Positions 1 to 64,000 of a stretch of DNA of 64,000 nucleotides are shown here, one piece after another. Both the position numbers and the translations under genes were made by a program. The notes under the pieces are model-generated. The model saw nothing but the letters and a program-made list of their open reading frames with translations. It ran no database searches and was not told the origin of the DNA. Numbering within the stretch: position 1 is the stretch's first letter; each line of letters begins with the position of its first letter. The stretch spans positions 290,430 through 354,429 of IMG/VR virus record IMGVR_UViG_3300022602_000024; one strand, given 5' to 3'. Source of the stretch: a virus.

Positions 1-85
1 TTGCGATGCCCAAACTCACTGCTTGTGGGCAACGTCGGGCCATTTGATCAAGGTTGGTATTCATACCATATGCAAAATATTTCAT
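1..85 (-). CDS. Gamma-glutamylcyclotransferase-like protein (partial, runs off window start)
   Basis: Only the first 28 codons are present. The N-terminus reads MKYFAYGMNTNLDQMARRCP, which matches the opening of AIG2/gamma-glutamylcyclotransferase-like proteins (F-A-Y-G-x-N, then M..RCP), a fold that cyclises gamma-glutamyl amines. The start at 85 is chosen because a perfect sigma70 promoter (TATAAT at 92-97) sits just six bases upstream, so the transcript should begin at or next to the ATG. No Shine-Dalgarno sequence is visible. The catalytic glutamate lies outside the window, so activity cannot be judged. Confidence 0.6.
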   Translation of the reverse strand, partial: MKYFAYGMNTNLDQMARRCPQAVSLGIA

Positions 86-91
86 AAGTGT

Positions 92-120
92 ATTATAACA
101 CCTTATGAATTATGTGTCAA
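92..120 (-). promoter_or_regulatory. Consensus sigma70 promoter
   Basis: On the minus strand TTGACA (115-120) is followed by a 17-base spacer and TATAAT (92-97), an exact consensus. The expected +1 is about position 85, which is the A of the downstream ATG, so a leaderless transcript is predicted. Confidence 0.8.
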
Positions 121-1247
121 ATCCAAGTGGGATTGAACATTTGCTGGAAACTTATACCTCTAATTTTGTCTGTTATTTCAACAAATTTTCGAAATTTGGC
201 AAGTTGCCTGGAATCAAACTCGTAACTGTTGATCCATGATTCCAAAGTTGGATTTGGGTTTTCTTTAAGGTACGATTTAAACTTTTCTACATCCTCGGGT
301 GCTGCAGAGTTTACAGTTAAGTAACCTCCTGACCCATATCCTGATTTTGTATATACTTCGTTAAAATGTATTTTGATATTGTTGTCTTTTGCGTACTTGA
401 TCAAATCAGGCAATGTATAGATACTGCTGTGTTGCAAAACGGTTTCGATAGTTAGTTGTATATTTGGATATTTTTTAATTGTGTCAACTGCCTGCACAAT
501 CGTTTCCCATTTACTGCCATAACGAATATAATCATTATGCTTTCCAACGCCTTCTAGGCTAGCAGATATTCCCACTGTTTTAAATCTTGATAATGCAACA
601 AATACTTTTTCAGTAAAACGAGTCATGTTGGTATTGAATGTTACTTTTACATTGGTATCTTCAATGCTGTTTAGAACATCAACTACCTCAGGAATCATCA
701 TTGGTTCTCCGCCAGTCATATGAATGCTTTTTACACGTTGAACCATACTATACAGTTTATCAAGTGCACCGGGTTCTTCCCACCAACGTATTGTTTTTAC
801 ATTGTGCACTTTAAAATCGTTACTAGAAAATAGTTCGATGTTTCTTACATATTCCTCGCTTAAACTACTGCTAGCATAAGGACCACACATCAAGCATTTT
901 AAATTACAATAATTTCCAAACCGAATTTCGATTTGCTGAATTTCAGGAGTATAATTATCTTGCTTAATCGGATAACACTTATTATGATGCAATCTCAAAT
1001 GAAACTGTCCAGGAATAGATTCTTTATTTTTACAATACGTACACCCATCGTCGTGTTGATTGTTTAACATTTTTTGCCGCAGCAGTTCATTCTCAACTGT
1101 CCACCATGTATCAAAATTTGAGAAATTATTTTCGCTTTTGTAAGTGGGAGCAGGATACTTGTATTCACAACAAGGCAACATCGATCCGTCTGTATCGATT
1201 ACCATGGCCCTAAAAGGAGCAGAACAAAAAGAGTTTGAATTGGGCAT
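117..1247 (-). CDS. Radical SAM protein with twitch/SPASM-like auxiliary cysteines
   Basis: 376 aa. The radical SAM cluster motif is C114-x3-C118-x2-C121, followed by TGGEP near residue 178, which corresponds to the SAM-binding GGE motif. Extra cysteines occur at 8, 26, 27 and as a CxxC at 69-72, suggesting a second metal site of the twitch/SPASM type at the N-terminus. Family knowledge says such proteins make carbon-centred radicals to modify peptides or small molecules; the substrate here is unknown. A TATAAATA late promoter (1289-1296) lies upstream and a groEL terminator hairpin lies between. A related protein is encoded at 19998-21119. No RiPP precursor peptide is seen next to it. Confidence 0.8.
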   Translation of the reverse strand: MPNSNSFCSAPFRAMVIDTDGSMLPCCEYKYPAPTYKSENNFSNFDTWWTVENELLRQKMLNNQHDDGCTYCKNKESIPGQFHLRLHHNKCYPIKQDNYTPEIQQIEIRFGNYCNLKCLMCGPYASSSLSEEYVRNIELFSSNDFKVHNVKTIRWWEEPGALDKLYSMVQRVKSIHMTGGEPMMIPEVVDVLNSIEDTNVKVTFNTNMTRFTEKVFVALSRFKTVGISASLEGVGKHNDYIRYGSKWETIVQAVDTIKKYPNIQLTIETVLQHSSIYTLPDLIKYAKDNNIKIHFNEVYTKSGYGSGGYLTVNSAAPEDVEKFKSYLKENPNPTLESWINSYEFDSRQLAKFRKFVEITDKIRGISFQQMFNPTWI

Positions 1248-1248
1248 A

Positions 1249-1272
1249 ATAGAAACCCGCCACTAGGGCGGG
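1249..1272 (-). terminator. Rho-independent terminator after groEL
   Basis: A hairpin CCCGCC-CTAG-(T)GGCGGG followed by TTTCT is read on the minus strand just past the groEL stop. It sits between the late promoter at 1289-1296 and the radical SAM gene, so it may also attenuate that gene. Confidence 0.65.
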
Positions 1273-1288
1273 TCGGTTAGTGTAATAT

Positions 1289-1296
1289 TATTTATA
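1289..1296 (-). promoter_or_regulatory. T4-type late promoter TATAAATA
   Basis: An exact TATAAATA on the minus strand, directly after the groEL stop codon and about 40 bases upstream of the radical SAM start at 1247. It matches the T4 late-promoter consensus recognised by phage sigma gp55. Confidence 0.6.
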
Positions 1297-3214
<1,918 letters not shown>

Positions 3215-3240
3215 AATAATCTCCTTTTATGATTTAATGT

Positions 3241-3270
3241 ATTATATAATAGAAAATGCCAGCATGTCAA
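3241..3270 (-). promoter_or_regulatory. Sigma70 promoter of groES-groEL
   Basis: TTGACA (3265-3270), an 18-base spacer and TATAAT (3241-3246) are read on the minus strand, about 27 bases upstream of the groES start. Confidence 0.75.
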
Positions 3271-3296
3271 CATCACTGGCAAAAATTATTTATCTT

Positions 3297-4070
3297 TTAG
3301 AAATAGGTACAATTTTTCCTGGGAAAGAAACATTCGTTGTTCTGCAATGGTTTGATTTTCATTGTTTCTAACATGCTTTCTTTGCCCAAGCCCATAGCTA
3401 AACTATAAACAAAGTTTTGATTGGCCATAACCATATCTGCTCCTGCAACTATGTTGGCCAGTTCCAAAAAGTCTTGAACTGGATGGTATGGGATTGGAAC
3501 TCCAGTTACTTTGACAAAATCCCTATGTTCTTCTTTGGTACCCAGAAAAACTCCGTTAACATCCAGCATACCCTGGTCGGCCATGTACTCCCAGTATGTA
3601 TCAGATTCGGGATCTCTATAGCGGAAAGTACGGCTAACCACAATAGGTTTGATCCTAACAGGATCTGCTTCCAACCAAGGTGTATCATAATCCTGCATTA
3701 GGAATGGCAAGCCAAATGTTCTGTGGTATGCTTCCACATAGTTGCCTTCAAAGCCACGGAACAGTACCCCACGGAAACGATCCAGGTCTACATCAGGTTC
3801 GGGCGTGCCTTGTGTCCATGTGCCAGCATCGGCAATGTAACTTTGGCGGTTGAGTAAGGGCCGTAGCCATTCATAATCTTGGTAAGTAAATCTTCCCCGG
3901 TGTGCAGGATCAACTTCTTCGGGTCTGTATCCATATTGTGCAACACAATGTTCGATATTGTTTAGGGCCACAAGGAACATGGCATTGTTCTCTACTGCCA
4001 TTTTCTTTACCGCACTTAGGCTATAAATCAAATCGCCTAGTGTTCCTGAATGTCTATATGTCGTCATCAA
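3297..4070 (-). CDS. Glycosyltransferase-9-like protein of unknown function
   Basis: 257 aa. The N-terminus (HSGTLGDLIYSLSAVKKMA) has the G-x-GD-x-I-x-S-x-x-A signature seen at the start of heptosyltransferase/GT9-type proteins. Near residue 205 the segment ANIVAGADMVMANQNFVYSLAMGLGK is like the acceptor-side AD..(I/V)..D....HLA.ALG segment of that superfamily. It overlaps the small zinc-ribbon gene upstream by four bases (ATGA) and belongs to the glycan gene block. The fold is inferred; no sugar donor or acceptor can be named. Confidence 0.55.
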   Translation of the reverse strand: MMTTYRHSGTLGDLIYSLSAVKKMAVENNAMFLVALNNIEHCVAQYGYRPEEVDPAHRGRFTYQDYEWLRPLLNRQSYIADAGTWTQGTPEPDVDLDRFRGVLFRGFEGNYVEAYHRTFGLPFLMQDYDTPWLEADPVRIKPIVVSRTFRYRDPESDTYWEYMADQGMLDVNGVFLGTKEEHRDFVKVTGVPIPYHPVQDFLELANIVAGADMVMANQNFVYSLAMGLGKESMLETMKIKPLQNNECFFPRKNCTYF

Positions 4071-4252
4071 TATCTACTGCCTTCTTGTCCTGGTTCATTG
4101 CTGTGTGAGCACTCTAATTCGTGATTGGTTGCTCGGGGGCAACGTTTATTGCCGCAATCCGGGCATACTATAAACGTGTAACTGGTTACTGGAATTCCGT
4201 TTTCGTCCTCAATTTGACTCAAGCACCGATAACACCAACACTTGTATTTCAT
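4067..4252 (-). CDS. Small zinc-ribbon-like protein
   Basis: 61 aa. It has three cysteine pairs: CWCYRC at residues 5-10, CPDCGNKRC near 32-40, and a late C49, arranged like a small zinc ribbon. ATGA overlaps join it to genes on both sides, so it is translationally coupled within the glycan operon. Function is unknown; a role as a small metal-binding partner of the neighbouring glycosyltransferases is only a guess. Confidence 0.6.
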   Translation of the reverse strand: MKYKCWCYRCLSQIEDENGIPVTSYTFIVCPDCGNKRCPRATNHELECSHSNEPGQEGSRY

Positions 4253-5139
4253 AGCGTCTCCAGTATTGCACCAGCAATGGCAGCAGTATCAAAATTGTTG
4301 TTGCAAGGAGTGTTTCCTTTTTTGCAAATCAATCTACTAACTGGACGTTGCTGAATGTCATTACATCCTGCACAATCTTCTAAAGTCTGTATAGCCACTG
4401 CGTTTTTACCATCTTCCCAATTTCGGATTGGCACAATGACTTCAGGACGTAGATGTGTTAGTAATGCAATGATATGTGTATCACTTGCAGCCGCACACCA
4501 ATAAGGACCCGAATCAACCCCAGCAAATGCTCGTGCACCATCACACAGCACTTTTATCTGTTGGTTATTAAACCGGGCTCTTGCGTCAACAAACAAAGGA
4601 TGATCAACAAAATGATCAGTCGAGCCACCAACACATACAACCTTAAAGTCGGCTTTTTGTTTAAATACTTGAGCATATACATCTAACCACACATCCATAG
4701 TAATATTCTTAGCAGTCCAATGCCAATTACGCATATGAACCACAATGTATTGATCTAACTCATTTTGTCGTTGAAACTCAGCAACTGCAGCTTGATCTTC
4801 ATTAGATGGGAATAATTCTACTCCGTGATTTAGCGAATTAACACCAAACGCACGATACATATAATTCTTTTGATAATGTTGCGTAGGATTAAGTTCGTAT
4901 GCATTATCCAAGTTGATGTATATGTCCCAACCTGCTACATTGGGAATTTGATCCACTGGGAAAATGTTTCTAATATGCGGGTTGTTGCGATATACTTCAG
5001 CAAAGTCTGTAGCCACGTCAATATTTGCGTTGGATCCATATTTTAGTTTTAATTCTCTTACTACTGCGGTGCTCATGATAACATCGCCAATGGCCGCACG
5101 ACGTTGCACTAATATGTTAATTGGTTGTTCTAATTTCAT
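4249..5139 (-). CDS. Glycosyltransferase family 9 (heptosyltransferase-like)
   Basis: 296 aa. The N-terminus ILVQRRAAIGDVIMSTAVVREL is the typical GT9 opening (R..aiGDv..t.pvv..L). The C-terminal half contains VLCDGARAFAGVDSGPYWCAAASDTHIIAL, matching the conserved D-(S/T)GP.H.AAA..t..i.L segment of ADP-heptose:LPS heptosyltransferases. Such enzymes add heptose to lipopolysaccharide core in the host cytoplasm. Several cysteines near the end (CAGC, C..CNN) may bind metal and are unusual for the family. Start and stop overlap the neighbouring genes by four bases. Confidence 0.8.
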   Translation of the reverse strand: MKLEQPINILVQRRAAIGDVIMSTAVVRELKLKYGSNANIDVATDFAEVYRNNPHIRNIFPVDQIPNVAGWDIYINLDNAYELNPTQHYQKNYMYRAFGVNSLNHGVELFPSNEDQAAVAEFQRQNELDQYIVVHMRNWHWTAKNITMDVWLDVYAQVFKQKADFKVVCVGGSTDHFVDHPLFVDARARFNNQQIKVLCDGARAFAGVDSGPYWCAAASDTHIIALLTHLRPEVIVPIRNWEDGKNAVAIQTLEDCAGCNDIQQRPVSRLICKKGNTPCNNNFDTAAIAGAILETL

Positions 5140-6347
5140 TCTGCTTGTAATTTTGGAAAATAGCGTAAAAATCGATCGTTGGCGTTATCTCTACGGGCTT
5201 TGATCTTGGATCTAATTTCTTTGTAGAAGTTCCATGCCAGGGGAATGAACAACACCGACTCATCTGTGCCAATGCTGTCTAAATAGTCAATGCCTACTAC
5301 AGGAATATCAGTGCCAGGACAATATAATCCTTGCTTTAAAGGATTATCATCAACAACACAATCCATTTCAATTTTGGCGGCATTGATCAATGTCATTCCT
5401 TTGGCGGCTGCTCCATATCCAACAACACGATATCCTTGCGCTCTACTACTGTCAATACTGTTTTTCAAGTCTGACAATAGTGCAGTAACTCCAGTGGCCC
5501 AATCCGTATATGTACTGGGTTGATGTAGTTTGGCTTCCATTGCTAGTATGTTTTGCATATGGAAACGATTCTCTGGTTTCTTAGCCAACACAAAGATATA
5601 ACTTGTGCCATGTATAGGAGTCTTGACCACATCAACCAAGTACAGGCCAGCACGTTCAGCCAATCTACGCATCGATTCTGCATTGTAAAAACTGATGTGC
5701 TCGTGATAGATGGTGTCAAACTCACCATTAACAACCATGTCTGCTTGGCTTGTGCTGATAAAGATCTTGCCATCATGTCGCAATACACCGGCAGCAATTT
5801 GCAAGTATGTTAAAGGATCGGGAATGTGTGCAAAGGCATTTTGACTTGTTATAATATCAAATTCACGTCCCAGTTGGTCAGCACAGGCTTGATTCCAGAA
5901 TCCTTGTACCACTTGATGTCTTTTGGCACTACTAACAGGATACAAGTTCTCTGCAGGATCTACTCCGTATGTATCCATACTCAACCGTCGAAATGCATCA
6001 AGTTGACTGCCGTCATTGCACCCAATATCTAACACTGACATAGGACTATGATAAAAATGTTCACGTACAAACCTAGCATACCAATCCATATACTCAGTAT
6101 AGGTCCGACTTGTTCCGCTAACATACAGATAATGTGTATAGATTAATTCAGGATCAACTGCATGTGTAAGTTGTAAGTGATCGCAATCTTCACATCGGTT
6201 AACTGCTAATGGATAACGATCTTCGTGTTCTTGACTGGCAGCGTTGCGAAAATTATTGGCCAGGGGCTGATCATTGAGATCTAAGGTCGGCACCAGATCA
6301 TTGCCACCACAGGCAATGCATTTAAGAATAGATGTACAATGTTCCAT
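5136..6347 (-). CDS. SAM-dependent sugar C-methyltransferase
   Basis: 403 aa with three recognisable parts. First is an N-terminal zinc-binding segment (CIACGG near residues 10-15, then C..C near 51-54). Next is a class I SAM methyltransferase core with VLDIGCNDGSQL near residue 106. Last is a C-terminal domain with VVGYGAAAKGMTLINAAKI, typical of the C-methyltransferase C-terminal domain. This order is that of NDP-hexose C-methyltransferases such as TylC3 relatives. It probably methylates a nucleotide-sugar ring carbon made by the epimerase/dehydratases nearby. It overlaps the next gene (ATGA). Confidence 0.85.
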   Translation of the reverse strand: MEHCTSILKCIACGGNDLVPTLDLNDQPLANNFRNAASQEHEDRYPLAVNRCEDCDHLQLTHAVDPELIYTHYLYVSGTSRTYTEYMDWYARFVREHFYHSPMSVLDIGCNDGSQLDAFRRLSMDTYGVDPAENLYPVSSAKRHQVVQGFWNQACADQLGREFDIITSQNAFAHIPDPLTYLQIAAGVLRHDGKIFISTSQADMVVNGEFDTIYHEHISFYNAESMRRLAERAGLYLVDVVKTPIHGTSYIFVLAKKPENRFHMQNILAMEAKLHQPSTYTDWATGVTALLSDLKNSIDSSRAQGYRVVGYGAAAKGMTLINAAKIEMDCVVDDNPLKQGLYCPGTDIPVVGIDYLDSIGTDESVLFIPLAWNFYKEIRSKIKARRDNANDRFLRYFPKLQAE

Positions 6348-7072
6348 TAGTTTTTGATAGGTGATCCGTTGGGTGCAATTTGACCTTCTACGCCAAGATT
6401 GGCAATTTCTTGCACATGTTCTGCGGGCAGGAACTTGGCCAACACGTGTTCAATATCAATGTATCCGCCGGCATTGACACGTTCAGCAAAGAACATGAAA
6501 CTGTCGCGATACACTTGAATAACTTCGTCAGTCATTGAGTTAGGCCAAGACCATAGTCTAGCCATGTACTGCCAAGGTTGTGTGGTTACTTCCACTGGGA
6601 ATTGGCTTTTGAACTTGGGACCAATGATGATCTTGTCTGTGTTGGCAGAGTCTTCGTACATTGCTGGATCAAACATGTCATTGAGCACATAGCGCCCTGA
6701 CATCTTATGCACACGATCAATGCCCTCAAACTTGCCAGAATTATTCAATGCTTCTAGTGCATTACCAAAGCACATGATCTCTGTGCCGTTTTTGACTACA
6801 TCCCAGTTGTCTGAGTCATACATGGCCTGCACGTTGGGATCTTTACTGTAGTCAATGAATCCATTGCTGGCTGCAATCAAATGATTGGCCTGTTGATCTG
6901 TAATGGGTGTTCCGCAACATTCCATAACAAAGATTTTAGCAGTGGGTATCCGGCTACGAATACTGGTAATAGTATCTAGTGTTTGGTTAAGCCGTTGTGC
7001 GGCACTAAAAACACCAAACTTGCTGTTGATTGCACTTGTGACAACAAATGCGTGATTTACTTGGTTAGCCAA
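6347..7072 (-). CDS. Conserved phage protein of unknown function in glycan cluster
   Basis: 241 aa. I do not recognise a family. It starts AFVVTSAINSKFGVFSAAQRLNQTLDTI, has an ARIFVMEC-like strand (IPTAKIFVMECC) and later HKMSGRYVLND and YIDIEHVLAKFL. The layout, with a beta strand ending in a short acidic or polar motif followed by a GRY motif, is compatible with a GT-A-like glycosyltransferase but no clear DxD is seen. It lies inside the sugar operon, sharing bases with both neighbours, which supports a role in the same pathway. Confidence 0.5.
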   Translation of the reverse strand: MANQVNHAFVVTSAINSKFGVFSAAQRLNQTLDTITSIRSRIPTAKIFVMECCGTPITDQQANHLIAASNGFIDYSKDPNVQAMYDSDNWDVVKNGTEIMCFGNALEALNNSGKFEGIDRVHKMSGRYVLNDMFDPAMYEDSANTDKIIIGPKFKSQFPVEVTTQPWQYMARLWSWPNSMTDEVIQVYRDSFMFFAERVNAGGYIDIEHVLAKFLPAEHVQEIANLGVEGQIAPNGSPIKN

Positions 7073-8097
7073 CGTTTATTCTCCAATGTCCATTGTACCA
7101 TTCCGGCAATACGCTCACTCAATTTGATCTTAGGTTCCCATCCCAACTGCTTTAGCAAGCCACCATCTAAGGCATAACGCAAGTCATGTCCGGGACGGCT
7201 ACCATGGAAGTCCACCATTTCATAAACAAGTTCTTTACCTACACCAGCAGCAATCATTTGTGCCAAGGTCAAGTTATCAATTTCTTCTGTACCCACTAAG
7301 TTAAACTTGGGGCAATGTGCCCATCCGTAATCACCTGTGTGTTTGTAGTTTTGTGGCAATGTTTGTAATATAAACATCAGTCCTTCTGCTACATCTCGAG
7401 CATGAATATACATACGTGTGCCAGCTGCAGTCTTGGTAGGATCAGCGTGGATGAAAATCTTTTCTCCGTCACGTACACGTTGGATACACATGGGAATAAA
7501 CTTCTCTGGATGCTGACGCTCCCCAAATACGTTCATGGTATGTGTTACAACAATGGGCATCTTGTAAGTGTTTTCGTAAGCAACGCAGAATTCTTCTGCG
7601 GCTGCTTTACTTGCACTGTAGGGATTGGTACTGTTATAACGATCATACTCTTTATAACTTACTCCCGGAGGTGCAACACCAAAGATCTCGTCTGTGCTAA
7701 AGTACACAAAACGCTCTAGGTCGGGCAAGTTTTTACGTGCATAGTCCAACATATTGACTGTGCCCACTGTGTTGTCTAACACAAACTCCATGGGGTATGT
7801 AATACTACGATCCACGTGGCTACTGGCAGCCAAGTGCAACACAATATCAATCGGACCAATGTCGGCTACAATTTGACTGTTTAGTTCTGCTTTGATATCG
7901 TGAAAGATAATGCGTAAACGTTCACTGACCAATTTGGGATCGTGATCTTTCAACATGTCGTGCAGTCTGTTTAGATTACCGCTGATGTCCAAACGGTCTA
8001 GTGTGACCACATTCCAATCAGTATCTCGTAAAATTTTATCTATAACGTGGTGGGCAATGAATCCCGCACCACCGGTGATTAATACGTTCTTTGACAT
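7057..8097 (-). CDS. NAD-dependent dTDP-glucose 4,6-dehydratase-like enzyme
   Basis: 346 aa from the chosen start. The first codon of MSKNVLITGGAGFIAHHV at 8097 is preferred over an upstream ATG at 8148, because AGGAAC precedes it and the longer form adds an unrelated stretch before the Rossmann motif. Features are GGAGFI (NAD binding), LAASSHVDRS, STDEIFG (catalytic T-D-E as in RmlB), and YSASKAAAEEF (catalytic Y-x3-K). It would convert an NDP-hexose to its 4-keto-6-deoxy form, the usual entry to deoxysugars, supplying the methyltransferase and glycosyltransferases nearby. Confidence 0.88.
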   Translation of the reverse strand: MSKNVLITGGAGFIAHHVIDKILRDTDWNVVTLDRLDISGNLNRLHDMLKDHDPKLVSERLRIIFHDIKAELNSQIVADIGPIDIVLHLAASSHVDRSITYPMEFVLDNTVGTVNMLDYARKNLPDLERFVYFSTDEIFGVAPPGVSYKEYDRYNSTNPYSASKAAAEEFCVAYENTYKMPIVVTHTMNVFGERQHPEKFIPMCIQRVRDGEKIFIHADPTKTAAGTRMYIHARDVAEGLMFILQTLPQNYKHTGDYGWAHCPKFNLVGTEEIDNLTLAQMIAAGVGKELVYEMVDFHGSRPGHDLRYALDGGLLKQLGWEPKIKLSERIAGMVQWTLENKRWLTK

Positions 8098-8113
8098 AGT
8101 GTTCCTGTTTGAA

Positions 8114-8989
8114 TTAGCTAGTATACGGATATTTTGGCAACAAGTCAACGGCTTTGGCTTCCGGATTGCTCAAAATAAATTCGGCATACTTTTCTTGATT
8201 GTCTACAATGGTTTTAGGGAAGTACGAGTCCAATTCCACAATGCTATAACGATCGTTGGGATTGCCACGATTCCATTCTTTGCGTTCGGCAATCGACTTT
8301 TCTACATCAATCTGCTCAATAAACTCGGGACGATTAACTTCAGCATGTGCAAAGTTCTTGGCCTTGTTACGCAACCATTCGTTGTTGCCCATATAACCAA
8401 AGTGCCAACCACCATGCTCAATCACTTCACATCCATCGTTCTTGAACTGATAAGGCGCTGACATGAATTGGAAACGTATGCGTCTGAATTCTGTAGGGGT
8501 AATGTCTTTCAATAACGCCCGACGCCCGGCCATGGCCCAAATGTCATATTCGCCTGGAGTGGCTCTCATGTAATTGAACTTGAAGTTGTGCAGGCTCATA
8601 CGTAGTGCAAATAGGCTTTGATCGCTAGCAACCATGTACTGTAGTGCAGCCGGACGAATGATTTCATCCAAGTCACTGATCAAGATCAAATCATCTAGGG
8701 CAGCATCAGCAATGCCTTGGCGAATTTGATCTCTGTGGTGTGCTTCGTTAACCCAGGAATCTGGATCATTGGGCATGTCATCAACTTGGATATGGATAAT
8801 CTTATCTGCCCACTGTGCGTAGCGGGCCTTATTATCTTCGTAGTAGTAAGGCTTTGGATTACCTTGATGTGTCATATTGGCTTCAACCAAAACAAAGTGG
8901 TCGACAAAATCATATAATTCTGTTAATCTTAGTTCAAGTAGATCCAACTCATTGTAGAAGGGGAAACAATCGTAGATTTTTATTTTCAT
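8114..8989 (-). CDS. Glycosyltransferase family 17
   Basis: 291 aa. The N-terminus IYDCFPFYNELDLLELRL and the following FVLVEANMTHQG are hallmarks of GT17 (beta-1,4-mannosyl-glycoprotein N-acetylglucosaminyltransferase family). LILISDLDEIIRP near residue 100 contains the DxD-like metal site. The C-terminal part has GGWHFGYMG, also conserved in the family. The late-type box AATAAATA ends five bases upstream of the ATG, so transcription is predicted to begin at the start codon. It is transcribed divergently from the glycosyltransferase at 9045. Confidence 0.85.
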   Translation of the reverse strand: MKIKIYDCFPFYNELDLLELRLTELYDFVDHFVLVEANMTHQGNPKPYYYEDNKARYAQWADKIIHIQVDDMPNDPDSWVNEAHHRDQIRQGIADAALDDLILISDLDEIIRPAALQYMVASDQSLFALRMSLHNFKFNYMRATPGEYDIWAMAGRRALLKDITPTEFRRIRFQFMSAPYQFKNDGCEVIEHGGWHFGYMGNNEWLRNKAKNFAHAEVNRPEFIEQIDVEKSIAERKEWNRGNPNDRYSIVELDSYFPKTIVDNQEKYAEFILSNPEAKAVDLLPKYPYTS

Positions 8990-8994
8990 AGTGA

Positions 8995-9014
8995 TATTTA
9001 TTTGCTAATAAATA
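8995..9014. promoter_or_regulatory. Palindromic divergent late promoter pair
   Basis: TATTTATT-TGCT-AATAAATA is a perfect 20-base inverted repeat. It gives a late-type AATAAATA box on each strand, the minus one for the GT17 gene (start 8989) and the plus one for the gene at 9045. Confidence 0.6.
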
Positions 9015-9044
9015 CTGTACATTAATTTTCAAAGGCGGTCAACC

Positions 9045-9728
9045 ATGTATGCTGTTGTAAGCATGTGCACTTCAAACCTAGATGACCTGGGTAACTTAAC
9101 AAACAAATACAAACTCGAATACTGTGAACGCCATGGTTATGAGTTCTTCAATATCGGCGACGAAGAAATTGGCCCAGTAGACGGCCCATGGAGTTTTTCA
9201 ATGGACTGGCATAAACCACGTTATGTCAGCAACCTATTTGCTCAACGCCCAGATATTGAATGGGCACTAGTAACCGAAGCCGACGCCACCATTACCAACT
9301 TGACCATTCCCATGAGTGATCGGGTAGACAATGACTTCCATGTGGTTGTTCCAGTGGATAGACTCAACATCAATTCCGGCAACATGTTGGTACGCAATAG
9401 CCCAGAAGGTCGTGCTTACTTGCAAGCCATGTTGGCAGACGGAGACAAGTACCTTACAAATACCACCAACAATCCCATATTTGGATTGCAGTTATGGATG
9501 GTAGATACCATTGATCAACATGGTGATATCACAAAGATTGTACCACAAAAGCACATGAACAGTTACGAACTGGAAATTTACGACTATTGCGATGTCAGCA
9601 CCGACATCATGGGCAATAGCGGAGTATGGACCCGGGGCGACTGGATTGTGCACTGGCCTGGTATCAGACATGAAGTTAGACTTCAACGTGCTGCATCATT
9701 AGAAACAGAAGGAAGGATAACAAGATAA
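9045..9728 (+). CDS. Glycosyltransferase, GT34-like (galactosyl/mannosyl transferase fold)
   Basis: 227 aa. The opening AVVSMCTSNLDDLGNLTNKYKLEYCERHGYEFFN resembles GT34 proteins, which start with a short strand followed by N..Y...HgY. The segment ALVTEADATITNLTIP carries the acidic metal-binding motif in the expected place. A later GNSGVWTRGDWIVHWPG corresponds to the C-terminal H-x-P-G region of the family. It opens a plus-strand run of four genes and is preceded by a late-type box and an AAAGG ribosome site. Confidence 0.65.
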   Translation: MYAVVSMCTSNLDDLGNLTNKYKLEYCERHGYEFFNIGDEEIGPVDGPWSFSMDWHKPRYVSNLFAQRPDIEWALVTEADATITNLTIPMSDRVDNDFHVVVPVDRLNINSGNMLVRNSPEGRAYLQAMLADGDKYLTNTTNNPIFGLQLWMVDTIDQHGDITKIVPQKHMNSYELEIYDYCDVSTDIMGNSGVWTRGDWIVHWPGIRHEVRLQRAASLETEGRITR

Positions 9729-10279
9729 TGGCTATACCATTTGGAGAAGATGACACAATCAAAATAGATCGGTGTCATGCTGATTTATTAAGAGGCTTGA
9801 TAGTTGCTGGAAAACCCCGGACTGTATTGGAATTGGGCATCGGCGGTGGACAAGCAACGGATGCAATGCTAGACGGATTAGCGTATAATCAACAAGCATA
9901 CGAATACACACTGGTTGATAACTGGCTAGACTTCAACAGTACAATGCCTGCCCGAGTTGGCGAGTTATACAGCAGTAGAGTCAACATTGTTACATCCGGT
10001 GAAAAAGAATTTGTGTTCAGCACCAACAAGAAGTTTGATTTGATAATGAGTGATGCAGATCACCACCATACACAAGAATGGTTTGAGTATGTATACGAGA
10101 ATCTGCTGAATGATGATGGTATACTTTGTTATCATGATGTTATGTTAACTTCACAGTTTCCAAATTTAATGGAAATATATAACAAGTGCAAAGAACTTAA
10201 CCTAAGATACAAACTGTTTGACAAAGATAGTTTATCAACCGAAATGTGCTTTCGTGGCTTTTTAGTAATTTTTAAATAA
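9728..10279 (+). CDS. Class I SAM-dependent methyltransferase
   Basis: 183 aa. Motif I is TVLELGIGGGQATDAML near residues 34-50; the later DLIMSDADHHHTQEWFEYV resembles the D-x-D/H metal-binding area of O-methyltransferases of the Methyltransf_24 type. The start overlaps the previous stop by one base. It probably acts on a sugar or a small hydroxylated substrate, given its neighbours, but the substrate is not shown. Confidence 0.75.
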   Translation: MAIPFGEDDTIKIDRCHADLLRGLIVAGKPRTVLELGIGGGQATDAMLDGLAYNQQAYEYTLVDNWLDFNSTMPARVGELYSSRVNIVTSGEKEFVFSTNKKFDLIMSDADHHHTQEWFEYVYENLLNDDGILCYHDVMLTSQFPNLMEIYNKCKELNLRYKLFDKDSLSTEMCFRGFLVIFK

Positions 10280-10286
10280 GGCAGCA

Positions 10287-10937
10287 ATGACAAGTATTCA
10301 AGAAACATTTACTGACATATATGTTAATCGACGTTGGGATGAGCCCAACAAACCCAACGAATCGGCCAGTGGCAACGGATCAACACTGGACTTCACTAGA
10401 AATTTACGTAAAGAACTGCCAAAGTTGTTTGACATGTTTGCTATACAATCAGTATTTGACGCACCGTGTGGTGATTTAAATTGGATGAGTCAAGTGTTAT
10501 CAGAGTGCCCAGACATTGACTATATCGGCGGAGACATTGTTGCGCCGTTGATCGATCAACTCACTGAACAGTATGCCGAATATGCCAACATGGATTTTGT
10601 TAACATCAATATTATCAATGACGAGCTACCTGCTGCAGATTTAATGATCTGCAGAGACTGTTTGTTCCATCTAAGCGAAGCAGATGTCAAAACATTCTTT
10701 AGAAACTTTGTCTCTTCCGATATTGCGGCTTTGTTAGTTACATCCGATATACTGCCAGAACCCAACAGAGACATTGAGACTGGCGACTATCGTCACCTGA
10801 ATCTATTCACTGCACCTTACAACTTTACCGCCGATTACATATACGAAATCAGCGATTGGCCTTATCCTACTCCCGCTACTAGAAAAATGTTTATGTGGAG
10901 TAGAGAACAAATTGAAGAAATAGTGAGCAAATTTTAA
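10287..10937 (+). CDS. Class I SAM-dependent methyltransferase
   Basis: 216 aa. SVFDAPCGDLNWM (about 55-67) is methyltransferase motif I; YIGGDIV follows as motif II and DLMICRDCLFHL as motif IV. This DAPCGD-x-NWM type is common in proteins encoded with nucleotide-sugar pathways. It lies two bases before the next epimerase gene and follows another methyltransferase, so the three are co-transcribed. Confidence 0.8.
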   Translation: MTSIQETFTDIYVNRRWDEPNKPNESASGNGSTLDFTRNLRKELPKLFDMFAIQSVFDAPCGDLNWMSQVLSECPDIDYIGGDIVAPLIDQLTEQYAEYANMDFVNINIINDELPAADLMICRDCLFHLSEADVKTFFRNFVSSDIAALLVTSDILPEPNRDIETGDYRHLNLFTAPYNFTADYIYEISDWPYPTPATRKMFMWSREQIEEIVSKF

Positions 10938-10938
10938 T

Positions 10939-11880
10939 ATGAATATTTTTATTACTGGCATGGCAGGTATGATCGGGTTTCATACTGCCAAACATTTAAC
11001 TGCATTGGGACACACAGTAACAGGCGTAGACAACTTCAATGACTATTACGAAGTCAGTTTAAAAAGAGAACGTGCACGTATCCTGCAAGACGAGCATGGA
11101 GTCGCTGTAACAGAAGCAGATATCATTACACTAGATTACGACTCTGCATTGTCAGGTGTAGATGTAATTTTACATTTATCTGCTTATGCCAACCCACGTC
11201 ACAGTTTGGAATATCCGCAACTGTACATTGACAACAACATTACTGGCACACAAAGATTGATTGAAGGTGCAGAGCGCATGGGTATACACAATGTGGTATA
11301 TGCATCTAGTAGTTGTGTGATGCATGGACAAGAATTGCCTTGGAAGGAATCCGACAATCCTGGACATCAAAACAATCCATATGGATGGACCAAACGCAGT
11401 AATGAATGTCAATTCATATACAGTAAGATCAAAAACACAATGGGTTTAAGATTCTTTACAGTATATGGACCTTATGGTCGTCCAGACATGGCCTTGTTTA
11501 ACTTTACTAAAAACATTTTAAACAATGAACCAATCGATTTGTTTAATTACGGAGATATGAAGCGAGACTTTACCTTTGTAGACGATATTGTCCAGGGTAT
11601 TACCTTGGTTATAGACAACTGTGTCAAGCAAGACCATGTGCACGAAATCTACAACATTGGTTATGGTCAACAAGTCAATTTGATGGATTTTGTTAGCGAG
11701 ATTGAACGTTGCTTGGAGCGGAAGGCAGTGACCAACTTGTTGCCCAAGCACCCAGCAGATGTACCAGCTACTTGGGCCGATACAACTAAGATTCAGGGTT
11801 TGGGTTATCGGGCAACTACCAGTATTACTGACGGTGTTAGCAAATTCATTGACTGGTATCGCAGTTATTACCGGATTTAA
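10939..11880 (+). CDS. NAD-dependent nucleotide-sugar epimerase
   Basis: 313 aa. The N-terminus IFITGMAGMIGFHTAKHLTALGHTVTGVDNFNDYY is the Rossmann opening of UDP-glucuronate/UDP-glucose 4-epimerases (GxxGxIG; DNFNDYY is typical of UDP-glucuronate 4-epimerase relatives). YASSSCVMHG and NPYGWTKRSNE supply the Ser and Y-x3-K catalytic residues. RDFTFVDDIVQGI is the usual C-terminal motif. The first glycine-motif position is GMAGMIG rather than GxAGFIG. It converges on the FkbM gene with a four-base overlap. Confidence 0.88.
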   Translation: MNIFITGMAGMIGFHTAKHLTALGHTVTGVDNFNDYYEVSLKRERARILQDEHGVAVTEADIITLDYDSALSGVDVILHLSAYANPRHSLEYPQLYIDNNITGTQRLIEGAERMGIHNVVYASSSCVMHGQELPWKESDNPGHQNNPYGWTKRSNECQFIYSKIKNTMGLRFFTVYGPYGRPDMALFNFTKNILNNEPIDLFNYGDMKRDFTFVDDIVQGITLVIDNCVKQDHVHEIYNIGYGQQVNLMDFVSEIERCLERKAVTNLLPKHPADVPATWADTTKIQGLGYRATTSITDGVSKFIDWYRSYYRI

Positions 11881-12554
11881 TAATTAATATAACGGCTATT
11901 ATGGTTAACGCCATATAGTCGTTCTTTAGTTGCGATATTGATAAACATAATATCAACTTGAACCAACACATGATCCCCGGTATGGATTTCTAATAAATCG
12001 CTGGGGATAAATCGTTGACTGGCCATGTATTCCAAATACTCTTGTATATTTGGTGCACCTATATTGTATTTGCCTATAGGGCATTCTAGGTAAACTAAAT
12101 CCACTGCAGGCAGTATTGTTTCTGCTCCACGTAAGATATCCAACTCAGATCCCTGTGTGTCTATCTTTATAAAGTTAGGTGCAGGCATTTCGCACTCGTT
12201 AACAATAGACTCTAGAGTTCTTGCTGGAACTGTTATTGGCGTTTTACCGTCATAGATTGGTGTATTTTCTTTGTAGTAACTGTCGCCAGTGCCGCCGTAG
12301 CCGTCAGTGGTATAATACTCAACTGAGTCTCTGCCAGGGTTACTTAATATTCCGATATAGTAAGGCAAGTTAGTTCTTTGTAGTGCAGGTTCGTGTGCAA
12401 CATTGCCCTCAAACAAGTAGAAGTAACTGTTTCTTAACACGCCTGCTTTCATTGGCACGGCCCAATTGCCTTGATTGGCTCCTATGTCAAATACTGTTTC
12501 TATGCGTAACCCGTCTTGCTGAATTTGTTTGAGATAATTTTCTAATGTGTTCAC
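11877..12554 (-). CDS. FkbM-family SAM methyltransferase
   Basis: 225 aa. VFDIGANQGNW is motif I of FkbM methyltransferases. The segment NFIKIDTQGSELDILRGA is the diagnostic FkbM signature (I-D-x-Q-G-x-E...L.G). These enzymes usually O-methylate sugars or polyketides. The gene overlaps the upstream glycosyltransferase by four bases and converges on the epimerase. Confidence 0.88.
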   Translation of the reverse strand: MNTLENYLKQIQQDGLRIETVFDIGANQGNWAVPMKAGVLRNSYFYLFEGNVAHEPALQRTNLPYYIGILSNPGRDSVEYYTTDGYGGTGDSYYKENTPIYDGKTPITVPARTLESIVNECEMPAPNFIKIDTQGSELDILRGAETILPAVDLVYLECPIGKYNIGAPNIQEYLEYMASQRFIPSDLLEIHTGDHVLVQVDIMFINIATKERLYGVNHNSRYINY

Positions 12555-13507
12555 AAAAATACCGTTTTGAATTTATTCATAACTTGATCTGGGGCAAACT
12601 GTTCAACCCGCTTGCGCCAATCTTCTGTTGTTGCAAGATCACGTATATGTAATAATTTATCTCGAATTGTTTCCTGAGTATAAATTAGTCCCGAGTCTTT
12701 TAACATCAGTGCATGATTTTGATCGTTGCCACCAGCCCATGACAATACTGGTTTATTCATGTATAAGGATTCAGCAACTGCCAGTCCAAAACTTTCACCA
12801 TTGCTACGTGCGTGCAAGGTAGCATCACAGGTGTTAAAGAAGTTGGCTTTGCGTTGAGTATCATGAAACTCGGGAATGTATCGAATGTTGGCATGTTCGC
12901 CCCAAGGTTGTGTTCCAGCAAATACAAACACAAAATCGTCACGTTGAGTAACGATATCTGCAATGGCCTGTTTAACAAACATCAAGTCAAAGGTCAAAAA
13001 GCCACCTATGCGTCCTATTACTGTTTGACCGGGACGGATGTTGAGTTCTTCACGTAGATCACCTGTTGGCTCAGGCAGTGTAACAATGTGTGGCACATAA
13101 GGGCGGTTATCATTATACTGAGCGTTCATTGCCGACGCTAACCACTCACTGATATAAGCATATTCACGATACTCGGGCTTTACCTCATGACGTTGCCACA
13201 CTTCGTGCATAACCACCGGGCAATTGTCAGGAATGAATCTATTGCCGTTGTACAAGAGATCTACATGTTCTCTGTCGATGATGTCTTGAAGTTCTTGGAT
13301 ATCATCATAAGCAATAACTGTAAACTCCTCTTGTAAGTTAGCAAGAACTTCAGGTTCTGTACCTACATCAAGAGTCCAAGGCCTAGCACCATCATAACAA
13401 ATTATGCTTTCATTGCCCAGTATCGTTTGATTGTATCGTGCATAGTCCGTGATGGCAACTGTGCTACCACGATAGTTCAATATATCAGTTTGGAATAAGA
13501 TTTTCAT
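12551..13507 (-). CDS. Glycosyltransferase family 4-like
   Basis: 318 aa. The C-terminal half shows the GT-B pattern: GRIGGFLTFD, then FVFAGTQPWG, NIRYIPEFHDTQRKANFFNTCDATLHARSNGESFGLAVAESL. The E-x7-E-like stretch and the SNGESFGLAVAES segment are typical for GT4/GT1 donor binding. The N-terminal half has the ILFQTDILNYRGSTVAITDYA opening. It starts within an ATGA overlap with the small gene 13504-13665. Confidence 0.75.
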   Translation of the reverse strand: MKILFQTDILNYRGSTVAITDYARYNQTILGNESIICYDGARPWTLDVGTEPEVLANLQEEFTVIAYDDIQELQDIIDREHVDLLYNGNRFIPDNCPVVMHEVWQRHEVKPEYREYAYISEWLASAMNAQYNDNRPYVPHIVTLPEPTGDLREELNIRPGQTVIGRIGGFLTFDLMFVKQAIADIVTQRDDFVFVFAGTQPWGEHANIRYIPEFHDTQRKANFFNTCDATLHARSNGESFGLAVAESLYMNKPVLSWAGGNDQNHALMLKDSGLIYTQETIRDKLLHIRDLATTEDWRKRVEQFAPDQVMNKFKTVFL

Positions 13508-13665
13508 TCGACATCGTCAGCAGTGATCTTTTGCCCAAGGTATTGTTTAACTACACGAATCAATTTGCGTTCTGTGTCATAAACAAACTCTTTGGTGTCG
13601 TCTTCGGTATTGATAACCAAAATAAAACCATTTGCGGCACGACGAATTTCTAAAGTTTCAAACAT
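13504..13665 (-). CDS. Small conserved-looking protein, 53 aa
   Basis: 53 aa: begins MFETLEIRRAANGFILVI, ends with an acidic TADDVE. A good AGGAAC ribosome site precedes the ATG, a sigma70-like promoter lies upstream, and the stop overlaps the next start as ATGA. The predicted beta-hairpin-like composition gives no family. Function unknown. Confidence 0.65.
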   Translation of the reverse strand: MFETLEIRRAANGFILVINTEDDTKEFVYDTERKLIRVVKQYLGQKITADDVE

Positions 13666-13691
13666 AATTGTTCCTAAAAAGAGTTGATAGC

Positions 13692-13723
13692 ATTATAATA
13701 GCATATATTGATTTGTGTGTCAA
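13692..13723 (-). promoter_or_regulatory. Sigma70-like promoter
   Basis: TTGACA (13718-13723) with TATTAT at 13695-13700 (17-base spacer), overlapping TATAAT at 13692-13697 (20-base spacer). It lies about 27 bases upstream of the 53-aa gene and overlaps the end of the SGNH gene. Confidence 0.5.
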
Positions 13724-14466
13724 ACGTTTGTGATACCAAAACGCCCATAATCAAAAGGCACAATTTGGTTTTCGTACTGATTGTAGTTTAACATAAGGTC
13801 TTTGGCAATATCTTTGAACATGGTGTGATACTCATCACTCATATGGCCAACACGATCCATTTGATATGGCGTTACACCAATCAAATCACCTTCGTGTGCG
13901 CTAATAGTTTCAAATGCAAAGTCTAACAATACACCTCTAGCGAAATGTCTCTTGGCCATTTCTCGTGATAGCTCTGTATTAGGTAAAAATATAAATCGAG
14001 TTTGGGGAAATTGGGCAGGCAAATCTAAACACCATTTGACCATTTGTTCGTAGTTGAACTGGGCCTGTGCTTGATTGTGCAGGACTTCGTAGTAAAGTCC
14101 CAGTGCTTGTATGCACTTTTCTGCTTCGCCGGGCTGAAATAAATGCCGGTCTTCTTCGTAGATAGCTCTGTTTTCGGCGTGTGCTGATAAGATCTTTTGC
14201 CATTTGGGATCATCTATGTACAAACGATTGTCCCAGGTAAAAGTAAAGAAAGCATAATCAAACTCCACGCCGCGAGCCTGTGCTTCTTTCCATTGTGTGA
14301 TAGCGTAGTATTGATTGCTACCACCCAACCCTGATGTGATTACAGGAGCATCGAGTTCTTCTAATAGGCGTTGTGCCCAGATTTTCTTTTCTGGGGGCAC
14401 TCGATACGTTGGCCAACGATGCCAAACTATGTCAATATAACTGTCACCAAATAGTCCAATTTTCAT
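13720..14466 (-). CDS. SGNH/GDSL-type hydrolase-like protein
   Basis: 248 aa. The N-terminal KIGLFGDSYID contains the GDS nucleophile block. SGLGGSNQYYAI near residues 43-54 supplies the glycine and asparagine oxyanion-hole blocks, and DRVGHMSDEYH near the C-terminus supplies the D-x2-H catalytic block. SGNH enzymes deacylate or transfer acyl groups on polysaccharides, fitting the glycan cluster. Its start is preceded by AAGGACAAGA. The whole 5' leader is the 271-nt structured RNA closed by a 22-bp stem. Confidence 0.65.
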   Translation of the reverse strand: MKIGLFGDSYIDIVWHRWPTYRVPPEKKIWAQRLLEELDAPVITSGLGGSNQYYAITQWKEAQARGVEFDYAFFTFTWDNRLYIDDPKWQKILSAHAENRAIYEEDRHLFQPGEAEKCIQALGLYYEVLHNQAQAQFNYEQMVKWCLDLPAQFPQTRFIFLPNTELSREMAKRHFARGVLLDFAFETISAHEGDLIGVTPYQMDRVGHMSDEYHTMFKDIAKDLMLNYNQYENQIVPFDYGRFGITNV

Positions 14467-14478
14467 TCTTGTCCTTGT

Positions 14479-14749
14479 GTACTAATAAGTTTGAGCACAA
14501 TACATCTGCTTTTCGACTGTGGACCACAATGTGTGTTGGAGCGACCAACAACCACTAACTGAGCAAGCTCAGTATTGTTCATGGAATCTTAAACGTTTTC
14601 GCAGTTTTAAAATCTAATATACCCTCGGGAGTACCCGAATCCGCCTATCCAGCGCACGAGGTATGGGTTGTGAATTGCTTCACTACTGCTACTAAGCCTA
14701 CCACACGTATCAGATAGTCGCCACACTTTGTGCTCAAACTTATTAATAC
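14479..14749 (-). ncRNA. Putative 271-nt structured RNA with 22-bp end-to-end stem
   Basis: Arms 14479-14500 and 14728-14749 are complementary over 22 bases with a single G-U pair, and the 5' arm begins at the predicted +1 of the promoter at 14756-14784. Inside are further hairpins on the same strand, including ACTGAGC-TT-GCTCAGT and CGGG-TACT-CCCG. No open reading frame fills the region. The 3' arm ends 12 bases before the SGNH start codon, so the RNA may be a processed stable RNA or a 5' leader controlling that gene. No known family was recognised. Confidence 0.55.
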
Positions 14750-14755
14750 AAGCTG

Positions 14756-14784
14756 ATTATAAGTTATTTACACACAAAAGTCAA
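14756..14784 (-). promoter_or_regulatory. Sigma70 promoter of the 271-nt RNA
   Basis: TTGACT (14779-14784), a 17-base spacer and TATAAT (14756-14761) on the minus strand. The predicted start is 14749-14750, exactly the 5' end of the closing stem. Confidence 0.7.
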
Positions 14785-14801
14785 GGATTTTTTAAAATAA
14801 T

Positions 14802-14889
14802 TGGCGGAAACGGTGAGATTTGAACTCACGGAACTTTTCAAGTCGCTGGTTTTCAAAACCAGAGCCATAGACCACTCGACTACGTTTCC
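14802..14889 (-). tRNA. tRNA-Ser(UGA)
   Basis: Acceptor GGAAACG pairs with CGTTTCC, discriminator G, and CCA is encoded. The anticodon loop is TTTGAAA with anticodon TGA. A long variable arm fits a serine tRNA. 88 nt. Confidence 0.95.
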
Positions 14890-14901
14890 AATAAATACTG
14901 C

Positions 14902-15138
14902 ATGATATCCGAAGATTTAGAGTTTGCTTATAGACTTTTGTACACACAGTTGGCCAACAAACCGTATGCGCCTGCGGCATATCATACTAATTCCAGGGAT
15001 TTTGTGCCGGACCCTATACTAACGGATCCAAAGTTCATGCTAGATGAAGATTTGGTGCAACCTCCAGGAATCGAACCTGGTTCAACGGCTCTTCAGACCG
15101 CCGCTATGACCACATCAGCTAAAGTTGCAGATAAATAA
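14902..15138 (+). CDS. Possible small protein overlapping tRNA-Phe antisense
   Basis: 78 codons. The first fifty residues (MISEDLEFAYRLLYTQLANK and onward) have a normal, non-random composition, but the last third is the antisense of the tRNA-Phe gene. An AATAAATA late-type box ends four bases before the ATG; no Shine-Dalgarno sequence is present. It could be a real leaderless gene or a chance frame. Function unknown. Confidence 0.3.
   Translation: MISEDLEFAYRLLYTQLANKPYAPAAYHTNSRDFVPDPILTDPKFMLDEDLVQPPGIEPGSTALQTAAMTTSAKVADK
15053..15128 (-). tRNA. tRNA-Phe(GAA)
   Basis: Acceptor GCAACTT/AGGTTGC, discriminator A, encoded CCA. The anticodon loop CTGAAGA gives GAA. T arm GGTTCGATTCC-type. 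Confidence 0.93.
15130..15137 (+). promoter_or_regulatory. Late-type promoter GATAAATA
   Basis: GATAAATA on the plus strand, 22 bases upstream of the LamG-like gene; a leader with AAAGGA follows. Confidence 0.45.
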
Positions 15139-15159
15139 GTTTAACTTCAAAGGATTAAT

Positions 15160-15906
15160 ATGTCTTCACCAGGAATTACAATCGGACCAGGTATTACAAT
15201 CGGCGGCGGAATAGACATCGGCGGCGGATATAACTCTTACAGCAGTGGCAACGGCAGTTTGCAGTTTTCGAATACCGGAGATGTAAAAATTACCGACAGT
15301 AATAGATTGAGTTTAAGCACAGGAAACAACTGGACCATTGAAGGTTGGTTTTATTTTAATTCTTATTCGAATCAAGACCGCTATTTTGACAAATATAACA
15401 ACAGCAACAACGAATACATATTCTGGGCCGAAACTGCTGGAACACGTTCGTTTGTTACTTATTCAGCGGGTGGCGGAACTCAAAACATGGACTGTGCATT
15501 TAACAATCCTCCACTGAACACTTGGGTTCATTTGGCCTTTGTAAGATCTGGCAGCACATTCAATGTTTATCAAAACGGCACAGTGGTTGGAACTTCTACT
15601 GGAATAGTTGGTTCTGTTAATGTCAATTCTGGATCCGCATTTGAACTGGGATATAGCGGAAGCTATAATGTCAGCAACTTTAGGATAGTGCCCGGGGTCG
15701 CAGTATATACTGGTGCATTTACGCCACCTGCTGCACCTTTAGGTGTCACTCAATCTAGTGGTACTAATATCAGTGCAATCACTTCAGGTCAAACTGCACT
15801 ATTATTGAATACTTATACTGCAACGCCTTTGTTGGATGCATCAGGTTATTATGGTAATGTACCAGTTAATGGCACAATTACCTACTCATCTGCAGCTCCA
15901 TTCTAA
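15160..15906 (+). CDS. LamG/concanavalin-A-like domain protein, probable virion adhesin
   Basis: 248 aa. A glycine-rich N-terminus with repeats of the type GITIGPGITIGGGIDIGGG is followed by a jelly-roll LamG-3 domain. Its landmarks are SLQFSNTGDVKI, WTIEGWFYFNS, NTWVHLAFVRSGSTFNVYQNG and a NFRIVPGVAVYTGAFTPP end, typical of phage virion-associated LamG proteins. Such domains bind carbohydrate and often decorate capsids or tails. It is a plus-strand gene amid minus-strand tRNAs and has its own late-type promoter and AAAGGA ribosome site. Confidence 0.75.
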   Translation: MSSPGITIGPGITIGGGIDIGGGYNSYSSGNGSLQFSNTGDVKITDSNRLSLSTGNNWTIEGWFYFNSYSNQDRYFDKYNNSNNEYIFWAETAGTRSFVTYSAGGGTQNMDCAFNNPPLNTWVHLAFVRSGSTFNVYQNGTVVGTSTGIVGSVNVNSGSAFELGYSGSYNVSNFRIVPGVAVYTGAFTPPAAPLGVTQSSGTNISAITSGQTALLLNTYTATPLLDASGYYGNVPVNGTITYSSAAPF

Positions 15907-15910
15907 TATT

Positions 15911-15985
15911 TGGTCTGGCCTGCAGGAATCGAACCTACATTCGTAAGGTAGAAGCCTACTGTACTATCCATTGTACTAAAGACAG
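15911..15985 (-). tRNA. tRNA-Arg(UCU)
   Basis: The anticodon loop CTTCTAC gives TCT. The T arm AGGTTCGATTCCT is canonical; the acceptor CTGTCTT/AGGCCAG has one mismatch. CCA encoded. Confidence 0.88.
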
Positions 15986-15991
15986 AATGCG

Positions 15992-16078
15992 TGGTGCGGG
16001 ATACCAGATTTGAACTGGTACGCTTTATTAAGCGGCGGGTTTTAAGCCCGCTGGGTCTGCCGATTCCCCCAATCCCGC
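15992..16078 (-). tRNA. tRNA-Leu(UAA)
   Basis: Acceptor GCGGGAT/ATCCCGC, discriminator A, CCA encoded. Anticodon loop CTTAAAA (TAA). The long variable arm is typical of leucine tRNA. Confidence 0.95.
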
Positions 16079-16098
16079 AAAAAATACTTAATTAAAAG

Positions 16099-16172
16099 TG
16101 GTGCCCCACGACAGAATCGAACTGCCATCACAGGATTACAAAACCAGTGTACTACCATTGTACTAGTAGGGC
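16099..16172 (-). tRNA. tRNA-Thr(UGU)
   Basis: Acceptor GCCCTAC/GTGGGGC, discriminator A, CCA encoded. Anticodon loop TTTGTAA gives TGT. Confidence 0.92.
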
Positions 16173-16173
16173 T

Positions 16174-16247
16174 TGGCAGGGGAACTAGGGATCGAACCTA
16201 GAATAGCAGAATCAAAATCTGTTGTGATACCATTTCACTATTCCCCA
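16174..16247 (-). tRNA. tRNA-Gln(UUG)
   Basis: Starts TGGGGAA like bacterial tRNA-Gln; the 3' side is TTCCCCT, leaving position 1-72 unpaired. Discriminator G, CCA encoded. Anticodon loop TTTTGAT gives TTG. Confidence 0.92.
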
Positions 16248-16254
16248 ACTAACC

Positions 16255-16330
16255 TGGTGGTAATAAGTAGAATCGAACTACTGACAGGCGGCGTATGAAG
16301 CCACTGCTCTACCAACTGAGTTAACGATCC
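16255..16330 (-). tRNA. tRNA-Met-like (CAU) with disrupted acceptor stem
   Basis: D arm, anticodon arm (loop TTCATAC, anticodon CAT) and T arm (AGTAG-TTCGATT-CTACT) are intact and CCA is encoded. The acceptor strands GGATCGT and TATTACC pair only at the first two positions. It is either a decayed tRNA, or a tRNA whose 3' half was exchanged or is edited. Confidence 0.6.
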
Positions 16331-16337
16331 AAATGTG

Positions 16338-16562
16338 TTAGCGAACCTTACGAATTCCTTCAAGTCCCAACTCACCATTCTGGATTTCTAGGAGTGCAGT
16401 GACTGGTGTATGAAGATGTTCAATACGATTGCTGTGTCTGTTGTTGGCACTGATCTCACGTGCTCGTGCCGCGGCAATGATAACCAAGTTAAATCGATTG
16501 CCACCTACGTTATCCACGCATCGGTTAGTGTCAATATATGTTCCACGACTGATATAACTCAT
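16338..16562 (-). CDS. rpoZ: RNA polymerase omega subunit homologue
   Basis: 74 aa, close to the usual bacterial omega length. The core DNVGGNRFNLVIIAAARAREISANN matches the omega signature (E/D-K-x-NRF-x-LV-x-x-AA-x-RAR-x-x), and PVTALLEIQNGEL matches the following V-x-ALREI helix. Omega latches onto the beta-prime C-terminus and aids RNA polymerase assembly and sigma use. The start is supported by a perfect sigma70 promoter upstream. It ends eight bases before the atypical tRNA-Met. A role in redirecting host polymerase is inference. Confidence 0.85.
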   Translation of the reverse strand: MSYISRGTYIDTNRCVDNVGGNRFNLVIIAAARAREISANNRHSNRIEHLHTPVTALLEIQNGELGLEGIRKVR

Positions 16563-16586
16563 AATTGCCTTTCTTTGTAAGTATGT

Positions 16587-16615
16587 ATTATAACATGTCT
16601 TTTGTTTGTTGTCAA
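16587..16615 (-). promoter_or_regulatory. Consensus sigma70 promoter of rpoZ
   Basis: TTGACA (16610-16615), a 17-base spacer and TATAAT (16587-16592) on the minus strand, an exact consensus; predicted leader about 18 bases. Confidence 0.8.
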
Positions 16616-16618
16616 CTA

Positions 16619-17215
16619 TTACATTGCAGGTCCATTTCCATTTTTACGGAAATCAACTTCACCTCCTTGTGCTTTGATGAGTTTGATAGCATCCTCAAAC
16701 AAGATAGGTGCAAAGTCTGGCAACTGCTCTACACAGGCACACCAGTATCTTGGGTCAACTACCTTGGTGTTGCCCGCTTTCTTTGTCCATCCTGGCATCA
16801 TAACACGATTAGCGTGCAAGTGACCATGTATGTTGGTACCAAAGCGTCCCAATGACTCAGGGTGCAAAGGGATATGACTCAAGATCATGCCCGACATCAC
16901 ATGGTAAGCTCGCAACTCGCGAAAGTGCTCACGATAGTCTTCGTCTCGGAAAATGTCGTGATTGCCACGGATCAGGACTTTGTCTCCGTTTAAGCGATGC
17001 ATGATTTTCAATGCTCGGCGATTGATCACAACATCGCCCAAATGGTAAACTTTGTCTGTGGGCCGAACACGTTCGTTCCAAGCCCGAACCATGGCTTCGT
17101 CCATTTCTTCTGGATCCGTCCATGGGCGCAATTTTGTCACTCCGTCATCACGTGTGAATCTACATACTCCGGCATGACCGAAGTGCGTATCACTGACTAA
17201 AAATACACTAGGCAT
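16619..17215 (-). CDS. Calcineurin-like metallophosphoesterase
   Basis: 198 aa from the start at 17215, chosen because AAGGAGATAT precedes it and an upstream ATG would add an unrelated tail. Metal motifs in order: FLVSDTHFGH (D-x-H), YHLGDVVIN (GD), IRGNHDIF (GNHD), ILSHIPLHP (H) and IHGHLHANR (GHLH), a complete set. It would hydrolyse phosphate esters in the cytoplasm. Its first codons overlap the end of the kinase gene by eight bases, so they are translationally coupled. Together they could act on nucleic-acid ends, though this is inferred from context. Confidence 0.88.
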   Translation of the reverse strand: MPSVFLVSDTHFGHAGVCRFTRDDGVTKLRPWTDPEEMDEAMVRAWNERVRPTDKVYHLGDVVINRRALKIMHRLNGDKVLIRGNHDIFRDEDYREHFRELRAYHVMSGMILSHIPLHPESLGRFGTNIHGHLHANRVMMPGWTKKAGNTKVVDPRYWCACVEQLPDFAPILFEDAIKLIKAQGGEVDFRKNGNGPAM

Positions 17216-17681
17216 ACCATATCTCCTTAAAGCCCTCTTCTTCAGTGGGCATTTCAAAACTTGCCAACATACCTTCCAATACTGCATCAGGAATTTCTTT
17301 ACCAGGTCGGCTATCTAGTCTACGTTTTAATTCAATCCTTGATGGAGTCCCAAATACCACTGCAATTGCATAGTAGTCCGGAAGCATATTGAACTTTCTT
17401 GTACGACTAGTAACTGTAGTTGATGTTTGATCCCAAATAATGTCCCGACCAGATTCACGTGCTGCAACAACTTCTTGTGCCATTAGTTCAACAGCAGTAG
17501 GCATATATTCATTGAATACTTCCGAATATGTTTTGCCTTGTGTAATAGCATAGGCCAGCACAAATTTGTCAGTGGATATATGCGTACAAGTATCTGCCCA
17601 GTCTTGGTTACTGACCCAGGTGCTTTTACCCGATCCAGGCACACCCACTAACACATAAAGTTTTGGTTGTTTTGTTTCCAT
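17208..17681 (-). CDS. P-loop kinase, polynucleotide-kinase-like
   Basis: 157 aa. Walker A GVPGSGKST at residues 13-21, then STDKFVLAYA, DIIWDQTSTTVTSR and a R-x3-R lid (RIELKRRLDSRPGKE), the layout of the T4 Pnk 5'-kinase domain and related small kinases. The C-terminal phosphatase domain of T4 Pnk is absent, but a separate metallophosphoesterase gene follows directly. A TATAAT box (17687-17692) ends five bases before the ATG and there is no Shine-Dalgarno sequence, so a leaderless mRNA is possible. Confidence 0.75.
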   Translation of the reverse strand: METKQPKLYVLVGVPGSGKSTWVSNQDWADTCTHISTDKFVLAYAITQGKTYSEVFNEYMPTAVELMAQEVVAARESGRDIIWDQTSTTVTSRTRKFNMLPDYYAIAVVFGTPSRIELKRRLDSRPGKEIPDAVLEGMLASFEMPTEEEGFKEIWYA

Positions 17682-17699
17682 ACTGTATTATACTATAAA

Positions 17700-19025
17700 T
17701 CACCGTATTTGCAAAATACGATTTTCTTTTTCCAGACAAACTGATCCTGAGTGTTGTTTTAATGCCACAATTAACGCATCACTGCGGCTTTTTAGCCACG
17801 ATAATCCATAACGTGCTATAGTGTGTTCCATGTTATAAGCATTACTGACCCACATATACACATTGCCTTGTAATGTGTTAACAAAAGTATCGACCTGTTC
17901 AGTATCATGTAGATCCAGCAGAGTATAGTCAATCGTTAACTGGCAATACTGTTGCCAAGCAGATTGAAAGTCTGCGGCAGTCATTCTAGCTGACGTTAAA
18001 AATGCTGACACTTCAGTGTCCCATGTATTCCAACTGCGCCAAGCATAAATTAAATCGGAATGTTGTTTTTGGTACTGATCAAAAACTTGCTGGTAATCAG
18101 CAAAGTTACCGTCCCAGTTAGCTACCAAATATCTTTGATAATCCAATGCAGGTTTGCTAATGTCAAATAGGCTAACTCTGGTATCAGCATCAAATCCTTG
18201 AGAATTTAATACTGCCACTGCTTTTAATCCGCCACATACACCTACATAGTGGTCAATCTTACGCGGTGTGGTTATCAGCACTGGTTCACTATTTAATACA
18301 TAAACTGTACGTAAGTCATCCGCAAACAAACCACGTATATGACCAGCATATTTTTGTAGCGGTATTACAGTGGGGTTGAATGTCCAGTCCTTAAACAACT
18401 GTTCAAGTTCCTTTTGATTGTCTGTAGGATACAAATAGACTTTTCTATTTCTAATGTTATTGTTTACATTAATTAATCGGTATCCATGTTCTAAAAATGT
18501 TCGTACTACATGGGTACCAAACTCAAATTCTCGGACTTGATATGTTTGTGTGCCCGTAGCGGGTCGAATCCAATAGGGAGTATATTCATCATGAAAGTTT
18601 TCTTTACTACGTTCTACGCAACAACTAGTAAAACGATATCCCCCAGGTACACCCGGGACTGCGCCGAACCGTGGCCGACCCACTGCTGTCCACGCCTGCA
18701 AGTTCAAACAAAAGAACTGCGGATCAATATTGTAATATCCTCTACGATCCAACAAGTGTCCCACTAATGGAGCGTTGTTATCGATGCTGTCTGAGATGAT
18801 TTCATCGTTAATACTGCCCAGGCGTAGATAGTTGCCCAATGCCGACACCACTACGAAATCTACTCCACGGTCTGCAAGCTCTATCAGTTTATCATCTAAG
18901 TGTGTGGTACTATCAAATCGCCAACCCGCTACAGGAAAGTGATAATATTGATTTAATTCTAATAAGCGTGTGTGTACCACTTCGCCAACATCAGTGTTGT
19001 CATAACACAAAAAAACTTTATTCAT
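17700..19025 (-). CDS. Large protein of unknown function
   Basis: 441 aa. No family recognised. The N-terminus VFLCYDNTDVGEVVHTRLLEL and FVVVSALGNYLRL suggests an alpha/beta fold; two cysteine-containing stretches (FFCLNLQAW, TSCCVERS) occur in the middle. Its start overlaps the next upstream gene (19018) by eight bases, so the two are coupled. No signal peptide or membrane segment is seen. Confidence 0.6.
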   Translation of the reverse strand: MNKVFLCYDNTDVGEVVHTRLLELNQYYHFPVAGWRFDSTTHLDDKLIELADRGVDFVVVSALGNYLRLGSINDEIISDSIDNNAPLVGHLLDRRGYYNIDPQFFCLNLQAWTAVGRPRFGAVPGVPGGYRFTSCCVERSKENFHDEYTPYWIRPATGTQTYQVREFEFGTHVVRTFLEHGYRLINVNNNIRNRKVYLYPTDNQKELEQLFKDWTFNPTVIPLQKYAGHIRGLFADDLRTVYVLNSEPVLITTPRKIDHYVGVCGGLKAVAVLNSQGFDADTRVSLFDISKPALDYQRYLVANWDGNFADYQQVFDQYQKQHSDLIYAWRSWNTWDTEVSAFLTSARMTAADFQSAWQQYCQLTIDYTLLDLHDTEQVDTFVNTLQGNVYMWVSNAYNMEHTIARYGLSWLKSRSDALIVALKQHSGSVCLEKENRILQIR

Positions 19026-19968
19026 TGACAGTGACTCGTAGTTGATCTGCCGAAAAACTATTTCTACGATTTCGGAGCATGACCAAAAATTCTTTACCTG
19101 ATACTACTCGTCCAACAGGCATGCCGCAAATTGCCGGTGTGTATGTTACACCACCTTTGGCTAACCAATTTTGAAAATCTGTTGTTTTAACAATGTCTGA
19201 TCTTCTTAATGGCGAAATATCAATCGCTAGTTTTGCTGAGTACCCTAACATATGGGTTATGTCCCATGCTCCTGCATCATCATCTTCGTAATAAGCAATT
19301 ATATAATCTTTGCCTAGTATGCTGGTTCCTACCCATACATCATAATCGCCACTATCATCCCAATATGGATAATCTTCTTGCTCTATATTAAAAAAACATT
19401 CTTTAATAAGTCTGGTGCCATCGTTGATGTAGGTGTTGGCAATAATTTCAACTTGTTGAGCCAATTCTGAAATATTATTGGTTTTAAGATCTGTTTTAAC
19501 ATACAGTTCTGTTTTATGTACTATATCATTGATTTGATCTATCAGATACAAAAATCTATCCTGATCCGACTCCTTTAACTGAAATGTCAAAGGCACTCTA
19601 TCATTCCACACATACGGCGGACCATCATAATATGAACGATGTGCAGTAGTAAATGCTCGATGCAAGTCATTCAGATAATGCTGGGTTTCTTTGGTTCTTT
19701 TTTGCATCAGATCTACATCAACTTGATATAAAAAGTCGGTACCCATTGCATTTAATTCATTGATAGTATCAGTGAGACGTTGTATTTGCGTGTCGACAAA
19801 TCCCTGCGGAGGTGAAAGCATGATTCCGCCATAAGTCTTTGTGTAAAATATTGTCGGATAGTCCAAAAACATTTCTGTAATTTTCGAAATAAATTTGTCT
19901 GTAAAAGAATTTTTTACAACTTCGATTTGAGAAACACCCAATGGAGATTCTATTGTGATTGTTGACAT
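19018..19968 (-). CDS. Protein of unknown function
   Basis: 316 aa. I do not recognise it. It is acidic and mostly helical in character (repeated I/L..D..N patterns around residues 55-190) with a tyrosine/aspartate-rich centre (QEDYPYWDDSGDYDVWVG). No metal or nucleotide motif is obvious. It is divergent from the radical SAM gene at 19998 and coupled to the gene downstream. Confidence 0.6.
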   Translation of the reverse strand: MSTITIESPLGVSQIEVVKNSFTDKFISKITEMFLDYPTIFYTKTYGGIMLSPPQGFVDTQIQRLTDTINELNAMGTDFLYQVDVDLMQKRTKETQHYLNDLHRAFTTAHRSYYDGPPYVWNDRVPLTFQLKESDQDRFLYLIDQINDIVHKTELYVKTDLKTNNISELAQQVEIIANTYINDGTRLIKECFFNIEQEDYPYWDDSGDYDVWVGTSILGKDYIIAYYEDDDAGAWDITHMLGYSAKLAIDISPLRRSDIVKTTDFQNWLAKGGVTYTPAICGMPVGRVVSGKEFLVMLRNRRNSFSADQLRVTVNE

Positions 19969-19983
19969 GTTCGTATTTACTCC

Positions 19984-19991
19984 TATAAATA
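19984..19991 (+). promoter_or_regulatory. T4-type late promoter TATAAATA
   Basis: Exact TATAAATA on the plus strand; the ATG of the radical SAM gene begins six bases later, so the mRNA should start one base before or at the AUG. Confidence 0.7.
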
Positions 19992-19997
19992 CCCTAT

Positions 19998-21119
19998 ATG
20001 AACAATTATTGCCCTGACTTATTCAACACTATCTTTATACAAAAAGTCAATGAATCAGAGTCCGAGATTGGACATTGTTGTGTTAGCAAGTTGAGTGACC
20101 CAGTATCCACTATTGATTTTCAAAGTGATTTCTTAGCTACCAATCGACAACATTTTTTATCAACAGGCAATCTCCCGCCTGCTTGTGTTTACTGCACCAC
20201 TGCTGAATCCAAAGGGGAAATTTCAAGACGCACTAAACGGTCAAGACCTTATGTAGAAAACAATAACTATCCAACTGAAGTAGTGGTAGAACATTTAGAT
20301 TACAATTGCGACAATATATGTAATTTGAAATGTATAATGTGTAGCGGATACTACAGCAGTGCCTGGAGAGAAGATGAAGTAGCACTAGGTTTCAGAATAG
20401 ATTATCGTACTAAACCTACCAAACACAACACAATGATATACGATGCTGATGTGAGTAAACTCAAAAGCATTTATTTCAACGGAGGCGAACCCTTAATGAC
20501 TCGGGATCATATAAATGTGCTGAATCATGCGTTGTCTAATAGTCAAGAACCACAACATATTCGGATTAGCTATAGCAGCAACGGCACCTTTCCGATGACT
20601 GACGAGATGGCAGATTTGTGGAAACAGTTCGAAGCAGTTTACATCAACTTCAGCATTGACGCCACAGAAAAAGAATTTGAGTACATACGGTTTCCTGCAA
20701 TATGGGCTGACGTTGAAAAAAATATTGATACTTTCCGCTTGCCAAATTTGGTAACAAAAATTACTGCTACCGTAGGAGTACACAATATATTGTACTTTGA
20801 CAAATTGTACCATTGGGCAGCTAAACGCAACATAGAAATATATGTACAAGATACCAATGGTAGATCACAACTTGCAATACAAAACTTTCCCAGGGCTGGC
20901 AAAGATCGTTTGATTGCTTATCTTAATAAATTACCAGAGTCTGGCAGTAAACAATCGTTGTTGAATCTTGCACACAACATCAATAACGACGGGCATGCAC
21001 GATGGATCGAGTATCTTAACAAACTAGACCGTATGCGAGGCAACAACTGGAGAAATAGTCTAAGTAGACTGAATGAAATCAACAGGTCATGGATGTATGG
21101 AGTAAGGGGTGAGATTTGA
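19998..21119 (+). CDS. Radical SAM protein with auxiliary cysteines
   Basis: 373 aa. The radical SAM motif is C108-x3-C112-x2-C115 (NICNLKCIMC), followed by IYFNGGEPLM. Additional cysteines at 5, 27, 28 and a CxxC at 63-66 mirror those of the protein at 117-1247, so both belong to one twitch/SPASM-type phage family. The substrate is unknown. The last 22 bases of the gene overlap the tRNA-Cys gene on the opposite strand. A TATAAATA box sits six bases before the ATG and no ribosome-binding site is present. Confidence 0.8.
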   Translation: MNNYCPDLFNTIFIQKVNESESEIGHCCVSKLSDPVSTIDFQSDFLATNRQHFLSTGNLPPACVYCTTAESKGEISRRTKRSRPYVENNNYPTEVVVEHLDYNCDNICNLKCIMCSGYYSSAWREDEVALGFRIDYRTKPTKHNTMIYDADVSKLKSIYFNGGEPLMTRDHINVLNHALSNSQEPQHIRISYSSNGTFPMTDEMADLWKQFEAVYINFSIDATEKEFEYIRFPAIWADVEKNIDTFRLPNLVTKITATVGVHNILYFDKLYHWAAKRNIEIYVQDTNGRSQLAIQNFPRAGKDRLIAYLNKLPESGSKQSLLNLAHNINNDGHARWIEYLNKLDRMRGNNWRNSLSRLNEINRSWMYGVRGEI

Positions 21120-21175
21120 ACTCACGGTTGTACTGGTTTGCAATCAGTTGCCTTGGACCACTCGGCCACCCTTAC
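21098..21175 (-). tRNA. tRNA-Cys(GCA)
   Basis: Acceptor GTAAGGG/CCCTTAC, discriminator U (a cysteine identity base), CCA encoded. Anticodon loop TTGCAAA gives GCA. Confidence 0.92.
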
Positions 21176-21176
21176 A

Positions 21177-21869
21177 TTATTTTTTTTGCCGAACTAAACG
21201 AACAGGTCCTTGAATCATACGAGAACCTGGTTGACTAACAGGATTTACTAAAGAGATATACTTGTCGTAGTATTTTTTATCCATAGTAAGATTTAATTTG
21301 TTTAAAAAACTTAAAAAGTAATCCCAATTTCTCCAGATTTGTTCAATATCAATTTCATAATCAAACAAACCCGAATTATAATATTTTCGAATGTCATTTT
21401 CAATAATACGTTTATTTTCAGCTGGGTCTCCATTGGCGGATGGTATCAGACCTGTTTTTAATATAAGGTCTTTATTGACTCTATCAAAATCCAAACTGTA
21501 CAGATATATCTTGATTTGATTTTTTTCTACTATATTTTTGTATGAACATGTTGATATCTGTTGAAAATATACACTAGGATGACAAGGTATGACAGTATTG
21601 TGATTTTGTGCCACAATATTTAAATAAGAACTCTTGATCTCTTCAATGGGCACTATAACGTTAGGACGTCTAAACGGGTGTGCTGCTTGTTTGTTAGTTG
21701 CCCATCTTGGACTATAAAATTTAACAGTATTACCGTAATCTTTACCAGATTTAGTGTCCAATCTCCAAGTTAGCTCATTGTCAGCTAGTACCATGTTATC
21801 TGCATGTTCTAATAGATTAGCGAACCCATCACCCCCGACTCCGGGTGTATAGAATATCCAATACTGCAT
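21177..21869 (-). CDS. Unknown protein, possibly sulfotransferase-like
   Basis: 230 aa. The N-terminus WIFYTPGVGGDGFANLLEHADN resembles the glycine-rich phosphosulfate-binding loop at the start of some sulfotransferase-like proteins, and the C-terminus (YEIDIEQIWRNWDYFLSFLNKLNL) resembles the closing helix of that group. The match is weak and no 3'-phosphate-binding motif is certain. An exact TATAAATA (21876-21883) lies six bases upstream, immediately after the CCA end of tRNA-Ser(GCU), and there is no ribosome site. Confidence 0.5.
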   Translation of the reverse strand: MQYWIFYTPGVGGDGFANLLEHADNMVLADNELTWRLDTKSGKDYGNTVKFYSPRWATNKQAAHPFRRPNVIVPIEEIKSSYLNIVAQNHNTVIPCHPSVYFQQISTCSYKNIVEKNQIKIYLYSLDFDRVNKDLILKTGLIPSANGDPAENKRIIENDIRKYYNSGLFDYEIDIEQIWRNWDYFLSFLNKLNLTMDKKYYDKYISLVNPVSQPGSRMIQGPVRLVRQKK

Positions 21870-21875
21870 AAAGAT

Positions 21876-21883
21876 TATTTATA
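21876..21883 (-). promoter_or_regulatory. T4-type late promoter TATAAATA
   Basis: Exact TATAAATA on the minus strand, abutting the tRNA-Ser 3' end at 21884 and six bases before the start codon at 21869. Confidence 0.65.
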
Positions 21884-21971
21884 TGGCGGAGCATGTAGGA
21901 ATCGAACCTACTCACCCATTGCTGAATGACAGATTAGCAATCTGTTGCCTTAACCGGTCGGCCAATGCTCC
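21884..21971 (-). tRNA. tRNA-Ser(GCU)
   Basis: Acceptor GGAGCAT/ATGCTCC, discriminator G, CCA encoded. Anticodon loop TTGCTAA gives GCT. Long variable arm. Confidence 0.95.
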
Positions 21972-21974
21972 AAT

Positions 21975-22595
21975 TTAGATCAGATTTAACTCTGTTAATT
22001 CTTTGCGTTTCCATACAAGTAATGGTTCAGTGAACTGCTCCCATTTACATCTATCTAACGCGGTTTCGTATCCTTTAATCTCTAAATATGATTCAAGTTC
22101 TTCTACCCAGAAATCCGGAACGTAAAAACTTATCTTACCGTCAAGATTAAGATACTGAAATCTTTTTGTATTTCTTTTCCATTCATAATGATTAGCATCT
22201 AACCACTTGGCCACAACAAGTTCCCATGTGCCATCTAAAAACACTTCGCCAGCAGTGGGTGAAATATATTTAAACTTCTTACATCTACCTGCCTTTGGCA
22301 TCCAACCCGATTCGTATCTTGCGATAATTCGTTTTCTCTGCGTTTCTTTAAACTCGTCAGAATGTTTTACGGGCGCTTTAGTTAAATTATGCAGATTTCC
22401 TGCATTACTTCTATTTCTTGATTTAAAGACCCCTCGTTTAATAGCCATTCGTATAGCCCCGGGAGATACTCCGTAAGTGGCATATAGCTGACTATGAGAC
22501 ATGCCTTTGTCATACTCTGACTGAATAAATTCCCAATTGTATTTTGCTTTCATACAATTATTTAGCATTTTTGCGTTAATCTGCTCCAATACCAT
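21975..22595 (-). CDS. PD-(D/E)XK nuclease, probable free-standing homing endonuclease
   Basis: 206 aa. The N-terminal third looks like a helix-turn-helix DNA-binding segment (SHSQLYATYGVSPGAIRMAIKRG). The C-terminal half carries FLDGTWELVVAKWLDANHYEW, then FYVPDFWVEELESYLEIKGY, giving E...D-x(n)-E-x-K nuclease residues. This arrangement is typical of phage homing-type nucleases. It is inserted between tRNA genes, a common site for such elements. Internal ATGs at residues 10 and 15 are alternative starts; AGGA lies 13 bases upstream of the longest form. Confidence 0.7.
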   Translation of the reverse strand: MVLEQINAKMLNNCMKAKYNWEFIQSEYDKGMSHSQLYATYGVSPGAIRMAIKRGVFKSRNRSNAGNLHNLTKAPVKHSDEFKETQRKRIIARYESGWMPKAGRCKKFKYISPTAGEVFLDGTWELVVAKWLDANHYEWKRNTKRFQYLNLDGKISFYVPDFWVEELESYLEIKGYETALDRCKWEQFTEPLLVWKRKELTELNLI

Positions 22596-22615
22596 TATGG
22601 GACCATTCCTAATTG

Positions 22616-22689
22616 TGGAGCGGGATAGCGGAATCGAACCGCTGACTTGAACTTGGAAGGATCTCGTTTTACCATTAAACTAATCCCGC
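22616..22689 (-). tRNA. tRNA-Gly(UCC)
   Basis: Acceptor GCGGGAT/ATCCCGC, discriminator U, CCA encoded. The loop CTTCCAA gives TCC. The anticodon stem AGATC/GTTCA has two mismatches, which is unusual. Confidence 0.85.
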
Positions 22690-22695
22690 ATTTCC

Positions 22696-22769
22696 TGGCG
22701 TCCCCCTAGAGACTCGAACTCCAACGAACGGTTTTGGAGACCGCTATGCAGCCATTACATCAGGGAGAC
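22696..22769 (-). tRNA. tRNA-Trp(CCA)
   Basis: Anticodon loop CTCCAAA gives CCA. Acceptor GTCTCCC/GGGGGAC, discriminator G, encoded CCA. Confidence 0.93.
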
Positions 22770-22776
22770 AATAACT

Positions 22777-22850
22777 TGGAGCGGGTAGAGAGAATCGAAC
22801 TCTCACACAATCCTTGGCAAGGACCGAGGCTACCTTTACATCATACCCGC
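22777..22850 (-). tRNA. tRNA-Gly(GCC)
   Basis: Acceptor GCGGGTA/TACCCGC, discriminator U, CCA encoded. Loop TTGCCAA gives GCC. Confidence 0.95.
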
Positions 22851-22861
22851 AACTAAAAACA

Positions 22862-22936
22862 TGGCTCCCCAGGGTGGGTTCGAACCACCGACCAACGGAT
22901 TAACAGTCCGCTACTCTACCGCTGAGCTACTAGGGA
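22862..22936 (-). tRNA. tRNA-Asn(GUU)
   Basis: Acceptor TCCCTAG/CTGGGGA, discriminator G, CCA encoded. Anticodon loop CTGTTAA gives GTT. It is first in a four-tRNA unit (Asn, Gly, Trp, Gly) behind the promoter at 22945-22973. Confidence 0.95.
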
Positions 22937-22944
22937 ATACGTCT

Positions 22945-22973
22945 ATTATACTATCTTTTTTATTCTGCGTCAA
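22945..22973 (-). promoter_or_regulatory. Sigma70 promoter of a tRNA cluster
   Basis: TTGACG (22968-22973), a 17-base spacer, TATAAT (22945-22950). Predicted start is two or three bases before tRNA-Asn. Confidence 0.75.
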
Positions 22974-22975
22974 GT

Positions 22976-24523
22976 TCAACGCTTTATATTAAATAAAGGA
23001 CCAAACCAGGCCGCATCTAAGATTTTTTTGTTTACCCCTTTACCGATTAACCAATTATAATAGGTATTAATAAGATCCACCGCATCAGATTTTAATAAAC
23101 TACGATGAATTCCGAATACTAATATATCCGTGTCGCCATAATCTAATGTTTCAGGACTAAAAAAATAATGATATAACTTGGCATCAAAATGCCTCCCATG
23201 TAAAGTGTGCCATACTGTTGTAGGGACTTCTGGTATAATATCTTCATTTTCAGTCAGGGCATATATGCTGTATATCATAAATTCGCTAGGGGTATGCCTG
23301 TCATTTTCATCAGTAGGTTTATTCCAATCAATCAATTGAGTTATGTCGTTTTCTCTTAGTATACGACGAGCCAATGATGTTTTTATAACAAAAGGAGTCA
23401 TTGGAATAGGCAATTTGTCTGGTATTGTTAACCCAAGATCGTTGCATTTTTCCTGTAGCCATCTTAATGCCCAAAAGTTTGTTGTTACTTCTACGTTAGT
23501 GCTGTTTCCGTGACCCACTGGCCAGCTAGATAACTTTGTTGGCTTAAAAAATAAATTTTTACTATCTAATAGAAGATATTTGCTATTAGGTATTTGATCT
23601 GCTATTTGCAGTTTGATTTGTTGGTGCCTTATATAGCCATATTCATCTGGAGTTGACTGATTATAATCATGTATTAATTTTAATTGATGTCTAGAATGGT
23701 GCGGTAACAATAAGGTAAGCCACTCAGCATATGATGTATCATTGTCTTCAATCACAACATAATGCACACAAGTATCTACTACAAATAAATCAATTGTGTG
23801 TGCCAATAGTTGCATGGCAAATTTATCTCTAGTACAGGTAACAGTTACGATGACTAGGTCGTGCGTTTCAGTTTCTGATGCAACTCCCAAACTGATGCCC
23901 GAATGTACTGGTATTACTTTATCTCTGAAATAATGTATTAATATCGGAATCGAGTCGGTATCAGATGTAATACCAAACTGGTCGTTCTGATTGGTTTTAA
24001 CTATTTCAGAAAGTATTCTTACTCCAGATTTCTTAGATCGTTCAACTATTGCAACAAGATTTTTGCATAATACATGGTAGTCGCCTTCAAGTACATCATT
24101 GTCAATGTTGTAAACATCAGTTAATGCAGCTTTGATAATCTCGTGCCCAGGTACAGACCCTATAAATCCCTGAAACATAAGAAATGTATCTTCAGATTTT
24201 ACTGTAAAAAAATCATATTTTTCTACCAAGTAGTTTATATCTTTTACTAATACTGCATCAGCATCAATATAAACTCCCCCGCGGACATATAAAAAATAGT
24301 ATCGAAAAAGATCGGCCTTGTGTGGGCCTGACTGTATACTGAGAAATTTTTCTTCTATTAACGGAAAATCGTCTGCAGGATATTCTTTAAAAAAATCCAA
24401 TATATCATCATCTGTAAAAAATTGGTATTGCCAATCGTCACCAGTGAAATATTTGAGTTTGTCTATTACATATTGCGGAGGTTTTTTATTTTTAGTTGTT
24501 TGTACAAGTATTTTTGGAATCAT
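22976..24523 (-). CDS. Two-domain glycosyltransferase (GT32-like plus DUF6492-like)
   Basis: 515 aa. Residues 1 to about 210 match GT32/OCH1-type transferases: IPKILVQTTKNKKPPQYV at the start, FTDDDI, and HKADLFRYYFLYVRGGVYIDADAVL with the catalytic DxD. Residues from about 220 read like the DUF6492 family (LVIVTVTCTRDKFAMQLL, then YGYIRHQQIKLQIA and KYLLLDSKNLFFKP), which is also glycosyltransferase-like. Two transferase modules in one chain suggest consecutive sugar additions. It stands alone among tRNA genes, far from the glycan cluster. Confidence 0.75.
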   Translation of the reverse strand: MIPKILVQTTKNKKPPQYVIDKLKYFTGDDWQYQFFTDDDILDFFKEYPADDFPLIEEKFLSIQSGPHKADLFRYYFLYVRGGVYIDADAVLVKDINYLVEKYDFFTVKSEDTFLMFQGFIGSVPGHEIIKAALTDVYNIDNDVLEGDYHVLCKNLVAIVERSKKSGVRILSEIVKTNQNDQFGITSDTDSIPILIHYFRDKVIPVHSGISLGVASETETHDLVIVTVTCTRDKFAMQLLAHTIDLFVVDTCVHYVVIEDNDTSYAEWLTLLLPHHSRHQLKLIHDYNQSTPDEYGYIRHQQIKLQIADQIPNSKYLLLDSKNLFFKPTKLSSWPVGHGNSTNVEVTTNFWALRWLQEKCNDLGLTIPDKLPIPMTPFVIKTSLARRILRENDITQLIDWNKPTDENDRHTPSEFMIYSIYALTENEDIIPEVPTTVWHTLHGRHFDAKLYHYFFSPETLDYGDTDILVFGIHRSLLKSDAVDLINTYYNWLIGKGVNKKILDAAWFGPLFNIKR

Positions 24524-24553
24524 ATCATATTATGAGTTACTGTACATTATTTA

Positions 24554-24628
24554 TGGTGGAGGATAGCGGGTTCGAACCGCTGACTCAAGCGTGCAAGGCT
24601 AGTGTTTTCCCAATTAGACTAATCCCCC
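24554..24628 (-). tRNA. tRNA-Ala(UGC)
   Basis: Acceptor GGGGGAT/ATCCTCC includes the G3-U70 alanine identity pair. Discriminator A, CCA encoded. Loop CTTGCAC gives TGC. Confidence 0.92.
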
Positions 24629-24641
24629 CATTTTGGGTTAT

Positions 24642-25583
24642 TCAAAGTTCTGCTACAAGATTTTGAATAATTTTTTTGCAAGGAAGAACTTCGGTTACTT
24701 TATCAATGGAATGCCCGGCATATATATGTCCTTGATCCGTATCTTCTTTCCAAAGTCCGTACTTTAAACTTTCAGTATGATTTACATTATCAGTGCCTTG
24801 AAACTCTTTGAACTTCAAAGCAGTTTGTTTCCTTACTACTTCTGTGTCTCCGTTACGGCGAAACGTGTGGTTAAACTCAGAAAGGTCTTCCTTCTTGGCA
24901 TTTATTACTGCCAACTTGGTTGCTTGCTTGATTGGGCTTTCTGCAGACAATGCCAGAAGAGTGCCAACTGCAACTATTTCTGCTCCAAGATCAATATATT
25001 CTTTAACTTGTTCCGGCGTCCCAACACCGCCATATGGTACTAAATATGCATCCGGGGTTAATTCTTTTTGTGCAAGGAATAACTCTTTAACTGGTGTATA
25101 TCCAGAAAATCCAGCCGATTCAAGGCCTTTGATGCAAAATCCATCAATGAAATGTTTATCAGCAGTTGCTTTGTCCATTGGCTCGTAGATTCTTCTAAAT
25201 ATCTTTACCCCTGCTTCGTGTATTGGTTGCAACCATTCAATGACTGTAGCATCAGGTATATCGTCTTTTGCTGGGGCACTATTAGAGTTACCATAGACAA
25301 TTTCCATGGTAGGAAATGCATTTTTAATAACTATGTCCCGGCAGGCTTTGGCACTGTAGATAGAACGTATTTCAAAGTTACAATGTAATCTATTAGATTT
25401 AGTAAACTTCATGAACATGTCAATGTCTTTTTGCAGTTGGTCGAAGTTGGTGCCGTACGCCCATGAACTTAGACTAGCGTAGCCGCCGGCTCGGTGAACT
25501 GCTATAGCCAGCTGTAGACTGGAACCTTGGTTCATACATGCTTCAAGGATAGGATGTTGAGATTTGAATATTTGTTGTGCCAT
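24642..25583 (-). CDS. Nitronate-monooxygenase-like FMN TIM-barrel protein
   Basis: 313 aa from the chosen start at 25583. A longer frame to 25724 reads through the initiator tRNA and lacks family similarity. The start region QHPILEACMNQGSSLQLAIAVHRAGGYASLSS matches the P-I..APM.....LA.AV..AGG.G.L pattern of 2-nitropropane dioxygenase/nitronate monooxygenase, and VPYGGVGTPEQVKEYIDLGAEIVAVGT is its FMN-phosphate site. These enzymes oxidise alkyl nitronates. The catalytic histidine position is not certain. AATAAATA ends five bases upstream of the ATG, predicting a leaderless late mRNA. Confidence 0.75.
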   Translation of the reverse strand: MAQQIFKSQHPILEACMNQGSSLQLAIAVHRAGGYASLSSWAYGTNFDQLQKDIDMFMKFTKSNRLHCNFEIRSIYSAKACRDIVIKNAFPTMEIVYGNSNSAPAKDDIPDATVIEWLQPIHEAGVKIFRRIYEPMDKATADKHFIDGFCIKGLESAGFSGYTPVKELFLAQKELTPDAYLVPYGGVGTPEQVKEYIDLGAEIVAVGTLLALSAESPIKQATKLAVINAKKEDLSEFNHTFRRNGDTEVVRKQTALKFKEFQGTDNVNHTESLKYGLWKEDTDQGHIYAGHSIDKVTEVLPCKKIIQNLVAEL

Positions 25584-25630
25584 ACTGATATTTATTTGAA
25601 TAGATCCATGGCAAAAATTACCTATCGGGT

Positions 25631-25705
25631 TGGTTGCAGAGGACGGAATCGCACCGCCGATCTTCAGGTTATGAGCCTGACGAGATACTACTTCTCCACT
25701 CTGCG
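25631..25705 (-). tRNA. Initiator-type tRNA-fMet(CAU)
   Basis: The acceptor CGCAGAG/CTCTGCA leaves a C1-A72 mismatch, the hallmark of bacterial initiator tRNA. The anticodon stem-loop TCAGG-CTCATAA-CCTGA keeps two of the three G-C pairs of the initiator GGG/CCC. Overall it tracks E. coli tRNA-fMet closely. The T loop is TGCGATT instead of TTCGATT. Confidence 0.85.
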
Positions 25706-25709
25706 ATAA

Positions 25710-25786
25710 TGGTCCGTGTGACACGATTTGAACATGCGACCACCTGGTCCCAAACCAGGAGCTCTACCAGGCTGAGCTACACACGG
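25710..25786 (-). tRNA. tRNA-Pro(UGG)
   Basis: Acceptor CCGTGTG/CACACGG, discriminator A, CCA encoded. Loop TTTGGGA gives TGG. Confidence 0.94.
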
Positions 25787-25793
25787 AAAAAAC

Positions 25794-25878
25794 TGGTGCC
25801 CTAGGTCGGACTCGAACCGACACGCCTTTCGGCAACGGCTTCTAAAACCGTCAAGTCTACCAATTTCATCACCAGGGC
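25794..25878 (-). tRNA. tRNA-Leu(UAG)
   Basis: Acceptor GCCCTGG, loop TTTTAGA giving TAG, long variable arm TGCCGAAAGGCGT, CCA encoded. Confidence 0.94.
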
Positions 25879-25900
25879 AATACTTTACTTATACTTTGCG

Positions 25901-25975
25901 TGGGGTGTCGTACGAGAATCGAACTCGTGATAGCGGAATCACAACCCGCGGTTTTGCCACTAAACTAACGTCACC
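25901..25975 (-). tRNA. tRNA-His(GUG)
   Basis: Loop TTGTGAT gives GTG. An extra 5' G faces discriminator C, the histidine identity pair. One mismatch at acceptor position 4-69. CCA encoded. Confidence 0.92.
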
Positions 25976-25991
25976 ATTTAATTATTAATAG

Positions 25992-33234: not shown

Positions 33235-34716
33235 TTAGCTTACCTTATTAAAATTTTTAAGTGCATTAATATGATCCGACAAACTGGATAAATCGCCCCA
33301 GGATCCAGGATATTTCAAATCTAATACTAGTTTTGATAATTCGATGTAACGTCTGAATCTTTCCTTAACAGTAAAATCTGGATTTGTTGTTACATCAAAA
33401 AAATATGTGTTATACGTTTCGTTTACAATACCTACTTCATGTTTCATTGCATCAATGGGAGTATTTTTTAACAATACAAAAGGTTGATGCAATGTTACAT
33501 TAATAACTGTTTCGTCTAATAGATACTTTTGGTATCTTTTAAACATTAACAAAGTATCTTCGTGATCTTCTAGTGTTTCAGTTGGGTATCCAGTAAACAT
33601 CAATAATGTATTTTTAATTTTATATTTAGAACACATTTCTAAATGGTAATCAAGATCTTCATTAGTAAACTTTTTACCCATATGAAATCTAACTTTGTCA
33701 CTACCGGTTTCTACTCCAACAATAATGTTATGACAACCTGATTCGTTCATTAGTTTATAAAGTTCTTCTTTGTGTTGTACTGCAGATCGTATAATAAATT
33801 GTCCAGTATATTTAATATCACGAAACATAATATTATTTTTTCTTAACTCGGCTAACTTTTTTATCAAATCTGTGAATTGTTTCAACGATCCGTTGATCAA
33901 ACTATCAGTAAACCAGAATTGTGTAATGCCCGTTTCTTCTATATGTTTGGTCAATTCCAATACTATATTATCTGCACTTCTAAATCGAAACTTCTTCCAT
34001 ATATGCCCAACATCACAGAATGTACATCTACGAACACACCCACGGCTGCCAGTTAAACTGATTGAATGTGTTAAATTTAATCCTGGATTATAGTTATCAA
34101 AATTAATATTTTTATATGTAGGTAAAACACAATCATCTAAATTATCAATTTGTAATGCCCACGATTCGTGGGGATTGCTCTTGGAATTTAGTCCGATTTC
34201 CTCATGACCTTTAAGGAATTGATCAAGAACATATTCACCTTCCCCTAGTACATAATAGTCTATTAGGTTTTTTTCAAGAAACATTTTTCCCGCGGTAATG
34301 TTTGATTCAAATTCATATGAAATACCAGGACCGCCCGCAATAACCGGAGTAGAAGATTTATATTTTAACTTTGTTAAGAAACGGCCAGTCAGCTGAATTT
34401 GCTGGTAGCTAAAAACCGTGATTGCAATTAAATCAGCTGACATAGCAAGCACTGTATCTACTGCCGAATCCAGTATCAAATCAATGTTGTCAAGCAATTC
34501 ATTATTTTCAAATTGTTCCAATGATGTAAACATTGTGTAGGCTTGATTCCACTGGTCTTCGCCTAATGCATTTCTGATATATATGTTTAAATCTAAGATT
34601 TCATGCTTTATGGAATTAGCTTCGCATATGCCCGACAAAAATGCCAATGCAGGTGGCGGCTTTTCAACCGTTAGCAGACCCGACGCCATTAGAGCAACTT
34701 TATTAAATTTTAACAT
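33235..34716 (-). CDS. B12-binding-domain radical SAM protein
   Basis: 493 aa. The N-terminal 170 residues look like a cobalamin-binding-type Rossmann domain (LAIT-like strands, STPVIAGGPGISYEFE, and YYVLGEGEYVLDQF). The radical SAM motif is C227-x3-C231-x2-C234 (GSRGCVRRCTFC), followed by FWFTDSLING and IIVGVETGSD, typical of the MiaB/BchE-like B12 radical SAM group. There is no clear D-x-H-x2-G cobalamin motif, so B12 may not be bound. It overlaps the next upstream gene by 14 bases. Substrate unknown; it sits in the UvsX operon. Confidence 0.85.
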   Translation of the reverse strand: MLKFNKVALMASGLLTVEKPPPALAFLSGICEANSIKHEILDLNIYIRNALGEDQWNQAYTMFTSLEQFENNELLDNIDLILDSAVDTVLAMSADLIAITVFSYQQIQLTGRFLTKLKYKSSTPVIAGGPGISYEFESNITAGKMFLEKNLIDYYVLGEGEYVLDQFLKGHEEIGLNSKSNPHESWALQIDNLDDCVLPTYKNINFDNYNPGLNLTHSISLTGSRGCVRRCTFCDVGHIWKKFRFRSADNIVLELTKHIEETGITQFWFTDSLINGSLKQFTDLIKKLAELRKNNIMFRDIKYTGQFIIRSAVQHKEELYKLMNESGCHNIIVGVETGSDKVRFHMGKKFTNEDLDYHLEMCSKYKIKNTLLMFTGYPTETLEDHEDTLLMFKRYQKYLLDETVINVTLHQPFVLLKNTPIDAMKHEVGIVNETYNTYFFDVTTNPDFTVKERFRRYIELSKLVLDLKYPGSWGDLSSLSDHINALKNFNKVS

Positions 34717-35236
34717 TGGCCAATATATTTTCTAAATCCAAAAGACCTTCTTTTAACAATTGAGATTTTTTGGGATGGTATGTAGCCGTTGACCATTCGT
34801 CAACACCAGAAAATTCATAATAGTTATTAAATTTTAACTCCAATAACCAATCAACTATTGGATATACAAAGGTTAACTTCCATACTCCATTTTCGCCCCA
34901 GGTTAGTGCCCGGGGCTTTGTAGTTGGTCCTACTATGTACAATCCTTGATATTTAAAAAAGTCAGGTACAGGAACATTATCAATACAAATAGTATCTAGA
35001 GTTACTAGTTGGTCCTTGACTATATTATTATCTACTAGAATAGTATTATTATACGTTTTCCCATAAAATTCAATGTCTAATACATGTTCGCCATCAAGTA
35101 AATCCAATGGGATTTTGATTAATGCAGAATCACTGGTAAATTCATAATCTTGTATTAAATCGTCATCAACCAAAAACTTCAGACGTGGCCACCCATTGCA
35201 CTCCGTGGCAGTGAATGAGATAGCCAAATCGTTCAT
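34703..35236 (-). CDS. Protein of unknown function
   Basis: 177 aa, predicted mostly beta (SFTATECNGWPRLKFLVDDDLIQDYEF, LDGEHVLDIEFYGKTYNNTILVD), suggesting a beta-sandwich. It starts in an ATGA overlap with uvsX and ends inside the radical SAM gene. Not recognised. Confidence 0.55.
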   Translation of the reverse strand: MNDLAISFTATECNGWPRLKFLVDDDLIQDYEFTSDSALIKIPLDLLDGEHVLDIEFYGKTYNNTILVDNNIVKDQLVTLDTICIDNVPVPDFFKYQGLYIVGPTTKPRALTWGENGVWKLTFVYPIVDWLLELKFNNYYEFSGVDEWSTATYHPKKSQLLKEGLLDLENILANVKI

Positions 35237-36303
35237 TCGCTGATTGTTTCTTCGTCGGGTTGTGGAGCAGGATTTGCACGGTGTGGGTTTGCAGTAATAT
35301 CTGCCATTACCCGATCCAGTGACTCATTTTCATTGCGTTCCCATGCTTTGCGGAACTGCTTAATGACTGTACCATCTGCTAGTGTGTATTTAAGACTGTT
35401 GCCTTCTTTGGCCAACAAACCTTTGCCCTCAATCAAGTCAACCATACCTGAATATGGATTCATACCTGTTTCATAAGGAATCTTAACTTGTACTGATTCA
35501 AAAGGTTTAGCATAGCGTGTTTTCATAATCTTACAAGCAGCACGAATACCTTTTACTTCTGAAATCTTGTTGCCATCTTCGTCTTCTTTGAGTTTGAGTT
35601 TACGCATAGCAACTACAATACTGCTGGCATAGATAAAACCCTGTCCACCTGAAATCTTGTCATCGGGATCAAACATGTCTTGGCTTGCGTATGTGTGGTT
35701 AGTTGCTACTAGACCCAAGTTCAAGTCGCCAAACATGTTAACACAGTTACGAACCAGTGCGGTAAGTGCTTTGGGCTTACGACCCATGTCACCTTTCAAG
35801 TCTCCGGCTTCGAATTGATTTACGTCAGTTGGTGTTAGCAACATACCTAAACTGTCTAGTACAAACAATACTTTAGGACGTTGGTCTTCAGGCATTGTTT
35901 TATACTCTTTTACAAACTCGCTAATCATTTTAGCCACATCATCAATCATGGCCATGTTTAACTTGAGTAGTTTGTCTTCGCTAGTGTCAACGCCAAGAGC
36001 GTGTAGCCATGCTTCATCTAGTGCGTTTTCTGTATCAATCAAGATAGGATAGATGCCTTGCGCCTGTGCATTTTTAACTAAGTTTCCGCTACAGATAAAA
36101 CTTTTACCTGCGCCGGATTCGCCAGCAAAAACTGTGACCTTGCCCATGGGAATTCCTTTGTGGAAGTCCCCGGAGATAAGATAGTTTAGTGCATAGTTGT
36201 TGGTACTGATCCAGTCTGTAGGATCATTGAACCCCACGGAGATACCGTCGATACTTTTTGTAATTGATTTTCTAAATTTGCTTACGTCGAATGGTTTTGC
36301 CAT
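35233..36303 (-). CDS. uvsX: UvsX/RecA-like recombinase
   Basis: 356 aa. Walker A GESGAGKS at residues 61-68, Walker B region KVLFVLDSLGML, and GLVATNHTYASQDMFDP with DKISGGQGFIYASS correspond to the RecA-fold loops. The order and length fit T4 UvsX. It coats ssDNA and drives strand exchange in recombination-dependent replication, with gp32 and a mediator. Downstream genes include the possible UvsY. Confidence 0.93.
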   Translation of the reverse strand: MAKPFDVSKFRKSITKSIDGISVGFNDPTDWISTNNYALNYLISGDFHKGIPMGKVTVFAGESGAGKSFICSGNLVKNAQAQGIYPILIDTENALDEAWLHALGVDTSEDKLLKLNMAMIDDVAKMISEFVKEYKTMPEDQRPKVLFVLDSLGMLLTPTDVNQFEAGDLKGDMGRKPKALTALVRNCVNMFGDLNLGLVATNHTYASQDMFDPDDKISGGQGFIYASSIVVAMRKLKLKEDEDGNKISEVKGIRAACKIMKTRYAKPFESVQVKIPYETGMNPYSGMVDLIEGKGLLAKEGNSLKYTLADGTVIKQFRKAWERNENESLDRVMADITANPHRANPAPQPDEETISE

Positions 36304-36307
36304 AAGT

Positions 36308-37121
36308 TTATTCCTTGATTAAAATTTTGTTTATATATCTATGTTTGTTAATACTATTCATTGCAGAATTAATATTATCTACGCTACCTAAAGGCAATTT
36401 TCTATGCCCTAATGTTTTATTATAAGGGTCTATACCATTATTTGTTAACCACATCAGATAATTATTATCAGCAAAACAATCATATTCTTTAAATGTAAGA
36501 GATGCTTCTCCACTGTAATAGTGTAAATTAGCAAATCCCGGATAGGATAAATCTAATTTGTCTTCATACAAGTCAATAAATTCTTTTCCTAATTCTGCAT
36601 AATGTAAAAATAATGTCCCCGGCGGAAATTTAAATTCAAAAAAACTGATAATCAGATTCTGATAATAAAAATCTTCTATATTTGTCTTTGTGAAAACTAA
36701 TATAAAAATCTCTACCATTTAGTTTACTGTGTTCTACCTTATGTACAAATACATTTAAATTTCGTATTGCTGATTTAAGTTCTGAATTAGCTACTTCAAA
36801 TAACCGAGTAGGCCTGCCAAACTTTCCATTTAGTTGTTCAAATTTTAAATGCAAGTAATTGAAATATTCTTGAGAATCTTCATTTGGTTTTATGTTAATA
36901 AAATTTTTCAAATACTTGTTAATTGTAATGCAAGCATCAGTTAAGATTTGTCTAGCTTCATCTGGTGTTAAAAAGCTCAAAAATGCTTCTTGTTGATTAA
37001 AATCGCAATGGTCTAGGCACCATTGTAATTCTTTTACCCATTTATGTACAAAAGGATTATCATTGAGTGTGACGTCAAATGACGCCTCACCCAAGGTGCC
37101 TAGAACAACCGATAACTTCAT
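36308..37121 (-). CDS. Conserved-type phage protein split by a frameshift at a T7 run
   Basis: Two frames overlap: 36636-37121 (161 aa, ending SESDYQFF) and 36308-36718. The first frame meets a stop at TTT TTT TGA, while skipping one T continues as EFKFPPGTLFLHYAELGKEF, which reads as a natural continuation of the protein. Joined, the product is about 267 aa, with a helical N-terminal half and a C-terminal beta-rich part. The cause could be a programmed +1 shift, a real mutation, or a homopolymer sequencing error. It lies between gp32 and UvsX, so a replication role is plausible. Not recognised. Confidence 0.55.
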
Positions 37122-38138
37122 TTAGTTACTGGATTTACGGTTTCTAATCAATGCTAAAATGTCTTCAGCTTTTTGACTTTTTGCAGCTGGCGGTGTTACT
37201 ACCGGTGCAGAAGCTTCTGCTGGCTCGTCTGCTTCAAATGGTGCCACATCATCTTCTGCTACTGCGGCTTTTGGTACAGCTACTGCTACAGGTTTAGCAG
37301 TTACTGGTGCAGCAACTTCGTCACCAGTGGAACCCGAGCCACCGTGGAAGCCAGCTGGCTTGTAGTAGTTGGCCCAACGATCTGGATCGTATGGTTGTCC
37401 ATCTACTGACGCTTCAAACATTTCCTTGATCACTTTCAATTCAACGTCTGTGGGCTTCTTGGGCAAGAAGTCACTTAAGTTGTGCAAGCCAAACTGCTCA
37501 ATAGCTGCTTGTTCGTCACCGTTGAGTGCAGTTTCTTTGCGTGACCATTTGCTAGTACTGTAGTCAGCATAGCCACCTTTTGATGTTTTAATGATCTGGA
37601 AGTCCAGGCCACTGGTGTAATCTGTGGGCATACTTTCCATCTCAGGATCCATCAGTGCAGCTTTGATAATGTTAAAGATTTGTGGGCTAATAACAAATCT
37701 ACGAATAGGATTTGCTGGTGTCTTGTCATCGCTTAATGCATTTTCACGTACAAAGCCTTGGAACAAATAAGATTTTTTCTTCCAATATTTACGACCCATA
37801 TCTTCCAATGCTGGGTCTTTGAACCAAGGACGCACTTCTGCCAAGATTGGGCATGGTGTTCCGTCTTTGTACATTTCCACACAAGGAACTTGTACAATAA
37901 CTGGTTTTGAATCTGCTTGTCCTTTAATGCCAGCGAATGGCAAACGGATCATTTCACGATCAACCCAGAAGAAATCATTCTTTGCGTTGCCGTCTGGTAA
38001 AAATCTAATTCTGGACGTTGTTCCCTCGGGAATATTCCAATGTGGATAAATGGCGTTGTCGCCACCTTGTGATTTGCCGCCCCCGCGGTTTTCATTTGCT
38101 TGTAGTTTTGCGCGAATTTCTGCTAATGTCATTGCCAT
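37122..38138 (-). CDS. gp32: Single-stranded DNA-binding protein, gp32-like
   Basis: 338 aa. The N-terminus is basic and helical, followed by the core WNIPEGTTSRIRFLPDGNAKNDFFWVDREMIRLPF and the cysteine segment VPCVEMYKDGTPCPIL. This is typical of gp32 homologues of marine T4-like phages. The C-terminus is acidic (AEDDVAPFEADEPAEA), the usual protein-interaction tail. It covers ssDNA during replication, recombination and repair. AAAGGAAA precedes the ATG and the leader contains tandem hairpins that could mediate autoregulation. Confidence 0.9.
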   Translation of the reverse strand: MAMTLAEIRAKLQANENRGGGKSQGGDNAIYPHWNIPEGTTSRIRFLPDGNAKNDFFWVDREMIRLPFAGIKGQADSKPVIVQVPCVEMYKDGTPCPILAEVRPWFKDPALEDMGRKYWKKKSYLFQGFVRENALSDDKTPANPIRRFVISPQIFNIIKAALMDPEMESMPTDYTSGLDFQIIKTSKGGYADYSTSKWSRKETALNGDEQAAIEQFGLHNLSDFLPKKPTDVELKVIKEMFEASVDGQPYDPDRWANYYKPAGFHGGSGSTGDEVAAPVTAKPVAVAVPKAAVAEDDVAPFEADEPAEASAPVVTPPAAKSQKAEDILALIRNRKSSN

Positions 38139-38175
38139 GATGTATTTCCTTTATAAGATGGTCTTTGTAATGTGC

Positions 38176-38201
38176 CTAGATATATTCTAGCACTCCGCTA
38201 G
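38176..38201 (-). promoter_or_regulatory. Tandem alternative hairpins in gp32 leader
   Basis: CTAGC-GGAGT-GCTAG (38187-38201) and CTAGA-ATATA-TCTAG (38176-38190) share a CTAG and are mutually exclusive. GTGC upstream can also pair with GCAC downstream. They lie in the leader of gp32, whose T4 counterpart is autoregulated by a leader structure. Confidence 0.4.
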
Positions 38202-38214
38202 TATATAACAATAG

Positions 38215-38222
38215 TATTTATC
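38215..38222 (-). promoter_or_regulatory. Late-type promoter GATAAATA upstream of gp32
   Basis: GATAAATA on the minus strand, about 76 bases upstream of the gp32 start. Confidence 0.4.
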
Positions 38223-38230
38223 AAGTCAAA

Positions 38231-38257
38231 GAAAAAGGCACAATAAATGTGCCTTTT
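38231..38257 (-). terminator. Rho-independent terminator
   Basis: GGCACA-tttatt-TGTGCC followed by TTTTT is read on the minus strand, right after the stop of the 38275-39759 gene. The plus strand also reads as a hairpin with T4. Confidence 0.7.
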
Positions 38258-38274
38258 GGTAAAGTATTTTTGGA

Positions 38275-39759
38275 TTAACGTTTGATACCAGCCAAACTAC
38301 GGATAAAGTCCAAATCATCTGCTTCACGTAGTTTAACGTTGGGATCAGTTACTGGATCATCCATACTGCTTGCACCATACTGATCATTTGGATGTGCATC
38401 TTCGGGACTAACTGGATTCACATGATTGGTGTGTGCGTCATCTACATTGCGTTGCCCGATCGTTAATTGGCTCAACACTTCTGGCTTGTGATCACGTAGC
38501 CATGTTTTAACCAATGGTCGAGCATCTTGGTCCGGACCTTGATCTTTGGCATAGTGATAAATGGCTATATTTAAATCAGTTAAGTCATCGCCGGGGAACA
38601 ATTCTTTTAAATCAGTTGTAGCATCAATACCTTGCATACCAATGGTCCAAGGTTGTGACATTTTGTCTTGTAGTGCGTCAATATCAAAATCTGCAGTGGA
38701 TTCTGATTCGTCCCATACACTTTCAGTTACACCGTCAGCCCACTCGTCTAATTCATTACCCAGTTGTGCGGCTGCTTCTGATTGATATTTCTTGTATGCT
38801 TTATAAACTGTTGGCAATGCTTCAGTAAAACGATCATCATAGACCTTTTTAACAAAACGTTCACGTAGTGCATCTACATCCACATCTTCTTCAGCAGATG
38901 ATTCAGGAACAAACTGCTCTATAAATTCTTGGTAGTGCTTTCTGTTGGCCAGATGACGTAGTGTATTTTTAAGTTGTAGGTAATGGCGTGTTGCAGCCTG
39001 AGCCATGTCAGCCGTTTCAGAGTCTTCAAATTGTCGACGTTTGGTAGCACGAACAAAATGACTCATACTGCTCATTTCGCCAACCATGTTGGTAATGCAC
39101 TCGCCAATTTCATCACGCATATCGCCACCGTGTGTGATATGATTACACATGGCACGAGCACCGTGTAGGTTCTTAAATGGCATTAGGAAACGTTCGCCAC
39201 GTGGAGTTTCCACAAATATTTCACGTATCTTACGAGCACGGTCACCACGCACTTCATCATTTACTAGTCCATCATGCTTGATCAGCAAGCGGCATTCACC
39301 AATGTCGGCATAACTGTTACGGCTTGTTCCGTATAGTCGGCTTTCAGTTACTGCTACATCATTGGCACTAGCAACATTATCAACCTTGGCCTGTTGTTTA
39401 ATATCCTGCAGTTCAAGATTGCTTTTGGTAATGTCACGAGTGTCAAAAGTCAGCAAGTTACGACGTGCAAAGTCACGCATGTTGCGCAGGAACATGTACC
39501 AATCTTTGCGTTGCTCCCGGTCCATTTCCGTGGATATGTTTTGTCCATAGTAGACTTTTAAACTGGTTTCATCAATTAAACTAATAGTAACGGTACCAAA
39601 TTGGGCACCAGTAGGATCACTGTAAGTAAAGTTAAAAAACCGTGCTTTTTCAGGATCTGTGGTGGCTTTGGCTTTTTCATCGCCGAGCGTCACATTTTCA
39701 AAGCGTGAACGGACTTTATCAAATAGGGCGGCTGCAACGGATTCAATTTCTTTGGACAT
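38275..39759 (-). CDS. Conserved-type phage protein of unknown function
   Basis: 494 aa. No family recognised. The N-terminal part includes ARFFNFTYSDPTGAQFGTVTISL, the middle has ETPRGERFLMPFKNLHGARAMCNHITHGGD, and the last 70 residues are low-complexity and acidic. Position between terminase and gp32, with a late promoter seven bases before the ATG, suggests a late, probably virion or packaging-related protein. Confidence 0.6.
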   Translation of the reverse strand: MSKEIESVAAALFDKVRSRFENVTLGDEKAKATTDPEKARFFNFTYSDPTGAQFGTVTISLIDETSLKVYYGQNISTEMDREQRKDWYMFLRNMRDFARRNLLTFDTRDITKSNLELQDIKQQAKVDNVASANDVAVTESRLYGTSRNSYADIGECRLLIKHDGLVNDEVRGDRARKIREIFVETPRGERFLMPFKNLHGARAMCNHITHGGDMRDEIGECITNMVGEMSSMSHFVRATKRRQFEDSETADMAQAATRHYLQLKNTLRHLANRKHYQEFIEQFVPESSAEEDVDVDALRERFVKKVYDDRFTEALPTVYKAYKKYQSEAAAQLGNELDEWADGVTESVWDESESTADFDIDALQDKMSQPWTIGMQGIDATTDLKELFPGDDLTDLNIAIYHYAKDQGPDQDARPLVKTWLRDHKPEVLSQLTIGQRNVDDAHTNHVNPVSPEDAHPNDQYGASSMDDPVTDPNVKLREADDLDFIRSLAGIKR

Positions 39760-39766
39760 AGTAGTG

Positions 39767-39774
39767 TATTTATA
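39767..39774 (-). promoter_or_regulatory. T4-type late promoter TATAAATA
   Basis: Exact TATAAATA on the minus strand, seven bases before the start codon at 39759. Confidence 0.65.
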
Positions 39775-41332
39775 TCATTATAAAAGGAAGTGGCTCTACA
39801 AACTGATCTATACTGTCTCGCACTTCTGAATCTAATCCAGAATCAAACTGTTGTATTAGTTGTAGCATACGCAATACCAGTAGTGTAGCCATAACCAAAT
39901 CGTCGTGGTCGCCCAATTTGGCAGCATACCCAGTGCCCGATGCAACAAATGATTTTAATTCGCTAATTAACGATTTACTGGCTATATGCATACGTTTGGT
40001 TTCTATTAGGCTTTTTAGTTTGGCACAAGCAGCCAACTTGCTCTTGTTAGTAGTAGTAAATCCTTTACGATATCTAGTGCCTGTGCCACCTCGACGGGGC
40101 TCTGTTAAAAACGTTCCAGGAATGTTTTCCTCGCCCATTTGGCTAATAACCACTAAAGCGGCTTCTCCTAGGGTATTATTTTCTATGCTGTAGTATACGT
40201 TAGTGGGACCTGTAATATCGGCAAGATACTTGCAGATTTCCTGCATAATCACCACCTGTCGTTGCACAATTGTGCGATTATGACTCCATTCGGCCACCTG
40301 TTTTAGTCCCGGCATCTCAAACACTTGTATAGCTGCTGGATCGGATCCTGTGCCTAAGCTAGGATCTAATCCCACAATATAGGTATGATCACGTTGCGGT
40401 TTTTTGTACCAGCGTATTTGTCCTTGCTTTTCAACAGGATCAATGCCGGCCATTTCAACCAAGTGCAAGGGATTGATTAGGGTTTCATCAAAGATAATAA
40501 ACTCGCAGTCCATTTCGCGACGGAATCGTTCTTCTCCCAATTGTGCTCGCATTTGGTCAGCCCAAGCATCATCACGATCTGGATGCTCACGCCAAGCACT
40601 ACGAAATGCTTTGAATCCGTTTTTGCCCAGTTCTGTTTCGTTGCCGTATTCGTCAAAGCAATTGTTGGCGCCTTTCCAAATCTGTGCAAACTGATCTTCA
40701 TCTGAGTTTGGTGTACTTGTAATAATACACTTACCACCAGTTGCTAGTGTAGGAGTAATCGAAGTCCAAAACTCTGACGCAATAGTGGGACGAACGAACG
40801 CAAACTCATCACAATACAGGAGTGATATGGACATACCACGACCGGTATTTTCTGTTGTTGTCTGCGAAACTATCCTTGACCCGTTTTCAAAGTCCAACGA
40901 TCCTTTGTTGTAACTGGTAACACCAGCACGTATAAAGTCTGGGCAGTTTTCGTATGCATATCTGACACGTTGCATAATCTCTTGTGCACCCAAATACTTG
41001 TGTGCTGCCACTAGGATAGTCGAGTCCGGGACAAACATAGCATACCATAACAAGTATCCTGCGGCACTGGTTGATTTCCCCGTTTGTCTAGGCATCATAC
41101 TGATACTGTATCTATAATTATGATATGTATCTATCAGTCGTTGTTGATATTCAAACGGATGATATTGTATTGCACCCTTGGTTGGGTGCTGGATGAAAAA
41201 GTAATTGCTCATAAAATACTGTGGACCAGTTTCAGGATCGGCACACCGTGCGATTTCCAAAATTTGTTCTTCAGTATAAGACATCCGCTTGTACGGTGCC
41301 TTAATAATTGCCGTTTCTAGTTCTTTAGCCAT
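39770..41332 (-). CDS. gp17: Terminase large subunit
   Basis: 520 aa. Walker A MPRQTGKS at residues 80-87, Walker B LLYCDEFAFV near 172, and motif III TSTPN form the packaging ATPase. The C-terminal nuclease has VGLDPSLGTGSDP with its metal-binding aspartate, and later GDHDDLVMATLL. Order and size fit T4 gp17. It cuts concatemers and pumps DNA into proheads. Its stop lies within the late promoter of the next gene. An HNH gene lies immediately beyond its start on the other strand. Confidence 0.95.
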   Translation of the reverse strand: MAKELETAIIKAPYKRMSYTEEQILEIARCADPETGPQYFMSNYFFIQHPTKGAIQYHPFEYQQRLIDTYHNYRYSISMMPRQTGKSTSAAGYLLWYAMFVPDSTILVAAHKYLGAQEIMQRVRYAYENCPDFIRAGVTSYNKGSLDFENGSRIVSQTTTENTGRGMSISLLYCDEFAFVRPTIASEFWTSITPTLATGGKCIITSTPNSDEDQFAQIWKGANNCFDEYGNETELGKNGFKAFRSAWREHPDRDDAWADQMRAQLGEERFRREMDCEFIIFDETLINPLHLVEMAGIDPVEKQGQIRWYKKPQRDHTYIVGLDPSLGTGSDPAAIQVFEMPGLKQVAEWSHNRTIVQRQVVIMQEICKYLADITGPTNVYYSIENNTLGEAALVVISQMGEENIPGTFLTEPRRGGTGTRYRKGFTTTNKSKLAACAKLKSLIETKRMHIASKSLISELKSFVASGTGYAAKLGDHDDLVMATLLVLRMLQLIQQFDSGLDSEVRDSIDQFVEPLPFIMI

Positions 41333-41359
41333 GATAAGTATATTTAACTGTTATTCAAA

Positions 41360-41902
41360 ATGAGCGATACACTTCTCTTAAACTCTGATTACTCACCTAT
41401 TTCTGTTTTACCACTCAGCGTTATTGGGTGGCAACATGCTATTAAACTGATGTACCTGGGTCGTATTCATGTACTCGAAACTTATCCTGATTGGATAATT
41501 CGCAGTGAAAAATTGGCTATAAATGTACCCAGTGTAGCAGTGACTAAAGATTACTTTCATTACAAAAAAGCAGTAAAGTTCAGCAGATACAACATGTACA
41601 TGCGTGACTTGTTTAAATGCCAATATTGCGATGATGTGTTTGATTGGGAAGAATTGACTATTGATCATGTGTTGCCTATCAGCAAGGGTGGCAAAACCAC
41701 ATGGACTAACTGTGTTACTAGTTGCAAAAGTTGCAATCATCGCAAAGGCAGTTCAACCAATATCTTTCCCAAGATTAAACCCTACAAACCTGACTACTAT
41801 AGCTTAGTTAAAAAATGGAAAGACATGCCGTTCTCTGTTAAACAGGCCAGTTGGAATCAGTATTTAGGAACTTCTAAGCCTGTTCACCGGGCAGCGGCCT
41901 AG
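41360..41902 (+). CDS. HNH endonuclease
   Basis: 180 aa. The C-terminal half has FKCQYCDD, then LTIDHVLPISKGGKTTWTNCVTSCKSCNHRKG: two CxxC zinc knuckles and the H-N-H residues. The N-terminal half (LLNSDYSPISVLPLSVIGWQHAIKL) is the usual lead of this family (HNH-5-like). It lies opposite to all neighbours beside the terminase gene, as free-standing phage HNH genes often do. Its end overlaps the gene at 41874 by 29 bases. Confidence 0.88.
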   Translation: MSDTLLLNSDYSPISVLPLSVIGWQHAIKLMYLGRIHVLETYPDWIIRSEKLAINVPSVAVTKDYFHYKKAVKFSRYNMYMRDLFKCQYCDDVFDWEELTIDHVLPISKGGKTTWTNCVTSCKSCNHRKGSSTNIFPKIKPYKPDYYSLVKKWKDMPFSVKQASWNQYLGTSKPVHRAAA

Positions 41903-42287
41903 GGCGATACTCAGGGTGTGCCTTTAAGTATTCTTCAATCTTGCTTTCTAAACTGCCGTTTAGATAAGGCTTGGAGAAGTTGATAATAAACCACAGGTCG
42001 GTGCCAGGGCGAGCATGATACTTTTGCATCATGTCATTGCGCTCTTTAGCAGTAGTACTGATATTGCTACCCACTGGGCTAGTAATGCCAGTCTCCGAAG
42101 CCTGTGGTGTTCTGATATCTAATCCGTTAACTGCACCCGCGCCATTGTCGCCCATACCAGATTCTGCAATGGGCATACCAGCCAGGCGTTTGAGTTCGTT
42201 TAATTCATGCGGATCAATGAAAGCGTCCGCATCACCAGTTTCGCCTTGGGGCACAAAGTTAGCACTGGTTATGCGATACTGTTTCAT
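41874..42287 (-). CDS. Small protein of unknown function
   Basis: 137 aa. Contains LNELKRLAGMPIAESGMG, a motif also found in the following protein (LNELARLAGLDVEEG), suggesting shared partner binding. The rest is low-complexity with a glycine/threonine linker and ends FSKPYLNGSLESKIEEYLKAHPEYRPR. It overlaps the next gene by ATGA. Probably a virion or packaging protein from position. Confidence 0.55.
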   Translation of the reverse strand: MKQYRITSANFVPQGETGDADAFIDPHELNELKRLAGMPIAESGMGDNGAGAVNGLDIRTPQASETGITSPVGSNISTTAKERNDMMQKYHARPGTDLWFIINFSKPYLNGSLESKIEEYLKAHPEYRPRPLPGEQA

Positions 42288-44191
42288 TTGACTTTCTTAA
42301 TACTTTCGTATTCAGCAGCCAAACGTGCTTCTAATTCAACTGTGCTCTCTTTGATTGCACCAGCTCCATTTTTAATTGGCATCTTACGTGCAGGCTCAGT
42401 CATACCATTGTCGCCCATTGGATGTGGGGGATACATACGTTTCTCACCAGTATCACCTTCGCCAGGATTCATAGTGCTTTGCTTCATACTCTTGTATTCT
42501 GGCTTAGGAGCATTCACTGGCTCTTCTTTAGGCTCGTCAACTTTTACTGTTTCTTTAACAGGCAATCCAGACAGTTTCATAACTTCATCTAAATCGCTAG
42601 TGTCAGTATAGTGCTTGCCGTCTAGTTCAAACTCGCCACCTTTTTCGGTATTAGCAAGTTTACCAGTGAAAGCATTGCCTTCCATTTCTGGTTTTTCATC
42701 TAAATTGCTGTTGTCAGTATAGTGCTTGCCATCCAATTCAAATTCTCCACCTTTAGGAGTTGATTTCAATTTACCAGTGAAAGCATTACCTTCTTCAACA
42801 TCTAGTCCTGCTAGGCGTGCTAGTTCGTTTAGTTCTTCTTCAATTTCATTTGTAGGATGTGTTTTACGCTCTAGATCTTTGAGCATTTCCTCATCGCTAG
42901 GATGACCAAACTTGTCTAGTGCTTTTTGTCCCAATTGTTTAGCACGATCCAACATGCTGGGCTTGGGTGCAACAGGAGCAGTAGCAGGCGGAACAACTGT
43001 TTCCATTTCTAGTTGTTTGTGATGATTGCGTAGATCCATACAGTCACGTAGGAAGTCACTGCACTCGCCAGTCATTTTGTATTTGTTGTAATGGTCGTTG
43101 AGTGTGCTCATACACTCGTCCATGGTCATACCGTGTTCTTCAGCCATGCGTTTGAAGTTGGCTTCTAATAGGATACGGCTTTCGATTAATGTCATTGATT
43201 CAGCGATGCCACGCTTGGCTTTCTTCTCATCTGCATTAAAAGCAGCGTCGGCAGCAGTATTACGTGATGTATCATCGTTTCTTGCACCAGGAACATACTT
43301 GCCTTTGCCTTTGGGAACAGTACCGCTAGTACGTCCAAATGGATCGCTCATCTTGCTGTATTCTGCAGGCTTTTCTTGTGTGGGACGACCACGTTGTCCT
43401 GTTGCGACTTTTTTCTTTGGTGTATCAGAATTGGGATCAACTTCGTAGCCGTAGTGGCCTTTATGAACATGGCCACCTTTAACAGGAACCAATTGTCCTT
43501 CTGCCATGTCTTTTTCTTCTTTGCTACTATACTTGGCACGAATGTTTTGCATAGTTTTTTCACTCTTGTGTTCTTGTCCAGCTTTACGCAATGCTGCCAT
43601 TCCGTCTTTGCCGTACTTTTTATTGCCCAAGTAGGCTTGTAGTCCGGATTCTTCCATGTTGTGCTCAGTACATGTACCTTCTGCACACATAGCGCACTCG
43701 TCTTTTTTGTTTTTGTTGTCTAGCATACCACGCTTGTTAGCAGTTGCCCAGGCAATGTTTTCTGCTTCTTTGTCACTGTGTCCAGCTTTCTTTTCACTGG
43801 ATTTAACATGAGCAACCATACGATCAACTTTGGCACCTTCTTCGATATCTGTTTCTTCTAGTTTGCCAGCTTTGGCCATTTTTGCTTTCACTGCACCAGC
43901 AACACGCTCGCCAGCGGCTTTACTACCATATTCTTTAGCAGCTTTATCAGCAACTGCTTTAAAGCCAGTAGTCTTTCCATTGTTGTGTTTTCCCAAGTCA
44001 CGCTCAACAGCAAATTGTTCTGCTAGACGTGCTTGTACTTGGCCAACGCCATCAACGATACTGCCACGTGCTTCTACACTTTCGCGGATTGCCTGTGCTT
44101 TATCTTTGATGATTTCAGCAGGGGTCGGCTCCAAGGACTTTAATTTGCCTAGGATACTGTAAATGTTGTCGTCTGGATGATTCTTGCTCAT
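42284..44191 (-). CDS. Repeat-containing protein, probably virion-associated
   Basis: 635 aa, very hydrophilic. Two tandem repeats of about 37 residues (EGNAFTGKL then GGEFELDGKHYTD) lie around residues 490-560, each followed by a linker with LDE. The middle has a cysteine cluster (CAMCAEGTC) and a segment with four-helix-like heptads (ESMTLIESRILLEANFKRMA). The motif LNELARLAGLD also occurs. No enzyme motif is seen. Located between terminase subunits, so a head or scaffold role is possible. Confidence 0.55.
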   Translation of the reverse strand: MSKNHPDDNIYSILGKLKSLEPTPAEIIKDKAQAIRESVEARGSIVDGVGQVQARLAEQFAVERDLGKHNNGKTTGFKAVADKAAKEYGSKAAGERVAGAVKAKMAKAGKLEETDIEEGAKVDRMVAHVKSSEKKAGHSDKEAENIAWATANKRGMLDNKNKKDECAMCAEGTCTEHNMEESGLQAYLGNKKYGKDGMAALRKAGQEHKSEKTMQNIRAKYSSKEEKDMAEGQLVPVKGGHVHKGHYGYEVDPNSDTPKKKVATGQRGRPTQEKPAEYSKMSDPFGRTSGTVPKGKGKYVPGARNDDTSRNTAADAAFNADEKKAKRGIAESMTLIESRILLEANFKRMAEEHGMTMDECMSTLNDHYNKYKMTGECSDFLRDCMDLRNHHKQLEMETVVPPATAPVAPKPSMLDRAKQLGQKALDKFGHPSDEEMLKDLERKTHPTNEIEEELNELARLAGLDVEEGNAFTGKLKSTPKGGEFELDGKHYTDNSNLDEKPEMEGNAFTGKLANTEKGGEFELDGKHYTDTSDLDEVMKLSGLPVKETVKVDEPKEEPVNAPKPEYKSMKQSTMNPGEGDTGEKRMYPPHPMGDNGMTEPARKMPIKNGAGAIKESTVELEARLAAEYESIKKVK

Positions 44192-44820
44192 TTTGTTTTC
44201 ATTCCTTTTGTTCCGCGATATACTTTGTTCTGCGTTGTGCCCACTGGTGCTACATCACCTTGTGGAAGATCATTAGTTGTCTTACCTGTGGTAACTACTT
44301 TGTCGCCGTCGGTTAAATCATTGCCAGCAATTTCAAACTTACGTGTGTGCTTTTCTAATTCTGCGATCAAACTTGTGATGCGTCCAGGTCCTACTAGTGA
44401 TTGTGCTCCGGGAACATCTTTTAATTCTGTTTCGTCTAGTAGGGCACCAGCGTGATCTTTGCCCAAGTTTTCTGCTTCGTCAGTATAGTTGGCTTCGTTT
44501 AGATTGCGCACATTGATCCAATTTGGATTTAGTTGTGCACGCTCTTTTAGTGTCTGCATGATAACGATGTTGGTAGTTGGATATGCCAACTTAACATCAA
44601 ATTGCCAGCACTCACAGGGACCGCCCCAATTTGGAAATTCTCTGTGTTCTTGTATTGGATGACTCTTAACTGCGCTAATGCTTTCCAATTGGAAAGTATC
44701 CAATGCGGATTTGATCTTATCCATTACTTCCCCAACAGGGTTTATGCCAGCAAGTTTAATTCTAAACTCACTGGGCTTGCTTAATTCAAAGATGTAAGTC
44801 TGAAAATTTTTCAACATCAT
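44188..44820 (-). CDS. Phage protein of unknown function
   Basis: 210 aa. N-terminus FQTYIFELSKPSEFRIKLAGINPVGEVMDKI, then PNWGGPCECWQFDVKLAYPTTN, suggest a folded alpha/beta domain of about 110 residues; the rest is polar. An ATGA overlap joins it to the repeat protein. AGGA precedes the ATG and a CTAAATA box lies upstream. Not recognised. Confidence 0.55.
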   Translation of the reverse strand: MMLKNFQTYIFELSKPSEFRIKLAGINPVGEVMDKIKSALDTFQLESISAVKSHPIQEHREFPNWGGPCECWQFDVKLAYPTTNIVIMQTLKERAQLNPNWINVRNLNEANYTDEAENLGKDHAGALLDETELKDVPGAQSLVGPGRITSLIAELEKHTRKFEIAGNDLTDGDKVVTTGKTTNDLPQGDVAPVGTTQNKVYRGTKGMKTK

Positions 44821-44855
44821 TATAATCCTATATTGTTATATTTAGCCAGAAAACG

Positions 44856-45344
44856 CTATTTGTCTTTCTTGGCCAGTATCGATTTTAGTAGTTCATTACG
44901 ATCTAGTATTACGCCTTGCCCTTCTATTGCTTCTTCAGCAGGGTCTTTTTTATCTTTACTAATCTGGTGATCTAATCGGGCTTTTTGTAGTTGCAAACTG
45001 ATCATGCGCAACTTTTTATCCATTTTGGCAGTTTTGGCAGTAATCGCATGCCCCAGCATTACTCCTGCAGTTTGTAGGATAACACCACTAAAACGTGGCT
45101 CTACATTCATACCCAAATCTATTAGGTCTTCGGCTTTTTGTTTGGCTAGATTTGCTAGTTCATCCAGTTCGCTATCGCCAGTGTCTAAGTCTCTGACCAA
45201 GGGTAGTGCAGCATCAATTTTGCTGATGGCACTATCTACTTCAGTGATCAAATCACGATTTTCATCAATGATAGCTGCAGTTTCTTCCGGCGTTGTGTTA
45301 GGAGCAGGGGCTAAATTTAGTAGTTCTTCTAGGCGTTTGGTCAT
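44856..45344 (-). CDS. gp16: Terminase small subunit, gp16-like
   Basis: 162 aa. Helical, with the region MNVEPRFSGVILQTAGVMLGHAITAKTAKMDKKLRMISLQLQ, which matches the E-P-R-x-x-x-V...m.......L..LQ pattern of T4 gp16-type small terminases. It recognises DNA ends and stimulates gp17. GTAAATA ends five bases before the ATG. Confidence 0.7.
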   Translation of the reverse strand: MTKRLEELLNLAPAPNTTPEETAAIIDENRDLITEVDSAISKIDAALPLVRDLDTGDSELDELANLAKQKAEDLIDLGMNVEPRFSGVILQTAGVMLGHAITAKTAKMDKKLRMISLQLQKARLDHQISKDKKDPAEEAIEGQGVILDRNELLKSILAKKDK

Positions 45345-45352
45345 ACCAATAT

Positions 45353-46066
45353 TTACCGCTGGGCATCTACGGCATGTTGATAACTATTGATCATTATTTG
45401 TTCAAACAGGGGGCTACGCCATTGTCCGTGCACTATCATATGAAAGCGTTGCTCGTTGCTGTTGTTCACTACACAATGCTGGTAATGGTTATTAAACAAA
45501 AACGTACTTCCGGTGTTTTTAAACGGTACTGTGCCTAGCTCTGTTGTTAGATAGCAATTGTCGGGATTGTTTAAACTGATGTTTATGGCCGCAGTCAGCA
45601 TAGGATTAGCATTGTCTGAATGTGGTTCAATGTATCCACCAGGTTCTACCAACATGAATCTCACACGTTGATATCTAATGTAAGGAAATATATTTTTGAA
45701 ATAGTTATGGGTAACAGGACATTGGTCAACAATTTCAGTCCATTGATAAATTGATTGATCTCTAGCGTCTAATCCATAGGCATTTGCAGCATCAGTCTTT
45801 TCTGCGCCGAAGCCGTGCACACACAAACTGCGCCATCCGTAACTGTCACCTTCTCGATGTGTGACAAATTGCGGCTCTAATGCCTGCGCTTCTGCCAACA
45901 TCTCAGCATAGGGAGCATCTATCAATAGTTCTAAATATGGTGATGGATTATTATTTTGTAAGAATCTAAAATTGTCAGCAGCTATTTCTGAAGGAAACGG
46001 CCGATATTGATAGGTATTATCTTTATTATCAACATGGAATTTTTGTGCTAGTGCTTGGCTGGTCAT
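45353..46066 (-). CDS. 2-oxoglutarate/Fe(II) oxygenase, Asp/Asn beta-hydroxylase-like
   Basis: 237 aa. The C-terminal half holds IEPHSDNANPML (H-x-D), then FLFNNHYQHCVVNNSNEQRFHMIVHG, giving the distal iron histidine and the 2-oxoglutarate arginine of aspartyl/asparaginyl beta-hydroxylases. Such oxygenases are frequent in T4-like marine phages. Substrate unknown. AAGGTAAA precedes the start, which overlaps the gp4 gene by four bases. Confidence 0.8.
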   Translation of the reverse strand: MTSQALAQKFHVDNKDNTYQYRPFPSEIAADNFRFLQNNNPSPYLELLIDAPYAEMLAEAQALEPQFVTHREGDSYGWRSLCVHGFGAEKTDAANAYGLDARDQSIYQWTEIVDQCPVTHNYFKNIFPYIRYQRVRFMLVEPGGYIEPHSDNANPMLTAAINISLNNPDNCYLTTELGTVPFKNTGSTFLFNNHYQHCVVNNSNEQRFHMIVHGQWRSPLFEQIMINSYQHAVDAQR

Positions 46067-46497
46067 TTTTTACCTTGTATCCAGAGATCACGTTCTGTGA
46101 TTATACGAAAACTTAAATTTTGTGCTCTACAATATGCCCTGGCTGCTTCCCATTTGGCCATATTTAATATGGCTGCAGCCTGTGCCCTTGGACTCTTTCC
46201 AGCTTCTTGTAAACTGGTTTCTTTTGTGGGTTTAATTTCCCAAACTTCTCCGTGTGTTTTACCACTGGAATCAACAAACATAACAAAGAAGTCGGGCACA
46301 TATATAGTATTTCGATTAGTAAATGGATTACGATAATTTATGTGTAGAGCTTCGCTTGCCCATTGGAGTATGCTAGGATTATTATCACACATACTCATAA
46401 CCGCAAATTCCCACGAACTTCTGTATGTGGGACTTTTGTTGCCTACGTATTTTTCAGGGTTCAATAATTGATATTTACCCTGTGCATATTTGCTCAT
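46063..46497 (-). CDS. gp4: Head completion nuclease, gp4-like
   Basis: 144 aa. GKYQLLNPEKYVGNKSPTYRSSWE at the start and IYVPDFFVMF then GEVWEIKPTKE give the E...D...E-x-K nuclease residues of T4 gp4, the head completion protein. NPSILQWASEALHINYRNP in between is also family-typical. It trims or protects packaged DNA ends before tail joining. Confidence 0.85.
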   Translation of the reverse strand: MSKYAQGKYQLLNPEKYVGNKSPTYRSSWEFAVMSMCDNNPSILQWASEALHINYRNPFTNRNTIYVPDFFVMFVDSSGKTHGEVWEIKPTKETSLQEAGKSPRAQAAAILNMAKWEAARAYCRAQNLSFRIITERDLWIQGKK

Positions 46498-46503
46498 ATT
46501 TGA

Positions 46504-46896
46504 TTAAAGTATAATACTTCTAGTTACCAGACTATTTGTCTTTGCGCCTGTATTTACACCTAATATACTTGTTGGCACACGAGATATATTTAAGAAAGCA
46601 ATCAAATAGTTGTTTAACTGTCCTTTTGGCATAGCCCGAAATTGCGCCAATATAGTCAAAGGGTCTGTATTCTGTGCCAACGCAGTGGCCATTACTGCGC
46701 TAGCAAGATTATCTGCTGCTGCTTTAGTCGGACAGTATTCTTCAAAAAAAGCAATTAGTGCATCGTTGGTATTTGCCGAAGTTGCAAAACTAGTAGCATA
46801 CAAATTGTTATAATATTTTTGTGCGCCTTGCGCTGCCGAAGTAGCAGTTAAGTTTGGTCCGCCAAGGTTAGTAGCATTTGAAGATTGTGTTGACAT
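46504..46896 (-). CDS. Small virion-type protein of unknown function
   Basis: 130 aa from ATG at 46896; a frame extension begins with TTG inside the previous gene and is not preferred. Alanine/asparagine/threonine-rich, ending with IAFLNISRVPTSILGVNTG. Located between gp4 and tube-like genes, so structural by position. Not recognised. Confidence 0.55.
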   Translation of the reverse strand: MSTQSSNATNLGGPNLTATSAAQGAQKYYNNLYATSFATSANTNDALIAFFEEYCPTKAAADNLASAVMATALAQNTDPLTILAQFRAMPKGQLNNYLIAFLNISRVPTSILGVNTGAKTNSLVTRSIIL

Positions 46897-46900
46897 AATA

Positions 46901-48433
46901 TTATGGTGGGCCAATTACCGCACTGGTCGTTGATGATGATCCATCGTTTTCGTAATAAACAGTAGTCAAAGGTGTATTAACTGCCAATGGTGAATAAGAA
47001 TTTTCAGCATTGTTTGTTGAGCTGGGACCAATATTAAATGCACTTTGTAATCCAGATGGCAGTTTGGCTGCAAAATAACTGTTGTTGAAGTCACCACTAG
47101 CAACTGCCTGTACCCCTTGATTGATATAACTAACTCCACTGCTGATTGCCCCAGTTATAGGATCTATCACTGTCTTATTAACATAGTCCACCCCTTGGCT
47201 AACTTGTCCAGCAATATAATTAGAAGCAGCATTTACTGCGGTACCTACTACAATATTAGTTACGCTATTTTCAATAGTTTTTAGTAACTGATTTGGATTT
47301 GTTGCTGCGGCTGCTAATAAAGTACCAGTTTGTCCAAACTTACTTGCGATAAGTGAAGCAGATTGTGCTGCACTCAACCCCACTGGTATGCCGGCAGATC
47401 TAAGAGCACCTGTTAAAGTTGCATTTTGTCCTGCAACTAAAGAACCGCCAGTGAAATTAAAATTAGCGTTTTGGGATATACTTGGAATGTTGTATCCACC
47501 GTTGTTGGGCTGAATTGCCGACATACTGTTTTGTAAATTAGCAAGAGCAATCGAAATACTAGTTGATGATCCAGTGGGGCCATTTGATCCTGTTACTGCT
47601 GATGGCGTCGGTGGTGGTACCGGGGCATTTGCAAAATCTGTAACAATACTCGATTGGAGTCCTTCAGGTATGATACCTGTACTACCCCAGGGACTAGAGT
47701 TAATTGCGTCATAAGGACCACCTTGGTCATCATAATGCAAATCAATGAATCCCCCTGCAGTATTTTGTGTAACTGAACCTGAATAATATTTTACTGTTTC
47801 AAATTGCACAGTCATTTGATGTTGTAGCAAGCTGGTGTTTTCCCCATTGGCTAGCTCGCCGTGTCTGAAACTAGTTATAACTGGATTAATCAGTTCGTAT
47901 TCGTCAAACTGTTGTTGATACAAACTGTAAATTCTAATAGCCTGTATATACTGATACGGTTGTAGTTGTAAAGAATATTGTTGTTGTATAGGATTGGGAT
48001 TACTTGGTTGTTTTGGACTATAGCCCCATCCCATTGTTGGGCGACTTTGATATTTCGAAGTTGCTCTATATGTGCTGTCTACATAGTCGCTGTCTCTGTA
48101 ATAAAAACTATAATAGTCGTACCAAAAATTCAATATGTCATCTGATTGGTCATCGTGAAAAACCATAGTAATAGGATCATACTTGATAGAATTTTGCACA
48201 TAATTTTTTCGATTGTATGCATTATGTTCTTTTACTTGTATGGTATATTTTGGTAAATCGACGCTTTTAACCAGCATGCCCATTTCTTGAGCAGTTACGT
48301 TTGTAATATTACTAATATCAGGATCAAAGTCAAATTCAACATAAAATAAGAATCCATACTTAGGACTCAGTCTGAATTGACTGTCTGTAAATATTCTTGC
48401 CGCGTGTTGATAGTCGCGTAAAACTGTGGTCAT
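46901..48433 (-). CDS. Tail-tube-fold baseplate/structural protein
   Basis: 510 aa. The N-terminal 200 residues have the tail-tube-like pattern FLFYVEFDFDP, MLVKSVDLPKYTIQ, YNRKNYVQNSIKYDPITMVFHDD, like gp19-related T4 gp48/gp54 proteins that join tube and baseplate. The C-terminal 250 residues are low-complexity and alanine/serine rich (repeats of SGVSYINQGVQAVASG type). A leader with a CTAAATA box precedes it. Assignment is by N-terminal pattern and position. Confidence 0.65.
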   Translation of the reverse strand: MTTVLRDYQHAARIFTDSQFRLSPKYGFLFYVEFDFDPDISNITNVTAQEMGMLVKSVDLPKYTIQVKEHNAYNRKNYVQNSIKYDPITMVFHDDQSDDILNFWYDYYSFYYRDSDYVDSTYRATSKYQSRPTMGWGYSPKQPSNPNPIQQQYSLQLQPYQYIQAIRIYSLYQQQFDEYELINPVITSFRHGELANGENTSLLQHQMTVQFETVKYYSGSVTQNTAGGFIDLHYDDQGGPYDAINSSPWGSTGIIPEGLQSSIVTDFANAPVPPPTPSAVTGSNGPTGSSTSISIALANLQNSMSAIQPNNGGYNIPSISQNANFNFTGGSLVAGQNATLTGALRSAGIPVGLSAAQSASLIASKFGQTGTLLAAAATNPNQLLKTIENSVTNIVVGTAVNAASNYIAGQVSQGVDYVNKTVIDPITGAISSGVSYINQGVQAVASGDFNNSYFAAKLPSGLQSAFNIGPSSTNNAENSYSPLAVNTPLTTVYYENDGSSSTTSAVIGPP

Positions 48434-48466
48434 ATAGTTTGGTCCCGATACTATAATATTTAGTCC

Positions 48467-48496
48467 ATAAAAAAACCCGGATTTTAAACCGGGTTT
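48467..48496 (-). terminator. Rho-independent terminator after tail tube gene
   Basis: AAACCCGG-tttaaaat-CCGGGTTT followed by a T run is read on the minus strand, just past the tail tube stop. Confidence 0.75.
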
Positions 48497-48517
48497 GATT
48501 TTGTTCGTTACAAACTA

Positions 48518-49132
48518 TTATGGTAAAGCAGTTACACCAGGAGTTTGTGTAACTACGGAAGTACCGATTCCGCCACCTACTGTTTGAACTGCGTTATCAA
48601 ATTTGATTGTTAATGCAATTGTTACAGGATCGTTGCTGTTGTAGTTCATATCACCGTAGTCAACTTGACTCAAGAAACATCCATCTAGTTCCCATGACTC
48701 AAGAATGTTAGGTTGAGTAGTTCCGTTGCCACCATCCAACATATCAAATGTAAGTTGGAATTTGTAGTTAACACCGGCGCTTGCACTTGCTTGTTCTAAG
48801 AAGTCAAACTGTTTCTGAACTTGTTGTCCGACTAATGTACTGACAGCACCAGTGGCATCGTCACGTAGATTAATTGTGGTTTCTTGCCACTCAGGCTTAC
48901 CTTGTAAGTAAATCTTTGAGTTATATACATCAAGAGTAATTGGATTAAAGTTAACGCTGGGACGTTTAATATCCATCACTTGCTTGGTAAGTTCTGTAGT
49001 ACCATTACTTGTTCCAAAGCTAATAAAATTAGCGCGGAATCTGTATTTTAGTTTTGGCATCAACAGGCCTTGCGGGCCCGATTGACTGCCACTTAGTGGT
49101 ACTGTGAAATTATTTAAACTTGCTACTGCCAT
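48518..49132 (-). CDS. gp19: Tail tube protein, gp19-like
   Basis: 204 aa. MPKLKYRFRANFISFG, the following KQVMDIKRPSVNFNPITLDVYNSKIYLQGKPEWQETTINLRDD and ILESWELDGCFLSQVDYGDM match T4 gp19. It forms the inner tube of the contractile tail. Strong AGGAGA ribosome site; GATAAATA at 49152-49159. Confidence 0.9.
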   Translation of the reverse strand: MAVASLNNFTVPLSGSQSGPQGLLMPKLKYRFRANFISFGTSNGTTELTKQVMDIKRPSVNFNPITLDVYNSKIYLQGKPEWQETTINLRDDATGAVSTLVGQQVQKQFDFLEQASASAGVNYKFQLTFDMLDGGNGTTQPNILESWELDGCFLSQVDYGDMNYNSNDPVTIALTIKFDNAVQTVGGGIGTSVVTQTPGVTALP

Positions 49133-49151
49133 ATTCTTCTCCTGTTATCCT

Positions 49152-49159
49152 TATTTATC
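49152..49159 (-). promoter_or_regulatory. Late-type promoter GATAAATA of tail tube gene
   Basis: GATAAATA on the minus strand, 20 bases before the start, with a normal leader carrying AGGAGA. Confidence 0.5.
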
Positions 49160-49163
49160 TATA

Positions 49164-52100
49164 TTAGGTTGACGATTTACCTAGGCTAGCAATCGTTCCG
49201 GGATTGTAGATAGCAATAGGAATGTAAATAAACTCAACATCTTTCATTGGTTCGATTGCAACATCAACATACAGTTGGTTGTTAGCAATTCTTGATGATG
49301 TATTGTTGCTAGTGTCACAAATTACCAAGTAGTCATATAGGCCACGCAAACTCATTACGTTATTAAGCGCACTTTCAATTTGTGTAGCAATAGACTTACG
49401 TGTAATTGCATCATTGGGTTCAAACAAATATGCATTGCTCACGCTTGCAAATATTTTACGTAGATAGTTTTCTAAACGAACTACATTAACACGATTACGT
49501 GCAGTGGTATCACCGCTACGTGTTTCTTGTCCCCAAATCACTAGGCCTGTGCCAGGCAATTGTGTAATTGGGTTAATATTCAATGTGTACAATGCATCAC
49601 GTAGACCTTGGTTAATACCATTGTGGATAAATGATCCAGATGTAGCATCAACATATCCAATGTCGTTTAGATTACTTACTAGTCCACGATTAACACCAGC
49701 CGGTGCAAACCATTGATAAGCAACTTGATCATTATACAAATATGTACGCAATGCAGCATGACTTGCTGGTACTGCTACAGTATTACCTGCCAAGTCAGTT
49801 GTTAGACCAGCTGGATAGTAAACTGCCAAATATGGGCTAGCAGTACTCAATCCTTTGCCTGCCCAATCGCCTTGGTTATTGTTCCAGTTGGTCAACTCTG
49901 TTGCAGTAGGTTGCAATGTCATTGGTGTATCTCCAATGATGAAACCAGTGTCGCCACGGTTGTCGTTCAGTGTTACCATGCTTGGAATTAACTCTGGATA
50001 GTTAGGTGCAACTAGTAGATTAAAATCATAGTTGGTATCTAAAATATCTGTGTTGCTGTTTATTGCTGCTTCCATGGCAGTAACAATCAAGTTGCGTTGT
50101 GCAGCTGAACCAGCATACATGACCCCAGACTCGTTAGCACCACTTACGCTTACCCATGTAGCTGACATCGATGGCAATGTTCCTGCTGAACCTGGAATTG
50201 TACCAGGATTTGGGAAACTTGTTGCATTAAAATAGTTAGATTCAAATTTCTTAACATTATATCCACTACGACGTGTATTGAATAGCAACGCACCACGTGG
50301 GTATAAACGATAATCAGGCGCATCTTGATCAATGTAAGAACTTAACAACATTGCACTAGTAGCAGGGAATGATCCAGTTGCAGGATCAACAGTACCTGCA
50401 GTATCCCATCGTGCATCAGCAAATACAATACCGTTGTTTGAAGTATGATCAGCAGTATTGATTGCTACCCAACTTGTTCCATTATAACGTGATAAGTTTG
50501 GATAGTTAATTAAATCACCAGAATTCAACCATAAGTCGCCAGCTACTAATGAAGCGCCAGAGCTTTGGCTAGTTGGTGCAGTAGTACTTACAATAACACC
50601 ATTGGGATCTGTGCTAATTAAGTTATAACCACGTACATCGGATGTTACTGTACGATATCCTTTCCAACCAAAGTTGTTAATCATAATGTCAACATCAGCA
50701 GGATTGCTATAATACCATAGTATACCATCTGCAGGTTCTGCAGCAGGAGTGGAAGTACTGAATACTACTGTTGGAGTTGTTTGCACCCAATTGCTGATAA
50801 AATATACTCCGTTAAACAATGGACTAAATCCAGCATTAGACAATACTGTTGACGATCCACCTGATCCAGATGTTATCTGTATCTGTCCGCCTGTTGTGTG
50901 AGTAATTGTAACCGTTCCGTTACTGTTAACTTGAGCAGTAACATAAGGAATATTTGCATTTAATATGTCGCTAACAAAAGTTGTAGCAGACGAACCAGAT
51001 GTGGTTATAGAATATGCTGTAAATGATGTTAATCCAGGTGCAGTGGCATTAATAGTAAATTGCTGACCTGATGTATACGTTCCAGTGCCCGAACTTGTTC
51101 CCGACGATGTGGTTCCAACCTGCTGATATTCAAATCTGAGTTCGTTGGAATATGCAGCAGTGGTAGCAAAGTTGGCAATAACTTGTCCATGAGTAATATT
51201 TACGCCGCCGCCTGTTGGATCCAATGAATATATTGCCGCAGCATAATTAGGATAGAGTGGTACTGTTAATTTGTCCCAGGTATTTTGAGATGCATTGTAT
51301 TGTCTAAAATCGGGGTTCCATCCGCCACCAGTGGCACTTGTCTTCCACCAAATACTGCCTGTTGGACGTGGTTGATTATCAGAAAAGAACCATCCGCCAG
51401 CTGGAGCTTGTGCATAGCTGCCATAGAAGAAATAAGGACAATATGCAGTTGCGGTACCGCCTGAACTAGCAGTTACCAATCCGCATTTGTATAGAGGGCT
51501 ACTTGTTCCATCGGTAATAACTATTTTACCATCAACTGTGCTACCGTTACTGGTAGCAGCACTGGTTGCAAATAATGTCAATAGTCCACCAGTGGTAACA
51601 ATAGCAGTTACACCCGGAATACTTTGAGCATTAATATCTGCAGCCAATTGTGCTACAGTAGTTTCGCTGCCGCCCATAGTAACAGTAACTGTATTAATTG
51701 TTAATGTGCTACTAGATGTTAACACTGGATTTGCAACAGTACCTTGCAATACTGGGGTTGCATTTTGCCAAGCAGTACTACCAACTGGTACCCAATAATT
51801 AGTATTTCTGAGAGTATTACCGTTTGTTCCACCTTGTGTTGATACTGCGGTTGCTTTGTACCATAGTGAAACACCAGCTGGGCTTGAATCTGCTGAGTTA
51901 GTAAATACCAGGGCATATTGTCCTTGCTGGCCAATTGATGGTAATGGTGCTGCAGGATTGCTACCACTGACTTGCGCTTCGTTTGTAATCAACAACAAGT
52001 TAGAATCAATACTGCTAAATGAACTTGTTGCGGCATTCAGTGAGTAAATACCAAATTCTGTGCTGGCTAAATTCAGCCAGTATGTGCCATCTGCTTCTGC

Positions 52101-52478
52101 GCCTGTAGGACGAACACTTGTGCCTATTAGTTGACCAAGATCAATATCAGCACGGATAGCATAAAGTTGATTACTTAGTCCCAATGCACTATAAGCAGTC
52201 AATAATCCATATTCATTCAACTCGCTGGCATTAATCGGTGTACCGGATGCGTTGAGTTGGAATGTTGGTGTTCCTAGTGCTGTAATCAAATCACGTTGAC
52301 TAGTGAATGTCTGCAATTTGCCAGCATTGGCTTTGCTTGTGCCAGCAGCGGCAGCACCGTTATAGGTTTTATCTTGTGCTGTTGCTAAAACAACTAGTGG
52401 GATCGAGCCAGTATTGCTGTTAACATATTGACTTTGATCGTTAATGGAAATTTGAATTCCTGGAGAAACTAGTGCCAT
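49164..52478 (-). CDS. gp18: Tail sheath protein, gp18-like, enlarged
   Basis: 1104 aa; T4 gp18 is 659. The N-terminus ALVSPGIQISINDQSQYVNSNTGSIPLVVLATAQDK and the C-terminus (VNVVRLENYLRKIFASVSNAYLFEPNDAITRKSIATQIES, then MKDVEFIYIPIAIYNPGTI) are typical sheath. The core WKGYRTVTSDVRGYNLI... and NLLVAPNYPELI is also present. The region of about residues 130-640 is a serine/threonine/glycine-rich insertion, probably exterior domains. The sheath contracts to drive the tube. A TATAAATA (52510-52517) precedes a leader with AAAGGAA. Confidence 0.9.
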   Translation of the reverse strand: MALVSPGIQISINDQSQYVNSNTGSIPLVVLATAQDKTYNGAAAAGTSKANAGKLQTFTSQRDLITALGTPTFQLNASGTPINASELNEYGLLTAYSALGLSNQLYAIRADIDLGQLIGTSVRPTGAEADGTYWLNLASTEFGIYSLNAATSSFSSIDSNLLLITNEAQVSGSNPAAPLPSIGQQGQYALVFTNSADSSPAGVSLWYKATAVSTQGGTNGNTLRNTNYWVPVGSTAWQNATPVLQGTVANPVLTSSSTLTINTVTVTMGGSETTVAQLAADINAQSIPGVTAIVTTGGLLTLFATSAATSNGSTVDGKIVITDGTSSPLYKCGLVTASSGGTATAYCPYFFYGSYAQAPAGGWFFSDNQPRPTGSIWWKTSATGGGWNPDFRQYNASQNTWDKLTVPLYPNYAAAIYSLDPTGGGVNITHGQVIANFATTAAYSNELRFEYQQVGTTSSGTSSGTGTYTSGQQFTINATAPGLTSFTAYSITTSGSSATTFVSDILNANIPYVTAQVNSNGTVTITHTTGGQIQITSGSGGSSTVLSNAGFSPLFNGVYFISNWVQTTPTVVFSTSTPAAEPADGILWYYSNPADVDIMINNFGWKGYRTVTSDVRGYNLISTDPNGVIVSTTAPTSQSSGASLVAGDLWLNSGDLINYPNLSRYNGTSWVAINTADHTSNNGIVFADARWDTAGTVDPATGSFPATSAMLLSSYIDQDAPDYRLYPRGALLFNTRRSGYNVKKFESNYFNATSFPNPGTIPGSAGTLPSMSATWVSVSGANESGVMYAGSAAQRNLIVTAMEAAINSNTDILDTNYDFNLLVAPNYPELIPSMVTLNDNRGDTGFIIGDTPMTLQPTATELTNWNNNQGDWAGKGLSTASPYLAVYYPAGLTTDLAGNTVAVPASHAALRTYLYNDQVAYQWFAPAGVNRGLVSNLNDIGYVDATSGSFIHNGINQGLRDALYTLNINPITQLPGTGLVIWGQETRSGDTTARNRVNVVRLENYLRKIFASVSNAYLFEPNDAITRKSIATQIESALNNVMSLRGLYDYLVICDTSNNTSSRIANNQLYVDVAIEPMKDVEFIYIPIAIYNPGTIASLGKSST

Positions 52479-52509
52479 GGTGTTATTCCTTTAAAATACA
52501 TGTTATAGT

Positions 52510-52517
52510 TATTTATA
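52510..52517 (-). promoter_or_regulatory. T4-type late promoter TATAAATA of sheath gene
   Basis: Exact TATAAATA on the minus strand, 31 bases upstream of the start codon at 52478. Confidence 0.7.
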
Positions 52518-52577
52518 ATAAAGGTATATTTTTGGGTGGTTACAGGAGCCTTTGGGAAGGTTTAACTTAAATACTGT

Positions 52578-52928
52578 ATGCTTACTAGAGAATTATGCCC
52601 GTTATGTCACACCGATCCAGTTGCTGTTAACTATGTTCGAGAGGGAACAACTCACTACCGAAATAGTTGTAGTGCTTGTATTAGAAAAGGTAGGAAACTA
52701 AAGCCTGAACCGCCAGCATGGCAACGGTTAGGTTATAAGAAAAAACCCACCTGTGAGAAATGTGGCTTTAAATTCAAGTTTATGGAACAAAGTGTAGTGT
52801 TCCATGTGGATGGTAATTTAAAAAACAACAATCACTTTAATCTCAAGACTGTGTGCTTGAACTGTCAACAAGAGATTTATAAGAGCCGCTTGCTATGGAA
52901 ACCGGCTGCGATTGTACCAGATTTTTAA
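52578..52928 (+). CDS. HNH-like zinc-binding protein
   Basis: 116 aa with four cysteine pairs: CPLCHTDP, CSACIRKG, CEKCGFKF and CLNCQQEI. The last two flank FHVDGNLKNNNHFNLKTVCLNC, which has the H-x-N-x8-N/H spacing of HNH nucleases. It stands opposite its neighbours, like the HNH gene at 41360. TTAAATA ends four bases before the ATG. Its last 86 bases overlap the dNMP kinase gene on the other strand. Confidence 0.65.
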   Translation: MLTRELCPLCHTDPVAVNYVREGTTHYRNSCSACIRKGRKLKPEPPAWQRLGYKKKPTCEKCGFKFKFMEQSVVFHVDGNLKNNNHFNLKTVCLNCQQEIYKSRLLWKPAAIVPDF

Positions 52929-53523
52929 CTGCGGCATACAGTTCTTCGATAGTTCCATTGTTGTCAATAACAACATCAAAACGTGTTCCGGCCCAACTTG
53001 TTTCGCTGGGGTGAATACCGTTGTCTTTTAACCATTTGGCAGCTTTGGTATCGCCTGAGTTGGCCTTGGCAGCAATATCGTACCAGTGTGGAGTAATACC
53101 ACGTTGCACCCAAACGATTCGTCCGCCTTGTGCTTTGATACTTTTAATTTCATTAGGAAAACGGCAGTCACTGATTACTATACTGTCTTGGCTATTACGC
53201 AGTTTATTTTCTAAACTAGCAATCCACATATCGTCATGGAATCCATCACGTATAACTTCAGTGCCCCAGTATTGCAGGACCCATCTTGGAGTAAGATTAG
53301 GCATATTTAAACGTTCTGCCCACCAAGGATCTACTTGCTCGCGCCATTCACGTGCTGACTTAGTACGTCCTTCTAACATGGTACGATCCCAACCAAATAC
53401 TGCAGACACCGCATCTTTAAGTGTGCTAGCAAACGATTCACGCCTAAATTCGTGGAAGTTAACCAAATAGTCTGCGGCTGTATCTTTACCGCTACCAATC
53501 AAACCGCAGATTCCTATGATCAT
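52843..53523 (-). CDS. gp1: Deoxynucleoside monophosphate kinase, gp1-like
   Basis: 226 aa. P-loop GLIGSGKDTAADYL at residues 7-20, then LTPRWVLQYWGTEVIRDGFHDDMWI, the diagnostic segment of T4 gp1 and related dNMP kinases, and VISDCRFPNEI. It phosphorylates dNMPs for phage DNA synthesis. Its Shine-Dalgarno GGAG lies inside the upstream terminator hairpin. Confidence 0.9.
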   Translation of the reverse strand: MIIGICGLIGSGKDTAADYLVNFHEFRRESFASTLKDAVSAVFGWDRTMLEGRTKSAREWREQVDPWWAERLNMPNLTPRWVLQYWGTEVIRDGFHDDMWIASLENKLRNSQDSIVISDCRFPNEIKSIKAQGGRIVWVQRGITPHWYDIAAKANSGDTKAAKWLKDNGIHPSETSWAGTRFDVVIDNNGTIEELYAAVKNLVQSQPVSIASGSYKSLVDSSSTQS

Positions 53524-53551
53524 AAAAAATGCTCCTATTACAGAGCATTTT
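53524..53551 (-). terminator. Terminator hairpin containing the dNMP kinase ribosome site
   Basis: AAAATGCTC-tgtaatag-GAGCATTTT followed by more T is read on the minus strand. The 3' arm GGAGC is the Shine-Dalgarno for the ATG at 53523, so folding would both end transcription and hide the site. Confidence 0.6.
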
Positions 53552-53577
53552 AACGGATTTGTAACACAAAGGTCAAA

Positions 53578-53988
53578 TTATTTTTTCTTCAAAACAATTG
53601 GACCGACTCGGCGTGTTGTGCTGGCTTTGTTTACAGAATCAGTTTCACTTGATCCATCTGGAGTGAGTTGTAGGTGTCCAGCTTCAGGACCAAATGCTTT
53701 TGCGGCCTGATCTAAAATACGACGTTCTCCGTCAGTGTAAGCAGTAGCAATCAATGATTGTCCGGCAGGACCTTCTTTGGCAGGTTCGTGCTCATATTCG
53801 CCGCTGGGATCTCCGGCACCTGCTAAGAACATAGCAGAAAAGCGCCAAGGAGCATAAGGACTTGAGTTGTCTAACTTGTGATGACTACGCATACCGGGTG
53901 TGGCAGTTTGATGGCTATCTGGGATGCCATCATTGTCGGCGTCGTTGTCTACTTTTTTTGCTTCTGCAATAATTTCAGTGATTTTCAT
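53578..53988 (-). CDS. Small phage protein of unknown function
   Basis: 136 aa. N-terminus KITEIIAEAKKVDNDADNDGIPDSHQTATPG contains a short D-x-D-x-D-G calcium-loop-like motif (DNDADNDGIPD). It ends with a basic KK tail. CTAAATA ends six bases before the ATG. Not recognised; position next to gp13 suggests a structural role. Confidence 0.55.
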   Translation of the reverse strand: MKITEIIAEAKKVDNDADNDGIPDSHQTATPGMRSHHKLDNSSPYAPWRFSAMFLAGAGDPSGEYEHEPAKEGPAGQSLIATAYTDGERRILDQAAKAFGPEAGHLQLTPDGSSETDSVNKASTTRRVGPIVLKKK

Positions 53989-53997
53989 ATAGTATAT

Positions 53998-54954
53998 TTA
54001 GCCTGTTACCCATGTCAAAGGCTGGCTGCCATCAACATAGTTCTTCAAGTCTTCCTCTAATTTTTCCATTTCGGCTTGTGCTTCTGCTTTCATAGCAGAT
54101 CCGTTAAGTGTGGTGCCACCTTGTGGTCCTGCAATACTACTAAACTTTTCGTAGGCTTGTGCTAGAATACGTTTGCAGAAACTATAAGCCCACTCTTGTA
54201 TCCAGGGAAAAGCATAAGTGTCGTTAAAGATCATTTGATCTGGTTTGACATTGTTGATCCAAAGCAATACCGATTCCATTTGATCTGCTGGCGGATTTGC
54301 ACCTTGCCAGGGAATTTTACGAACCAGTGTTAGTTTCTTAGTAACTGGATTAAATGTGTAATTAATGTAACCACCGAACATGGTCATTGCCAGTTTCTGA
54401 TAATCTACAAACAATTCATAGTTTGTTAGTCCACCAACACGTCCAGCTACCAACATGTAAGTGTTCAGGTATCCTGAACTAAATGGTTCAAATTGGCTAG
54501 CAGTTGTTCCTGTGGTTGATCCAATACCACGTCTGAAAATGGCACGCACATTGATAATTTCTTTGGGCAGTATGTACTCTTGTGTTTCAGGCAACAACTG
54601 CAAAAATGCATAACTTTCTTCTGTTGAGTTTTGTGCTTTTTGTCTGTATTTTATTAGGGCCTGATTAATGCCCATTTCGTAGTGTTCTTTTTCAAGTTCC
54701 ACATCAACTAATCCATCGCCTAGGCGCATACGAATATAGTCAATGATACTGGCTCGCATTGAGTCAGTGGTATTACCGTACTGCCAATTGGGATCAGTTA
54801 CTCCAGGAAATGTTACTGTATCGTTGCCATCGAAGGCTATGTGTGCATTGGCCTGTGTTCCAGTAGCAGGATTAAACAACGATCTCGTGGTGATATTGTT
54901 GTTGTTATCATATCCTGTATCTGCGGTAACATTACCAGTAAAAGGTGTAGCCAT
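53998..54954 (-). CDS. gp13: Neck protein, gp13-like
   Basis: 318 aa. After a variable N-terminus come IDYIRMRLGDGLVDVELEKEHYEMGINQALIKYRQ, LLPETQEYILPKEIINVRAIFRRG and IFNDTYAFPWIQEWAYSFCKRILAQAYEKFSS, the layout of marine T4-like gp13. It forms the collar to which the tail attaches, with gp14. A TATAAATA (54973-54980) and GGAG site precede it. Confidence 0.8.
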   Translation of the reverse strand: MATPFTGNVTADTGYDNNNNITTRSLFNPATGTQANAHIAFDGNDTVTFPGVTDPNWQYGNTTDSMRASIIDYIRMRLGDGLVDVELEKEHYEMGINQALIKYRQKAQNSTEESYAFLQLLPETQEYILPKEIINVRAIFRRGIGSTTGTTASQFEPFSSGYLNTYMLVAGRVGGLTNYELFVDYQKLAMTMFGGYINYTFNPVTKKLTLVRKIPWQGANPPADQMESVLLWINNVKPDQMIFNDTYAFPWIQEWAYSFCKRILAQAYEKFSSIAGPQGGTTLNGSAMKAEAQAEMEKLEEDLKNYVDGSQPLTWVTG

Positions 54955-54972
54955 AAAAACTCCGTTATATAG

Positions 54973-54980
54973 TATTTATA
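54973..54980 (-). promoter_or_regulatory. T4-type late promoter TATAAATA of gp13
   Basis: TATAAATA on the minus strand, 18 bases before the start codon at 54954. Confidence 0.6.
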
Positions 54981-55002
54981 ACTACATAACGGAGTAGGGC
55001 TT

Positions 55003-56175
55003 TTACTGAACTTTGAGTAGGACCATGTCTGCGTTAATGCGCCCGTTTAGTGCAGTTTCTGTGGCTTTAATATTGCCCATAAACTTGCGCAATTCTACTT
55101 TGCTGGCTCTAGCAAACTCTTTGAGTTTTTCATCGGGTTTTCTAATAGTTTTGCAGACACTCTTAACAGTATCGTAACCGGTAATTGTAGTACCCTTAAT
55201 GCCCAGCGGACCTGTTAAACTGTCAGCAACATACTGCCCAATTTTGCGGGTCTTGGTGTTGTACACCCACAGTTCTTTTGCCCCCAATACATCAACAGGA
55301 TTGACACTGATGATTTTGAGTGTTTTATCTTCTTTGGCGTACTTGAGTTTGGCCACAACTTTTTCTTTGCTGACTGCACGTGGAGCACGCACTTTCTTTA
55401 AACTCTTTTTAACGCCTCTATACTGCTCAATATCTTCCAACAGTTTTTCAATGAATGCACTGATACGTTTGAAGTCTGCGGCCTTGTAGTGACGATATCC
55501 TTCTGCAAGTTGCTCATCTTTTTTACTACTGGCTTGTGCAAGTTCAGCTAACCTTGCAGTATACACATCCACATACTTGGTCAATTGACTTTGTGGCACA
55601 TTGTTAGCGACCAAAAAGTCATAGGCTTTAAATGATTTTGTGGCAGTCACAAAGTCATCGTAATGCCCTTCAAGTTCGCCAATGGTTTCGGCAGTTTTCT
55701 CGTTAAGGCGATCCTGGATAGTGGGCACGTATGCTTTGGGCTTTTCGCCTTCCACAGTCTCAACCACTTCTGGGTCTGCTAACTCGATAGATTTTCTAAT
55801 GGCATCTGTAATGAATTCAATGTGGCGTCCACGGAATGGCATGCCCGCACGATGCGCCATGATTAGGCTACAGGCAGTCATACTCAGAGAACGATCTGGA
55901 CTGCGAATAAACGCACTCAATTCTGACTTGGTAAATGTAGTAGGCTGTGCCTGCATCCATTCTACCACATATTTCTTGCAGTCCTTTTGACTGTAGTAAT
56001 AATTGTAGTAATAAAAACTCTTTCGCAAGAAGTGGTCAAATGTCTCATTATCAAACTTCTCAGCACGTTCAGTATCCCACACTGGCTCACTGCCAGTGTA
56101 TTTCTCATCAGCAAAGTTGCCGCCACGTGGCTTTGCTACTTTGGTTTTAATCTTGATGCCTGCTACTATTGCCAT
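55003..56175 (-). CDS. Phage protein of unknown function
   Basis: 390 aa. Near the N-terminus WDTERAEKFDNETFDHFLRKSFYYYNYYYSQKD is striking for its tyrosines; the centre is helical and the C-terminal 150 residues contain AKELWVYNTKTRKIGQYVADS and TITGYDTVKSVCKTIRKPDEKLKEF. No known motif. AAGGAGC precedes the ATG. Placement suggests a late protein. Confidence 0.55.
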   Translation of the reverse strand: MAIVAGIKIKTKVAKPRGGNFADEKYTGSEPVWDTERAEKFDNETFDHFLRKSFYYYNYYYSQKDCKKYVVEWMQAQPTTFTKSELSAFIRSPDRSLSMTACSLIMAHRAGMPFRGRHIEFITDAIRKSIELADPEVVETVEGEKPKAYVPTIQDRLNEKTAETIGELEGHYDDFVTATKSFKAYDFLVANNVPQSQLTKYVDVYTARLAELAQASSKKDEQLAEGYRHYKAADFKRISAFIEKLLEDIEQYRGVKKSLKKVRAPRAVSKEKVVAKLKYAKEDKTLKIISVNPVDVLGAKELWVYNTKTRKIGQYVADSLTGPLGIKGTTITGYDTVKSVCKTIRKPDEKLKEFARASKVELRKFMGNIKATETALNGRINADMVLLKVQ

Positions 56176-56184
56176 GTGTGCTCC

Positions 56185-56628
56185 TTACGAAAGTTTTTCA
56201 AGTATAGCATAAAGTTTAACAGCCAACAACCGTTCTCTACTCCATGCCTCCAATTCCCAGGGTTGCTCATAGTAATCTTTCTTTACTTGCCGACCCATCC
56301 AAAAGTGTTTTAGCCCACGTCGGGTTTCTTCCAAACGATACTGCCCTTTAACCATTTGTTTTACATGCACCATTTCGTGTGCTAGAGTATATACCAAATC
56401 TTCAAATTTTAGTGAACTGTCCAAAAACATCATGACATACTTGGGACGAATCATGTCAGCTTTGATAATACATCCACGCATGTCATCTGTTTTGCGCAAT
56501 TTGGGACGAAACACAATTTCCAATTCCCACATACTACTGGTAATATTGAGTTCTCTTTGAAAGAACCCAGCCGCTTGCTCTACAAAAGCTCGTTTACCTC
56601 TAGCACGGCAATTTACTACTGTTTTCAT
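56185..56628 (-). CDS. SprT-like zinc metalloprotease
   Basis: 147 aa. LVYTLAHEMVHVKQMVKG contains the H-E-x2-H zinc-protease motif (HEMVH), with a preceding helix and following acid-rich part typical of SprT/WSS1-like peptidases. Targets unknown. AAAAGGTAGGT precedes the start. It lies immediately before the unknown structural gene. Confidence 0.75.
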   Translation of the reverse strand: MKTVVNCRARGKRAFVEQAAGFFQRELNITSSMWELEIVFRPKLRKTDDMRGCIIKADMIRPKYVMMFLDSSLKFEDLVYTLAHEMVHVKQMVKGQYRLEETRRGLKHFWMGRQVKKDYYEQPWELEAWSRERLLAVKLYAILEKLS

Positions 56629-56637
56629 ACCTACCTT

Positions 56638-56889
56638 TTAGTATAACAATTTGGAAAAAATAACCCAATGCTCAAAATCCTGTATACTGTTGTTTAATTG
56701 CAACAATAAATCTGTGTACTTTGGTGTTACTTGTCGTAAACGCTTACATTCTACAGATTCTCTGCTTAAATCATCAGCAATTTTTCGACAATTTCGGTAC
56801 ATTTTAAATAGCTCGCTACGGGCTCTCATATCTGTAGTACTTTTTACTACATTAAAAAACTCTTCTAGTCGGGCTATTTGTTGGTCCAT
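56638..56889 (-). CDS. Small helical protein of unknown function
   Basis: 83 aa, helical with possible coiled coil (QIARLEEFFNVVKSTTDMRA, LLLQLNNSIQDFEHWV). A TTGACC-N17-TATAAT promoter lies so close that the +1 falls at the ATG and no Shine-Dalgarno exists, so a leaderless mRNA is likely. Not recognised. Confidence 0.6.
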   Translation of the reverse strand: MDQQIARLEEFFNVVKSTTDMRARSELFKMYRNCRKIADDLSRESVECKRLRQVTPKYTDLLLQLNNSIQDFEHWVIFSKLLY

Positions 56890-56895
56890 ACGTGT

Positions 56896-56924
56896 ATTAT
56901 ACTATAAAAATCATTCTGGGTCAA
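56896..56924 (-). promoter_or_regulatory. Sigma70 promoter adjoining start codon
   Basis: TTGACC (56919-56924), 17-base spacer, TATAAT (56896-56901); six bases then ATG at 56889. Confidence 0.7.
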
Positions 56925-56927
56925 ATC

Positions 56928-56935
56928 CATAAATA
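56928..56935 (+). promoter_or_regulatory. Late-type promoter CATAAATA of gp14
   Basis: CATAAATA on the plus strand, 19 bases before the gp14 start, with a leader carrying AGGA. It lies just inside the divergent sigma70 promoter. Confidence 0.5.
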
Positions 56936-56954
56936 TTACAATATAGGAACAGTT

Positions 56955-58337
56955 ATGGCACGTTTGAGTCTTTGGAAAGACGGATTACACACTAATGATT
57001 ACAAATTTTTTGATCGACGTATCAGTGAGATGTTTACCATTGGTGGAACTGGGATATTGCTCAACAAGTATTTAGGTCCTGCTGCATCCGGAACACAACT
57101 TGCCACTAGTTCTGCACAATCCGCAGTCAGCGACCCTCTGACCTTTAGCAATACCACAGGTGTACAAGTTGGCAATTTTGTGTTTGGTTCAGGTATCCCT
57201 TCTGGAACTACAGTTGCCGCAGTTACCTCAACCACTGTTACATTGAGTGCCAATACTGCAGCCGTAGTTGGTTCTGGTGTCACCATTGGCTTTAGTTCTG
57301 ATGCTACACAACCTGCGTACACCAATACCAGTGCCTTAAACATACAAGACTTGTTGTACACAGAAAATAGAGATCGCAAGTACGATACCAATGTTTACAA
57401 AATGCGTGGCATCTATCAACGTGCCGATCAAGATTTTGACTTGAGTCAATTTGGTTTGTTCTTACAAACTGGCACCTTGTTCATGGTGTTCCACTTACGT
57501 GACATGGTTGATACCATTGGACGCAAGTTGCTGGCTGGTGATGTGCTAGAGTTCCAGCACCTGAAAGATTATGATGCGCTAAACGAAGACTTGCCAGCGG
57601 CACTAAAAAGATACTATGTGGTTGGTGATGCGTCATTTGCTGCAGAAGGATTCAGTCCCACATGGTGGCCGCACCTATGGCGTGTCAAACTTAATCCCTT
57701 AGTGGATAGCCAAGAATACAAAGACATTCTCAACAACTTGTCGGCCGGTCCCGGAACAACTACACCAGTGGGACAAGTATTGAGCACTTATCAAACATAC
57801 TTGAACATCAATGAATCAATCATTGCACAGGCTGAATTTGATGTTCCAGAGTCCGGGTACGACACCAGTGCCATGTATACTTTGCCCACAACCGAAAACG
57901 GCGCTGATCCTGTTGGCCCGCCAATCACTGCTGATACCACTGCAATTACATCTGACAACATCAATGATACTGTCAACTTGGGTATTAGCAGTCCACTAGG
58001 CAAAGTACAAGGCTACTTGACCGGCGACGGTAAAGCTCCCAACAGTCTAGTAACTGGTGCTGGTATTGGGTTTCCTGCCAATCCCTCAGTCGGCGATTAC
58101 TTCTTACGTTTAGATTACTTGCCCAACAGACTATTCAGATTTTCTGGTTCATACTGGGCTCGAGTTGAAGACGCAGTCAGAACCAATATTACCCCAGGTG
58201 CTGCAAATAACCAAACACAGAGATTTAGTTACGTCAACGACACAAATACATATATAAACAGCGAGGGGCAAACAATGAACGAACTACAACCATTGAGTCG
58301 TGCACTAACTCCTTCCGCTGACAATAATGAAAGTTAA
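56955..58337 (+). CDS. gp14: Neck protein, gp14-like
   Basis: 460 aa from ATG at 56955; an upstream in-frame ATG would add 21 residues and lacks a ribosome site, while AGGA precedes this one. NDYKFFDRRISEMFTIGGTGILLNKYLGP, LLYTENRDRKYDTNVYKMRGIY, FDLSQFGLFLQTGTLFMVFHL and AEGFSPTWWPHLWRVKLNPLVDSQEYKDIL match gp14 of marine T4-like phages. Residues 45-115 are an inserted Ser/Thr-rich segment. It joins head and tail with gp13. Confidence 0.9.
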   Translation: MARLSLWKDGLHTNDYKFFDRRISEMFTIGGTGILLNKYLGPAASGTQLATSSAQSAVSDPLTFSNTTGVQVGNFVFGSGIPSGTTVAAVTSTTVTLSANTAAVVGSGVTIGFSSDATQPAYTNTSALNIQDLLYTENRDRKYDTNVYKMRGIYQRADQDFDLSQFGLFLQTGTLFMVFHLRDMVDTIGRKLLAGDVLEFQHLKDYDALNEDLPAALKRYYVVGDASFAAEGFSPTWWPHLWRVKLNPLVDSQEYKDILNNLSAGPGTTTPVGQVLSTYQTYLNINESIIAQAEFDVPESGYDTSAMYTLPTTENGADPVGPPITADTTAITSDNINDTVNLGISSPLGKVQGYLTGDGKAPNSLVTGAGIGFPANPSVGDYFLRLDYLPNRLFRFSGSYWARVEDAVRTNITPGAANNQTQRFSYVNDTNTYINSEGQTMNELQPLSRALTPSADNNES

Positions 58338-58343
58338 ACAATA

Positions 58344-59714
58344 ATGGCCGGACTTGTACAATATTCTTACGATGGACAGATCCGTCGCTTCATCTTGCAA
58401 TTCATACGCATGATGAGCAACTTCCAAGTTCAATTTGGCAGTGCGGCCGCAGGTACCGCTACGCTACAAACGGTTCCTGTTTATTATGGTGATCCCAGTC
58501 GTCAAGCCTCAACTATCCTAAAACAAAACAGCGAGAACGCTCTCAATGCCGTTCCTGCTATGAGTGCTTATATGAGTGCATTAACATACGACCGTGATCG
58601 TTTGCAAAATCCCTACTACGAAGGCGTGGTTAGAATAAGAGAACAAAATCTTAATCCTGCTACGCAAACTTATACTGGCACACAGGACGGACAGTATAGT
58701 GTAAGTAGATTAATGCCAGCACCATACAAGTTGGGCATGAAGTTGGATATTTGGACTTCAAACACAGATCAAAAGCAACAACTATTGGAACAGATGTTGC
58801 CCTTGTTTAATCCTGGTTTTGAAATCCAAAGCAGTGACAATTATGTGGATTGGACCAGTTTAAGTGTTGTGTTGTTAAACAATGTGACCTTAACCAGTAG
58901 AGTTGTGCCACAAGGCGGAGACGACAGCAGCATTGATATTGCCACATTAGAGTTTGAAATACCTATATGGCTTACTCTGCCATCTAAGGTGCAAAAAGGT
59001 GGCGTTGTCCAGCAGATTATTGCTAATATCTACGATGATTCAGGCAGTTTTAATGGCGATTTGATTGACATTGCCAGTACTAGTCAAATGCGCTATACAC
59101 CATTAAATTACAGTTTAGTTTATGTAGGCAATACCTTAACACTTTATAAAACTCTAAGTGAAGATGGCACCTCAGGCACTACATATCCTTGGGCCGGCTT
59201 GGTAAACTTGTATGGTTCTCTTACCAATGGTATCAGTCAAGTTCGGTTAACTTTTGATTATCCCGATGGACCACATGAGATAGTGGGTACTGTTGCATAC
59301 AATCCCGGCAATGGTAATCAGTTGTTGTTTACACCTGATCCAATGACCTTGCCGGCTAATACATTACCAGCAGTGAATGCCATTATTGATCCATTCACTG
59401 TCACTGTAACCAGTGGATTACTGAATCCGACTACTGGAACCAGTTACTTGATATTGAATCCCATTGGCGACAACAACTCCACTTCGGCCATGGCATGGGC
59501 TGGTGCAGCAGGTACTAACTTGGTTGCGGCTGCTAACGATATTATTAAATGGAACGGCACTTATTGGACAGTGGAGTTTGATAGTGCAGCAACTGCTACT
59601 CCAGAATATGTAACTAACTTGAACACACAGGTTCAATATCGTTGGACTGGTTCTGCATGGGTAAAGAGTTATGAAGGTATTTACAGATCAGGCCAATGGA
59701 GTTTGGTACTGTAA
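58344..59714 (+). CDS. gp15: Tail terminator/sheath-stabilising protein, gp15-like
   Basis: 456 aa. The N-terminal 240 residues (YDGQIRRFILQFIRMMSNFQVQFG, PVYYGDPSRQASTILKQNSENALNAVPAMSAYMSAL, PAPYKLGMKLDIWTSNTDQKQQLLEQMLPLFNPGFEIQ) match gp15. The remaining 200 residues are an extension with beta-rich repeats not in T4 gp15 (272 aa). It caps the tail before head joining. The stop overlaps the Nudix start (TAATG). Confidence 0.88.
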   Translation: MAGLVQYSYDGQIRRFILQFIRMMSNFQVQFGSAAAGTATLQTVPVYYGDPSRQASTILKQNSENALNAVPAMSAYMSALTYDRDRLQNPYYEGVVRIREQNLNPATQTYTGTQDGQYSVSRLMPAPYKLGMKLDIWTSNTDQKQQLLEQMLPLFNPGFEIQSSDNYVDWTSLSVVLLNNVTLTSRVVPQGGDDSSIDIATLEFEIPIWLTLPSKVQKGGVVQQIIANIYDDSGSFNGDLIDIASTSQMRYTPLNYSLVYVGNTLTLYKTLSEDGTSGTTYPWAGLVNLYGSLTNGISQVRLTFDYPDGPHEIVGTVAYNPGNGNQLLFTPDPMTLPANTLPAVNAIIDPFTVTVTSGLLNPTTGTSYLILNPIGDNNSTSAMAWAGAAGTNLVAAANDIIKWNGTYWTVEFDSAATATPEYVTNLNTQVQYRWTGSAWVKSYEGIYRSGQWSLVL

Positions 59715-60142
59715 TGACCGATCACACAGAAGGAGTTGGGGCACTTGTGTACTCCAAAAGCACCAACCGATACTTGTTCTTGTTACGCAACAAAAGTCGT
59801 AGTGCTGGATCTTGGGGCATTGTTGGGGGCAAAATAGAACCTGGCGAAACTGTTATCCAAGGGCTTGTAAGAGAGATCACGGAAGAAATTGGCGCAGACT
59901 TTGCTAATAAAAAATTTATTCCTTTGGAAACATTTACTGCAGATAATCGCAAGTTTGCTTACTATACTTTTTTGGTAGATTGTGGCGAAGAGTTTGTACC
60001 TAGTTTAAACGAAGAGCATCGAGGCTATTGCTGGGTAGAGTTGGCAGATCATCCGCGACCATTGCATCCTGGCTTATGGCGCAGTTTTAACTTTGATATT
60101 GTTAAGAAGAAAATTAAGACACTAGAAAGTATATTGAATTAA
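59714..60142 (+). CDS. Nudix hydrolase
   Basis: 142 aa from ATG at 59714, chosen over an in-frame upstream ATG at 59696 because TAATG couples it to gp15. The Nudix box is GKIEPGETVIQGLVREITEE followed by IG, complete. It would cleave nucleoside diphosphate derivatives, possibly damaged nucleotides or caps. Transcribed with gp14-gp15; converges on fibre genes. Confidence 0.88.
   Translation: MTDHTEGVGALVYSKSTNRYLFLLRNKSRSAGSWGIVGGKIEPGETVIQGLVREITEEIGADFANKKFIPLETFTADNRKFAYYTFLVDCGEEFVPSLNEEHRGYCWVELADHPRPLHPGLWRSFNFDIVKKKIKTLESILN

Positions 60143-64000: not shown

What the first reader, a model, noticed from the sequence alone, without database searches (positions are those of the whole stretch)
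8989..53988. Recurrent late promoters placed so close to ATG that leaderless mRNAs are predicted
In T4 the TATAAATA box spans about -13 to -6. Here the box ends 5 bases before ATG at 8989, 25583 and 45344, 6 bases at 19998, 21869 and 53988, 7 bases at 39759, and 4 bases at 27436, 31548, 52578 and 14902. The RNA would then start at or next to AUG, and these genes lack a Shine-Dalgarno sequence. Other late genes (sheath, tube, gp13) have normal leaders, so this is a distinct class. Four-base cases could instead miss the AUG.
Basis: partly seen in the sequence, partly recalled or inferred. Interest (0 to 1): 0.7.

Follow-up and report, generated by a model that had tools for sequence, protein, structure and literature searches.

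The report
Phage genes read without mRNA leaders
A giant freshwater relative of phage T4 seems to start many of its messages exactly at the protein start codon, leaving no room for the usual ribosome landing site, which would make it a rare large-scale user of leaderless mRNA.

Summary
All 11 listed late boxes (TAAATA core) end 4-7 nt before ATG exactly as stated. The spacing is not chance: 14 of 72 start ATGs in the window have a box at 4-8 nt, against 7 of 2333 other ATGs. It recurs in 140 kb of the same genome outside the window. Spacings are two-peaked: 4-8 nt, or 18 nt and more with a Shine-Dalgarno (SD); 9-17 nt is almost empty. Eight other T4-type phages lack the short class. In related freshwater contigs it is common (72 of 80), conserved gene by gene, and some orthologues switch between the short form and the leader+SD form. 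The preferred spacing (5 nt) puts T4's +1 on the A of ATG. Sigma70-type promoters with TATAAT 5-6 nt before ATG also occur (16 matches, 3 in the reversed control); 6 nt again puts +1 on that A. The short class lacks SD and has weak 5' structure. Some divergent starts lie only 13-15 bp apart with a box between. Best reading: leaderless (0 nt) or near-leaderless (2-3 nt) mRNAs. No 5' end was mapped.

The parts
8995..9000 (-). late box TAAATA, d=5 to ATG 8989 (gene 8114-8989, glycosyltransferase family 17)
14892..14897 (+). late box, d=4 to ATG 14902 (gene 14902-15138)
   Evidence: only 29 bp between the two ATGs, both boxes inside
19986..19991 (+). late box, d=6 to ATG 19998 (gene 19998-21119, radical SAM)
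21876..21881 (-). late box, d=6 to ATG 21869 (gene 21177-21869), directly behind tRNA-Ser
22559..22564 (-). late box, d=5 to ATG 22553 (gene 21975-22553; ORF could also start at 22595)
25589..25594 (-). late box, d=5 to ATG 25583 (gene 24642-25583, nitronate monooxygenase family), behind tRNA-Met
   Evidence: the longer GTG-start ORF would run through the tRNA gene
25631..25705 (-). tRNA-Met with initiator features (C1 opposite A72; A11-U24; two of three G-C pairs in the anticodon stem)
   Evidence: hallmarks recalled
27441..27446 (-). late box, d=4 to ATG 27436 (gene 26594-27436); a second TAAATA lies at d=31
31553..31558 (-). late box, d=4 to ATG 31548 (gene 30073-31548, phrog_3560); short class in 5 of 5 family members
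39767..39772 (-). late box, d=7 to ATG 39759 (virion structural protein 38275-39759); short class in 70 of 82 family members
41341..41346 (-). late box, d=8 to ATG 41332 (terminase large subunit 39770-41332); short class in 19 of 84 family members
45350..45355 (-). late box, d=5 to ATG 45344 (gene 44856-45344, phrog_16202); short class in 32 of 39 family members
52568..52573 (+). late box, d=4 to ATG 52578 (HNH endonuclease-like 52578-52928)
53995..54000 (-). late box, d=6 to ATG 53988 (gene 53578-53988); short class in only 5 of 67 family members
56887..56924 (-). sigma70 promoter TTGACC-N17-TATAAT, 6 nt from ATG 56889 (gene 56638-56889): predicted leaderless
17679..17714 (-). sigma70 promoter TTGCAA-N16-TATAAT, 5 nt from ATG 17681 (gene 17208-17681, AAA/zeta-like kinase domain)
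83..120 (-). sigma70 promoter TTGACA-N17-TATAAT, 6 nt from an ATG whose ORF runs off the left end
52510..52515 (-). contrast: late box of the leadered class, tail sheath, d=31
48457..48462 (-). contrast: leadered late box, tail tube, d=23; in 11 of 36 family members (other contigs) the short form stands here instead

Best explanation
This jumbo phage clade makes a large share of its late mRNAs leaderless. The host RNA polymerase with the phage's gp55-type late sigma factor binds the TAAATA box and starts at an A, usually preceded by a pyrimidine, 5 or 6 nt downstream of the box. At d=4/5 that A is the A of AUG (leader 0). At d=6-8 it lies 2-3 nt before AUG, often giving 5'-ACU-AUG at d=7/8. 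The mRNA carries no SD and has little structure over its first 45 nt, so translation would start by the leaderless route (ribosomes with fMet-tRNA binding a 5'-terminal AUG). A second late class keeps a leader with an SD; spacings between the two, too long for leaderless and too short for an SD, are avoided. The same design is used with sigma70-type promoters (TATAAT 5-6 nt before ATG). A phage-encoded initiator-like tRNA may help, since initiator tRNA is reported to favour leaderless initiation. Shown here: anatomy, statistics, conservation, SD absence, presence of a gp55 relative. Inferred: start site, mode of translation, benefit.
For: Exact sites. Two-peaked spacing: 16/0/11 hits at 4-8/9-17/18-25 nt in the window, 12/1/16 outside, 191/21/100 in 80 related contigs. 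Short class rare or absent in T4, KVP40, Syn9, GAP32, 2.275.O, Phosso, Atu_ph07 and PA5oct: 0-1 per 41-50 kb stretch examined; their whole records show no clear excess over the reversed control, while G000 has 55 against 27. Orthologous families hold the class: 70 of 82, 32 of 39, and the opposite class in 41 of 44; tail tube genes have it in both forms, several directly behind intrinsic terminators. Protein conservation begins at the short-class ATG, and PA5oct and Atu_ph07 share the N-terminus MTKR. SD pairing: short-class medians +0.60 and +0.40 kcal/mol (shuffled +0.20) against -4.15 and -4.00 in the leadered class. Pyrimidine at -1 in 90 of 92 at d=5. Weaker 5' structure, -1.6 against -3.5 kcal/mol. 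Divergent starts 13-15 bp apart with the box between. Sigma70 set: 16 against 3 control, 12 of the 16 at 6 nt, recurring in relatives of one gene. gp55 relative E=7e-83.
Against: No 5' end is mapped. The start site is taken from T4 and from base composition. At d=4 the pyrimidine at -1 is not enriched (22 of 33, p=0.11) and T4's +1 would fall on the U. At d=7/8 the start would leave about 3 nt, so 'leaderless' in the strict sense fails for those. The box at 53988 is of the short class in only 5 of 67 family members and the terminase's in 19 of 84. Of 184 short-class genes with an upstream stop found, 120 have it within 30 nt, so translational coupling is possible for many. Six window sites (8989, 14902, 21869, 25583, 27436, 52578) could not be checked in relatives, whose loci were fetched around the terminase. 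The host is unknown.
Confidence: 0.85

Rival explanations
1. The boxes are real late promoters, but the protein is made mainly from longer read-through mRNAs of the upstream gene by stop-start coupling; the leaderless RNA is a by-product.
For: Genes are packed: 120 of 184 short-class genes have an upstream same-strand stop within 30 nt; in 37 of 197 the TAA of the box is that stop codon.
Against: Coupling does not explain why 4-8 nt is favoured and 9-17 nt avoided. In the window 8989 and 19968/19998 are divergent starts, and 21869 and 25583 follow tRNA genes. 12 of 197 stand behind a perfect-stem terminator.
Confidence: 0.07
2. Start codons are misassigned; the true starts are internal, with an SD inside the annotated gene.
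For: ORF starts are called mechanically; in 40 of 197 the short-class ATG is not the most upstream possible start.
Against: Conservation begins at the short-class ATG (94% and 97% at residues 2 and 5 of the phrog_16202 family), and the orthologues in PA5oct and Atu_ph07 begin with the same kind of residues (MTKR).
Confidence: 0.02
3. Chance: AT-rich sequence, or the frequent stop codon TAA near the next start.
For: The 8-mer TATAAATA as such is not over-represented in the window; the box TAA is the upstream stop in 37 of 197.
Against: Control hexamers of equal composition, non-start ATGs, out-of-sample stretches and eight other T4-type phages do not show it.
Confidence: 0.01
4. Very short leaders (2-3 nt, often ACU) are a recognised element of their own, read by ribosomes altered by the phage's bS21, rather than the ordinary leaderless route.
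For: ACT or ACC precedes ATG in 21 of 41 at d=7 and 9 of 13 at d=8; the phage encodes bS21, whose own gene has the box at d=7 with ACT before ATG.
Against: Most short-class genes have d=4-6; the ACT/ACC cases at d=7 and d=8 come from only 4 and 3 gene families; no direct evidence on bS21 function here.
Confidence: 0.05

Closest known systems
T4 late promoters (gp55/gp33/gp45 system)
   Same: TAAATA core, gp55-type sigma factor in the genome, boxes before structural genes, leadered SD class present
   Different: The T4 region examined has 1 box at 4-8 nt before an ORF start and T4 shows no whole-genome excess; here about half of the window's start-associated late boxes are of that kind
Leaderless mRNAs of bacteria, archaea and lambda cI
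   Same: Promoter element directly before ATG, no SD, AUG start, weak 5' structure; large-scale prediction of bacterial leaderless genes from sequence has precedent (PMC3160421, start of abstract seen)
   Different: Here a T4-type phage uses it widely, with two different sigma factors
bS21-encoding freshwater jumbo phages (PMC9723584, abstract and passages seen)
   Same: Large freshwater phages with bS21; phage bS21 expressed late and proposed to favour phage transcripts
   Different: The main text of that paper holds neither 'leaderless' nor 'promoter'; kinship of those phages to this one was not tested
Rak2-like phages (121Q, GAP32, CBB), PA5oct, Atu_ph07 and Phosso
   Same: Nearest described relatives by terminase (42-54% identity) and sheath
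   Different: PA5oct, Atu_ph07, Phosso and GAP32 lack the short class of late boxes; 121Q and CBB were not tested

Membership tests
T4-type late transcription | late box TATAAATA/NTAAATA before late genes | tested here: met
T4-type late transcription | gp55-type sigma factor | tested here: met
   phrog_12791 E=7e-83 and phrog_234 E=3e-24 at G000:30553-31398
T4-type late transcription | gp45 sliding clamp | tested here: inconclusive
   phrog_223 gave no match, but it rang in no control genome either
T4-type late transcription | gp33 co-activator | not tested
   none
Leaderless mRNA | 5' end at or within a few nt of AUG | not testable with these tools
   predicted only; d=5 (late) and d=6 (sigma70) equal the expected +1
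Leaderless mRNA | no Shine-Dalgarno | tested here: met
Leaderless mRNA | AUG start | tested here: met
   in-frame codons at d=4-8: 211 ATG, 3 TTG, 3 GTG; at d=17-28: 142, 15, 12
Leaderless mRNA | weakly structured 5' end | tested here: met
Bacterial initiator tRNA | C1 x A72 mismatch | tested here: met
Bacterial initiator tRNA | three consecutive G-C pairs in the anticodon stem | tested here: not met
   two of three, the third is A-U (read by eye); hence 'initiator-like' only

The most novel reading that the evidence does not exclude
A whole phage expression programme built on leaderless mRNA, sigma70-type and late alike, supported by phage-made initiator tRNA and a phage bS21 that shift host ribosomes towards 5'-terminal AUGs, so that phage mRNAs outcompete SD-led host mRNAs.
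Probability: 0.3. Interest if true: 0.85.

Novelty: new variant of a known kind. Interest (0 to 1): 0.68.

Why it matters
T4 is the textbook case of late transcription, and its late genes have leaders. A T4-type clade in which a large share of late genes, and a set of sigma70-driven genes, dispense with leaders would show that the leaderless route can carry virion-protein production in a phage that also uses SD. It gives a natural system for asking what makes leaderless translation efficient (initiator tRNA, bS21, IF3), with orthologous genes that switch between the two modes. It also matters for gene calling, since start predictors that demand an SD will misplace these starts.

Tried and rejected
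Counting the 8-mer TATAAATA: no excess. Chance and stop-codon explanations: rejected by controls. Phage IF3: not found in the genome (the control rang in 10 of 14 genomes). gp45 by phrog_223: uninformative. Host by bS21 in genome contigs: only 2 weak relatives in MAGs of little-known lineages; host not determined. The C-terminus of the bS21 reminded me of betaproteobacteria, from memory only; not used. PA5oct transcriptome paper: not held. TAATAA/ATAATA looked like failed negative controls outside the window (10 each at 4-8 nt); inspection showed that several are sigma70 TATAAT boxes. The first KVP40 stretch held mostly non-structural genes and a second one was added; both are. In relatives of the L010 sigma70 gene, counted by eye, 21 of 80 rows have TTGACA/TATAAT with at most 2 mismatches in all and an ATG 5-7 nt downstream, 14 of them with none (one, L106, is nearly identical to this genome); the other 59 rows have no such promoter there, some having a leadered or poor match, so I claim recurrence only.
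Full report
What the window is. The window is the last 64,000 bases of a 354,429-base virus record. Its terminase is closest, at 42-54% identity, to the jumbo phages PA5oct, Phosso, Atu_ph07 and the Rak2-like group (121Q, GAP32, CBB), and its sheath agrees. It carries GroEL, a gp32-like SSB, sheath and tube genes and 21 tRNAs. The genome encodes a relative of T4's late sigma factor gp55 (phrog_12791, E=7e-83; phrog_234, E=3e-24). A search for the gp45 clamp was uninformative because the model rang in no control.

Check of the observation. All 11 sites and spacings are exact. I define d as the bases between TAAATA and ATG. For the 67 TAAATA on both strands, hits to an ATG opening at least 60 codons are 16 at d=4-8, none at 9-17 and 11 at 18-25. 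The 16 include some that I judge to be chance (10287, 5280). Outside the window, in seven 20-kb stretches of the same genome (140 kb), the figures are 12, 1 and 16. Among start ATGs, 14 of 72 (window) and 9 of 160 (outside) have the box at 4-8 nt, against 7 of 2333 and 6 of 5006 other ATGs (p=1e-17 and 9e-11). Permuted hexamers are lower in the window (maximum 8). Outside, TAATAA and ATAATA reach 10, partly because they hit sigma70 boxes.

Comparison with other T4-type phages. In 41-50 kb stretches of T4, KVP40 (two stretches), Syn9, GAP32, Vibrio 2.275.O, Phosso, Atu_ph07 and PA5oct the number at d=4-8 is 0 or 1. Over whole records the pattern TAAATA-N4-8-ATG is clearly above its reversed control only in G000: 55 against 27. 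T4 has 21 against 26, PA5oct 48 against 68, Atu_ph07 41 against 65, GAP32 20 against 45; KVP40, Syn9, Phosso and 2.275.O are near parity. The T4 promoter geometry, box at -13 to -6, is stated in PMC1524935 (passage) and agrees with the position -13 named in PMC2988020 (first part of the introduction read).

Relatives. The terminase query returned the best 80 of at least 599 IMG/VR loci, 67-84% identical. In these 1.08 Mb the spacing histogram is again two-peaked: 191 at 4-8 (88 of them at exactly 5), 21 at 9-17, 100 at 18-25. I called genes greedily and grouped them by BLASTP. Excluding the Atu_ph07 and PA5oct loci, 215 of 1445 genes are of the short class, 197 after removing identical upstream 30-mers, in 50 families; 72 of 80 related contigs have at least one. 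These totals include 27 sites of this genome, two of them with a TTG and some probably chance. The family of the structural gene at 39759 is short in 70 of 82 members and has a more distant box in the other 12; that of 45344 is short in 32 of 39; that of 31548 in 5 of 5; that of 44820 is leadered in 41 of 44. Against this, the family of 53988 is short in only 5 of 67, and the terminase family in 19 of 84. The tail tube family has both forms, 11 short and 14 leadered of 36, several of each directly after a terminator hairpin with its T run. The window's own tube gene is leadered.

Where transcription should start. Relative to the box end, leadered promoters show A in 61% and C in 1% at +5, and A in 55% at +6 (137 promoters), so the start is probably at +5 or +6. 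At d=5 the A of ATG is at +6, the T4 position, and the base before it is a pyrimidine in 90 of 92 genes (majority in 26 of 27 families), against 357 of 696 in other genes. At d=7 and d=8 the sequence before ATG is ACT or ACC in 21 of 41 and 9 of 13, with that A at +5 or +6; I read these as 3-nt leaders. At d=4 the pyrimidine preference is absent (22 of 33, p=0.11).

Translation signals. The leadered class has -4.15 and -4.00 (32 and 100 genes) and other genes -3.1 (99 and 520). The first 45 nt fold more weakly in the short class: -1.6 against -2.6 (leadered) and -3.5 (other). In-frame codons at d=4-8 are 211 ATG, 3 TTG, 3 GTG; at d=17-28 they are 142, 15 and 12. Conservation begins at the start codon: in the 45344 family the first residues M-T-x-K-L are kept (T 94%, K 88%, L 97%), and the orthologues in PA5oct and Atu_ph07 begin MTKR. 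The longer ORF upstream of 25583 would run through a tRNA gene.

Lack of room. The divergent genes at 19968 and 19998 have 29 bp between their start codons, with both boxes inside. In several relatives the terminase and its divergent neighbour have 13-15 bp between starts with the box between them (a few of these neighbour starts are mechanical calls). There a leader from that box is impossible. Translational coupling from upstream genes cannot act at divergent starts, but is possible at many others: 120 of 184 have an upstream stop within 30 nt.

Sigma70 promoters. The pattern TTG-N18-20-TATAAT-N5-7-ATG occurs 16 times in G000, all on the strand that carries most genes of the window, against 3 in the reversed control; PA5oct has 6 against 1, and the other seven records 0-3 each. 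Of the 16, counted by eye, 12 have 6 nt and 4 have 5 nt. For a -10 box at -12 to -7 (recalled), 6 nt puts +1 on the A of ATG. Two of the 16 are an identical tandem pair. Among relatives of one such gene, 21 of 80 rows (counted by eye) have TTGACA/TATAAT with at most 2 mismatches in all and an ATG 5-7 nt downstream, 14 of them without mismatch; the others do not. Thus two sigma factors with different expected spacings both place +1 at AUG. That these promoters are early ones is inferred from their type only.

Supporting machinery. The tRNA-Met at 25631-25705 has C1 opposite A72 and an A11-U24 pair, but two rather than three of the anticodon-stem G-C pairs (hallmarks recalled), so I call it initiator-like. 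One relative, L060, has a C1/A72 tRNA-Met as well; most other tRNA-Met genes found pair normally there. A review reports that extra initiator tRNA strongly enhances leaderless but only slightly canonical translation (PMC9031893, passage). The genome encodes bS21, and its own gene has the box at d=7 with ACT before ATG. Phage bS21 is reported as a late-expressed protein proposed to favour phage transcripts (PMC9723584, abstract and passages). No IF3 was found, whereas GAP32 has one annotated. The link of these parts to leaderless translation is inference.

Literature. Searches for leaderless mRNAs together with T4-like or late-promoter phages (titles and abstract starts seen) listed no report of a leaderless class in a gp55-type phage. 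Only open-licence PMC papers are held, and the PA5oct transcriptome paper was not available. The AR9 paper remarks that phage transcripts are often leaderless, but finds 26-491 nt leaders in AR9 (passage).

Verdict. Leaderless or near-leaderless mRNA is the best-supported explanation (0.85), pending 5' ends.

Noticed in passing
G000:C1:94085-347353 (-), 16 sites; window 83-120, 17679-17714, 56887-56924: sigma70-type promoters with TATAAT 5-6 nt before ATG, i.e. predicted leaderless genes of a second promoter class; two are an identical tandem pair about 240 bp apart (G000:206200 and 206442).
   Followed up: yes
window 25631-25705 (-): Phage-encoded initiator-like tRNA-Met (C1 x A72); a similar one in relative L060.
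   Followed up: partly
G000:C1:232992-233180 (-): Phage gene for ribosomal protein bS21, itself behind a short-class late box (d=7, ACT-ATG).
   Followed up: partly
L021, L023, L025, L026, L064, L068: Divergent start codons 13-15 bp apart with a late box between them: very small bidirectional promoter regions.
   Followed up: partly
PA5oct NC_071039 positions 12831, 158206, 216211: sigma70 promoters with TATAAT 6-7 nt upstream of ATG that could be leaderless and are checkable in its published transcriptome.
   Followed up: no
window 17208-17681 and 24642-25583: AAA_33/zeta-toxin-like kinase domain and a nitronate monooxygenase-family protein, both behind predicted leaderless promoters.
   Followed up: no

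Follow-up and report, generated by a model that had tools for sequence, protein, structure and literature searches.

What kind of molecule is delimited by two long complementary arms placed at the end of a phage tRNA array, immediately before a protein-coding gene? The question arises on the minus strand of a 64,000-nucleotide stretch of viral DNA (hereafter the window, taken at its full length) with which a 354-kb virus record ends. This record encodes a T4-type myovirus tail sheath, a tail-sheath stabiliser and a terminase that shares ~54% identity with its counterpart in Pseudomonas phage PA5oct and ~43-53% with those of phages Phosso, Atu_ph07, GAP32 and CBB. A first-pass annotation, made from the letters of the window, had proposed there a 271-nt RNA closed by a 22-bp helix, and had offered three possible roles: a stable RNA processed by RNase III, a circularisation-prone RNA or a large leader switch. 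Comparison with related phages leads us to a different emphasis. The locus probably specifies a stand-alone, trans-acting structured noncoding RNA, belonging to a new family lodged in the tRNA arrays of jumbo myoviruses and perhaps having a role of the stable-particle type.

The ends do pair, as had been proposed, with figures that must be revised to 23 continuous pairs enclosing 227 nt, in an RNA of 273 nt (positions 14478-14750). The 5' arm of this terminal helix, P1, occupies 14728-14750, and its inverted-repeat partner lies at 14478-14500; the two 23-nt arms are 96% complementary, the lone mismatch becoming a G-U pair in the RNA. The earlier view that the helix is beyond chance is borne out: its longest exact stretch reaches 18 bp, and 60 dinucleotide shuffles of the entire 64 kb produced exact arms of up to 15 bp. 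The promoter was also correctly placed. A sigma70-type sequence, TTGACT-N17-TATAAT (14784-14756), matches the consensus at 11 of 12 positions and sets +1 at ~14750, the start of P1, hence the predicted length of 273 nt. A 248-aa gene (13720-14466) follows on the strand of RNA and promoter; 11 nt, AAGGA among them, separate its ATG from the 3' arm. The adjacency is thus as first described, but the SGNH/GDSL label of this gene corresponds to a weak, sub-threshold match to PF13472. Relatives of the protein were sought and none was found, so that it could not guide a search for homologs of the RNA. As for folding, the whole RNA reaches -97.5 kcal/mol on the minus strand (z = -5.0), while the interior deprived of the P1 arms has an unremarkable z of only -1.4; folding energy alone is therefore little proof of anything beyond the terminal helix, and the argument for a structured RNA is comparative, not energetic.

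Relatives, the search for which had been suggested at the outset, do exist. A blastn comparison with 50 related contigs retrieved two homologs (71% identity), and exact-pattern scans of IMG/VR combined with a covariance model extended the set to 14 further jumbo-phage contigs carrying the RNA end to end, one of these records being split over two pieces (L168 and L173). Six of the carriers that include a terminase gene, the window's phage among them, group together, 80-84% identical to the window; no match to the RNA came from the phages tested at 68-73%, in a sampling where some contigs are fragments and absences of this RNA, or of the GOLLD RNA discussed below, weigh little. With the window and one homolog as queries, blastn found nothing relevant in 50,697 GenBank phages, and the covariance model matched none of the ten named phages tested. 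In bacterial and archaeal genomes (one per species) six pattern matches appeared at the stringency used, none of them confirmed by the model, and the tRNA regions of sister phages, searched with filters off, returned short hairpin noise only. The best reading is that the family is carried by one clade of jumbo myoviruses, giant freshwater-type phages, where it resides in tRNA arrays. Rfam, queried at gathering and at permissive thresholds with the window and eight homolog loci, gave tRNAs and chance matches only. No description was found in the open-access literature searched, though one may exist elsewhere, and this conserved structured RNA family is apparently previously undescribed.

The window RNA matches the covariance model end to end, with 14 aligned homologs. 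In the structure alignment (14 members, 13 of them distinct, 264 model positions), 12 helices account for 75 pairs; standard pairing is found in 97.4% of the cells as compared to 86.9% in shuffles, in an alignment that was fitted to the covariance model and hence favours structure somewhat. Compensatory change on both sides affects 42 of the 75 pairs, where shuffles yield 18.0 (none of 500 as high). The covariation score, 0.393, falls to 0.181 on shuffling (again 0/500) and to 0.05-0.06 when partners are slid; displacing them by 1-3 columns lowers pairing to 34-40%. P1, P5 and P12 are apparent on simple inspection of the raw sequences. The arms of P1 are kept as pairs in the relatives, with compensatory changes in 16 of 23 pairs, and this is strong support for the initial idea of a discrete RNA with pairing ends. 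The inverted repeat had thus been rightly recognised; what had escaped notice were the homologous family, its setting in tRNA arrays and 11 inner helices.

Reading inwards from P1, a hairpin, P2 (14716-14727), exposes an invariant GUGGCG loop. The nearly invariant P3 joins AUCUG (14711-14715) to CAGAU (14504-14508), and P4 pairs 14701-14708 with 14516-14522, the members between them showing all four Watson-Crick types at position 46/243; between the 3' strands of P4 and P3 lies a near-invariant internal loop, CGAAAAG (14509-14515). P5 (14685-14689 with 14601-14605) is compensatory in 5/5 pairs, different phages having ACAGU/ACUGU, ACGAU/AUCGU, UUGGC/GCCAA or GUGGU/ACCGC. Beyond it, P6 (14621-14662) carries the hairpins P7 (14643-14654) and P8 (14625-14638, with an invariant UACU loop), and the segment 14524-14584 is closed by P9 (14579-14584 with 14524-14529), which encloses hairpin P10 and the stem P11/P12. 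Conservation of unpaired bases is concentrated in the GUGGCG loop, the P3/P4 internal loop AU/CGAAAAG, an AUUUUA(A/G)A stretch and the UACU loop. Pairing of the latter with an upstream AGUA, as a pseudoknot, was envisaged, but covariation is uninformative about it given that the loop never varies. No reading frame is conserved across the family in a coding test. Identity as a structured noncoding RNA, as judged from these alignments, is close to certain.

The position of the RNA is as telling as its fold. In the window it closes, on the downstream side, a same-strand array of 21 tRNA genes; its upstream neighbour is tRNA-Ser(UGA) (14802-14889, minus strand). In all records it lies on the tRNA strand, a tRNA-Ser precedes it in nearly all relatives, and in most records it sits between this tRNA and a downstream tRNA-Thr(UGU). 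Beside the array, the window also has a cluster of glycosyltransferase-like, methyltransferase-like and sugar-nucleotide epimerase-like genes (7057-13507 and 22976-24523). In nine records P1 begins 0-4 nt after the 3' end of a tRNA (tRNA-Ser in eight, tRNA-Val in L103). The other six, the window included, have a promoter-like sequence and no abutting tRNA, the upstream tRNA being 38 nt to about 1.7 kb away; with a 17-nt spacing the window and L093 reach 11/12 matches, and the other four only 8-9/12. On the downstream side, tRNA-Thr(UGU) follows within 12-18 nt in five records, while genes spanning about 1.5-1.65 kb intervene in six or more others. In L092 this interval (6124-7603) holds genes for a solute-binding protein of DctP-like type (PF03480) and for a redoxin-like one (PF08534), unusual contents for an array of phage tRNAs; the DctP-like protein was recognised by eye also in L096, L100, L102 and L104, and its gene is preceded by a late-promoter-like TAAATA sequence.

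This synteny bears directly on the proposal of a large leader switch. The arrangement in the window, where only AAGGA and a few bases stand between helix and start codon, would agree with a 5' leader or riboswitch acting in cis on the SGNH-like gene. However, the next feature in the 14 relatives is tRNA-Thr or some other gene, such as the DctP-like one, and the SGNH-like gene is not a conserved neighbour; since the downstream gene varies, the RNA is not its leader, an explanation that we regard as very improbable. How the RNA is made is well supported by sequence: the 5' end would be created at the base of P1 by transcription initiation or by tRNA 3' maturation, the 3' end by cleavage or trimming back to P1, and the helix would then seal both ends, resulting in a stable RNA. 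That this stable RNA is possibly processed by RNase III, as had been suggested, is plausible because the closing duplex is 18-23 bp long and no terminator-like site follows it. By contrast, the idea of a circularisation-prone RNA is without support.

The same duplex might instead be the whole point of the locus. The locus could be an array spacer or processing element in which P1 serves as an RNase III site, helping to release the flanking tRNAs, and the RNA would then be a by-product; a closing helix of 18-23 bp fits this account, as do the linkers of 0-4 and 12-18 nt to tRNA-Ser and tRNA-Thr in several phages. Yet an interior of 200 nt kept in both sequence and structure, with many invariant loop bases, is more than a spacer would require, and in six phages a promoter-like sequence belongs to the RNA itself, 38 nt to about 1.7 kb away from an upstream tRNA; this account is improbable. 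The 23-bp terminal inverted repeats also recall a small transposable, MITE-like DNA element. Here the case is nearly closed: the RNA is present as a single copy in the virus genome, its position in tRNA arrays is conserved, and its pairs evolve as those of an RNA, internal helices and G-U pairs included. Covariation and synteny thus refute this explanation, to which we grant next to no credence. A more serious competitor is a trans-acting regulatory RNA that serves as a decoy, binding a protein of host or phage origin (RNA polymerase, the ribosome, a nuclease) in the manner of 6S RNA or of an anti-defence RNA. The closed ends would suit it, and the near-invariant loop between P3 and P4 resembles a binding site, as do the invariant GUGGCG and UACU loops. 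6S RNA is of a similar size class, has paired ends and acts in trans. It forms an elongated rod interrupted by a central bubble, whereas the new RNA has a multi-branched core, lacks the long internal bubble typical of 6S and matches neither 6S nor any other Rfam family; a decoy is accordingly a possibility to keep in mind, if not a likely one.

We return, then, to an RNA acting on its own account from within a tRNA array, for which there are precedents. GOLLD (RF02032) is likewise a large structured RNA of unknown function in phage tRNA arrays, and is found near tRNA islands (PMC12286853); ROOL (RF03087) is an ornate phage RNA, often close to tRNA islands (PMC12286853). With 264 model positions the new RNA is smaller than either (416 and 574, respectively). 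It gave no match to the GOLLD covariance model down to E = 5, and no GOLLD was present in any carrier genome searched; the ROOL model matched nothing in scans of the window or in carrier records, the latter search being run without a positive control. In phage T4, RNA C and RNA D (species 1 and 2), whose position at the end of the tRNA cluster was confirmed, are discrete stable RNAs with unknown roles (PMC3014915, PMC9697503). They are shorter (139 and 119 nt, against 273 nt in the window) and, in a quick fold, lack the long end-to-end helix of the new RNA, the covariance model of which has no match in the T4 genome. Because no sequence homology was detected, the new RNA is not filed under GOLLD, ROOL or the T4 RNAs, and the best reading is a new family of array-embedded structured phage RNAs, analogous to these but not detectably homologous.

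GOLLD deserves particular attention. It exceeds the Rfam cut-off in three related jumbo phages: the contig G037 (L140 12025-12489, i.e. G037:40024-40488; covariance model, 214 bits), Sinorhizobium phage Phosso (W02 33533-34001) and Xanthomonas phage XacN1 (W08 38570-38983 and 357365-357778). In G037 it lies among tRNAs and contains a tRNA-like gene. The same phage has a tRNA with anticodon CUA (L140 2429-2503), labelled Pyl by ARAGORN and possibly reading UAG. None of the three GOLLD carriers yielded a match to the new RNA. This apparent mutual exclusion is suggestive only, as it involves just three GOLLD carriers and fragmentary contigs. To be sure, the functional analogy proceeds from genomic position and phylogenetic pattern, not from common sequence or biochemistry. 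The RNA would be a stable RNA-only or RNA-protein particle, co-produced with the phage tRNAs during infection; that it takes the part played elsewhere among related jumbo phages by GOLLD, and not that of a regulator of the neighbouring gene, is a tentative proposal. Still more speculative is the idea of a new jumbo-phage RNA machine, RNA-only particle or catalytic or ribonucleoprotein scaffold, made with the tRNAs and evolutionarily interchangeable with GOLLD.

A second candidate structured RNA is located in the same tRNA array (28010-28720, minus strand). It includes a 21-bp exact inverted repeat (28433-28541), its 691-nt fold has z = -7.7, and a core of 57-100 nt (AACGAGGUCCUG...AAACGGGCGG) is 75-90% identical in G061, G060, G052, G006 and the GOLLD-bearing G037; it has no match in Rfam. 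Phage RNA families with covariation as strong as that of the 273-nt RNA are few, and the RNAs of tRNA arrays, GOLLD, ROOL and T4 RNA C and D, have gone for years with no known function. A compact family of 264 positions, with a clear alignment, defined ends and GOLLD-bearing sisters, would make tractable the question of why large RNAs are retained in the midst of phage tRNAs. If the exchange with GOLLD is real, then, together with the second RNA at ~28010-28720, the tRNA arrays of jumbo phages would be platforms for exchangeable structured RNAs.
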